From positions 1 through 39,202 of IMG/VR virus record IMGVR_UViG_3300008735_001079: a stretch of 39,202 bases of DNA. One strand, given 5' to 3'. The notes under the pieces were generated by a model. The model saw only the letters and a list, made by a program, of their open reading frames with translations, was not told where the DNA came from and did not search any database. The number at the start of each line of letters is the position of its first letter. Position 1 is the stretch's first letter. This document shows, in pieces, positions 1-39,202 of the stretch. This stretch comes from a virus. Position numbers and translations under genes: made by a program.

Positions 1-534
1 TAATGCAACATAATCAACTGCTCCGCCAAACCCAGATGAGTCAGTTGTAATAGTTACCCTTATAGCAGCTGTTTGGCCAGAAGTCAAAACCGTATCTGCT
101 GTTTTTTCTATCTTACTCCTGTTTAAAAATCCGTCGGGGTAGTCTCCCCCTGTTCCCGCTGTATCCGTATCATACCAAGTATACCAATTTAAGCCGGAGT
201 TTAAAGTTGCATCAACTTTTACACTGCCTAATCCATAAGTAGTTGCACCAATATCCATTGTAGCTTTTGTTAAAGATTCTGTACCCGAGACTAAAGGAAA
301 ATATTTTGAATTCCAAGTGTACGAAGTTAAAGACGAAGCTGTCACTGGAGTGGTTAATTCCCCTCCGTTGACTACCAAGTCTCCTGGCGAAGATTCATGT
401 CTTAACACCTCATCATAAAAAACCTCTAGTATAGCTTTACTAGCCCAACTAACTGTTAGTGCAAAATTTTTAAGTGTTTGCAAATCGACATCATCGTCGC
501 CTGGGACTGCTAATAAATTTGTTGTACTTGACAT
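1..534 (-). CDS. Tail or adhesin-like protein, C-terminus cut by window edge
   Basis: The frame is open from an ATG at 532-534 to the left edge, giving 178 visible residues and no stop. It begins MSSTTNLLAVPGDDDVDLQ and continues as a Ser/Thr/Gly-rich, probably beta-rich sequence with Trp/Tyr motifs such as NWYTWYDT. All its Trp codons are TGG. It is the last visible gene of the leftward tail module, about 50 bases after the previous gene, so a virion or host-recognition role is inferred from context. I recognise no family. The upstream leader (revcomp of 535-550) is A/T-rich without a clear Shine-Dalgarno. Confidence 0.7.
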   Translation of the reverse strand, partial: MSSTTNLLAVPGDDDVDLQTLKNFALTVSWASKAILEVFYDEVLRHESSPGDLVVNGGELTTPVTASSLTSYTWNSKYFPLVSGTESLTKATMDIGATTYGLGSVKVDATLNSGLNWYTWYDTDTAGTGGDYPDGFLNRSKIEKTADTVLTSGQTAAIRVTITTDSSGFGGAVDYVAL

Positions 535-585
535 AATTAAATATACGTATTTTTTGCTTTCTGTACAACTGTAGTTTTAGAACCA

Positions 586-1614
586 CTAGAAGTTGTACTC
601 ATTACTTGTAGTAGACGAAGAAGTCCCTCCTGTAAGAAAACCAATTCACAGCATAACTGATTTTTGTTGAGGAACTCTTAGGCTGGCTCTCTGCTGGCTA
701 GAATGAATTGTATCCAGCATGTACCACTCTCCATTAGTTTCTGTTTTATTAGGATAATTTTCACCGTTTGAAGGGGGCGAAGTACCAGCACTCACATACA
801 TATATACAATATAAGAAGATATATTTTTTAACTGATTTTCTGATACGGTCACAGAACTACCGGATGCGTCTTCGTAAGTACCAGCAGATTCATTAGACAT
901 GTCATCCCATGTAACTATAATTTCATTAGTAGGTACTTTTGTGCCAGCAGCATTACTGTTACTGACTTCTACACCTGTTACTCCTATGTACTCGTCTAAA
1001 TCTGGAATACCGTTAAAGGTTATAGATGTGTCATCTGCAGTAATAGTGTCGTTGGATGAATTTAAAGCTGGCTCACTGGAAGGGTTAAAAAAGAAAACTT
1101 TGAAATCATAAGTAGAGGGCTTATCTACCAATTCTATTGGAAAGTCAGTCTCTAGCAATCCATTTGCTTTATCATAACCGGGAGTATCGTCTCCTATACT
1201 TAAAGAAAATAGGACATTATAATCTGAGGATGATGATAATTTATAAAAAATATCTACTTTACCTAAGATTCCTGTGGATGGTTGTAGATTACTGAATGCA
1301 AATATACCTTCACTACCTTCCCCCTGTTGTCCTGAAAATGGGTTACCTTCTGTAACGCCTAAAGCAGGTGGAGTTTGAAAAGTTAAAGGAGCTGTGTCCT
1401 CTGCATCGAATTCGTCAACTATGCTAATATTTATATTGTCATCTGACGAGTACCCCATACCATAAAATTTTATTAGGTATGGACCTGTTACTAAATTTTT
1501 AAACTCATAAAAACCATACTTATCAGTCACATCCACATCAACTCTAATGCTATTAGAATTATATATGGAGGCCATTACACCACTTTTGTCTAGTCTAGCC
1601 TTATAAGAAGCCAT
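586..1614 (-). CDS. Tail adhesin-like protein with Ig/FnIII-like segments (TGA=Trp)
   Basis: 342 aa when the TGA at 646-648 is read as Trp (residue 323). The frame then runs LWIGFLTGGTSSSTTSNEY to a TAG at 586. The N-terminal segment, with DKYGFYEFKNLVTGPYL, looks like the carboxypeptidase-regulatory/prealbumin-like beta sandwich that often decorates phage surface proteins. Residues around 200-300, with TGVEVSNS and EIIVTWDD, look like a fibronectin type III strand pattern. These domain calls are by eye. The gene follows the previous stop by 6 bases and belongs to the fibre end of the tail operon. A standard-code reading would clip only the last 20 residues. Confidence 0.75.
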
Positions 1615-1620
1615 GACTTA

Positions 1621-2040
1621 CTAACCATTATCTGATATTTTCGGCTTTCCTGTTATGGAAATACTGCCAGTAAATGCACAATCATTATTTGGTGAGGTAT
1701 CATCGGGGTCAAAGGCATCAATAATCATAGTTCTTGTTGATCCTTGAGCAGCAGTGATATCGACATTTATAGACTGAGAAAAAATTCCGGTACCAGAAAC
1801 TTCTAGTATAGCCGCCATAGACTTTTGACCACTTTGGTAGACTCGTATAATTGCTGGATCAGACCCACTTACTCCGTCTGCTCCCTTACAATCAAAAGTA
1901 ATACTAGTGAGTGTAAAGTCAACAGTTAAGTTTTCTCTATGTAACTCTCTAGCTCCTTCTGTAATTCCTGAAAACCACTTATCTCCGGTTGTAAGCCCAG
2001 AAGGCTCACTATCTAAAACCATTTTTTGTGTAAATCCCAT
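1621..2040 (-). CDS. Small tail-associated protein, unknown function
   Basis: 139 aa, ATG at 2038-2040 to TAG at 1621. An AGGAAA-like ribosome site lies just upstream, and the previous gene stops about 10 bases before the start. The protein is acidic, rich in Ser/Thr/Gly and predicted mostly beta. It begins MGFTQKMVLDSEPSGLTTGDKWFSG, a lead often seen in small fibre-tip or head-decoration proteins that describe something being attached. No family is recognised. Its place between two fibre/adhesin genes suggests a virion surface role. No TGA codon is used. Confidence 0.7.
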   Translation of the reverse strand: MGFTQKMVLDSEPSGLTTGDKWFSGITEGARELHRENLTVDFTLTSITFDCKGADGVSGSDPAIIRVYQSGQKSMAAILEVSGTGIFSQSINVDITAAQGSTRTMIIDAFDPDDTSPNNDCAFTGSISITGKPKISDNG

Positions 2041-2049
2041 ATCTATTTC

Positions 2050-5000
2050 CTATGCGCTAAAGGTTGTTGAGTGCCTGTTAATTTTTGTTTCTCCCTTATT
2101 AGTACTACCAGTGGAGTCTTTTATAATAATATCCTTACCAGTCTGTTCGCCGTTACCCATAGTAATTTCATCCCCATTTTTATCAAAAGCATTAAAAGTA
2201 ACGTCTCCCGTTCCTACGTCTTTGGTTACTAACCCTGAAACTACTGTAACATTCACAGGCATCTGCACCAAAATCTGGTCCCCAGGAGCTATACCACCAC
2301 CACCACTGACTATATCACTGTAAAGTTCTGTTCCAACGGGTTGTTTATTCTGTAAAGGCCTAACCTTTACGTACCACATAGACGGCGTATTAGTAGTAAC
2401 AGGAGTAAGTTTGTTCCCAGTTATAAATTTTGTGACGCTTGTATCAGATGCAGAAAAAGAGGGGTTCTCTGTTTTTGAGTAAACTACTTCAAATTCATGC
2501 GCGCTATTTTGATCATCTGTCGAATCGTACCAACCACTTCCCACAATCTCAATATTAAATCCAAATACACTGCTCGTTAAAGATATACCCGCTGCTGTGG
2601 TTATGTCCGGCAGCTCATGTAAGTAATTTTGTGAGTAAGAAACATAGCCTACCCCGTCATGATCAGGATCATATGTACCTGCTGGCATTCTTTCAAAGCT
2701 ACCTTCTAAGTAAGAGTTTTTACCCTTTAATTCAAAATACCATCTTTTTCCTAAGTTTAACTTTACGATATAATTTGGGTTAGTTACAAACTCAGAATCT
2801 AGCATATATGTTTCTACATACCCAGTTGGTTGTGATGTATTTAAATCTAACTCGATACATTTTAAAACATAATCAGTAACATGTCTATCTACAATGCGAG
2901 CAGTAGCTGCAGAGTCTTGGTCACTTTGTGAGAAGACTCCTCTTATTGTAACTTCAATGTCAGTACTATTATCTACTATAGACAATATCTCATAAGAATT
3001 AGATGTTTCTTCTAAGTACAATGTTTTTCCAGAAGCTAGTAGTAAATCATTGCTAGACATAGTAAAATGGGTAAGCTTCACGGTATTTCCCCCTACTGAC
3101 GGAGCTTGACCTGCTACAAAACTTAATCCATCATAATTCCACTTCAATGACACAAATCCAGCCTGCTCTTCTTTATTAGATGTCGGGTATATATCATACA
3201 GTCTGAAATTTGTTAATGTTGTTGGGGTTCCTGCTACCGTAGCTACCATTCTTTGGTTATCAGTTCCAAGACCTAGATAAAATTCTTCATTTGTAACGCC
3301 ACTTATATATACATTGGATCCTTCATCGCCTCCACCTAATGTAAGTCCATATATAACTGCGTCATGTAAAGTCGTCACTCCAGTAAATTCAGAAGATTGT
3401 CCTATACTTGCTCCACCCGTCCTAACTTCATTAGCATCAATATCAAGTATACTCATGTTAGCATAGCCCCACCCAAAGGTACGGGTACCGCTTAATGTTG
3501 GGTCTTGGACTAAGTCTATATCGTCTGCTAGAATTTTAGGAGAATATAAAACTCCGTCTAAGCTTCTAAAGGAAGCAACGTGTCCTCCAGGGCCTGTGAC
3601 TTCCATATCTGATCCATTGACCTGAAAGTTAAATCCACCAGAAGTTGCAACGCCACCAAGATTAAAATTGGCTGCACTACCAGAGTCATTAAAAAATCTA
3701 GTGTCACCTTTTACTAAAAGTCTAGAGTTTTCAGTGTTTATAGGCTTGTTAACCCCTAAAGCCAGGTTTCCAGACCTATCAAATCCTGCACCCATATTAG
3801 TAAAGTTTTGACCAGATGCAGTTGGAACGCTCAAACTTTTAATTGATGCTTCATTTATTGTTGATGAGTTACTAACATCTAAATTTTCTATTGTCCCATA
3901 TGCATTATATAACGTTTGTATAGATGCTGACCCCCCAGAAACTGAAAGTCCGCCGTCCCCAACAATGTTAACTTCTTGTAACTGTGCAAACCCTCCAGTT
4001 AAATTCTGTATTGTTCCTAACTTATTCACTGTAAGATTTCCAGACAAGTCTGCATCTTTTGAGTAAATAGTGTCCGATGATTTTATGTTTCCGATAACAT
4101 GAAGCATTTCATCTGGAGATAGATTATTAATTCCCACATGGCCATCAAGGTATCTTACTAAAATTCTGTCATTACTACCAGTTTTAATTACTAAATTTGA
4201 GGTAGAGTCTGTCTCTATAAATGATTCGCTTGTTCCAGTATATACACTAATAGAACTAGTATCATCAGCGTTATGGATAGTCAAAGCTTTCCACAAGTCA
4301 GACGTCTGTTTAATATGTAAAGATGATATATCTGTAGAAGATGGTACGTACCCAACACCAATAGACCCGTCTGTTTTTAAATATAGTTGATTGTCCGTTA
4401 TAGAGTTATCGTAGTCAGCCTTCAAAACTAAATTCTCATCATAAGAACTGATTTTTCCGGTATTTACAACTACTTCTTTATTAAAATAAAATCTCTCTCT
4501 ATCTGTTTGTATGTGAGTTCAATTACTGTTTTGTGAACCGATATTTGTCCACCCACTTGCTGTTTGAATTCTTATTGATCCGCCATCTTGGTCGCCCCTA
4601 ATACTTCCTTCTAGGTGCAATGCTTCATCAGGGTTTGTTTTATTTATACCTACTTTCCCATCACCAGTAACGGTGACTACCCCAGCAACTGAACTTCCAT
4701 TAGGGGACAGGTTTATAATATCAGGAGAACCCTCCGTATAAAAAATACCGTGATCTGGCATATCAGTAGAATAAGCAACTCCAAAAGTGGCTTCTGCTTG
4801 CCCACCCATATATACTCGTCTCGACGTACTAGGAGTAAATTCTATATTACCATCAATTGTTAGCTCTGAAGTAGGAGTACCAGTTTTTATCCCAACCTTT
4901 CCTTCGCTTTTATTTACAATAAAAACATCGTCAGATACAAGTATATCATCACCAAACTCAACCTTACCTTGCTGTTTAAAATTTCCTGTAGAATCCCTAT

Positions 5001-5706
5001 CTTTTAAAATTACATCATTCTCGTCAAGAACATTCTTTGATATTTTTAGTGAGGATAAAGATCTCAAGTCTATAACACCATTTGAATCAGATACCCATGT
5101 TTTACTCGATGAGTCAAGAAATGTGAAAGTACTCGTATTAATTAATTTTCCAGTACTATCAGTTTTTACTATTGCTAATGGAACTTCATTCAATGGGTCT
5201 ACAATTAAAGATGAATTTAGGTTATCCCCAGAAACCAATACTTTAATAGAAGGTATGAATGAATCGGTATATAAAGTGTTTCTTTTAGAATAAGGAGTTT
5301 CTCCCGAAGTATCATATAAAAAAGCATTCATTGCTGACACTGGGTTACTACCTACTTCTTGGAATGATCCTTTTATAAGATATATAGTATCAGCTTGTGT
5401 AGTTATCCCTAATTCCGGGAGAGAAAAATATGTGTTTGATTCTAAATTTAGTAGGTTACCATTACTAAAAAATGCCTTACCTGGTTGAACTAAAAATTGT
5501 GTTGGTACCCCGGATGTTGGCTGTGAAAAAACTTTTAAAGTAGAGTCTGATATAGAAACGTCCCCGTTTACCAAGTCGACTGGAATTGCAAAAGAATTAA
5601 ATAATGTATTCAGTCTTTTAGACAAGTTTGATTGTACAGCTACCTGAAGATCGTCAAATACTTTCTCTAAATTCTGTACTGTTCCTGATGGTATTTTTAT
5701 TCTCAT
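2050..5706 (-). CDS. Large tail fibre protein with VGI-type repeats (TGA=Trp)
   Basis: 1218 aa when TGA at 4519-4521 is read as Trp (residue 396), followed by THIQTDRERFYFNKE. No stop of any kind occurs until the TAG at 2050. The N-terminus resembles fibre attachment regions. From about residue 265 on there are repeats of the type GKVGIxxxxPxxxLxxxGxI: VGIKTGTPTSELTIDGNIE, VGINKTNPDEALHLEGSI, VGINNLSPDEMLHVIGNIK. These are typical of beta-helical phage fibres. The C-terminal part is less repetitive and may carry the tip or receptor-binding domain. An AGGAAGA ribosome site precedes the ATG. It lies next to a second fibre gene with the same repeat, which suggests duplication. Confidence 0.85.
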
Positions 5707-5723
5707 ATTTTTATCTTCCTATT

Positions 5724-8453
5724 TTATAAAGGTGCTATTCATTCTACTGTACAATTAAATAACATACAAAAATCTACATGATCCCTGTCATCCAGTTTAA
5801 AAGTAAGTTGTTTAAATCCAGAGGATGTGCAACGATACACCCCGTGAAGTGAATAATACTGAACAGTATTACCATTACTATTATAATCAGATGAGTATGA
5901 TACTCCTACCGTAGTATTGTCTACTAATGCCTTTATGTACGACTTTGCATCATCTCCGGAGTAAGTATAATTTGCTCCCACATTAGCTACTATTCTATAA
6001 TATCCAGATTTAGGTCAGTAAGTATACTTAGATGAAGAGCCTGTCCCATTAAATGGAGCATTTATTGAAGTAGCGTTGTCTGTATCTGACCAGCCTATCC
6101 TTCCATGAACAGGTGATGTATCATCAGCAAATTTTCTTGAATTTCCGGAGCTATACTCAACAATTATCGTGGTAAATGGGGCACAATAATTAGGAACATC
6201 ATTACTTGAGTTTACCTGAAACTGATCAGCAGTTACCTTTCTTACATCTTTTATGTCTTTATTGGGCTGAAACTGTAGATCAGAGTATACCCCAATATCA
6301 GTTTGTCCGCTTAACTTAGTTAAGTTATTTACAGAGAGTGCATTGTTTACTGTAATATCGTTAGTAGTATAAGCCTCAGTTACGTTTAAAGTACCGATAG
6401 TAAGAGTTCCGGCAACTGTAAACCCATCAGCTTTTATATTTCCACGAACATGGAGCAACTCATCTGGTGAATCAGCTTGATTATTACTTATTCCTATCTT
6501 TCCATCATATGCACGTAAAAATACGTCGTTTTCTGTATCAGATCCTTTTATAAACTTTATAAAAGCTGATCCTGTGTCGTCCTGCATCTCTAAAACAGGG
6601 GACCCTCCGATAGTATTAGTCATTATATATGACGATGAGTCCCTTACTCTGAAGGCATTATTTAAGTTTGTTGCATTAACATCAAGTTTACGTTCAGGGT
6701 TATTAGTATTGATACCTATATTACCTGATGTATCAACTATAAACTCCGGCACTACATTGTCACCTTGTTTAATAATATAGTCTGATGCATTTCCTCCGGA
6801 ACCGTTGGAGTCATCCATCCCAATCATCCAGTTAGTATCACTACTACTATTTACAAAGTTTATAGTTCTTTGTCCTGTTCCCTTAATCCGTACTATTGAA
6901 TGATCATCACCCTCAAAAACTGCTGATACATCATTGGATTCTGATGCCGAGGAGTATACATGTAACTTACCCTCCGGAACTGACTTATCAATACCTACCC
7001 GACCGCCCCCAGTAATAGCAATATCTTCCCTATCGGAGTCAGTACTATTTATAAATTTTAAAGTACCATTTTGGTTTTGTATTCTGTAGTTATCCCCAGT
7101 AGTATCATGTATTTCTAATCTAGCGTCTGTATCTTCTATTCTAATTTGTCCACCAACATGTAAAGTTTGTTGTGGGTTAGTTTCGTTTATTCCTACTTTA
7201 CCGTTGTATGTTACCCTGACTCGTTCTTCGTTATTTGCTCTAAAAATTAAGTTGTTGCTTGTTGCTCCTATCCAATTGTAATTAGCTGTGGATCCCTGGT
7301 CCTCGAAAGATATAAAGGAACCTGTCCCACTATTCTTTACTCGTATAATATTTCCATTAGCGCTAGTCACGTCTATATCTAGACCACTAACGGTAGGAGA
7401 GGTAGTACCTATACCTTGATTACCAGATACATATAAGTCATTTGATAAAGTTGTTGCACCAGTAACTTCCAGAGTTCCAACTAATGAAGAATTACCATCT
7501 ACGTTTAAGTCACTGTCAAAATCTACATTACCTGTAGAGAGAAGAGTTCCGTCTACTTTAGTGTCTCCAGACACATGTAGTTTATAAGTATCTAAACCAC
7601 TTGAAGTTTGTATACCGACATTACCGGTGGTACTCATTACTATACCATCAGTACTACCAAACGAAGAGTTCTGTATAATCCTAAAAGTACCGTCATCATG
7701 CCTACCTACGTAAGATTTTGTCTCAGTACTATCTGAAAATTTTACTGCTTTATAAGAAGAATTTTTTATTGTTATGTAAGAACTAGCATCTGAACTTTCG
7801 AAGGTTGCAAGATTATCGCTAGAGTCATATATAGTTAGTGGATCAGAGGACACGCCCGTAACATCGTTCCCTATGGATAGGTTTTCTGACATCAATACTT
7901 GACCTTGAACATCCATTTTAAATCCAGACGTTAAAGTATTCCCTTCTCCAAAAGTTAAAGTTTGCCCGGTCTTTACAAGTTGTGCATCTGAGTCAAGAGA
8001 TATCTCTAGAGTTCCGTGTGGTTGATTTGGAGTTCAGTCTGTCGTTATGCCATTAGAGCCTGACACCGTAATTACACTTACTTCATTTGTATCATCTACA
8101 GCCATCTCGTAAGATGAATAGTTGTTGTCGTTATCTTCCGGTGAATCAAATTTTATTAGTGTGCTGTGTAAGTCTTTTCTACCTATATTTAGTGCATTAT
8201 CGCCAGAAACCCCTAAATCATCTACTGAATTTTCAGATGTAATAGTTTTGTTTTTTAAGGTTTGTGTTGCACTCGTACCTACTAAAACACTGCTAGCTGG
8301 GGCGTTGGGACCTATAGCTTCGTAAGTTTCTGAAGTCGCGTTGTCAACGTCGAATACATCCAAGTCCGCATCAATACTAGCCATATTACTATTCATAGTA
8401 TTCATACCTTCTCTAGGAGTCATCCCTGACGTAATTAATGTTATATTTGCCAT
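5724..8453 (-). CDS. Tail fibre protein with VGI-type repeats (three TGA=Trp)
   Basis: 909 aa. TGA codons at 8034, 6015 and 5739 fall at residues 140, 813 and 905, and the gene ends at TAA 5724. In the standard code this gene breaks into three pieces, and the last TGA lies four residues before the end. Repeats along the shaft include VGIQTSSGLDTYKLHVSGD, VGINETNPQQTLHVGGQI, VGIDKSVPEGKLHVYSS, IGINTNNPERKLDVNATN and IGISNNQADSPDELLHVRG. The C-terminal 110 residues, around WPKSGYYRIVANVGANYTY, look like a compact jelly-roll tip of the kind found at fibre ends. The family call rests on the repeat pattern and position. The receptor is unknown. Confidence 0.85.
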
Positions 8454-8477
8454 ATCTTTTCTTATCCGTTATCTAAA

Positions 8478-10385
8478 TTAAGGTAAATCTTCATAAGGTA
8501 GTTCTGCATCTCACAGTGTTCATCCGTCTTCTCCCCAAGTTGTTCACTCGCTTGTACCAGATACTTTTACCAAATGCTCAGTTTCGACTGAATTATCTGA
8601 ATCGTAAGTTGTCAATTTAAATTTATATAGCCTGTTAGTAGGTGGTACGTTAGAGACGATAGCCGACGATTCTAAATTTGTATCATTAGCTATAGTCACC
8701 CCTAAGTCAGAACCCCCATAACTTTCTATTGGTTCTACAAGCTCTCATTTATAATTTAATATATCGTCTTCAGGGTCAGAAACCAAGCCCGAAAGTAAAA
8801 TATTTGCTGAAGATGATGTTGGATCATACCACTCATAATCTGAGTAAGTAACTACTTCCGGAGGTAAATTAAAAACATTTGCTTTTAAACCAGGAGGTAC
8901 CCTGTCAGTAAGAAATTTATCTATAAAGAGTTTGTGGCCTTTAAATACGTCCTTCACACGGTTGGTAACTTGTATACCCAAAGTATGGTAAAACTCCTGT
9001 GGATTTGATACGTCTCCTAAGTATCGACTCTCGTCGTCTATAATATTTACTTTACCTCCCTCGTTCTCATGATAGGCACACTGGTAATAAACCGTACTTG
9101 GAGTGTCTTTCAATGGAGTAAAGAACACATTCCCTACTTCAGACTTCCCGTTTTCAACTAATCTATTTTCTTCGTCCCTTAATGGGTACCCGCCTCTAAC
9201 ATCTGATGAGAAGTAAAAAGCGTGGTTATTGGATTCAACTTCAAATTTATAGCGTTTTCTTCTGACTAATGAAATAGATTTTCTTTTTTCGCCATTTATA
9301 GAAAATTGATTTTTACCTCCGTCGTAATATCCATCATCTCCCGCTTCTTTTAAGGATGTGGTCACTTTAAATGTATCTCCGTTTCTTGTAAGTATGCCAG
9401 ATATCATAGAGGGGTCACTACTGTAATCATACATCGACACACCTGATACCAATGAAGAGAATTTATCTACAGTATCTCCTACTGATGGGGAGAAATGAGA
9501 GTCACTAGTAACCTCATAAACTATGTCCCCCGTCAATCCGGATATAGTAATGTAGTTATTGGAAGAATTACTAGTTAAATTAGTTACTACTCCAGACTCA
9601 TAACTAAAAGGCACACCTAAAATAAGAGAGTACAAGTTTTGTAAATTTTTTAAGGTAGGATGTTTTTTAGATGTCGAGTACATTGCCTGGGTTAGCTTAG
9701 TTAAATGTAAAGCCCACTCCTTCTTTTTCTCTAGGTAATTCTTATTCTCTTCATGCCACCCGCTTACAAAGGGTTCGTACCGACCACTAAGTATAATTTT
9801 TTCTGGGTTAGGATCACCAAATGCTGAGAAAAATACTCCGGTTAATGACGGAACTAAACTTATTCCCTCAACAGAGTAGTACGACTCCCCGTAGTTACCA
9901 GGCATCTGATTTGTATCCAAGTTTATCCCACTATTGGCAGTGGTGTATTCGTTACCGTTGTTTTCATAAGAATTTACATCGGTTAAAAATTTTAAATAGT
10001 GTAAGTTATGGATCTCGTAATCCGTGCCTTCTTGTAAAACTTGCCCAGTGTTTATACCACTTAATTCAGGAATTGACAAGTACATATTGTCTCCTGGCAG
10101 TTTGTAATAGTGGAGACCACTAATCATATTTATAGTGTTCTTCTCGTCACCTTCAAAAATTATATCGTAAATTTGGTGACCATGTTCTATGTACCCTCTT
10201 GATAGATCTAAATATTGAGTAAGATTAGATTGATACAGATCATATGTTAATCCTTCTGTTCCTTCGAACAGTGCAGTTCAAAAAGCTTCTATTCTTTCCT
10301 TACTTTCTTTATCAAGCTTACCATAAAAAGTTCCTAATATATCCCATAGAGCTGAAACATTAATATTTGGGTCTGGGGAAAACAT
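8478..10385 (-). CDS. Tail protein with cupredoxin-like and PKD-like domains (five TGA=Trp)
   Basis: 635 aa. TGA codons at 10278, 8745, 8544, 8520 and 8511 (residues 36, 547, 614, 622, 625) are read as Trp. The start ATG at 10383-10385 lies 2 bases from the previous TAG. The N-terminus (SALWDILGTFYGKLDKES) resembles tail/baseplate-attached proteins. Around residues 375-450 a cupredoxin-like stretch shows His388, then YYQCAYHENEGGKVNI with Cys436 and His439. The usual fourth copper ligand Met is Glu442. Residues ~515-610 form a PKD-like sandwich with DDILNYKWELVEP, where the W is encoded by TGA, as expected at that family position. The last 23 residues are Trp-rich, mixing TGG and TGA. Confidence 0.85.
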
Positions 10386-10386
10386 C

Positions 10387-12006
10387 CTAAACCTGTGATA
10401 TTCCTTCTACACTATCGTCATTAGCATAGAATCTCCCAACTTGAGTTAAAGACATTTCATATGTTTGAGAACTTAATTCTATAGTATCACTCTCAAATTC
10501 AGTGTTAAAATACTTCACTGATACGTCCATGTCTAAGTTTACGTAAGTAGCACCATTAGTATATAATAAGTCTACAAAGTCAGACTTATCAAATGAAGTA
10601 CCTTCTAGTGAGTTAATATACTCTTTAAACTTATCTTTCATAAGTACTTCGTCTATACCACCAGAATATTCTAAATCATTGATTTGAATTATATGAGGAG
10701 GCATTGCTTTTACTAGCATATCAGATGCTGGGAATTTAAAATTTTCTCCAGTTATTAGGGAGTTAGCAGAAGACCCAAAAGATCAGTGTCTGTAGGTTAT
10801 ATCCACTTCTGTACCAACGCTATCCTCTTCAAATAGTATTAAAAAATTTGCCTTGTTTGAAAATGCTAATGATTTGTCCACCATAGACACTGTGTAGGAT
10901 GAAGGATCAAACTCTTCTTGAGAGTAATGCTCTGTCAGTGATAGTATCTCTACAACGTAAGGGTCAAAAGAAGATATGCTATTTGTAATTATTTGATTAC
11001 TGTCATTTACAGTACCAGTAGCTGTACCTACTTGATAGTTACTAGGGTCATGGACGTAAATGTCAGTAGAGTTTCCTCTGTGTATGCCGTCTAAATTAGT
11101 ATTTGAAACTTTTATATAATACGTAACAAGAGAGTGCTCTACGTCTCTGTCTAAGTCAGCGCCTGGGTATTCAAAGTCAGGCCCCGAGTTAGCGGCGGTT
11201 GCAGCCAAGCTTACAAATCCATTGTCATCCTTATATCAGCTAACTGGTTCTACAGATGCTTGTATTTTTTGTAAGTCCCTATCGTCGTCTATTGTGTGTG
11301 AATGGTAACCTAAAGATTCCCACTCGGAGTTCTTAACATTCCAAATACCAAGCTTCACTTTACTGTGTGGATAAGTTGCTTTATCAGACTCTGCAGCATA
11401 CAATACAGGGTCATACCCGACACCATAATAGTCTATGGTTAAAGGGCCAGTATCCGGAAACTCTAAGCTATCCAGTTTAAACTTAAATAACTGCATAGGG
11501 AATGTTTCTTCAAAAGATTCAATAATTAAGTTGTCGTAGTACCACTCAGAATTTCTAGTTTGTGCAACAGATAACCCAAAGTGTTCCCCATTAGCAACGG
11601 GTATGTAAGGAGGGTATGTTTGCCCTCTATCTATTATTGCGGTGTTATCCGCAAACTCTGTAAATTCTTCTGAGTCAAATACTCAAGCTTTGGTAGCCAT
11701 CTTTGGCCAAACTTTCATTTGAAAATCATACCACTTATTAGGTTCTATCCACGATTTAGCTGCTTGTAGAAATTGATTCTTACCAGATGTCTGATCAAAC
11801 ATCTGATCATGACCTACCCATACCTCTTCTTGTAAGATATCATTATCTACTAAGTACACGTTGTACTTTCAAAAATTTTTGTTTTCTTTTATCTTCCCTA
11901 CGTATCCAGATGCTTCTTGTACAGTCATTCCAGTATGTTCTGCAAACATAGCTAGGTCTCCCATGTAATTAGGGCTGTACGGATCTTTTGATGTATAAAC
12001 TGGCAT
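10387..12006 (-). CDS. Tail/baseplate-associated protein, unknown family (four TGA=Trp)
   Basis: 539 aa, start ATG at 12004-12006, overlapping the previous TAA (TAATG), end TAG at 10387. TGA codons at 11869, 11683, 11236 and 10783 correspond to residues 46, 108, 257 and 408. A standard-code reader would see no gene over much of 11500-12000, because the first two TGAs remove any long frame there. The protein starts MPVYTSKDPYSPNYMGDLAM. Residues ~80-170, with KWYDFQMKVWP and NSEWYYDNLIIESFEE, look like a lectin-like beta sandwich (weak call). The C-terminal third is beta-rich and ends VGRFYANDDSVEGISQV. Its position between baseplate J-like and fibre genes suggests a baseplate-peripheral role. 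Confidence 0.75.
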
Positions 12007-13628
12007 TATTGAGCTTCTCCTTTGTTGTTATCATTGTCTTCATGTGTAGCTCCGTTAGGATCGTTTAAGAATTCCCCAGGACCTAAGACTTGATTATTTT
12101 GCATCCTTAATAAAAATCCTGGTTGTTTTCTCCAAGCTATTCCATACCCATCATGTGGTAAATGTGGGCTAGAGTTTCTAAGTGATGTAATATAGGACAT
12201 CTCCCCGTTCTCTGATTTATCGTTTGTTTTAAATCTACAAGTTGTTGTAGTACCGGTATGCTGAGACAAAGGCTTATGAAAAATAGGGGCTAAATTATTA
12301 TAGTTTTCATTACTTATCATACTCGATAATTCTTCATATGCAGCATCAGTTGTTCCTGCCATTACCGACCCAACTAAGGAGTATATGTTTTGTAATTCAG
12401 CTAGCCCAACTTGTATATCTCCTGTATAATCTGGAGAATCTGGATCCTGGCTTAATGACTTTCCTAACCTTAAAACTCCTGTTTCTGCGCCAGAATCATA
12501 CCCAAGACCTATTTCATCTAAATATGCTAGCGTATTACTAGGAGTAATTCCATCGTGAAGTTGCCACTGTCCTGAATTAAGTACAGTTGCAAAATGCATC
12601 TGTAACTCTTCTTGTACGTTAGCTGTTTCTGCCCCTCCTATAAAATTAAAGTACTCTCTAACTAAGACAAATTGATCTTGTCTAGAATATTCTATATCAT
12701 TTTTTTTGTATAAACCTTCATACATAGCATCAGAAAATTCATTTATTCACCCAGCTGGGTTTGGAAAGGCAACGTCTGCTGATTCGTCTATATCTACAAA
12801 TACATCGGAGTATGCTGCATGTTTTTTATCGTATAGTCCGTCATGCTTACCAGAATAAACTAAATAAAAATCCTCTTCTTCGTAAGAAGATACTTGTTCT
12901 ACAAGGTTTGTTAAGTCCCTTTTCATTAACGGATGTCCTGCTCCAACTACCTCTATGTCTACAATACTGGAGTAAGAACTTTTCAACTTAGACTTTATGC
13001 CATATGCTGATGCTAGTGAAATATTGTTTATCTCATCTTTTAACCGTATTAAAAAACTTTCGTTGTCTTCATGTTGTACCCCACCAGTAAAAGCTTGTAC
13101 GTTAGTTATATATAATGGAGTGAATCCAAGACTACTGGATTTTGTAATAGTACCGGCCTTCATATTATACTCATTTCCTGGATTGACAGATTTAACTGGA
13201 ATTTTACCTGTATCATAGTTTGGGTAGTCCGATGTATTCTGACTCATCTGGTATTTAGTTATATTGAATTCTGTTACTGTCTCAAACTTTAAACTGCCAG
13301 ATGTATCCGTGAACATAGTACCTTTTGGCAGGCCTACTGACCTAGGGGCTGAAAAATATATGTTTATAAACCCAGATGAAAAACTACCAGATTTTCTTTC
13401 TATTAAATAATTTGAGGCAATAGCATCTAACTCCTCTTCAGTTAACTTAGAAATATCTGTCAAAGATTGGTTCTTAAGAAATTCTTCATGATCTAACTGG
13501 TATGGCGTTAGTATTGAAGTTAAAGGGTTAATTAAAATATCTGATATAACGCTACCCTCACGTACGTCTATTGTATTATCTAACTCCTGTATTCTTTTTC
13601 TTATATAATTTGGAATATTTATTGGCAT
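12006..13628 (-). CDS. Baseplate J-like protein (TGA=Trp)
   Basis: 540 aa with TGA at 12747 read as Trp294 and TAA at 12006. The N-terminal half has the features of the baseplate J/gp47/gp6-like family: INIPNYIRKRIQELDNT, DVREGSVISDIL, a spacer, then GLPKGTMFTDTSG, and GGVQHEDNESFLIRLKDE followed by SAYGIKSKLKSS. This family forms the ring of baseplate wedges that triggers sheath contraction. The C-terminal 250 residues are specific to this phage, which makes it longer than P2 J (about 300 aa). The gene lies directly after the gp25/W-like gene, the usual order in contractile-tail phages. Confidence 0.85.
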
Positions 13629-13638
13629 ATAATGTCCT

Positions 13639-14067
13639 CTAGACTGTCACTAGTATTGAGTTGTTTGCGTTCGTTAAAACATTTATCGTGATAAGCCACC
13701 CACCAAAAGTTTCGTCGTACTCTATCGACTCCACAGATAGCTCCTGTAATGTCTCATAGTCTGATAAGTTTGAATAATCATTTTGTTCATTTATAAGTTC
13801 TTCTTCTACGTCCTTTAAAAGAATAGAGAAAGTATTTTTAAATTGTTTTACTTCATCTAATGAGAGTGCGGTAAACAACCCGTAAAAATTTGTTCCCAAG
13901 TCTGTATTAAAAGCATCCGACCCCTCTATTGTAAATATACGCTTTATTATCCTTTGAATCAAGTTAGAAACTCCGTCTACTTGCTCAGGAGTCCCGGGAA
14001 AAAAGGTTGTCATCCTTCTGTCAGATGTTCCCACGTAGTCAATTAACTTAAAATCTACTAATCCCAT
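13639..14067 (-). CDS. gp25/W-like baseplate wedge protein
   Basis: 142 aa, ATG at 14065-14067 and TAG at 13639. Features of the gp25/W family are visible. A hydrophobic region with LIQRIIKRIFTIEGSDAFN is followed by DLGTNFYGLF, the equivalent of the family's glycine-turn motif. The C-terminal strand is GGWLITINVLTN. gp25-like proteins sit in the inner baseplate and nucleate sheath assembly, so this gene supports a contractile tail. It overlaps neither neighbour but is only a few bases from both, and precedes the baseplate J-like gene as in many myoviruses. No TGA codons are present. Confidence 0.8.
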   Translation of the reverse strand: MGLVDFKLIDYVGTSDRRMTTFFPGTPEQVDGVSNLIQRIIKRIFTIEGSDAFNTDLGTNFYGLFTALSLDEVKQFKNTFSILLKDVEEELINEQNDYSNLSDYETLQELSVESIEYDETFGGWLITINVLTNANNSILVTV

Positions 14068-14069
14068 AA

Positions 14070-16169
14070 CTAATTTGCTCCTATAGTTCTATCTATCTCT
14101 AATTTTTCTATAACGTCTTTTACTTGCGTGTATAGCTTATTTATTAAAATGTATGCATCTTCTAGCTCATTCATAGTGTCTTCTGCATCTTCATTCCATA
14201 TTTTGAAGTCCGAAAGTCCTTCTCCCAACCCCATAAGCTTTGCTGATGCTTCCTGCGCCTTCTCTTTAATTATCCTAGTAGGGTCTCCTATTGGAAACCC
14301 GTCCATAGTTTTTACATTTAAACATCCTAAAAGCTCTCCCAGAGCACTGCCTTCCAACGAGTCTCCACTGAGTGTAGCTACTATATTACTTATATTTCCA
14401 AGAGATAGAGGCCCTTTCATAGAATCGGGCATACCGGATATTAAATCATCGTACTTTTTCTTTAATTCGGGGAAGTCATTTACCTGCTCTACAGAAGACA
14501 TGAAGTTTGAGCAATACCCGTACAAAGCATCATCATGTATTATTTGATTTGTTATACTACTCTGTATACTTCGTAACTGACCTATAGTTTTAGAATTAAT
14601 GCCGCCTAAAACAATGCCCATTATACCCATACCAACAGGGGTTAGAGATACTTGAGATTGTTTAAAAGCATTTTTAGCGGAATCTTTTTTATTGAAAGTA
14701 TCTTTTATATAAATTCTTAAGTCTTCGAACCTTTCTTGTGCTACGTCAAAGGACTCTAAGTCATCTTGAGGTGAAAATATTGAATTCCCGTCCTCATCTA
14801 CTTTTTCTTCTCCTATAACAGATTTTAACTGTGTTTGTGCAGAAGTAAGCTTAGTTACTCACGAGCTCTTTTTTCCAAAAGCTTCCATCTTTGTTTTTGT
14901 ATCCTTATCTAAGAAACCTCTAACATCAACACTTACCTCAGAAATTGTATTAAGAGCCGGCTCTAATAGCAATGTAGTGGAACTTCCTAAAATCTTTAGT
15001 ATACCTCAATTAGATAAAAATAAAGTTATAGCCCCGTTGGCTACAGATATAGACCCCATTATCCTCTTTCAATGTGTTTTATTTTTTGATGGGTCACTCA
15101 TATAATTCATAGCCTTTTCAGTTTCTTTCTTACCTGATAGAGATGATCCTATTTGATTGGAGAAATTGTTTGAAGGACCACTACCTAAATTTAACATATC
15201 TCTCGTGTACTTAATAGCCGTGATTGGCATTAACTCTACCAATCTATCAATAACACCTGATATAGAATTTTCCAATAAAAATGTTTGTAAATCTTTAGGT
15301 AATACCGGAGTAACTTCTGACATAAAATTTGTAAAGGCAGTATTTTGCTCCTCTATATACCCCTCTTTTTCAGAATCACTTAGGTTTGACGGAACATTAA
15401 AGAATCTGTCTTGTATACTATTTTTCAGTAAAGTTGGGGATAAAACTTCTACAGACGAAACATCCATACCGTACTTAGTAAAAATAGGCGTAACTTCATC
15501 TTTTCTTTTTTTTAGTTCTGTAAAAAAATTTCCAGACAATGAATTTATAGCAGCTTCAATGTTAGTTGATGCAGTTTTTAAATAGTACATTCTTGGGAAA
15601 GACCCACTCTGTATTTTCATCCTGTTAATCTCCCCACTAACAATCTTACCGGCCCTTTTTATATGGAGCTGACTACTAGTTATCTCTTTAAAGGGGTCGT
15701 CACCTTGTCTACCGTGAATAGTATTCTTTATATTTAAAAGAACAGCAGCCACAGAAGCAACATCATTTTTTAGTATAAACCCAAGTTCTTTTCTTTTTTC
15801 TAGCTCAGCCATTAAATGTTGGACCGCGTAGTATTGAATAATAATTTCTATTCTAACTGTAGACCCTAAAGCAGCCGCAACTGCCCCAAAAACTGCACCA
15901 TAACCCTTTGACATTAAGTCACTAACAAAACCATTTACATAGTCCCTAGCTGCATCTTTTGCCATATGAGCAACTATTACAGATAAAGCTGCAAGTACCG
16001 ACCCTCCAGATTTCCCTAGTAAGTCATCTATAGCGTCCTCCACCCTTTCTACCATCTTGGCTGTCTCGTCCGCAAGAACTTCTAAAATACTAGATGGATC
16101 ACAGGGATCATCTATTTCAAACCCTAAGTTACCTAAAGTTAGGGCAAGTGTTTCTAACGGTGCTGCCAT
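14070..16169 (-). CDS. Large tail-module protein of unknown function (three TGA=Trp)
   Basis: 699 aa. TGA codons at 15069, 15006 and 14859 (residues 367, 388, 437) are read as Trp. I followed the frame through 14631-15068 and found no TAA or TAG before the TAG at 14070. The ATG overlaps the sigma-factor stop (TAATG at 16167-16171), which implies translational coupling. The protein is largely helical. Residues ~55-120 are Ala/Gly/Val-rich (VLAALSVIVAHMAKDAA, YGAVFGAVAAALGS) and could be membrane-active or a packed helical bundle. Short hydrophobic stretches recur near residues 370-400 and 510-525 (GMGIMGIVLGGI). No family is recognised. A baseplate or tail-tip role is inferred from its neighbours. 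Confidence 0.75.
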
Positions 16170-16891
16170 TATATTAGTCCTTTAATCTCCTTGGCAATGT
16201 TATTTTGACGTCTTTTCATGTCTCCAGCCTTTAACCCAAGTTTAGATCTCAAGTTTTTAGCGGTCATTCTGGGCATACCGCTTAATCCAAAAGTATGTTC
16301 CATTATTTTTTTATCCACAGGATCAGCATCAAAGTATACGAACTGTATTGCCTGCTTTAATACTGGGTCTACATCTTCGTTCCTTGCATAAAAATAAAAA
16401 CCTCCTGCATCATCAGAATCTTGTAGCTCAGCCATGGATAGATCTTTACGTTGCTCTAATTGTAACCTCTCTATCTCCCCAATAGAAACATTCATAGAGT
16501 CAGACAATTCAACCACAGTGGGCGGTCTACCTTTCTTATCCTCTAAGTTATCGTATACAGTATTATATTTACCTATAATTAATGTCCTGTTTTCTGGTAT
16601 ATGCCCGACGTTTTGATAATTCATGACACTACGGCTTAGTTTTTTTAAATAATTAATTACATGAGTGTTTAATTGCGACATTGTTGGATCGTAAGTATCT
16701 ATTGCCTCCCCCACTAATCTTTTTGCTTCTAGCTCTATGTAAGCTTTTGGTAAGCCAGATGCAGCCCATTTATTAGATTGCATCATGACTATCGGAGTTA
16801 GAGACTGAACCAAATCTATTTTGGCTTGCTTATCTCCACCTTTGTACTTATTAAAAAGTTCTAATTCCTGTTGTTTTGAATATGTATTCAT
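16169..16891 (-). CDS. Sigma-70-family RNA polymerase sigma factor
   Basis: 240 aa. The N-terminal third resembles sigma region 2: LVQSLTPIVMMQSNKWAAS, YIELEAKRLVGEAIDTYDP, HVINYLKKLSRSVMNYQN. It is followed by a region 3-like segment (IPENRTLIIGKY, GRPPTVVELSDSMNVSIGEIERL) typical of the family's helix-turn-helix. The C-terminus (DKKIMEHTFGLSG, MTAKNLRSKLGLKAGDMKRR) fits a region 4-type DNA-binding helix-turn-helix. Such phage factors redirect host RNA polymerase to phage, usually late, promoters. It sits inside the tail operon rather than with early genes, overlaps the start of the next gene, and has no TGA codons. Confidence 0.75.
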   Translation of the reverse strand: MNTYSKQQELELFNKYKGGDKQAKIDLVQSLTPIVMMQSNKWAASGLPKAYIELEAKRLVGEAIDTYDPTMSQLNTHVINYLKKLSRSVMNYQNVGHIPENRTLIIGKYNTVYDNLEDKKGRPPTVVELSDSMNVSIGEIERLQLEQRKDLSMAELQDSDDAGGFYFYARNEDVDPVLKQAIQFVYFDADPVDKKIMEHTFGLSGMPRMTAKNLRSKLGLKAGDMKRRQNNIAKEIKGLI

Positions 16892-16904
16892 AAGTTATGA
16901 GTGA

Positions 16905-18038
16905 TTATTGAGTTAAATGTTGTGCTTTTACAGAATATAGTTTGTTTGGAAGGGTACCCAATAAACGGATCCCGTCTCCAAGTTCATAGATAACATCTGA
17001 TACCTTGTCGGTCGAAATACTTTCTATACCTGATAAAATACCAGTAAAAGACTCTTCTACCCTTTCTTTGGATACTCACATACTTCCAAGTATAGGTGAT
17101 AAGTATGAATCTGGATTATCATAAAAATTTAATATCGCGTCTTTACATACCACTGCTCTCTCCTTCATTTCTCTGACTATGTCTATGTTAGGATCAATTT
17201 TTTTAAACATATCGTCTACCATTAAAAAGTAGTCTGTCCCAAAATTTATAAATTCTATAATTTCTTGTCCATCTTTTACTTTATCCGTGTACTTACTAAG
17301 TACTAAAAAGTTCTCTACTGGATCAAGGATAGAGTCTATTTTTTTTATATACTGGGCAGTTACTTTATCTAAGTCAACTGACGGTATATACATGTTTTGT
17401 AAATCCCTCTCAGATACAACATCTGGAGCCCCATTTGAAAGACTATGATTTGTAACTAATCAGGACATATTAAACGTCACAATCTTGTCTGAATTAGACG
17501 AGTATGTCGAACTAAAGGAGAGAGGGTATCCCTCAACTTGGTGATTGCCAATAGTGATGTATGCTATTTGATTGTTCTTCACTAATTGAGTCCCCCTTAA
17601 GACGTCATTATACATTTTTATTAAACTACTCCCGTGAAAGTATTCATGCTCTCTTCCTGTCCTTGTAGATCTATAATCAACTGCTGCCCCTGAAAAATTG
17701 TATACTCTAGCTGAGTCACCGAAGAAAGATACACTGGATGATCCAAAAGTGTTTAATATTTGTGATCTCTCTTGCAGGTTAAATGAAAATGCCTGCAAAG
17801 TAAATTTATTTGTTTGATACATTATTTTACTTCCTTCTTTTACATTTATAAAAGCACCTACACCTTCATTGTTAGAATTTATAGACTCTGCTAAATGAGT
17901 TGGCGAGTCTTTCCTCACCAATGGAATTAAAATATTTTTATCCCTTCCTACCTTGTTCATGGCTTGAGGGAATGTAGTACTCTTGGTATTTGTTCCTGTG
18001 TCAATTATATTTTTTTGCTCTGAAAGTCCAGTTCCCAT
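16905..18038 (-). CDS. Tail/baseplate protein, unknown family (two TGA=Trp)
   Basis: 377 aa with TGA at 17460 and 17076 (residues 193 and 321) read as Trp, ending at TAA 16905. The N-terminal half (MYQTNKFTLQAFSFNLQER, AYITIGNHQVEGYPLSFSS) looks beta-rich and resembles small tail-tube/baseplate connector proteins. The C-terminal half is helical (VDLDKVTAQYIKKIDSIL, IDIVREMKERAVVCKDAIL). The join lies at TGA 17460, in the context FNMSWLVTNHS. I do not recognise a family. The tight spacing (4 bases after the hub-like gene) places it in the hub/baseplate set. Confidence 0.7.
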
Positions 18039-18041
18039 TTG

Positions 18042-20672
18042 TTACCTCACTAAATTTATTTTATTTGACTTACGCTCTGAGTTCCTTATAAATGCTTCTA
18101 ATACGTGGTTTAGTCTTACATAAGAGTAAGGTTTGTCTATATTTTCACTGAGAGTTTCTTCTACTTGAGACGGGCCTGCGTCTTTTGTATTATCTACTTT
18201 ATTACTTTTAAAAGAAGCTATAGCTTTCAACCACTTATATATTTTTTCCTGCTGTTCGCTTATCTTACTTTTCAAATTAATAAGCTCTGAATTGGAAGAT
18301 GCGTTTATTTTAGCCTGCTCTATTGATTTTTCCATAGAAATTACTGGTGGAAGTAACATTTCTAGATAGTCACTCTCTATTCCCATAATCCAATCTTCGT
18401 ATGTTTTTATGTCTCGTTTTAAATTTTTTATTTTTAAGTTTACTTGATTCACAGTAAAAGAACTTTTATCATCACTTCCGTATTCTGTAACTACAAAAGT
18501 ATTTGTTGCAGGATCCGGTGTAGTTTCTTTTGCTTTCTTGTGAATATTTATATCATGTAAAATAGTGGAAAGTTGTTTATAATCGGTATTCGCGTTACTT
18601 GGGTAGTTATTACGAGCACCAATAAAGTTTAAATAATCTGCTTGAGTTATTATAGGTCTGTAGTTTACTCTGGTCATAAATGACTGAGATGCTGTTGTTC
18701 CAGCCACTTTTTTATACAGTTTCTTTAACTCTATTATAGACTGGTAAAGATACTTACTGTACTTTAGGGATTCCGACTCAGTATTATCATCCGGAGAAAA
18801 ACCCTCTCTAGACACAAGTGGGTAGCTATCTTTTTTACTCCCGCGAATATAATTAAAGATAGACTGATCGTATCTATCAGTTTTTATGAACTGACCGTCC
18901 TTTTCTTTAGATCTAGTTTTTAAAGTTTCGTTTATTTCTTTTGAGTACCCAGAATCATCCTGCAGTTTCTTTCTCTCTGATATTTTTCCAAAAAGCATAT
19001 ACGTGTAAATATCTGTCCCTACATTACGATAACTATACAACTCATTATCAAAGTACCCGCTAAACGATACGGGAATCATATCAGCGGAGAAGTCATTTAT
19101 AGCATATTTTTCTCAAGACCCTTCTTCACTACTACCGGATGGTGGGGAGAATATCCCTGAGAAGTTATCATCATAAATTAGTACGGTATTTTTAAAAGTA
19201 ATTGAGCTTCTTGCGCCCCCTTGTGCAGAAATAGCAGTTTTTATATCAGTTATTACACCAACAATCGAAGGAGCTCCTGGCTCTATTATGACTGCCGGCA
19301 TTCCACAAAATCTATTAGGACTTCATACTGTATCTAATGTGAGGGACCTAGAAGAAAATTTTTGCTTAGCAAATGATTGAAGAGATAACTCTCTAATTAT
19401 TTTTACGCCCTCAGACCCCTTCCCTATGTAGTCTTCTCGTGTAGTAGGCCTCTCGTCATCCCCATCTGAAATTACTTGTTTGACTAACCCTGTAATATTT
19501 ACATCATTTAACTTCATTCTGTGGGGACGCATCCCTCTGTATGTTTCTTCTATATTGTGTGACGTGGATAAAGTAGGATTTTCGTATACAGTCGGAACGG
19601 ATGGTATTGCATATATTGTACTATCTGTGTACGTCTCTCCCTTTTTTGGGGAGTAGCTGTAAGTTAATTGAGTATAAGATCTTGTCGGCTCGCCCAGGTA
19701 TGCTCTATTATATCTAAAGGACGTAACTTGGTCTGAGAAAAAAACATTACATAACGCTGGCGGGCCCCATTCAAGGGAAGGGGCTACTAAACATCTAAAA
19801 GGTATCTTAGTATTGTCCCCTGACGGAGAATATCCAGAAGTTGGTGATGCTGGTGCTAGTAGTGAGTATTTTAATTCATTTAAAACCGTCATTATTATAT
19901 ACAGTAAACTTGTTTTTCTCGCATTTTTACCTAGTGTTTGTAAAACCTTTAAAAGAAGTGCATTTTTCATGCCATCTAAGTTTGACTTATTTGGGAAAGC
20001 TACTACACTATTCTTTAAACCCATGGAAGAGTTTAAGAATTGAAAAAATAAGTCAGTACTTTCAAAACTCGTCAGTATGTCTCGAAGAAGAGAATGCCAG
20101 TCCGCTTTATTTTCACCCTCTGAGTGTGATTGTATTAGCTGATCAATAGTACTTACCACTCCACCTAACATGGCTATACTTTCAAAACTACCTGATGTTG
20201 TTTTTTCTGGTACATTACCCGAGTTCTTTAACATGCTTGAAGTTACTTGTCCAGCGTCAGTTTCCGTATTTATAAAATTATACATACCATTCTCACTGGA
20301 GCTTAGGGAGTCAAAAGGAACTACGTCTTTAGAGACGTGCTCTATGTCTCCCCACCTAACTAATAAATTTGTACATGATAAGCTAACTGATCTAGATGAG
20401 TCTGTTTTTTGGTATCCCACAGAACTGACCTCTCCTTCGTATATTAGAACAGATTCAGACTTTCCTAATGGAGTAGTATTAGGGCCAAATAACTGAACGA
20501 TAGTTCCAGGTAAAACTCTTAGTGCCCCAGTACCGGCCCCAAAAGAAAGATTTAAAGACGGAAACCCTACTTCGTTCTCTGATATGTTTGCAGAAACAAA
20601 AGGAACTTTTACCCCTTCCAGAAAAAGCTCGAAGTCATCGAATAAATTTATAGTTGGATTTGTTATCTTCAT
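18042..20672 (-). CDS. Baseplate hub-like tail protein (two TGA=Trp)
   Basis: 876 aa with TGA at 19323 and 19113 read as Trp450 and Trp520, ending at TAA 18042. In the standard code it would be split into a 449-residue piece, a short middle piece and a C-terminal piece. The start (FDDFELFLEGVKVPFVSA, FPSLNLSFGAG, GTIVQLFGPN, LIYEGEVSSVGYQK) resembles the beta-barrel of tail hub proteins (gp27/gpD-like) that form the ring below the tail tube. The C-terminal 350 residues contain a predicted coiled region (INLKSKISEQQEKIYKWLK). It follows the tape measure directly, the expected place for a hub. The hub call is by pattern and position. Confidence 0.7.
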
Positions 20673-20675
20673 TTA

Positions 20676-23600
20676 TTATCTTGGATAGTTGACCACCTTT
20701 AGGTAGCCCTCTTCGTCTGTAAATTTAAACTTTTCTAGTGCGTCCCGTGTTCTGTGGGACGCTTGAAGTTTAGCCGCTTGCATGGCACTTACTTCACCTT
20801 TTTTTACAAATTGTCTTAAGTTTTCTTGCCAGTCTTTTCCACCAAATACAGAACTTTCTTTAGATAAGTTATCCTCCATTTTATCGTTTATCTGCTTCAT
20901 GATGTCTACTTTAACGTTATTACCCATATTGGGCTCACCACCATCATAACTTACAATTTCACCGCCCTCAGCGACAAGCTGGTTGGCCATCTGATTTACA
21001 GCTCTCTCTTCTTCAGCACTTAACTTTTTCCCGTCAAAAGCTGCCGTGTACATTCTTCTAGCTTTTTGTAAATCTTCAGCAGCAAGGCCAGCTTTATAAC
21101 TATCTATACCTTCTTTATTGTTTGTAATTTGTTCTGCTATATTTGCCATGGCTTCTGAACTCTGCTTACTTCCTACTGCTGACACATTAACAGAAAGTTC
21201 GTTTATATCGACTCCTTTGTTGATTAACATTTTCGTAAATTTAGAGTACTCTTCTGCAGTGTCGATATCACCCCAACCACCCATGAATCCTAGGATATCT
21301 CTTACATTAGATATAAGCCCCTCTTCTCCCATTTTTTCTAGAGCATTCTCTATGTCACCGCCCGAAATTTGCTTTTTGGTTACAGCAACAGACGCTCCTA
21401 CTGACTTAATTATATTCTCTCCCTTATTCCTATTATTATAGTAAATATCTACATTTTTTTCTAGTTGTTCAGACCCTATATTATACCCTATTGTTTCAGA
21501 TGAATTTGGTAGAATGGAACTGTTTTCACCACCCAAACCAGAAAAAACACCTAATCGTATATCTCCAATCTGTTTTTTACCTTCTTCTGATAAATAATCT
21601 TCTGCATTCCCAAAAGTTACTTTGCCTTTATTACTTGGATCTGCTAGTAAGTTATTATCTTCTACATACTTTCTTACAGCAGCATCCATACCTGCCATAC
21701 TTTGTCCAAACTCTTTCCTACTTTGCCTTGTTTTGCTTGCAACTATCCCTCTTGTAGCGAAATCTGGGACTTCTTCATCTGACTTAGCATCCCTAGTATC
21801 TTGTAGTATTTGTGAGTAGTTGAGGCCTTTTTTTAACTCTTTTACTCCTATCTTACTTTTAACAGTTTCATTTTTAACCACCCAGTCTGAAAGAGCGGCC
21901 CTCCCAGATTTGTCTTGGGTTGCATAGACTTCAGACTCCCCTTCGCGGTAAACCGCTTCACCTAGAATAGACCCTATATAATCTTCCTTAGCATCCTGGT
22001 ATCCTTCAGAACCCCTGATAGCTTCCGATACAGGGTCTGATGCTGTTAGTATGTCTATACCTTGTTTTAACTGCTTCTCGGTATACCTACCAGTAAATTT
22101 GGTCGTGGTTTTATTCCCCCACCAGTCTGCTAAACCTTCTGTAAAATCTCGTCCACCGCCCACCATGGATCTTCCTAATGCCCCTAATGGGGCAAAAACC
22201 CTGTCCACTGCTGTGCTAATACCTTCGTAAGCTGTGGCTATTCCACGAGTCACTGGTCCGGATCTAGACGAACTATTTAAGTCTTGGTAAGCATTATATG
22301 CTCCAGCCACTGTTTGTAAATTTTGGTTCTCTGCTCCAAAGGCTGCATCCATCATCATACCCATTCCTGTTCTTGCATCAACACCTTTCATAAGCATTGT
22401 AGCACCTAAGAATGCTTGTGGAGTAAAACTTCTATTAGTACTTTCAAAAAATCCTATTACGTCAGATAAAGCAGCATCCGCCCTATTTTGCGGTCCCATG
22501 GCTTGAACGTTCATACCTTGAGTTGCCATAGAAGACAACACATTCATAGGATTTTGCATTAACGAGCTAGCGCTATTTAGTACATCTCTAGGCATAATTG
22601 AAACATTACCCGACGTCCCAAACTCAGCTGCTTGCCAAAAACCTAAAGAGCCTGGACCTTGCATCATAGCCGCATTTTGACTGCTAGATACCATACTTGC
22701 TCTGTCACCCATACTCATACCTTTATTGATTTGTCCTGCAAAACCTTCATATTGTGCCCCAGATCTAAGAATACTTTCTAACCCAGACTGGAAAGATTGT
22801 GCTGGGTTTACTAAATTTTGTGCTCCTAAAAGACCCATAGCTTGCATCTCATTCCCAGCATGGGTTACGGTATTTAAAAATTGGGTGGGAGACTGGCCCA
22901 TAGAGCTTGCTGTTCCTGCAAACTGCGCTCCTCAAGCCCCTATACCGTCAGTTCCCTGAACTCCAGATTGTTTTATAGATGCCATTATCTGTGTGGCCTC
23001 TTGCATAGTAGTATTAAAAGCATTCTGAAATAATCTTAAGTTACTAACAACATCATCTGCTTCTTTTCTAAATTCTTCTGCATTGCTGACCCCTTTGAAT
23101 CCACCAGCAGCTCCAAAATCCATGATAGCTGTTTGGGCTACTTGACTATCTATACCCTGAAGCCTATCAGTTACTCCATTCGGCCTACTTAAAATTCCAT
23201 TTGCCATTCCTATAGCATCATCCATGCTCATATTTCCAAATGAACTAGATGCCAATGATTGCAGACCTCCTGCTAGGCTCTCTGCCTGTCTAGCTGGGGA
23301 CATTACTGCTTGTTTAGCTAAATCTTGTCCTCACCCCGCAAGCCCTCCAATAACAGCACCCGCAGGACCGCCCAACATTAAGCCTCCAAGGGCTCCACTA
23401 AATTTACTGAAGTTATCCATACCAAAATTTGTTACAGATCGAGCAAACTGGTCTGCATTCGCTGACCTATACTCATTGTAACCTACAGAGGAGTTAGGGT
23501 CGTACCCTGCCCCTAGTCCTCCCATAGCTTGTCCTAGGAAAGATGAGTTAGAGATATTCTGCTCTCGAGTTGATAGTGAGAAGTCTCCAGCATTTGTCGC

Positions 23601-23933
23601 CATACTTCCGGACATTCGTTGAAACCCGACTTGTGCTACATCAGAAATTCTAGACGCAAAGTCCTTTACTTCATTTAAAGAGTTATTTACTGTATTAGCA
23701 AAAGTGTTTTGAAACTGCGACGTTGACTGGAGAACTTCTGGTACAGCAAATGATGGCGCTGTAACTGCGAATCCTGATGGAGTTGCGGCCCCTCCTCCTA
23801 AAGAAGAAAAGGTAGAAGCCCCTCCAGACTGGGAGTTTACAGCCTGAGAGACTCTTTCTCTTATACTGTCCAGTTGACCCGCTAAGTCAGAGCTATCTAG
23901 CTCAATTTTATACTTTAATACTTTTTCCGCCAT
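20676..23933 (-). CDS. Tail tape measure-like protein (two TGA=Trp)
   Basis: 1085 aa with TGA at 23331 and 22932 read as Trp201 and Trp334, ending at TAA 20676. The contexts AVIGGLAGWGQDLAKQAV and DGIGAWGAQFAGTASS read naturally. The start (MAEKVLKYKIELDSSDLAGQL) is typical of tape measure proteins. Gly/Ala-rich hydrophobic stretches (GGLMLGGPAGAVIGGLAG, residues ~183-200) and long polar helical regions with many Met, Gln and Ser follow. It lies directly after the frameshifted chaperone pair, the conserved order in tailed phages. At about 0.15 nm per residue the length implies a tail near 160 nm (inference). Confidence 0.85.
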
Positions 23934-23938
23934 AACTA

Positions 23939-24711
23939 CTATTCCGTATAATTGCCCATATCTTTTATATTAATATTACTAAAATCTTCGTCCTTTACGT
24001 CCGTTCCCTTCTTAGAAACATTTCCCAAAGATTTTCCTTTAAAAAGTCCTCTGAAACCTTTCAGCTTATCGTCTATGTTATCTTTTGTAATTTCATCATC
24101 CTGTTTATGTGAATCTTCTACAAAAAATACATTATCATAGTATCTCTTTAGTAAGTCATTAAATTTTTGTACTTGATCCGAAGATCCAGTGTCAAGGGTA
24201 GCAGCTTTAGCAATTATCGCTGTTTTTAGATATTCACCCTGCATGTCGCGGTCTAGGCCACTTAAAAGAATAAGTTCTTTTAAGCTTCCTCTTTCCCCGA
24301 GCTCAATTCCCCTGACTTTTGCTCTAAGTCGTTTGGCATTGAGCTTGTTTCGAAAAAAGTTTTTTCGATCTCCTCTCCAGTTATAGCTTCACCAAGTTCC
24401 TTTTCAAATTCCGAGTGCTCTTTAGTAAGTTTATCTAATACAAAACTTGGTTGATTTTCAAGAAAGTCTTTTGCTTCGTCTGTAGACTTAAATGAATGCT
24501 TATTATATTTCTTTACTGTAAAAGATAACAGCATTAGACTGTAAGTATGCAGCACAAAAGCAGAAGATCCTGTAACATCGCTCATACTGTCTTCTATTAT
24601 TAACTGGTCTTTAGCAGATAAATTCTGCAAACTAACTTTTATCTTCCCATTAGCTAATTCTACCTCTTTTGTAGCGTAGCCATTTTCAAATACCTGTTCT
24701 AAAAAATTCAT
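23939..24711 (-). CDS. Tail assembly chaperone, frameshifted (G-T-like) product
   Basis: A -1 shift at the heptamer at 24352-24358 joins the first 120 codons of the short chaperone to an overlapping frame open to TAG 23939. This gives a 257-aa fusion. The new frame reads RNKLNAKRLRAKVRGIELGE then RGSLKELILLSGLDRDMQGE, with no stop between 24352 and 23939, and looks like a natural basic/helical protein. Without the shift the same downstream frame would have to start at an ATG at 24242-24244 with no ribosome site. In lambda-type phages the G-T fusion recruits the tail tube protein to the tape measure. That role is inferred. Confidence 0.75.
24280..24711 (-). CDS. Tail assembly chaperone, short (G-like) product
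   Basis: 143 aa, ATG 24709-24711 to TAA 24280. It is acidic and helical, with MNFLEQVFENGYATKEVELA at the start and a C-terminus KTFFETSSMPNDLEQ. It is the first gene of the leftward tail operon and immediately precedes the tape measure (apart from the frameshift extension), which is the place of the lambda G / G-T chaperone pair. A canonical -1 slippery heptamer occurs in frame near its end. The short product presumably coats or escorts the tape measure during assembly. No TGA codons are present. Identity rests on context plus the frameshift, not on sequence similarity. Confidence 0.75.
   Translation of the reverse strand: MNFLEQVFENGYATKEVELANGKIKVSLQNLSAKDQLIIEDSMSDVTGSSAFVLHTYSLMLLSFTVKKYNKHSFKSTDEAKDFLENQPSFVLDKLTKEHSEFEKELGEAITGEEIEKTFFETSSMPNDLEQKSGELSSGKEEA
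24352..24358 (-). other. Programmed -1 frameshift slippery heptamer T TTT TTC
   Basis: On the minus strand the sequence reads ACT TTT TTC GAA in the zero frame, which gives the X XXY YYZ heptamer T TTT TTC in the right phase. The zero frame stops at TAA 24280, 72 bases later, while the -1 frame is open through 23939. A weak downstream stem, GCTC with GAGC spaced by 16 bases, could help pausing. This is the classical arrangement for tail chaperone genes. Confidence 0.75.
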
Positions 24712-24762
24712 ATATTTTTATCTGATTTATTTTATCATGTTTTATTAATTAACTTCTTTATA

Positions 24763-24791
24763 CTTAAAATATAAACATTGTACACCGTCAA
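24763..24791 (-). promoter_or_regulatory. Possible promoter for the leftward tail operon
   Basis: On the minus strand TTGACG (plus 24786-24791) resembles a -35 box. TTTAAG lies 17 bases on (24763-24768), a poor -10 match. The late operon may instead rely on the phage-encoded sigma factor, whose promoter motif is unknown. Confidence 0.2.
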
Positions 24792-24815
24792 ATCAATGTA
24801 TATTTACTCAAAATT

Positions 24816-24824
24816 TGGTATAAG
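24816..24824 (+). promoter_or_regulatory. Possible extended -10 promoter for rightward transcription
   Basis: TGGTATAAG matches an extended -10 element (TGn then TATAAG). It would start transcription near 24830, just in front of the predicted structured RNA. No convincing -35 box lies at the usual distance, and A/T richness makes chance matches common. Confidence 0.25.
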
Positions 24825-24836
24825 AACAATGGTAAG

Positions 24837-24937
24837 GTGAGCCGTAAAATTCACTTTTGCCTGACTCAACCAGCAGAGTGTCAGGTGCCTAGGACCTCAT
24901 CACGACGGAGGTATTTGCTGTGACTGTGTGGTGAATT
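24837..24937 (+). ncRNA. Predicted structured RNA, domain 1 with pseudoknot
   Basis: Four helices can be drawn by eye. An outer 7-bp stem pairs AATTCAC (24848-24854) with GTGAATT (24931-24937). Hairpin 1 pairs CCTGAC (24860-24865) with GTCAGG (24880-24885). Hairpin 2 pairs ACCTC (24894-24898) with GAGGT (24908-24912). The loop of hairpin 1, CAGCA (24871-24875), can pair with TGCTG (24916-24920), which gives a pseudoknot. A competing stem GTGA (24837-24840) with TCAC (24851-24854) would break the outer stem, so two states are possible. It does not match riboswitch or ribozyme cores I know, including hammerhead, SAM, TPP and cobalamin. It could be a free ncRNA or a 5' leader of the helicase operon. 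Confidence 0.45.
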
Positions 24938-24940
24938 GTG

Positions 24941-25019
24941 TTTAGACTACGCATAAGAAGGGTACACATGAGGATAGTTGAATAGGGCTATCATAAGAAA
25001 TATGGCGTAAGAGCCTAAA
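24941..25019 (+). ncRNA. Predicted structured RNA, domain 2
   Basis: Directly after domain 1, TTTAG (24941-24945) pairs with CTAAA (25015-25019). TACGC (24948-24952) pairs with GCGTA (25005-25009), extended by AT/AT past a bulged G. GATAG (24973-24977) pairs with CTATC (24988-24992) around a 10-base loop. The nested stems with asymmetric purine-rich internal loops (for example AAGAAGGG and ATAAGAAA) look like a folded RNA rather than a terminator. Together with domain 1 it could form a single RNA of about 185 bases. No known family is recognised. Confidence 0.4.
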
Positions 25020-25026
25020 TTAAATA

Positions 25027-25053
25027 GGGAGGTGTGATTGTCTAATGCCTCCT
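25027..25053 (+). promoter_or_regulatory. Hairpin that can hide a GGAGG ribosome site
   Basis: GGAGG (25028-25032) can pair with CCTCC (25048-25052) around a 15-base loop that also holds the ATG at 25045. It lies just after the structured RNA and about 40 bases before the helicase start. It could switch translation of the short leader frame, or act as a weak terminator, since a T-rich stretch follows. Confidence 0.35.
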
Positions 25054-25071
25054 ACTATTATTTTAAAATAA
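25045..25071 (+). CDS. Possible 8-residue leader peptide
   Basis: ATG at 25045 gives MPPTIILK and a TAA at 25069-25071. GGAGGTG lies about 10 bases upstream, one of the best ribosome sites in the window. It ends 17 bases before the helicase ATG. The frame is tiny and could be chance. The Pro-Pro pair after Met is a known pausing context, which would suit a leader peptide. Confidence 0.25.
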   Translation: MPPTIILK

Positions 25072-25088
25072 AAATAAAATGGAGGATT

Positions 25089-26471
25089 ATGGAGATACTA
25101 ATTGTAATAAAAAACAAAGTTTCTATTCTTGGATTTCCAAAAGAGGTTCAAGACGATATAAAAAAACTTTTAACTATAAGTAATCCTCTTTTTCACAAGA
25201 GGTTGGACTTAGGGTTACAAAACTGGGGGATTCCCTCATCACTAAAGTACTATGAAACAGGTAATGATAACGATAACTTATTAATAGCGCCCGTAGGAGC
25301 TTTAGGAGAAATTCTTAAAATAGCCCGCTCGCACGAGATAAAAGTAGATGGATCTGATATTCATGACAAGAGACTAAGTAACCCTAAAACGGACTACTTT
25401 TCTAACTTTAAGTTTAAAGGCAAGTTAAGGGGGTACCAGGAAGATATAGTGACATCCTGTATGAGTAAGAGTATAGGAATAGTAGAAGCGATGACTGGGT
25501 CAGGTAAAACAATATGTTTTGTTAATTTAACCTTGAGAAGAAAGGAACCTACATTGATTCTCGTGCATACGCTTGAGTTAGCGAATCAAACTATAAAATC
25601 GTTTGTAAAATTTTCTAATCTGAATGAAGATGATATAGGATTTATAGGTGATGGTAGGTTCGAAGTAAAACCTATAACTATAGGGTTACACCAAACTATG
25701 TCTAAGTTAAAAAAAGATAAATTTGAAATAGTAAACGAAAGATTTGGACAAGTTATTGGAGATGAAATTCACATCGTTGGCGCTGAAACTTGGTTTAGAA
25801 CCATGAATAATATTAGTGCAAAGTATAAATTCGGTTTTACAGCGACACCTAGAAGGGACGACGGCCTAACTAAAGTGATACACTTTGCAGCCGGACCTAT
25901 AATACATAAAGTACCTAAGTCTGCTCTAGAGAATTTCTTAATTACACCTGAGGTAGAGCAGGTAAAAACTCAGTATGAATTTCAAATGTTTTCTACACAG
26001 GAGTATCAAGAGATGATTACTGATCTATCGCAGGATGATGATAGAAACGACTTCATCTTAGACTACGTAATAAGTGACGAAAATAAAGATAAGTACAGTA
26101 TTCTACTTTGTACTAGAATATCACAAGTAGAATACCTGAATCACGCATTAGGGGATAAGAGCGTGATGTTAACATCAAAAATGACTAAGAAAAAGAGAGG
26201 AGAAGTGATGGGTGAACTGTACGCTGGAGAGAAAAAAATTGTTGTCTCTACTTATGGTTTGTTCTCGACTGGAATAGATATTCCACAACTGGAAATATTA
26301 TATCTTTGTGCACCTATAAAGTCGGAAGTCAAACTTAGACAAGCTGCCGGAAGACTGATGAGGATGTCTAAAGGAAAGAAAAAAGCAAAAATAATTGACT
26401 TTATTGATCAAAAAATTGATATATTAAAGTATCAGGGATACCATAGAAATAAAATTTTTAAGAAGTTATAA
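25089..26471 (+). CDS. UvsW-like superfamily 2 DNA helicase
   Basis: 460 aa from ATG 25089. A TTG 17 codons upstream is also in frame, but the residues it adds (low-complexity Lys/Ile/Tyr) look untranslated, and GGAGG lies just before the ATG with a short 3-base gap. SF2 motifs in order: Walker A MTGSGKT (about residue 135), motif II GDEIH (~225), motif III TATPRRDD (~250), motif V around STYGLFSTGIDIPQ, motif VI QAAGRLMR (~420). The N-terminal ~120 residues match the arrangement of T4 UvsW, a recombination/fork-remodelling helicase. It is the first gene of the rightward replication module. Confidence 0.9.
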   Translation: MEILIVIKNKVSILGFPKEVQDDIKKLLTISNPLFHKRLDLGLQNWGIPSSLKYYETGNDNDNLLIAPVGALGEILKIARSHEIKVDGSDIHDKRLSNPKTDYFSNFKFKGKLRGYQEDIVTSCMSKSIGIVEAMTGSGKTICFVNLTLRRKEPTLILVHTLELANQTIKSFVKFSNLNEDDIGFIGDGRFEVKPITIGLHQTMSKLKKDKFEIVNERFGQVIGDEIHIVGAETWFRTMNNISAKYKFGFTATPRRDDGLTKVIHFAAGPIIHKVPKSALENFLITPEVEQVKTQYEFQMFSTQEYQEMITDLSQDDDRNDFILDYVISDENKDKYSILLCTRISQVEYLNHALGDKSVMLTSKMTKKKRGEVMGELYAGEKKIVVSTYGLFSTGIDIPQLEILYLCAPIKSEVKLRQAAGRLMRMSKGKKKAKIIDFIDQKIDILKYQGYHRNKIFKKL

Positions 26472-26486
26472 CAAAGGAAACTAAAC

Positions 26487-26684
26487 ATGAAAGAAATAAA
26501 ATCTTTGTCGCATGATGACAGCAAAAATACAGAAGTAAAAAATAAGTTAGAAAAGATAGGAGACAGGCAATACTATGTGTCTATATCAGGTACAATAGAG
26601 GTTCTACCTAAATCACAAAGTATGTTATCTGAAATTACAAACTATAACTCCGAAGTTATGAGGGAGTTTAGTTCTGATGATTAA
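26487..26684 (+). CDS. Small hypothetical protein
   Basis: 65 aa, with AAAGGAAAC 8-10 bases before the ATG. It is charged (Lys/Glu/Asp-rich) with a short beta segment RQYYVSISGTIEVLP. The stop overlaps the start of the peptide deformylase gene by 8 bases, which suggests translational coupling. No family is recognised. Confidence 0.6.
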   Translation: MKEIKSLSHDDSKNTEVKNKLEKIGDRQYYVSISGTIEVLPKSQSMLSEITNYNSEVMREFSSDD

Positions 26685-27198
26685 AAAGATAAATACATTT
26701 GATAATTTAAAATTAAAACAACAAAGTACAGACTGTAAAACTACAAACGGAAGTTTGGTGATGCCAGTTACTGGCAATGACTCTAAAGTATGGGACCAAG
26801 ACACGATTGATATCGTAAATGATTTGAAGGATACCGCAGAGTCTGTATCTGACAAATGTTTGGGTCTGGCATCTAATCAAATTTGGGATAAGAAGTCCCC
26901 ACCTTTATCAGTGTTTGTAGTTAGAGTACTCGATGACACCGGAAACGGCTGGAAGTGGAAGGAATTTATTAACCCGACTGTGAATGGGACGGGTAAAAAG
27001 TACAAGTCAGAAGAGGGCTGTCTCAGCTACCCTGGTCAAAAACCTAAAAAGGTTATTAGAAGAAAAAACGTTGAAATATCATACTATACTCTAGAAGATG
27101 CAGAGCAGCGGCGTAGTATGAAGATGTACGGAAACCTTACCTACCTACCTACTATTATTCAACATGAGTATGATCATTTACAAGGAAAGACTATATAA
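26677..27198 (+). CDS. def: Peptide deformylase
   Basis: 173 aa. All three family motifs are present: GLASNQ (residues 63-68, variant of GxGxAAxQ), EGCLS (113-117) and QHEYDHL (162-168). Cys115, His163 and His167 bind the metal and Glu164 is the catalytic residue. The enzyme removes the N-terminal formyl group from new proteins. The protein ends five residues after the HEYDHL motif, so the usual C-terminal helix is missing, as in many phage deformylases. It overlaps the preceding small gene. In cyanophages such enzymes are thought to help mature host or phage proteins. Here the neighbouring CCA-enzyme-like gene points to a general effect on translation. Confidence 0.92.
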   Translation: MIKKINTFDNLKLKQQSTDCKTTNGSLVMPVTGNDSKVWDQDTIDIVNDLKDTAESVSDKCLGLASNQIWDKKSPPLSVFVVRVLDDTGNGWKWKEFINPTVNGTGKKYKSEEGCLSYPGQKPKKVIRRKNVEISYYTLEDAEQRRSMKMYGNLTYLPTIIQHEYDHLQGKTI

Positions 27199-27202
27199 TA
27201 TT

Positions 27203-27565
27203 ATGAGTAATAAATATGACTTCAGTGATTTAGGGACACCTCAAAATAACGACGATTTAAAAAACAGACCCAATTTTAGGATTGTGAAGACGTGCGGTAA
27301 CTGTAAATATTTTATGTCATTCACAAGAATAAAAAAACATGGGAATTGCGGAGTAACTAAAATGAAATTAAAAAAAATAAACAAGAGTAGAAAAGAGTGC
27401 TATGATGAATCTATACGTAACCAAATAAAAGAAGAGTGGCCTAAATGTCACGCTACTACTGTTTGTGAAAACCATGTTATAAGGTCAAGAGCTTATAACA
27501 TAAGTATGGTGTCTGATTGGTGTGAAGTAGAATTTGGTGTAGACGGGATGGTGAGAGAAGACTAA
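27203..27565 (+). CDS. Small cysteine-rich protein, probably zinc-binding
   Basis: 120 aa from ATG 27203, 4 bases after the deformylase stop. An in-frame ATG 13 codons upstream lies inside the deformylase gene and is less likely. Cysteines fall as CGNC, then HGNC, ECYDE, KCHATTVCENH and DWCEV, which suggests one or two metal sites. No family is recognised. The end overlaps the start of the next gene (TAATG). Confidence 0.65.
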   Translation: MSNKYDFSDLGTPQNNDDLKNRPNFRIVKTCGNCKYFMSFTRIKKHGNCGVTKMKLKKINKSRKECYDESIRNQIKEEWPKCHATTVCENHVIRSRAYNISMVSDWCEVEFGVDGMVRED

Positions 27566-29043
27566 TGGGAACTCAAATTATAAAGATGCTCAATTCTTAC
27601 GGGTTCGATGCTTGGCTTTGCGGCGGAACCGCCAGAGACATATATCTAGGTGTGGAGCCAAGCGGATTTGATGTTGCTATAAGAGCTAACTTAAAAGAAC
27701 TCCGTGCTGCACTAACCCCGAAGATACTAAGAATAAACCAGTATGATACATCTGTAACTATAAAGTACAAAGATAGAGAGTATTGTTTGTACCCGTTAAA
27801 AAAAGTTAAGTTACAAAATACTTACTACAATTATTCTTTTACAGATAATTTGGAGGATGATGCGGCATCTAAAGACTTTACAGTGAATGCCCTTTATTTC
27901 AACCCTTTAAAAGATGAGTGGTTTGATTTTTACGACGGGATTAAAGATTTGAATAATAAGACTATAAAGTTTGTCGGTGACCCTTACCAGAGAATACTTG
28001 AATCTAAGGTTAGATTACTGAGAGCTATATCTCTATGTAGCATATTAGGAAAATCTTGGAAAATAGATGACACATCGTTAAAGGCTGTGCAAGATAATAA
28101 GTTAAAGATAGCTGGAGCACCTTCTAAACAAATATTTAACGAGTTTAAAAAGGTTCTTACTAGGTGCGAAACGCCAAGCAGATTTTTTGCACTGATGGTC
28201 AAATCTAAACTAGACGAAGAGCTGTTTACTGAATTAAAGTCTTGTGTAGGTATAGAGCAAAGTAATAAAAGAAAGAACTTAGACTTATACCAGCATATTA
28301 TGTATGCGCTTGACTCTGTGCCATTGAACCATTCAAATACCCTACTACTAAGAACATCCGCACTGTTGCATGATATAGGTAAGCCTGCTACTGAGGTGTA
28401 TACTAATACTGGGATGCATTTTTATAACCACGAAAATGTTGGAGCTTTCGTAGCTGAGAAAATACTAACACAGTGGGGGTATCCTAGTTCTATTATAGAG
28501 ACAGTCACTCTTCTAATAAGGAATCATCTATTTGATGCATCTTTTAGAAAATCAGAAGCATCAGTAAAGAAGTTGATTGCTAAAGTCGGAGAGAATAATA
28601 TACACAATTTACTTGATTTACGTGTGGCGGATAGGATGGGATGCGGACGTCCAGATATATCAATGAAACCTGTGGACATTCTAAGAGAAAAGGTTAATAA
28701 ACTGTTGTCTAAGTCTTCTCCAGATAAAATAAAAATTAAGTTATCAAACTCACAAATTGAGTCCATAATAAAAAAGACTACTGATAACGTAGAGGGATCT
28801 GTAACTAAAGTCAGAGAGTATCTTGAGCAAAAACTTGTTATAGGTAAATTACAAAACAAGCCACAGAACTTGAGACGTGCAGTTTATAAAATAAATCATA
28901 TAAGATGCCCACTAGATAAGCCTCATCTTTTTCATACCTGGTCTGAGAAGCAAAAAGGGAGTGCTGATATTTTTCCAGACGGTAGGCTAAGGTGCGGAGT
29001 TTTCTGTAACTTCTTATGTGACAATACAGAAAAATCAAAATAA
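27565..29043 (+). CDS. CCA-adding enzyme/poly(A) polymerase-like nucleotidyltransferase with HD domain
   Basis: 492 aa. The head domain shows CGGTARDIYLG (residues 19-29, family GGxxRD motif) and KDFTVNALYF, and the neck region FVGDPYQRILESKVRLLRAI. An HD domain (SALLHDIGKP, His269-Asp270; NHENVGAFVAE) follows. The last 60 residues are Cys-rich (RCPLDKPHLFH, LRCGVFCNFLC). The enzyme class adds CCA to tRNA 3' ends. The catalytic DxD after the GGxxRD motif reads Gly34-Phe35-Asp36, so the first Asp is replaced by Gly. It may be inactive, altered in activity, or use another carboxylate. The start overlaps the previous stop (TAATG). Confidence 0.85.
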   Translation: MGTQIIKMLNSYGFDAWLCGGTARDIYLGVEPSGFDVAIRANLKELRAALTPKILRINQYDTSVTIKYKDREYCLYPLKKVKLQNTYYNYSFTDNLEDDAASKDFTVNALYFNPLKDEWFDFYDGIKDLNNKTIKFVGDPYQRILESKVRLLRAISLCSILGKSWKIDDTSLKAVQDNKLKIAGAPSKQIFNEFKKVLTRCETPSRFFALMVKSKLDEELFTELKSCVGIEQSNKRKNLDLYQHIMYALDSVPLNHSNTLLLRTSALLHDIGKPATEVYTNTGMHFYNHENVGAFVAEKILTQWGYPSSIIETVTLLIRNHLFDASFRKSEASVKKLIAKVGENNIHNLLDLRVADRMGCGRPDISMKPVDILREKVNKLLSKSSPDKIKIKLSNSQIESIIKKTTDNVEGSVTKVREYLEQKLVIGKLQNKPQNLRRAVYKINHIRCPLDKPHLFHTWSEKQKGSADIFPDGRLRCGVFCNFLCDNTEKSK

Positions 29044-29046
29044 AAA

Positions 29047-29415
29047 ATGTTAATTGCTTTTTTAATAATTTCAATTATAGCTCTAAGTTTAAATACATAC
29101 TATACTATAAAGACTGTAAGAAGTCTAAAGGCTAAATACTCTAAGATTTTATCACAGAAGAAAAGCAGTGAAGTAGTTACGGGCCATATAGCAGAACAGC
29201 TAGCCCCCTTCTTAGATAACTTTCCTTATGACCCAAAGCAAGTAAAATTCTTAGGGCAGCCAATAGACTATATACATTATGGAGATAATCAGATTACTTT
29301 TATTGAGGTAAAATCTGGTAAGTCTAGGTTATCAAAAAAGCAAAAACATATAAAACAATTAATCGAAAACAACCAAGTCTTTTGGGACGAAGTGAGAATA
29401 CATGGGAAAAATTAG
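29047..29415 (+). CDS. Holliday junction resolvase-related endonuclease, membrane-anchored
   Basis: 122 aa. The N-terminal hydrophobic stretch (LIAFLIISIIALSLN) is a likely membrane segment. The rest matches the Endonuc_Holl pattern: SEVVTGHIAEQLAPFLDNFP, FLGQPIDYIHYG, ITFIEVKSGKSRLSKKQ. The Asp in PIDY and Glu/Lys in EVKSGKS fit a PD-(D/E)xK nuclease core. It overlaps the primase-helicase start by 14 bases. The leader is A-rich (AAAATAAAAAATG) with no Shine-Dalgarno. Confidence 0.8.
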   Translation: MLIAFLIISIIALSLNTYYTIKTVRSLKAKYSKILSQKKSSEVVTGHIAEQLAPFLDNFPYDPKQVKFLGQPIDYIHYGDNQITFIEVKSGKSRLSKKQKHIKQLIENNQVFWDEVRIHGKN

Positions 29416-32137
29416 TACAGATATATTTAAAAAACTTTTCGTCCACAGGGACGATGTCTATGCTATACAGCAGACAAAAGGTTCTTATATTCCAGTAAAA
29501 GAGCCTATTGATGAAGATATAATAGAAGCACATTTGACTGGACGACAGACAATAGGATTGTACCAAGTGAAGCCGGAAGAGAATACCATTAAATGGGCTT
29601 GCTTAGACATAGACCTAACTAAATCAGTGTGGAGTAGTGAAAGTTTTAATATCGAAGACTGGAAGGATAAGTTATTAGAACAGGCAGAGATTTCAAAAAA
29701 ACTTCTTAGCAATAAGGGGATACCATCTTATATTGAGTTTTCAGGAAATAAAGGTTACCATGTATGGGTTTTCTTTGAAAATCCGGTTCCGTCTAGTATC
29801 ATAAAGAGTGGTTTTGAAAGTATATTTTCAAATATGCGCCCTACCGCAAACGGGATTGAGTGGGAGATATTCCCTAAACAAACTCAAGTAAATAAAGGAT
29901 CTTTTGGAAATCTCGTAAAAGGGCCGAACGGGTATCATCATAAGTCTAAAGTCTTTAGTGAATTTATAGATAATTTATCAGTAAGTACTATTGACTACGC
30001 TGATACTATGTCATTTTCTAATGAGTCAGCCCCTTATACGGAACCTCTAAAAAAATGCGAAGCTTTGCAAAATATGTGGGATACGTGTTTAGAGCAAGAA
30101 GAGTCCCCTAACTTTTTTAACGAAATAGTTGGGTACATGTTTACTAATATGGGGAAGGAGGCTGAAAGATACGCCACACAAAACTTCTTTAGCAGAATGA
30201 AGAACTATGATTCGGAGTTGACAAAAAAGAATATAGGAGTTATGAAGACAAAGATGCGTGAAGAGGGAGAAGGTTACCTTCCTATAACGTGTGAAAAGCT
30301 TCAAGACGGAAAGTATGGTAGCATCTGTTCTCAAAAATGCTCGGCTATTGGAAGAGCAAAAAGTCCTATAGCTTTCTACCACTGGTCCACCCAAGAAAAA
30401 GAAGTTGATATAAATGCTTTAGATAAATCAGATTTTCTTTTTCAGAGAGGGAACTCATATTACGAAAGACTTCCAGGTAAGGAAGATACAAAAATAAAAA
30501 AACTTTCAAGTTTTACAATGGATATAACTAAAGATACTACAATTAGTACAGGCATGCCTGAGTATGACAAAAGATTATTTGAGGGGGTTATAAAGAAGAA
30601 GAAGGATGATATAGACTTCGAAATTTCTTCGGATGACTTTTCTAATGACGAGAAATTAAAAGCTTTCATCTATAAGGCTTTAGGGCCAAATAAACTATTA
30701 ATAGATAATATACAATCTATTAAAACTGCTATTCAAAAGTATGCAGATGCAGAGCCTGTATTCATACTAAAGCAGTTTGGATTTAATGATTTAAAGGGCA
30801 GCGATAAGTATCCGTACAAGTATATGAGTCCGTCAGTTATTGTAGATAAAGACGGTATAAGAAGTAATGACGACACGTTGGTTAGCTTAGAAGGGGAAGA
30901 ATTTGCGGAGTGTTTAGATCTACAAAAAATAGACGATGAAACTTTTATCGCATTAAAAAAACATATACAAGAGGATTTAATAAAAGTTGTAAATGAAGAA
31001 GTCACCTATGGTGCTTTATCCTTTACATTCTTACCAATCTTATTCCCGTTTTTAGAAGGAGATAGAACAAAGTTTACTTACTTTGTTAGAGGGGAATCAG
31101 GAACAGGAAAGTCATATACAATGCAAGCATTCCAAAACTTTTACGGTGAGTTTGACTCTGTACCGACTTGGAGTTCCACAGCTAATTCCTTGGGGAGGAT
31201 AGGGTATTTTATGAAAGATTCTTTATTTATGATTGATGACTTTAAAAAGAGAATGTTCAATAAGCCGGGAGCTTTTGATGGTGCCTTAACCCTTATGCAA
31301 AACTACGCAGATAACACAGCTAGGTCAAGGATGAATGCTAATATGGAACTAGCAAAAACATTCGTTGTCAAAGGGTGGCTAGCATCCACTGGTGAGGATA
31401 CACCGTCCGGTGAAGCTTCAAATCTTGCAAGGTTAATACCAGTTACGTGTAACACAAAGTATAAAGACATGGTTCGTGGTAAAAGAATCCAAGAGATGAA
31501 AAAATTCTACCCAGGATTTACGGCTAGATATATGCACCATTTATTTAATGTAGCACCTGTACTATTAAATAAAGTAATGCAAGATAATATGGATCATTTT
31601 TATAAGAAAGTAGGCGGGCAGTCAAACGATATTAGAATAGCTAGAAATGTTTCATTGTTAGCAACAAGTTTTAAATTTATATCGGACTTTCTTTGGAGTA
31701 AGAAAAAGGCAATAGAAGCGCAAGAAACTTTTATGCGTATTCTTGATGTACAAATCATGGACGTAGCATCGGAAGCTGCAGAAGAGTTGGCATCTGATAG
31801 ATTTTTAAAAGGTTTACAGGAATTAATGTCCAGCAACAAGGTAAGGATGTTACCAAATTATATGGAGGATGTCGAAGAAAATAACCATACACCTATAATC
31901 GGGTACTGGGGATCGCACAAAGAGACTAAGGAACCTGTAGGGTACTTAGTAGTTAACTTAGCTTTTAAAGAAATACAGTCATTTTTAAGAGCTTCAAATG
32001 AAAGTTTAACTCACACAAAGAAAGCTATAATACATGAGCTTTATGAGAATGGAATGATATATAATAAAACAGTACAGTCAAGAAAAATGCGCGGTAGGTC
32101 TGTACGAGTAATAATAGTAAAACCAGGTTATTTATAA
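29402..32137 (+). CDS. Primase-helicase (AEP-type primase fused to P-loop ATPase)
   Basis: 911 aa. The N-terminal domain resembles the archaeo-eukaryotic primase of TOTE-type systems: HLTGRQTIGLYQV, then CLDID (Asp69 and Asp71, metal binding) and FSGNKGYHVWVFFE (Ser114 and His120). A Cys cluster (CEKLQDG, ICSQKCSAIG) near residue 305 may bind zinc. The C-terminal half has Walker A GESGTGKS (~564-571) and Walker B LFMIDDFK (~613), and a segment GEASNLARLIPVTC typical of phage replicative helicases. It probably primes and unwinds at the fork. Its end overlaps the next start (TAATG). Confidence 0.88.
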   Translation: MGKISTDIFKKLFVHRDDVYAIQQTKGSYIPVKEPIDEDIIEAHLTGRQTIGLYQVKPEENTIKWACLDIDLTKSVWSSESFNIEDWKDKLLEQAEISKKLLSNKGIPSYIEFSGNKGYHVWVFFENPVPSSIIKSGFESIFSNMRPTANGIEWEIFPKQTQVNKGSFGNLVKGPNGYHHKSKVFSEFIDNLSVSTIDYADTMSFSNESAPYTEPLKKCEALQNMWDTCLEQEESPNFFNEIVGYMFTNMGKEAERYATQNFFSRMKNYDSELTKKNIGVMKTKMREEGEGYLPITCEKLQDGKYGSICSQKCSAIGRAKSPIAFYHWSTQEKEVDINALDKSDFLFQRGNSYYERLPGKEDTKIKKLSSFTMDITKDTTISTGMPEYDKRLFEGVIKKKKDDIDFEISSDDFSNDEKLKAFIYKALGPNKLLIDNIQSIKTAIQKYADAEPVFILKQFGFNDLKGSDKYPYKYMSPSVIVDKDGIRSNDDTLVSLEGEEFAECLDLQKIDDETFIALKKHIQEDLIKVVNEEVTYGALSFTFLPILFPFLEGDRTKFTYFVRGESGTGKSYTMQAFQNFYGEFDSVPTWSSTANSLGRIGYFMKDSLFMIDDFKKRMFNKPGAFDGALTLMQNYADNTARSRMNANMELAKTFVVKGWLASTGEDTPSGEASNLARLIPVTCNTKYKDMVRGKRIQEMKKFYPGFTARYMHHLFNVAPVLLNKVMQDNMDHFYKKVGGQSNDIRIARNVSLLATSFKFISDFLWSKKKAIEAQETFMRILDVQIMDVASEAAEELASDRFLKGLQELMSSNKVRMLPNYMEDVEENNHTPIIGYWGSHKETKEPVGYLVVNLAFKEIQSFLRASNESLTHTKKAIIHELYENGMIYNKTVQSRKMRGRSVRVIIVKPGYL

Positions 32138-32892
32138 TGGAAATACACCCGTTGTATAGTAGCAGCTCTGGTAATTGTTGTAAAGTGGCCTCTTCGGAGG
32201 CTACTTTGCTAATAGACGCAGGAGTTAGTTACAAGAGAATACTTGAGGCATCTGAAGAAGATGACTTAGAAATATCAGCCCTTTTTATAACGCATGAACA
32301 TCATGATCATGTTGCAGGAGCAGGGGTTGTAGGAAGGAAACAAGGATGCCCTATTTATATACCAGAGGAATCATTCATTGCAAAGGAAAAAATATTTAAA
32401 AATTGTGATGTACAATTCATAGGAGGTGGGGATGAGATTAAAGTAGGAGATATGCTAGTAAAAGCATATACTACTAAACACGACAGTAAAGCTAGTTTAG
32501 GATATACAATTACAGATACTACCTCAAATAAAAAGTTTGGATACTTAACTGACTCAGGTAGTATATCAAAAGTAATGAGAGTAGCTTTAGAGTCTTGTAA
32601 CGCATACTTTCTAGAGGCTGACTATGACCAGCAGATGCTGGACGATTATGAAAAATATGATGAGCTACTTAAGATGAGAATATCAGGTCCTTTCGGACAT
32701 TTAGGTAACCATCAAATATCAGAGTATATAGAAAATGATGTTAACCTAGAAAAAGTAGAATGGATTGCATTTGGACACTTGAGTTCTAGGACTAACACTC
32801 CTGACATAGTATTAGAATTGATGAAAAATACCTTTCCAAGGTTTGAAAGTTTGTTTTTAGTAGCACCACTATCAGAACCGTTGTTGCTTTAA
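32137..32892 (+). CDS. Metallo-beta-lactamase-fold nuclease (YycJ/WalJ-like)
   Basis: 251 aa. The MBL motif THEHHDH (residues 52-58) is preceded by LLIDAGVS. Other family features are SLGYTI with GYLTDSGSIS (metal Asp) and FLEADYDQQML, LKMRISGPFGHLGNHQ, which parallel the ESNHD and GHLSN segments of WalJ-type proteins. These are metal-dependent hydrolases, several with 5'-3' exonuclease activity. It sits between primase-helicase and an exonuclease, consistent with DNA processing. The start overlaps the primase stop. Confidence 0.85.
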   Translation: MEIHPLYSSSSGNCCKVASSEATLLIDAGVSYKRILEASEEDDLEISALFITHEHHDHVAGAGVVGRKQGCPIYIPEESFIAKEKIFKNCDVQFIGGGDEIKVGDMLVKAYTTKHDSKASLGYTITDTTSNKKFGYLTDSGSISKVMRVALESCNAYFLEADYDQQMLDDYEKYDELLKMRISGPFGHLGNHQISEYIENDVNLEKVEWIAFGHLSSRTNTPDIVLELMKNTFPRFESLFLVAPLSEPLLL

Positions 32893-32901
32893 TTAAATGA
32901 A

Positions 32902-32945
32902 TTAGTTATATTAAAGAGAGAAGTAAATAAAATTAATATAACTAA
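32902..32945. repeat. 13-bp perfect inverted repeat in an intergenic gap
   Basis: TTAGTTATATTAA (32902-32914) and TTAATATAACTAA (32933-32945) are perfect complements around an 18-base purine-rich loop. It lies in the 68-base gap between the MBL nuclease and exonuclease genes. No T-run follows the stem, so it is not a standard terminator. It could be a protein-binding operator, an RNA processing site or a start-site control element for the exonuclease. Confidence 0.6.
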
Positions 32946-32960
32946 AAATCATAAAATTAA

Positions 32961-33617
32961 ATGGAAACTATTACTTTCGATATAGAAACAATACCGCAAA
33001 CAAAACTAACAGATATTCAACAATACGAGTTGGATAAAAAGTTAGAGAGAAGGTTTGCTAATTCCGACGAACCTACCGCTGAGGAATACGAATCAGCTAA
33101 GTCTTTAATAATGGGAACTAATCCATATTTTGGAGAAATAGTGTGTATAGGTCTCATGAAAACAACTTCAGATGGGAAATACGATACTATAGGATTAGTG
33201 GGGGATGAGAAAGATATTTTATCTAGATTTTGGAAAATAGTGTCAGGCTTTAGAGGTCTGTTCATATCATTCAACGGACTGTCTTTTGACGTGCCTTGGA
33301 TTATAAAAAGATCAATGAAGCATGACTTGAAAGCTACAAACCAAAGCTTTTTAAATACTAAAAAATTCTTCAAGTACCCTCATTGGGATGTTCACGTTAT
33401 CATGGCTGACTATGATAGATTTAAAGGTGCAAGCCTAAGACTAACTTGTGATCATCTAGGAATACCGTCTCCAAAAGAAGAAGAAATAACAGCAGAAAAC
33501 GTCTCCGTTGCGTACAGAGACGGAAGAATACAAGAAATAAAAGAGTACTGTTTAAGAGATGTTCAAGCAACGTATAATGCGTACTTAATATCAAAAAATT
33601 ATACTTTTATAAAGTAG
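32961..33617 (+). CDS. PolB-like 3'-5' exonuclease
   Basis: 218 aa. Exonuclease motifs are complete: Exo I FDIET (Asp7, Glu9), Exo II FNGLSFDVPWI, and Exo III YCLRDVQATYNAY (Tyr196, Asp200). The size and the sequence around DVHVIMADYDRFKGASLRLTCD fit the predicted PolB-associated exonuclease family that stands apart from a polymerase. It would remove mismatched or free 3' ends during phage replication or recombination. It starts after an A-rich leader with no ribosome site and ends at TAG 33617. Confidence 0.88.
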   Translation: METITFDIETIPQTKLTDIQQYELDKKLERRFANSDEPTAEEYESAKSLIMGTNPYFGEIVCIGLMKTTSDGKYDTIGLVGDEKDILSRFWKIVSGFRGLFISFNGLSFDVPWIIKRSMKHDLKATNQSFLNTKKFFKYPHWDVHVIMADYDRFKGASLRLTCDHLGIPSPKEEEITAENVSVAYRDGRIQEIKEYCLRDVQATYNAYLISKNYTFIK

Positions 33618-33625
33618 AACAAAAA

Positions 33626-33637
33626 TAACCAAGAAAA
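33626..33637 (+). promoter_or_regulatory. TAACCAAGAAAA leader motif, copy 1
   Basis: The 12-mer TAACCAAGAAAA lies 3 bases before the ATG at 33641. An identical copy lies 4 bases before the ATG at 38618. Both starts lack a classical Shine-Dalgarno, so the motif may serve translation initiation or a shared regulator. Confidence 0.35.
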
Positions 33638-33640
33638 CTA

Positions 33641-34579
33641 ATGAGCTTATTTGAAAAAGCGAAGCCTAGAGCTGAGAGGCTAAAAATGCTTGTGTATGGT
33701 GCATCTGGAACTGGAAAATCTGTAGTAAGTTTACACTTTCCTAAGCCGGCTGTTATCGACACAGAAAGAGGGACTGAGCATTACGGGGAGTACTTCGACT
33801 TCCACCGTATCCAAACAGTGAGTCCTAAGCAAGTAAACAAAGCAGTAGATGAGCTACTAAAGGATCCTACAGGTTTTAAAACTTTTGTAATTGATTCGTT
33901 TAGTAATTTATACGACTCTATCATAGAAAAACAAGTAGCTAAAATGCGAGTAAAGTCAGGTAACCCTAATTATGAAATTAGGCCACTTGACTACAAGTTT
34001 ATCAAGTCTGATGTTAAAATCTTAATAACAAAGATGCTTTCGTTAGATATGAATATAATAGTTACAGCTAAATCCAAACCTTTGTATAGTACAGACAAAG
34101 ATGAATTTATGCAAGTAATAGGAACTACTCCAGAAGGGCCTAAAGATTTGCCCTATCATTTTGATATTGTGCTTGAATTATACACAGATGAAAACGGTAA
34201 TCACATGGCTAAAATGGTAAAAGATAGGACTAATAAACTTCCACATGAGTTCGAATTTAATTACAAATCTTTCACCCAATATATTGGGATAGAAGGCTTA
34301 GAAAGGGAAGCGGTAGTATTCAATCAACAACAAAACTTAGAGCAGAATGAAAGTATGAGTAGAAGTGTTGACATAGAGTACAAAGGAAAAGAGCTAAAGA
34401 CGGCTGGTGTAAAGGCAGATACTTTAGAGAAACTTGAGAAAGCTGCTAGCAGCATGGACCAAAAGGATTTAAAAAAGAAACTAAAAGCTGATTACATGGT
34501 AACTAGCGTACTTGATCTTAAGCAAGATGAAGCCGAGTTACTATTGTCAGACTTAACAACTAAAACCAATAATAAATAA
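33641..34579 (+). CDS. RecA/Sak4-like phage nucleotide-binding ATPase
   Basis: 312 aa. Walker A YGASGTGKS (Gly20-Ser27) and Walker B TFVIDSFSNLYD (Asp85) fit the AAA_24/Sak4 group of RecA-like proteins that assist single-strand annealing in phages. DTERG after the first beta strand is a further family feature. The last ~90 residues are charged and likely linker or partner-binding. It is followed directly (TAATG overlap) by a DUF669 protein, the usual partner in phages, thought to be a single-strand binding protein. Confidence 0.85.
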   Translation: MSLFEKAKPRAERLKMLVYGASGTGKSVVSLHFPKPAVIDTERGTEHYGEYFDFHRIQTVSPKQVNKAVDELLKDPTGFKTFVIDSFSNLYDSIIEKQVAKMRVKSGNPNYEIRPLDYKFIKSDVKILITKMLSLDMNIIVTAKSKPLYSTDKDEFMQVIGTTPEGPKDLPYHFDIVLELYTDENGNHMAKMVKDRTNKLPHEFEFNYKSFTQYIGIEGLEREAVVFNQQQNLEQNESMSRSVDIEYKGKELKTAGVKADTLEKLEKAASSMDQKDLKKKLKADYMVTSVLDLKQDEAELLLSDLTTKTNNK

Positions 34580-35010
34580 TGGGTATTAATTTTAAAGAAG
34601 TAGGAGAAACTCAGAAGAGTGGGGACGGATTCGAACCGTTGCCAGAAGGACGTTATAACTTAGTAGTAGAAAACGCTGAGTTAACGACAGCATCGACTGG
34701 TAATGAGATGATAAAAACTACATTTCACGTAACAGAAGGTAGCTTTAAGAACAGGAAATTATGGAGCAATTTTGTTTTGACTCCTAAAGCTTATGGATTC
34801 TTATTTGGGTTCTTACGAGCAGCTGGTAGCGATCTAGTTACTCAGGAAGATGTAGAACCAAACGATATAGCAGCCGGACTTGTTGGATTGAAAGTATCAG
34901 CGTACACCGAGCCGGGGAAGACTCCAAACGGTAACCCTACAAACCCTTTATCTAAATATAGAGAAGTTACTCAGGGCGAAGAGCTGACTGGGGCAAGTTT
35001 ATTTGAGTAG
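34579..35010 (+). CDS. DUF669 protein, probable single-strand DNA-binding partner
   Basis: 143 aa. GFEPLPEGRYNLVVENAELT, IKTTFHVTEGSFKNRKLWSNF and a C-terminal EELTGASLFE give the DUF669 pattern, an OB-like fold with an acidic C-terminal tip. DUF669 genes stand next to Sak4-type ATPases in many phages and are inferred to be SSB-like. It ends at TAG 35010, 24 bases before the terminator, and closes the replication operon. Confidence 0.82.
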   Translation: MGINFKEVGETQKSGDGFEPLPEGRYNLVVENAELTTASTGNEMIKTTFHVTEGSFKNRKLWSNFVLTPKAYGFLFGFLRAAGSDLVTQEDVEPNDIAAGLVGLKVSAYTEPGKTPNGNPTNPLSKYREVTQGEELTGASLFE

Positions 35011-35033
35011 TATCTTGTAACAAAGCAGTTTAT

Positions 35034-35063
35034 AGGCGGGTGTATTTTATGCCCGCCTTTTTT
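35034..35063 (+). terminator. Rho-independent terminator after the replication operon
   Basis: A 7-bp stem AGGCGGG (35034-35040) with CCCGCCT (35052-35058) and an 11-base loop is followed by six T. It is the only clear intrinsic terminator in the window. It divides the block without TGA codons from the downstream genes in which two TGA=Trp codons occur. Confidence 0.9.
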
Positions 35064-35089
35064 AAATTAAAAAACAAAAGATATTTAAT

Positions 35090-35395
35090 ATGAATGAGAA
35101 AGAGATAAAGGAAGCTGAAGATAAATTAAAATTAATTGAAAACGGTCTGAAAGAAAAAGCAGAAGAAATTGATGGTAGAGAAGCCTCTGTTAAAGAACAA
35201 GAGGAAAATATCTTAAAAAAAGAGAAGAAGTTATTAGAAACTTTAGGAGTAGTGGACTCTAGTTCTTCTTTTTCTGAGACTGTAAGTATTGTTAATAATT
35301 TATATAATTCATATGTTGCTATAAGTGGTAATGACGATGGCCTTATAGATACAATACAAAAAATAATTGACGCAAGAAAAGCTTTTAATAACTAA
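35090..35395 (+). CDS. Small coiled-coil protein, unknown function
   Basis: 101 aa. Residues 1-50 are almost all Glu, Lys, Leu and Ala and predict a coiled coil (EKEIKEAEDKLKLIENGLK). The rest (VSIVNNLYNSYVAISGNDD) is a short helical tail. First gene after the terminator, with an A-rich leader. No family is recognised. Confidence 0.65.
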   Translation: MNEKEIKEAEDKLKLIENGLKEKAEEIDGREASVKEQEENILKKEKKLLETLGVVDSSSSFSETVSIVNNLYNSYVAISGNDDGLIDTIQKIIDARKAFNN

Positions 35396-35405
35396 GGTCA
35401 TTGAT

Positions 35406-36095
35406 ATGAGTATATGGGCTTCGTTGTCAAAAAAATACAAATACGATAGCGTAGAAAAACTGAAATTAACAATAGGTATACCTACTATTAATCAGGCTGA
35501 CTTATTGGAGGAGAGCTTGCAAGATATCTCAAAAAATATGGGTGATGTACAAGAAGTTATAATAGTAGATAATGGAAATCAAAATTTTAATATACCTAAT
35601 AATTTAAAGGATAAAACCCACATACATAAACCTGGAAAAAATTTAGGGGTGTCTGCTAGTTGGAATTATATTATAAATAAATTCGCTTCTACTGGAGGTC
35701 ACCTAGCTATTCTAAACGACGATATAATATGGGGCAAAAGTCTTAGTCAAGTACAGTCCGTACTAGATGAGGTTGGAGATTACAACGTGCTGACTATGGG
35801 GGCATGTTGGTCATGTTTCTTTATATCTAAAGAGTGCATCAATAAAATAGGGTTATTTGACACTAAATTTTATCCCGCTTATTTTGAGGACAATGATTAC
35901 GCTTATAGATTAAAATTAAATGATACAGAGCACAGTAATATAAAAGGCCTGGATCCCTTGGTTTATCGAAAGTCAATGACAATTAAAAAAGACCCGAACT
36001 TGAATAAAGATTTTAGCTCTAATAGGAGGTACTTCATTCAAAAATGAGGCGGACTTCCAGGTCAAGAAAAGTTTAAAAAACCTTTTAATAAATAA
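35406..36095 (+). CDS. GT2-family glycosyltransferase (TGA=Trp)
   Basis: 229 aa when TGA 36045-36047 is read as Trp214. The GT-A pattern is clear: LTIGIPTINQADLLEESL, VIIVDNGNQ, GKNLGVSASWNYII, LAILNDDIIW (DD metal motif) and YFEDNDYAYRLK (catalytic ED). The end reads FIQKWGGLPGQEKFKKPFNK, in which the TGA gives the Trp of the KWGG-P-E-F motif seen in related phage glycosyltransferases. That favours Trp over Gly. The start is ATG 35406, since a TTG upstream lies in the previous gene. It probably modifies phage DNA, virion proteins or host glycans. Confidence 0.85.
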
Positions 36096-36096
36096 C

Positions 36097-36768
36097 ATGA
36101 CTTACTGGGACTTATTAATTGACAAAGTAGGGTACACACAAATGCTCCCAACACTACACGTTATTACAAGAACGTCTGGTAGGCCGAAATTTTTTAGTAC
36201 GTGCTATAGTAGCGTAAAAGAACAGTCATACCCATATATAAGACACTTAGTTACGTCAGACGATCCTTTAGATACTTACGTAAATTCTTATAATGATGTT
36301 AAACTTTTAAAATTAAAAAAAGAAGATTTCAAACATTATAACTTATATCTAAATGTGGCTATGGAGATGGTTCCTAATAATGATTATGTATGTTTTCTAG
36401 ATGATGATGATTACTATACATCAAAAGATTCGTTGTCTACAGCAATGGGTATGTTACTGGAGCATAAAAAAGATATAATTTTTTGGAAGGTACGAGCTGC
36501 TGGTGGCACAGTTCCAAACAATAGCTACTGGAAAAAACCGTTAGTTTTAGGACAAATATCCATGATAGGGTTCATAGTAAAGAAATCTTTTATAGAAAGT
36601 ACGTTATTTCCAGATAAGGGGTGTGGAGATTTTCATTTCATACACGATCTTATGAAGGGGAGATGGGGAGAAAGAAACGCCTTATGGGTAGATAAAGTGC
36701 TATCATCGACAACAGAGCACCAAAGAGCTGGTAGAGGCAGAAGAGTTGATAAAAAAGATAACAATTAA
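36097..36768 (+). CDS. GT-A fold glycosyltransferase
   Basis: 223 aa. LHVITRTSGRPKFFSTCYSS and EQSYPYIRHLVTSDDP give the nucleotide-sugar half, and YVCFLDDDDYYTS carries the acidic metal motif. GQISMIGFIVKKSF and CGDFHFIHDLMKG form the acceptor half. It starts 1 base after the preceding glycosyltransferase, so the two are probably co-translated. Its sugar and acceptor are unknown. All five Trp codons are TGG. Confidence 0.85.
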   Translation: MTYWDLLIDKVGYTQMLPTLHVITRTSGRPKFFSTCYSSVKEQSYPYIRHLVTSDDPLDTYVNSYNDVKLLKLKKEDFKHYNLYLNVAMEMVPNNDYVCFLDDDDYYTSKDSLSTAMGMLLEHKKDIIFWKVRAAGGTVPNNSYWKKPLVLGQISMIGFIVKKSFIESTLFPDKGCGDFHFIHDLMKGRWGERNALWVDKVLSSTTEHQRAGRGRRVDKKDNN

Positions 36769-36782
36769 TTACAGAGATATAA

Positions 36783-37274
36783 ATGATAGATAAAAGAAAT
36801 TTAGGTGGATGGGCTATTAGTGAAGAACTTCTTTATCACATAGAGCAATTAGTACCGAAAGGAAGCACAATACTTGAGTTAGGTAGCGGTACAGGTACTA
36901 AGGAATTAGTTAAAAACTATGAGGTGTACTCTATAGAACATAATAAAGAATGGGTAAACTTTTGCAAAGATAGCAACTATATTTATGCGCCTATAAGAGA
37001 GTATAACGATTATTCTTGGTATGATGTGTCTATTTTAAAAAATACTTTGCCAAAAAATTATGATCTGATAGTAATAGATGGGCCTCCTGGAAGTATTGGA
37101 AGGATAGGATTTTTAAAAAATATTGATATATTTAATGTACGTGTTCCTATCATAGTAGATGATACGAATAGGATACGCGAGATGGAACTTTGTAATTCTT
37201 TAGAAGAGTTACTGAGCAAGAAAGCCAGTCACTATATTTACCCAGAGGCAGAGAAAGGATACTCAGTGCTATAA
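36783..37274 (+). CDS. SAM-dependent methyltransferase-like protein
   Basis: 163 aa. ILELGSGTGTKELVKNYEVY carries the glycine-rich SAM loop with an acidic residue after the next strand (YSIEHNKEWV). DLIVIDGPPGSIGR is a motif IV-like strand and VPIIVDDTNR a later strand. Small-molecule or sugar methylation fits its place between glycosyltransferases and a sulfotransferase-like gene. The substrate is unknown. Confidence 0.75.
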   Translation: MIDKRNLGGWAISEELLYHIEQLVPKGSTILELGSGTGTKELVKNYEVYSIEHNKEWVNFCKDSNYIYAPIREYNDYSWYDVSILKNTLPKNYDLIVIDGPPGSIGRIGFLKNIDIFNVRVPIIVDDTNRIREMELCNSLEELLSKKASHYIYPEAEKGYSVL

Positions 37275-37319
37275 AGCGAAAATAAACTAACTAGAAACTT
37301 AAATTACAGGGGAGATAGT

Positions 37320-37915
37320 ATGAAATTTATAATTACAGGAACAGGGAGATCTGGAACCGGTTTTACTTACAAAACTTTAGAGCTGAACGGGTTTAAAAGT
37401 GGGCATGAAGCTGTTTTTACTCATACCAAAGATACCTTAAAGAATATTAAAGATTATGATTGTGATGTTAGTTGGTTAGCAGCTCCTTTTTTAGCAAATT
37501 ACGATATCCCAAAGTTTCATGTGGTAAGAAATCCAGTGAAAGTGATTGAAAGCTGAGTAACTAGAAAATTTTTTATGAAAAAAAGTGATCCTCATTATTC
37601 GTTTTTAGTACAGCATCTGCCAGAACTAAAAAAAGTGCAAGATCCAGTGGAGCAGGCAATTTTTCATGTCGCGAATTGGAGCAAAAAAATATCTAAAATT
37701 ATTCCAGAATATTATAAACTGGAGCATGACATACCAAAATTGCTAAAAAAACTTGGGGTATCATCTAATACGAATTTATATTTAAATCAGAAATATAATA
37801 CAAATATACCGTCAAAACAAAAATATGAGTTAAAAAAATAGACGTATCATCTAAATATTGGAATATGCTCTTACAGCACGCTGAAACTTACAGATACGAC
37901 ATAACTATTAAATAA
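37320..37915 (+). CDS. Sulfotransferase-like protein (TGA=Trp and possible -1 frameshift)
   Basis: TGA at 37554-37556 is read as Trp79 (VIESWVTRKFF). TGTGRSGTGF at the start is the PAPS-binding P-loop and VVRNPVKVIESW the second PAPS-binding segment. The zero frame ends at TAG 37839 after TTA AAA AAA. A -1 shift on the A7 run (37832-37838) continues as IDVSSKYWNMLLQHAETYRY to TAA 37915, which looks like the natural family C-terminus and ends 4 bases before the next gene. Length is 173 aa without and 198 aa with the shift. AGGGGAG is a good ribosome site. It may sulfate a glycan made by the neighbouring genes. Confidence 0.75.
37832..37838 (+). other. A AAA AAA heptamer, possible frameshift site or indel
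   Basis: The zero frame reads TTA AAA AAA TAG, which makes A AAA AAA a slippery heptamer in the right phase directly before the stop. The -1 frame carries 25 residues of plausible coding sequence. A homopolymer error in the assembly would give the same picture. Confidence 0.5.
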
Positions 37916-37918
37916 AAA

Positions 37919-38395
37919 ATGAAAGCTAACGAACTAGAAAAATCTGCTAACGCAGCCAATTGGAAATATAGAAAGAAGAAGAAAGCCCTTATATTGAAAG
38001 TGCCAGTTCCTATTCTTTATACAAGAAAAGGTTTAATAGCGCAGACTAGTACAGTTGATTACACAGGACTAGTGCCGCCAGATGGAAGGTTTGTAGCGTT
38101 TGACGCAAAGGAAACTCAAATTAAGACTTCCTTTCCGTTAAAGAATATAAAGCAACATCAGCTCATGTATTTAGAACTAGTGGAGGAGCTTGGAGGTTTG
38201 GCATTCTTTCTCATACACTTTAAAAAAATGCATAATCGTGCATTTGTGACGCCCATATCGTTGGTGTCAAAGTACTGGTATGGTGACGGTAGAAAATCCA
38301 TACCATACGCGGACTTTAAAGAAGAGTGGTTAGTGGAAACTGACGACTATTTAACATTACTAACCGACAAAGACACATGGATTTACGATTTATAG
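37919..38395 (+). CDS. recU: RecU-like Holliday junction resolvase
   Basis: 158 aa. VDYTGLVPPDGRFVAFDAKET gives the RecU nuclease core (Asp in PPDG, Asp-x-Lys-Glu near residues 62-65). SFPLKNIKQHQLMYLELVEE follows, then GGLAFFLIHFKK, all in the family order. RecU cuts four-way junctions during recombination. It starts 4 bases after the extended sulfotransferase frame and overlaps the next small gene by 19 bases. The window also encodes a resolvase-related protein at 29047-29415. Confidence 0.87.
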   Translation: MKANELEKSANAANWKYRKKKKALILKVPVPILYTRKGLIAQTSTVDYTGLVPPDGRFVAFDAKETQIKTSFPLKNIKQHQLMYLELVEELGGLAFFLIHFKKMHNRAFVTPISLVSKYWYGDGRKSIPYADFKEEWLVETDDYLTLLTDKDTWIYDL

Positions 38396-38604
38396 AAGAC
38401 ATAGTAAAAAAGAAAAACGTAGTACAAATAGTACACGACTCTCTTGTAGGTGGAGGGGTAGGGCATATTGTGAGTTATAATGAAACATTTGTGATGTTAA
38501 AACCACATACGAACGAAAAACTTATAAAAGAGTTTGGGGAGCCTACACCATACACGATATTAATACCTACACAAAATATTAAATTAATAATGATTTTAAA
38601 TTAA
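38377..38604 (+). CDS. Small hypothetical protein overlapping recU
   Basis: 75 aa, ATG 38377, overlapping the end of recU in another frame. DSLVGGGVGHIVSYNETFVM and TPYTILIPTQNIKLI suggest a small beta-barrel. It is separated by 13 bases from the dUTPase-like gene. No family is recognised. Confidence 0.55.
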   Translation: MDLRFIEDIVKKKNVVQIVHDSLVGGGVGHIVSYNETFVMLKPHTNEKLIKEFGEPTPYTILIPTQNIKLIMILN

Positions 38605-38613
38605 CCAAGAAAA
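38602..38613 (+). promoter_or_regulatory. TAACCAAGAAAA leader motif, copy 2
   Basis: Identical to the 12-mer at 33626-33637. It ends 4 bases before the ATG of the dUTPase-fold gene and overlaps the stop of the preceding one. Confidence 0.35.
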
Positions 38614-38617
38614 AATA

Positions 38618-39022
38618 ATGGCTAAAAGAACAATGAAAGTAAAATACAAGAAACTAAATTCTAAAGCAGTAGACCCAGTATGTAGTGAGGATGGGCAATC
38701 AGAAGTATGTCTCTACGTGAGTGAGAAGGTTGTGGTTGCTGGCCAAACGGTAAAGAATATAAAGACCGGGGTAGCGCTGGATGTCCCGTCTGGGTACGTA
38801 GGAAAAATATATGATATTAGGGACGTAGCTTTGGAGCATACGCTGTCTATTAAATCTGGAGTACTAAATACTTCCACAAACGGTGCAGAGGTCTGCATAG
38901 TAGTTTCTAACACAGGGCCTTATCCAATAACTCTATTGCCTGGGGACCCAATAGCAAGAGTGATATTTTCTAAAGAATATAAGTTTCTTTTAGAGGATAG
39001 TGCTTCAGTACGGGAGGAATAA
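38618..39022 (+). CDS. dUTPase-fold protein with altered catalytic motifs
   Basis: 134 aa. The dUTPase/dCTP deaminase order is visible: [16 protein letters not shown], then [11 protein letters not shown] (motif 2 usually RSxLA), [20 protein letters not shown] (motif 3 usually GVIDxxYxGE) and [12 protein letters not shown] (motif 4). The motif 3 catalytic Asp is Asn, the Tyr is Thr, and the Gly-rich motif 5 is missing from the C-terminus. The protein may be a non-catalytic dUTPase relative or have changed specificity. It lies next to the ribonucleotide reductase start, within nucleotide metabolism. Confidence 0.75.
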
Positions 39023-39023
39023 T

Positions 39024-39202
39024 ATGAGTGGATTTTCTTTATCAGAAAACTTTATAAATAAATATAAGAGAAAAAAACCTCCTTTTGGATTTAATGGTTT
39101 AGGTGAATTAGTCTATATGCGTACTTATAGCCGAATAAAAGACAGTGGCAAAAATGAGAGGTGGTGGGAAACAGTTCAGCGTGTAGTAGAGGGAACTTAC
39201 AA
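39024..39202 (+). CDS. nrdJ: Class II (B12-dependent) ribonucleotide reductase, N-terminus
   Basis: 59 complete codons from ATG 39024, cut by the window edge. [17 protein letters not shown] and [16 protein letters not shown] match the N-terminal region of adenosylcobalamin-dependent ribonucleoside triphosphate reductases. A GGGAGG ribosome site lies 7 bases upstream, one of the few strong ones. The enzyme makes deoxynucleotides without oxygen, which fits phages that carry their own nucleotide supply. The cobalamin-binding C-terminus lies outside the window, so the class is judged from the N-terminus. Confidence 0.85.

Follow-up and report, generated by a model that had tools for sequence, protein, structure and literature searches.

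The window analysed here is a virus record of 39,202 bases, read under genetic code 4. Its minus strand carries a block of virion genes from 586 to 24711, and its plus strand carries, from about 25,089, a block of early genes and, after it, a small decoration island that includes a glycosyltransferase. The sheath of this phage is homologous to annotated tail-sheath proteins and a Baseplate_J protein is also present; by these homologies, the window belongs to a phage genome of the contractile-tailed (sheath-bearing) type. Two further contigs served as the main comparisons: the independent assembly IMGVR_UViG_3300007508_000607 (G004, 64,007 bases), which agrees with the window at 99.99% across the whole window, and the sister phage IMGVR_UViG_3300024261_000044 (G003), which has about 80% DNA identity to the window. 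A near-identity search of the phage collection with the window matched nothing. Protein searches of the same collection found weak matches to the AEP primase in Gordonia phages only, and weak matches to the sheath in Vibrio, Salmonella, Bacillus and Eggerthella phages, all of which are uninformative on the host. The sole cellular match was one 3.9-kb contig in a Bacteroidales MAG, which is short and not conclusive for the host.

Under code 4, fragments on the minus strand merge into full-length genes. The window contains 26 in-frame TGA codons, of which 24 interrupt genes on the minus strand and two interrupt genes on the plus strand, exactly the count given in a preliminary description of this DNA. 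On the minus strand, where we refer to each TGA by its 5' base, a tail or virion-type gene (586 to 1614, 342 aa under code 4) has a TGA at 648 (646-648) which faces TGG in the standard-code relative G015. The large tail-fibre-like gene at 2050 to 5706 (1218 aa) has one at 4521 (4519-4521) which is also TGA in the sister G003, and the tail-fibre-like gene at 5724 to 8453 (909 aa) has three, at 8036 (TGG in G003) and at 6017 and 5741 (TGA in G003). A virion protein with a weak match to a PKD-like domain (8478 to 10385, 635 aa) contains TGAs at 10280, 8747, 8546, 8522 and 8513, among which 8522 and 8513 face TGG in G003 and 10280 faces TGG in G015; the codon at 8747, previously read as Trp in LNYKWELVEP, is TGA in two relatives, in support of that reading. 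The baseplate or tail gene at 10387 to 12006 (539 aa) has TGAs at 11871, 11685, 11238 and 10785; three of the four face TGG in G003, and 11685 is TGG in G015 too. In the baseplate wedge or Baseplate_J protein (12006 to 13628, 540 aa; PHROG 6, PF04865), the single TGA at 12749 faces TGG in G003 and TGA in G026, G034 and G044.

Further along the minus strand, a late gene at 14070 to 16169 (699 aa) has TGAs at 15071, 15008 and 14861, two of which face TGG in G003. The gene at 16169 to 16891, with a weak match to sigma-70 region 3 (PF04539, below its cut-off), has no TGA and one TGG. Two more late genes follow, one at 16905 to 18038 (377 aa) with TGAs at 17462 (TGA in four recoded relatives) and 17078 (Phe in G003), and one at 18042 to 20672 (876 aa) with TGAs at 19325 (TGG in G026, TGA in G003 and G034) and 19115. 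The long late protein at 20676 to 23933 (1085 aa), with TGAs at 23333 (TGG in G015) and 22934 (TGG in G003), is possibly the tape measure, judging from its size and position.

The plus strand presents a different picture. The early or replication block (25089 to 35395) encodes a helicase, a peptide deformylase, a tRNA nucleotidyltransferase, an AEP-type primase, an AAA ATPase and others, with no in-frame TGA; we did not count a TGA at 25035, which precedes the probable true start. The tRNA nucleotidyltransferase (27565 to 29043) is CCA-adding-like, with PolyA_pol, RNA-binding and HD domains (PF01743, PF12627 and PF01966). Both plus-strand TGAs fall in genes of the decoration island. One, at 36045-36047 in a GT2 glycosyltransferase (35367 to 36095; PF00535), is TGG in G003, G044, G014 and G015, which bears out the Trp proposed earlier in QKWGGLPGQ; the other, at 37554-37556, lies in a gene of 173 aa (37320 to 37841) at a point where no homologue aligned.

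Complete genes in the window (n = 32) end in TAA (20) or TAG (12) and never in TGA. The preliminary description had likewise reported no gene ending in TGA, with 23 TAA and 11 TAG, and the two counts differ in the gene calls alone. No TAA or TAG interrupts these genes. Could the in-frame TGAs be sequencing errors or signs of gene decay? The near-perfect agreement with the independent contig G004 means that they are not sequencing errors, and many of the sites are conserved as TGA in relatives, which already refutes this explanation; we regard its probability as negligible.

To what residue TGA corresponds can be read from the alignments. Against the sister G003, 24 of the 26 TGAs could be aligned, and the opposite codon was TGG at 11 sites, TGA at 12 and a Phe codon at one. 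As for the two others, the codon opposite 648 is TGG in a relative further removed, and no homologue could be aligned at 37554. Reverse swaps, from TGG in the window to TGA in G003, also occur. Trp is also the commonest residue opposite TGA in the more distant recoded phages G026 (74 of 101 sites), G034 (64 of 86) and G044 (25 of 34), followed mainly by Tyr and Phe, and Ser and Cys are rare there. G006 shows a mixture of residues opposite TGA, in which Gly is not rare, perhaps because many of its TGAs are in fast-changing tail genes. As judged from these alignments, TGA encodes Trp in this phage, and the claim that it is reassigned to Trp, rather than to Gly or another residue, is upheld site by site and in the relatives of the group apart from the mixture in G006.

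The use of TGA is split sharply by gene class. The structural genes of G004 contain 27 TGA and 68 TGG codons (27/95) and its decoration genes (glycosyltransferase/methyltransferase) 28 TGA and 51 TGG (28/79), against 0 TGA and 71 TGG in early genes, the early block of the window included (Fisher p versus early genes, 5e-8 for structural and 1e-9 for decoration genes). Because about two thirds of the codons for Lys, Glu and Gln end in A in all three classes, the zero in early genes is not an effect of base composition. The same split is found in six recoded relatives. Counted over orthologous genes, TGA/TGG in structural versus early genes was 27/68 versus 0/71 in G004, 28/52 versus 0/69 in G003, 24/42 versus 1/61 in G006, 7/5 versus 2/50 in G007, 41/33 versus 0/69 in G026, 32/34 versus 0/65 in G034 and 24/33 versus 0/60 in G044. 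Thus, the reassignment described earlier for the phage as such holds for its late and decoration genes and does not extend to the whole phage.

This partition bears directly on the possibility that UGA is already a Trp codon in the host (code 4), whose code the phage merely shares. Such a host would be in keeping with the lack of TGA terminators in the window and of any tRNA in G004 or in the contig described below as the probable head half, and among the phages of cultured collections many with table 4 have Mycoplasma or Spiroplasma as hosts (PMC11210395). However, with 64% of the Lys, Glu and Gln codons of early genes ending in A, drift to TGA would be expected among their 71 Trp codons, and none is TGA. 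In Mycoplasma and Spiroplasma and their phages, which share TGA as Trp, the whole genome is recoded, unlike here, and near relatives of the present phage stop at TGA. A suppressor that is available late would explain why early genes avoid TGA and late genes use it, an explanation that a code-4 host would not provide. Since recoded relatives also encode their own UCA tRNA (see below), we consider a code-4 host unlikely, and a host with the standard code is the most likely one.

Indeed, three syntenic relatives, G008, G014 and G015, use the standard code. They have no in-frame TGA in the same orthologous genes, TGA terminates 72 of 239, 40 of 136 and 35 of 213 of their ORFs, respectively, and they carry 17 to 27 tRNA genes. 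An unrooted tree built on eight concatenated proteins places these three phages in one group separated from the recoded ones by a single branch, so one change of code would suffice. The tRNA nucleotidyltransferase is also present in the recoded G003, G006, G007, G026 and G034, and was not found in G008, G014 or G015. A strict tie between this enzyme and recoding was nevertheless rejected, as it was not found in the recoded G044 either.

A recoding of this kind calls for a tRNA that reads UGA. No tRNA was detected in the window, in agreement with the preliminary description, nor in G004 or the sister contigs. The 64-kb contig G004 lacks the head genes; these were traced, via the capsid protein of relatives, to G019 (IMGVR_UViG_3300007508_000014, 41,833 bases), which shares its sample number with G004, holds head genes and has TGA in several genes. 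Because the head genes of G019 are 84% identical to contig G024, which overlaps the sister species at 99%, G019 is the probable head half of the window's phage species. It, too, yielded no tRNA, and a motif search for the UCA tRNA over all viral contigs turned up none that could be attributed to the species of the window. A 'tRNA-SeC' called by relaxed ARAGORN at G004:61643-61724 lies inside a glycosyltransferase, and was dismissed as noise together with many other low-quality calls within genes.

Recoded relatives do have such a tRNA. In G026 (205.5 kb) and G034 (210 kb), a solitary tRNA with a UCA anticodon is directly upstream of an N-acetylmuramoyl-L-alanine amidase (PF01510, an endolysin), far from the arrays of about 30 tRNAs, and G044 has a UCA tRNA in the corresponding place. 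A search with the amidase family reached two more contigs, G046 (48,994 bases) and G045 (64,739 bases), which are 99.97% identical over their shared part and both of which contain the UCA tRNA (3835-3933 in G045). Among all amidase loci having upstream sequence, the UCA tRNA precedes the amidase in 11 of 11 recoded loci, from four distinct lineages, and in none of 11 non-recoded loci.

The amidase locus of the window's own species falls in an assembly gap between the known contigs, and no such locus is present in G004 or G019. G046 shares its sample number with the sister G003. At their far end, G046 and G045 are colinear at about 70-80% with the beginning of G019, and G045 ends in an exact 101-base match to the start of head contig G022. 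The tiling of the sister genome thus places the UCA tRNA where the window's species has its assembly gap. From this we infer that the window's own phage carries a UCA tRNA in that gap. G046 and G019 are probably to be linked to the window's phage species, by shared sample numbers and synteny and with no single contig spanning them.

The UCA tRNAs of G045/G046, G044, G034 and G026 are four versions of 64-83% mutual identity. All four have a 7-bp acceptor stem, the anticodon loop CUUCAAA, a long D stem and a long variable arm with stem and loop. The acceptor stem reads AGG...CCU with G73. When the acceptor stem and position 73 were compared, phage tRNA-Trp was nearest for all four and tRNA-Ser for none; the match to phage tRNA-Trp was 8.5-10.25 of 15 positions, and that to any other isotype was at most 7.2. 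G73, G2-C71 and G3-C70, which are determinants of bacterial tRNA-Trp, are present in all four, and A1-U72, a minor one (PMC9976931), in three, with G1-U72 in G026. Because the acceptor stem matches tRNA-Trp, charging with Trp by the host TrpRS is probable. The variable region, however, is long in every version and not short as in a type I tRNA-Trp, and SerRS favours tRNAs that combine G73 with such an arm (PMC9976931), so that charging with Trp is not assured. The most economical reading of these features is that the UCA tRNA would be a Trp-charged suppressor with an odd body. Of the two sources proposed earlier for UGA decoding, a suppressor tRNA-Trp(UCA) or a host that reads UGA as Trp, a phage-encoded UCA suppressor is thus favoured, albeit one whose long variable arm and Trp-like acceptor depart from the ordinary form of tRNA-Trp.

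The same architecture raises the question of whether this tRNA inserts another residue at UGA, such as Ser, Gly (as in code 25) or Sec. ARAGORN labels three of the four as tRNA-SeC (the G034 version was missed), and two of the four fit the tRNA-Sec model well. The Rfam tRNA-Sec model (RF01852, gathering cut-off 47 bits) gave 48.5 bits for G026, 38.5 for G045/G046, 32.5 for G044 and 31.1 for G034, but the model is not specific, since an ordinary tRNA-Ser(UGA) of G026, used as a control, scored 50.3 bits. We therefore rejected the score as proof of a Sec origin. Like tRNA-Sec, the UCA tRNA has a UCA anticodon, a CUUCAAA loop, a long variable arm, an extended D stem and G73. Unlike tRNA-Sec, it folds with a clear 7-bp acceptor in place of the usual 8 bp, without the 13-bp acceptor plus T stem (8/5 fold), and it has A1-U72 in three of four versions and Trp-like outer acceptor pairs; tRNA-Sec forms with a 12-bp AT stem do exist in some bacteria (PMC5330540). 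Moreover, the UGA sites here are scattered across ordinary virion genes and correspond to Trp, with Ser, Gly and Cys rare opposite them except for Gly in G006, and the exchanges of TGA and TGG between the window and its 80%-identical sister behave like synonymous changes. Decoding of UGA as any residue but Trp is therefore very improbable.

It could also be argued that an ordinary tRNA-Trp(CCA) reads UGA as a near-cognate codon under lowered RF2 activity, and that the UCA tRNA has some other role, as its long arm, suggestive of serine charging, might indicate. The recoded G026, G034 and G044 do encode a tRNA-Trp(CCA), and a tRNA-Trp(CCA) with a 4-bp anticodon stem has been proposed as the UGA reader in some bacteria (PMC13092985). 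However, the anticodon stem is of the normal 5-bp length in the tRNA-Trp(CCA) genes inspected, those of G026, G044 and G015, and G015, which also has the tRNA-Trp(CCA), uses the standard code. The UCA tRNA, in turn, can pair with all three bases of UGA, accompanies every one of the recoded loci compared above and resembles tRNA-Trp in its acceptor stem. Near-cognate reading is accordingly an improbable explanation, slightly more so than a code-4 host.

Taken together, we propose, with good though not full confidence, that this contractile-tailed phage reads UGA as Trp in its late and decoration genes by means of a UCA tRNA linked to the amidase gene, most likely in a host with the standard code. 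Early genes, being without UGA, would be translated at once in the host, and late genes with UGA would be completed only after a phage-made UGA-reading tRNA has appeared. This reader would most likely be the UCA tRNA with the long variable arm immediately upstream of the endolysin amidase, as known from relatives, to which the host TrpRS probably attaches Trp, and it would in this way gate the translation of late genes. We further suggest, as a tentative idea for which the odds are somewhat less than even, that the phage group created a suppressor of its own by placing a Trp-type acceptor on a Sec- or Ser-type tRNA body, which lets TrpRS charge the tRNA and makes SerRS and the Sec machinery ignore it, and that its placement beside the lysis gene serves as a switch for late translation. 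Since the UCA tRNA of the sister ends in GCCCA and not in GCCA as in the other versions, the tRNA nucleotidyltransferase, as a CCA-mending enzyme, could matter here, which we offer as a suggestion only. In 15 contigs of the phage group, most of them incomplete, neither an RF1/RF2-type gene (PF00472) nor a gene of the TrpRS family (PF00579) was found, so that nothing in these contigs accounts for how host RF2 would be outcompeted.

Recoding of TGA to Trp in late genes is already known. Some crAss-like phages read TGA as Trp, or TAG as Gln, chiefly in their late genes, and host-encoded or very divergent phage suppressors have been proposed for recoded genomes without a detectable one (PMC7886860). 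The zeta-group crAss-like phage Lera has a TCA suppressor, predicted to be of Trp or Arg isotype, among 26 tRNAs (PMC12386605). The present lineage resembles the crAss-like phages in that TGA as Trp is concentrated in structural genes and that near relatives use the standard code, and some crAss-like phages likewise have a UCA suppressor tRNA. It differs from them in its contractile tail, with a sheath and Baseplate_J where Crassvirales have the crAss-like gene set and a podovirus-type tail, and in that the probable suppressor of its relatives has a long variable arm and sits by a lysis gene. Code-4 phages with a UGA suppressor, TrpRS and RF1 are reported (Borges et al. 2022, as cited in PMC10746230); they share with the present phages in-frame stops in late genes and hosts thought to use the standard code, and the RF1/RF2-like and TrpRS genes, which set them apart from our 15 mostly incomplete contigs, are not obligatory. 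A survey recognised a UCA suppressor tRNA in 11 of 73 table-4 phages (PMC11210395). In the literature searched, whose coverage was partial, we found no report of a UCA suppressor with a long variable arm in phages; the architecture of the likely suppressor and its position at the lysis locus therefore appear to be new.

This phage group offers a clean case in which only late genes are recoded and standard-code relatives stand alongside for comparison, and it draws attention to a type of suppressor tRNA, always in the same position, that seems to have gone unnoticed and can be tested on one short RNA. Should the long-armed tRNA prove to be a genuine Trp suppressor, some missing suppressors may hide under the label tRNA-Sec, and such labelling by standard software would help to explain the many TGA-recoded phages that seem to have no suppressor. 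A type II tRNA charged by TrpRS would, moreover, bear on how synthetases discriminate among tRNAs.

Three further relatives, recognized by their capsid protein, look TGA-recoded because reading them under code 4 raises their coding density by 0.20-0.33 (L183, 3300010883_000371; L190, 3300028299_000364; L205, 3300046532_001594). These short contigs carried zero tRNAs. In the recoded relatives G026 and G034, the tRNA array includes a CUA-anticodon tRNA (L260:5393-5469 and L265:15365-15439, respectively), with TAG still used as a terminator in both phages; the same puzzle of a CUA tRNA alongside TAG terminators is on record for phage Lera (PMC12386605).

In the syntenic standard-code relatives G008 and G014, a tRNA array with a tmRNA lies between flanking orthologues (G008:85706-133034 and G014:43429-92415), whereas the equivalent interval in the window (35367-37841) is reduced to a small decoration-gene island with TGA codons inside its genes. 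The tRNA nucleotidyltransferase gene (window 27565-29043), which was found in most recoded relatives and was missing from three standard-code relatives, may have a role in tRNA maturation or repair.

Directly past the window end, the near-identical twin contig G004 encodes an apparent ribonucleotide reductase (G004:18240-20234, in L008). Its 653-aa stretch is 99% identical to the counterpart in the recoded relative G006 (G006:35142-37115, in L111), while for most other early genes the two phages share 35-75% identity; the gene may thus have been exchanged recently between phages. In the sister phage, the reductase-like protein (G003:36380-39361) exceeds that of the window species by ~330-370 aa, and the same holds for the terminase and the portal protein encoded on G024 (G024:2061-4718 and 6255-9119), a contig overlapping the sister species at 99%, when they are set against those in G019, the inferred head half of the window's species; the added length may reflect inteins.

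The late block encodes a protein with a weak match to sigma-70 region 3 (window 16169-16891), and the early block encodes a second protein resembling a sigma factor by sequence (G004:12921-13739). These two sigma-like proteins could possibly control late transcription.

Follow-up and report, generated by a model that had tools for sequence, protein, structure and literature searches.

Why should the replication genes of a phage avoid TGA, when the tail genes beside them read this codon freely as tryptophan? The question is raised by a 39,202-nt stretch of phage DNA (the window), the features of which are collected in the table below, with early and late blocks assigned from gene content and strand. 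The replication block encodes a helicase, a peptide deformylase, a tRNA nucleotidyltransferase, a resolvase-like protein and an AEP primase, together with a metal hydrolase, an exonuclease, and Sak4-like and SSB-like proteins. The early block that resumes after the cargo island continues in a 64-kb contig, 99.99% identical to the window and from the same phage, where it stays TGA-free up to contig position 53197.

Table. Features of the 39,202-nt window discussed in the text.
Feature	Position	Strand	Remarks
Late (tail) block	1–24711	minus	16 genes, including tail fibre, baseplate wedge and tape measure-like protein
Protein with weak sigma-70 region-3 match	16169–16891	minus	inside tail block; match below Pfam cut-off; 1 TGG, 0 TGA
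DNA helicase gene	25089–26471	plus	opens the TGA-free replication block
Early (replication) block	25089–35010	plus	30 TGG, 0 TGA; stops TAA/TAG only
tRNA nucleotidyltransferase (CCA-adding) gene	27565–29043	plus	
Terminator-like hairpin and T run	35034–35058	plus	closes the replication block
Variable cargo island	35090–37841	plus	glycosyltransferases etc.; mostly replaced in an 82%-identical relative
In-frame TGA	36045–36047	plus	near C-terminus of GT2 glycosyltransferase; early-strand exception
In-frame TGA	37554–37556	plus	in island gene without family match; early-strand exception
Early block resumes	37919–39200	plus	resolvase, dUTPase-like, start of ribonucleotide reductase; 6 TGG, 0 TGA in window

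An earlier note on this DNA had counted by eye about 46 TGG and 24 TGA codons in the tail block and only TGG in the replication block. The recount gave exactly 46 and 24 for the former, and 31 TGG (30 with the ATG at 25089 as start of the first gene) and no TGA for the latter. The odds of roughly 3 in a million given there presuppose independent codons and a known rate of TGA use; the bias itself is real, with 6e-5 in a Fisher test on the codons of the window blocks and 0.0016 in a test at gene level restricted to the window, while permutation of genes in the window plus the 64-kb contig reached the observed partition in 2 of 200,000 trials. Pooled over three deep, divergent lineages, the Trp codons amount to 208 TGG and 0 TGA in early genes versus 102 TGG and 77 TGA (77/179) in late genes (codon test, 2e-31). 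The avoidance of TGA in the replication block is thus real and stronger than first claimed.

The comparison with related phages, which the same note had proposed, covered recoded relatives whose primases are ~50–88% identical. Core early genes are free of TGA in every recoded lineage examined (G004, G003, G006, G013 and G018), whereas the late homologs carry 16–34; neither TGA in early genes elsewhere nor uniform TGA use in relatives, the two patterns named as contrary to the idea, was found in these lineages. Two TGAs do lie on the early strand of the window, both past the terminator-like hairpin, as had been noted, and both within the variable glycosyltransferase island. A two-TGA open reading frame on the early strand of G004 (50035–50256) was judged spurious, the real gene likely lying in another frame that contains no TGA. 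The proposal that early proteins simply use standard termination did not hold, as early genes also shun TGA as a stop (0 of 64 in three lineages, versus 17–24% of long ORFs in standard-code relatives); they thus avoid the codon entirely, as one of ambiguous meaning. The gene ends of the early block are conserved between both codes (recoded G004, G003, G006 and G018 versus standard).

When aligned with standard-code relatives, TGA sites correspond to W in 129 of 284 cases, and the runner-up residues are the same as at TGG sites. These alignments show that TGA codes for Trp; Gly was also considered as its meaning and rejected, being aligned in only 4 of the 284 cases. In-frame TGA aligned to Trp in conserved genes and the loss of TGA as a stop codon (the G004, G003, G006 and G018 homologs end in TAA or TAG) are the marks of phage code 4 (UGA = Trp), and the enrichment of the recoded stop in late genes with depletion in early ones is that of late-gene recoding (Yutin 2021; Borges 2022). 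Lysis genes, like tail genes, read TGA as Trp in the window phage.

A candidate decoder was found in six recoded relatives, in the form of a tRNA that bears two anticodon arms in tandem, one with UCA, which reads UGA, and one with CCA, the anticodon of tRNA-Trp. It turned up unselected in G006, G013, G014, G018/G017/G019 and G020, and later in G023/G024, and in these relatives the gene lies on the late strand, 10–34 nt before that of the endolysin (an Amidase_2 lysin). About 55 distinct sequences of this type occur across diverse phage contigs. With a covariance model, the two-armed tRNAs of the relatives score 68–80 bits versus at most 51 for other tRNAs; scanning the standard-code genomes G008, G015 and G016 with this model yielded none, and blastn of the L207 tRNA against INPHARED gave no match. 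The gain in open frame near two-armed tRNAs (median 0.164 for TGA and 0.042 for TAG, compared with 0.080 and 0.054 near chance pattern matches) is a noisy measure that supports recoding only on average. A UGA-reading phage tRNA is present in G006, G013, G014, G018, G020 and G024, whereas the window and its contigs (64 and 52 kb), which are fragments, contain no tRNA. Most likely, the window's phage possesses a two-armed tRNA of the G023/G024 type, as judged by composition and co-occurrence rather than by overlap: the tetranucleotide distance of G024 to the window's contigs is 0.070 versus at least 0.10, and its twin G023 co-occurs with G003 in one metagenome, while no end overlap connects G024 with these contigs.

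Combined, these observations lead us to read the partition, with a probability of roughly 70%, as the footprint of the timing and amount of each protein relative to a phage suppressor tRNA in a standard-code host. In such a host, UGA would become readable as Trp through the phage tRNA, and the position of its gene on the late strand of relatives could link suppression to late transcription, so that the product would accumulate only then. Core early proteins would be made before the suppressor appears, or at a low level of it, where a TGA would truncate the protein and be purged. Late genes would tolerate TGA, except for the most abundant ones, in which slow or leaky decoding of UGA would cost most, and any delay of late proteins would be a by-product of the codon partition.

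In the two-armed tRNA, the second arm consists of a 5-bp stem and a 7-nt loop and is joined to the T stem by 4 linker nucleotides in 43 of 55 sequences. Its stem is paired in 247 of 275 cells, compared with 135.5 ± 7.4 after shuffling (55 distinct sequences), and helix 4 shows 95.8% pairing. The acceptor carries the elements of tRNA-Trp (G73 in 58 of 59 and A1–U72 in 47 of 59). ARAGORN labels these genes tRNA-SeC. We consider the molecule probably the UGA decoder, a tRNA-Trp whose anticodon arm would be duplicated and whose first (UCA) arm would read UGA. No TrpRS gene was present in 27 records with the two-armed tRNA, and no release factor gene in 11 records of the group. The prediction that a single-armed tRNA(UCA) is accompanied by a phage TrpRS is no more than suggestive; the first two records of Trp type agreed with it, most others did not, and many phage contigs have a single-armed tRNA(UCA) without TrpRS.

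How the tRNA might be charged allows two readings. Tentatively, and with a little less than half of our confidence, its identity may be split: the UCA arm would decode UGA while the CCA loop, most simply, would be kept as a determinant for host TrpRS, possibly with alternative stacking, so that one late-strand tRNA gene would make up the whole recoding kit. The anticodon is among the Trp identity elements of tRNA (PMC9976931, PMC12135181). However, E. coli TrpRS reportedly needs no discrimination of C34 from U34 (PMC12135181), and with such tolerance the CCA arm may not be required. It is accordingly possible, if somewhat doubtful, that this arm does not serve TrpRS and is instead an anticodon-nuclease decoy, a UGG reader or a remnant of recombination between neighbouring tRNA-Trp genes. 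In favour of these alternatives, each half aligns with ordinary tRNA-Trp, and 11 of 71 contigs have an ordinary tRNA-Trp(CCA) no more than 1 kb away; a neutral relic, however, would not retain the 4-nt linker, the CCA loop and a stem with covariation in 55 diverged sequences.

Among the explanations competing with suppressor timing, the one that survives best, though we regard it as unlikely as the whole account, is inefficient decoding. Here, UGA would always be read slowly and in competition with RF2, and genes whose products must be plentiful or intact (replication enzymes, sheath, tube, capsid) would lose TGA irrespective of timing. Among late genes, sheath and tube together have 18 TGG and 1 TGA over three lineages and the MCP 2 and 0, and the TGA share in late genes (~34–58% in large samples) stays under the ~68% at which other NNR codons end in A. 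Since the most abundant late proteins are also TGA-poor, inefficient decoding of UGA probably contributes. Nevertheless, the replication proteins, expected to be low-copy, stand at 0/208, early genes of every function are TGA-free, and the large fibres and baseplate proteins are rich in TGA.

More doubtful still is an adaptive gate, in which recoding was selected for blocking premature synthesis of late and lysis proteins. This idea is already in print (Borges 2022, as cited in PMC10879173; PMC10746230), and in six lineages the suppressor tRNA gene is next to that of the endolysin. The lysin, however, has no TGA in G006 and G018 and cannot be gated there by readthrough, and recoded and standard-code relatives are interspersed, which makes the gate dispensable. 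The earlier note had likewise proposed that recoding gates late expression: the early exclusion of TGA and the late-strand tRNA near the endolysin fit this proposal, which is partly supported, but sheath, tube and capsid genes avoid TGA as well. Gating as a regulatory purpose fits, as does passive constraint, and sequence alone cannot separate the two.

That the replication block came in only recently from a phage with the standard code is very improbable: such relatives exist, but early and late homologs diverge together (~82% nucleotide identity with G003; for core genes, similar amino acid identity with G006/G018), and every lineage has kept the block. Mutational or strand composition bias, conceivable for two blocks on opposite strands, is contradicted by coding-strand skews that are alike in both and by an A-ending share of other NNR codons of ~0.6–0.8 in either block. 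Between the window phage and its 82%-identical relative, these codons flip between G and A at ~30% of sites, early and late alike, whereas among Trp codons 22 of 78 late sites and 0 of 68 early sites have done so. It is therefore selection, not composition, that purges early TGA.

With TGA at 0 of 208 early and 77 of 179 late Trp codons, this group offers a clean case for testing whether recoding times expression or merely records it. If the reading of the tRNA is true, it would show a route to a UGA-reading tRNA charged by unmodified host TrpRS, break the rule of one anticodon arm per tRNA, and offer a design for UGA suppressors. It may also help to explain why suppressor tRNAs are recognised in only 15% of code-4 phages (PMC11210395).

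A comparison with known systems shows which parts have precedents. The late-gene bias of recoded stops is already known in crAss-like phages (Yutin 2021; Borges 2022, as far as it is cited elsewhere), in which UGA or UAG is recoded, mostly in late genes (PMC7886860, PMC12386605), and gating of late expression has been proposed for recoding before (PMC7886860; Borges 2022 as cited in PMC10879173). Shared with these phages are in-frame recoded stops in late and structural genes, a suppressor tRNA and standard-code relatives nearby. In contrast to them, the present group has a fused RNAP-like protein, core early genes fully TGA-free in all lineages, the tRNA before the endolysin, neither RF nor TrpRS among the genes found, and a contractile-type tail instead of the short non-contractile one of Crassvirales, as seen from the baseplate wedge in the window phage and a protein matching the tail sheath of Bacillus phage G. 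The model of Borges et al. 2022, to the extent that it is conveyed by PMC10879173 and PMC10746230, similarly has recoded stops enriched in structural and lysis genes and code-4 phages with a UGA-reading tRNA; the kits it describes include RF1 and TrpRS in some phages, while here neither was found and the tRNA is two-armed. With tRNA-Trp and class-I tRNA-Trp(UCA), the two-armed tRNA shares A1–U72, G73, alignable halves and the UCA anticodon, and it differs by an extra complete anticodon arm that has the loop NUCCAAA and lies 4 nt upstream of the T stem. Like tRNA-Sec and allo-tRNAs (PMC7609411), it combines a UCA anticodon with a long arm in the variable region, but unlike them it has a 7-bp, Trp-type acceptor and a fixed CCA loop in the extra arm; Rfam scores L166 best as plain tRNA (RF00005) and places L360, at 38.5 bits, below the tRNA-Sec gathering cut-off of 47. 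A search of the open-access literature found no precedent for tRNAs with two anticodon arms. The late-gene bias places these phages beside known recoded groups, while their putative two-armed decoder is likely new.

Counted gene by gene under code 4 (TGA read as Trp), the tail block on the minus strand contains 46 TGG and 24 TGA codons, and the replication block on the plus strand 31 TGG (30 if counted from ATG 25089) and no TGA. This reproduces the tallies of an earlier note, and its placing of both plus-strand TGA codons past the hairpin is borne out as well. However, its probability for 30 of 30 TGG (roughly 3 in a million) was too small, because codons within a gene are not independent; the partition gives 6e-5 in a codon-level Fisher test and, for the window, 0.0016 in a gene-level test. 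The 64,007-bp contig G004 (IMGVR_UViG_3300007508_000607) contains the window at 99.99% identity; its early block carries a clear sigma-70 gene, in addition to the sigma-factor-like protein of the tail block.

Features of the window, its relatives (G) and tRNA-bearing records (L)
Feature	Sequence	Position	Strand	Remark
In-frame TGA	window	36045	+	3′ of terminator-like hairpin
In-frame TGA	window	37554	+	3′ of terminator-like hairpin
Terminator-like hairpin	window	35034-35058
Sigma-factor-like protein	window	16169-16891		within tail block; weak sigma-70 region 3 match
~2020-aa protein	G006 (L042)	83406-89465	late	1-3 TGA codons; resembles a fusion of the beta and beta′ subunits of RNA polymerase
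~2020-aa protein	G024 (L360-L361)	18665-24727	late	as in G006
Apparent inteins in large terminase and prohead protease-like gene	G006	193423-196092; 197679-200579		sequence judged by eye
tmRNA	G006	95541-95943		tag peptides of the three tmRNAs differ
tmRNA	G018	96897-97268
tmRNA	G022	32131-32489
Reverse transcriptase-like gene	G006	77619-78521		by eye; beside odd small ORFs, with which it may form a retron; most relatives have homologs
Two-armed tRNA	L166	8971-9066
tRNA-Trp(CCA)	L166	9071-9142		ordinary; 4 nt after two-armed tRNA

Besides G003 (52,200 bp, 82% identity), distant relatives were gathered by neck-protein and portal scans and classified by open-frame coverage with versus without TGA as stop. 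Seven are recoded (G006, 210 kb; G013; G018, 205 kb; G019; G017; G014; G020) and four use the standard code (G008, 180 kb; G011; G015; G016). G016 is the least certain standard-code call (0.642 to 0.700, TAG control 0.683), but it does terminate genes at TGA. The per-gene check in related phages gave, for homologs of the window's core early genes, TGG/TGA of 71/0 in G004, 64/0 in G003, 60/0 in G006, 25/0 in G013 and 77/0 in G018, while their late genes gave 53/27, 46/28, 24/16, 7/18 and 25/34, respectively. Pooled over G004, G006 and G018, early genes have 208/0 and late genes 102/77; gene permutations were as extreme in 2 of 200,000 cases in G004 and in none of 200,000 in G018. The same late genes of standard-code relatives contain no TGA.

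Judging from alignments, TGA stands for Trp: 129 of 284 TGA sites align to W in standard-code relatives, followed by Y, F and L, as TGG sites do. The absence of TGA from early genes reflects selection. In a codon-aligned comparison of G004 with G003, 42 late shared Trp sites are TGG in both, 14 are TGA in both and 22 changed, whereas all 68 early sites are TGG in both; in either block, roughly 20-40% of the NNR codons for Lys, Glu, Gln, Leu, Arg and Gly differ by a G-A change.

None of 64 early genes in G004, G006 and G018 ends at TGA, a stop used by 17-24% of long ORFs in standard-code relatives. TGA takes a smaller share in the sheath and tube genes of three lineages (18 TGG, 1 TGA) than in the remaining late genes (p = 0.0009). 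Therefore, timing and decoding cost both seem to act on TGA use. Both early-strand exceptions fall in a glycosyltransferase island that is mostly replaced in G003. Since late-strand glycosyltransferases of G004 are rich in TGA, the island genes may derive from that strand. What looked like a third exception, in G004, proved to be a spurious ORF.

No tRNA gene was found in the window or G004. G006 carries a 98-nt UCA-anticodon tRNA on the late strand, distant from its early-strand array of 25 tRNAs. Every recoded relative covering the region has such a tRNA, 10-34 nt 5′ of a same-strand Amidase_2-type endolysin; none of this type occurs in standard-code relatives. It is also present in G023/G024, contigs that match the complementary part of G006 collinearly. 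Of the contigs compared, these two come nearest to G003 in tetranucleotide profile (0.070; all others outside the clade of G003, at least 0.10), and G023 shares a metagenome with G003; they probably supply what is missing from a G003-type genome. A portal tree with low deep support mixes recoded and standard-code members. Because the tRNA occupies one syntenic place, early gain followed by losses is the simpler reading; transfer is a possible alternative.

Five distinct sequences of the tRNA were found without selection, and in each of them the long variable region forms a hairpin with the loop N-U-C-C-A-A-A/G, the Trp anticodon loop. Scanning viral contigs for a UCA arm, TCCAA and a T arm matched 74, about 70 of them tRNAs. 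Traits that the search pattern left free bear the structure out: in most, the 7-nt loop of this second arm sits on a stem of 5-6 bp (closing mismatch in 17 of 55), and the linker to the T stem is 4 nt, the class-I variable-loop length, in 43 of 55. Of 275 stem cells, 247 are paired, versus 135.5 (sd 7.4) in shuffles, and RNAalifold and pair counts agree with the stem. Single-sequence folds give both arms in L166, L211, L148 and, with arm 1 shortened, L208; the energy minimum of L147 (G024 type) folds the 3′ half differently. Among the matches listed from a scan without TCCAA, all eight credible UCA tRNAs with long variable regions carry the CCA loop. We put the probability of a two-armed structure in the relatives at about 0.9. 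A 1.48-Mb scaffold from an isolate of Bacteroides, a standard-code genus, likewise carries the two-armed tRNA (L332, Bacteroides neonati MS4, and L207), probably in a prophage.

Halves 1-42 and 47-96 of the L166 tRNA each match ordinary tRNA-Trp genes and a tRNA-Trp(CCA) directly follows it. Hence the molecule is a tRNA-Trp whose anticodon arm has been duplicated, and each of the two arms keeps the register of one of its halves. The 4-nt spacing hints at recombination between adjacent tRNA-Trp genes; a tRNA-Trp(CCA) lies within 1 kb in 11 of 71 contigs.

UGA decoding requires U34, so a CCA loop retained elsewhere could keep up charging by host TrpRS. The identity elements of bacterial tRNA-Trp are G73, acceptor pairs and the anticodon (PMC9976931, PMC12135181). 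A TrpRS gene is present in three single-armed records and in none of the 27 two-armed ones. Against this role, other single-armed tRNA(UCA) contigs lack TrpRS, and the E. coli enzyme has no need to tell C34 from U34 (PMC12135181). We give the role slightly less than even odds. A separate contig group with single-armed tRNA-Trp(UCA) and no TrpRS found (L371, L373, L372, L390, L392, L393, L395) is mostly TGA-recoded by open-frame gain.

No precedent for a two-armed tRNA was found in the open-access literature searched, which is no proof of novelty. Late-gene bias of UGA/UAG recoding has been published for crAss-like phages (PMC7886860), and PMC10879173 and PMC10746230 cite Borges 2022 for a lytic-gene model of recoding; with the window, late-gene-biased recoding extends to a group of contractile-tailed phages.
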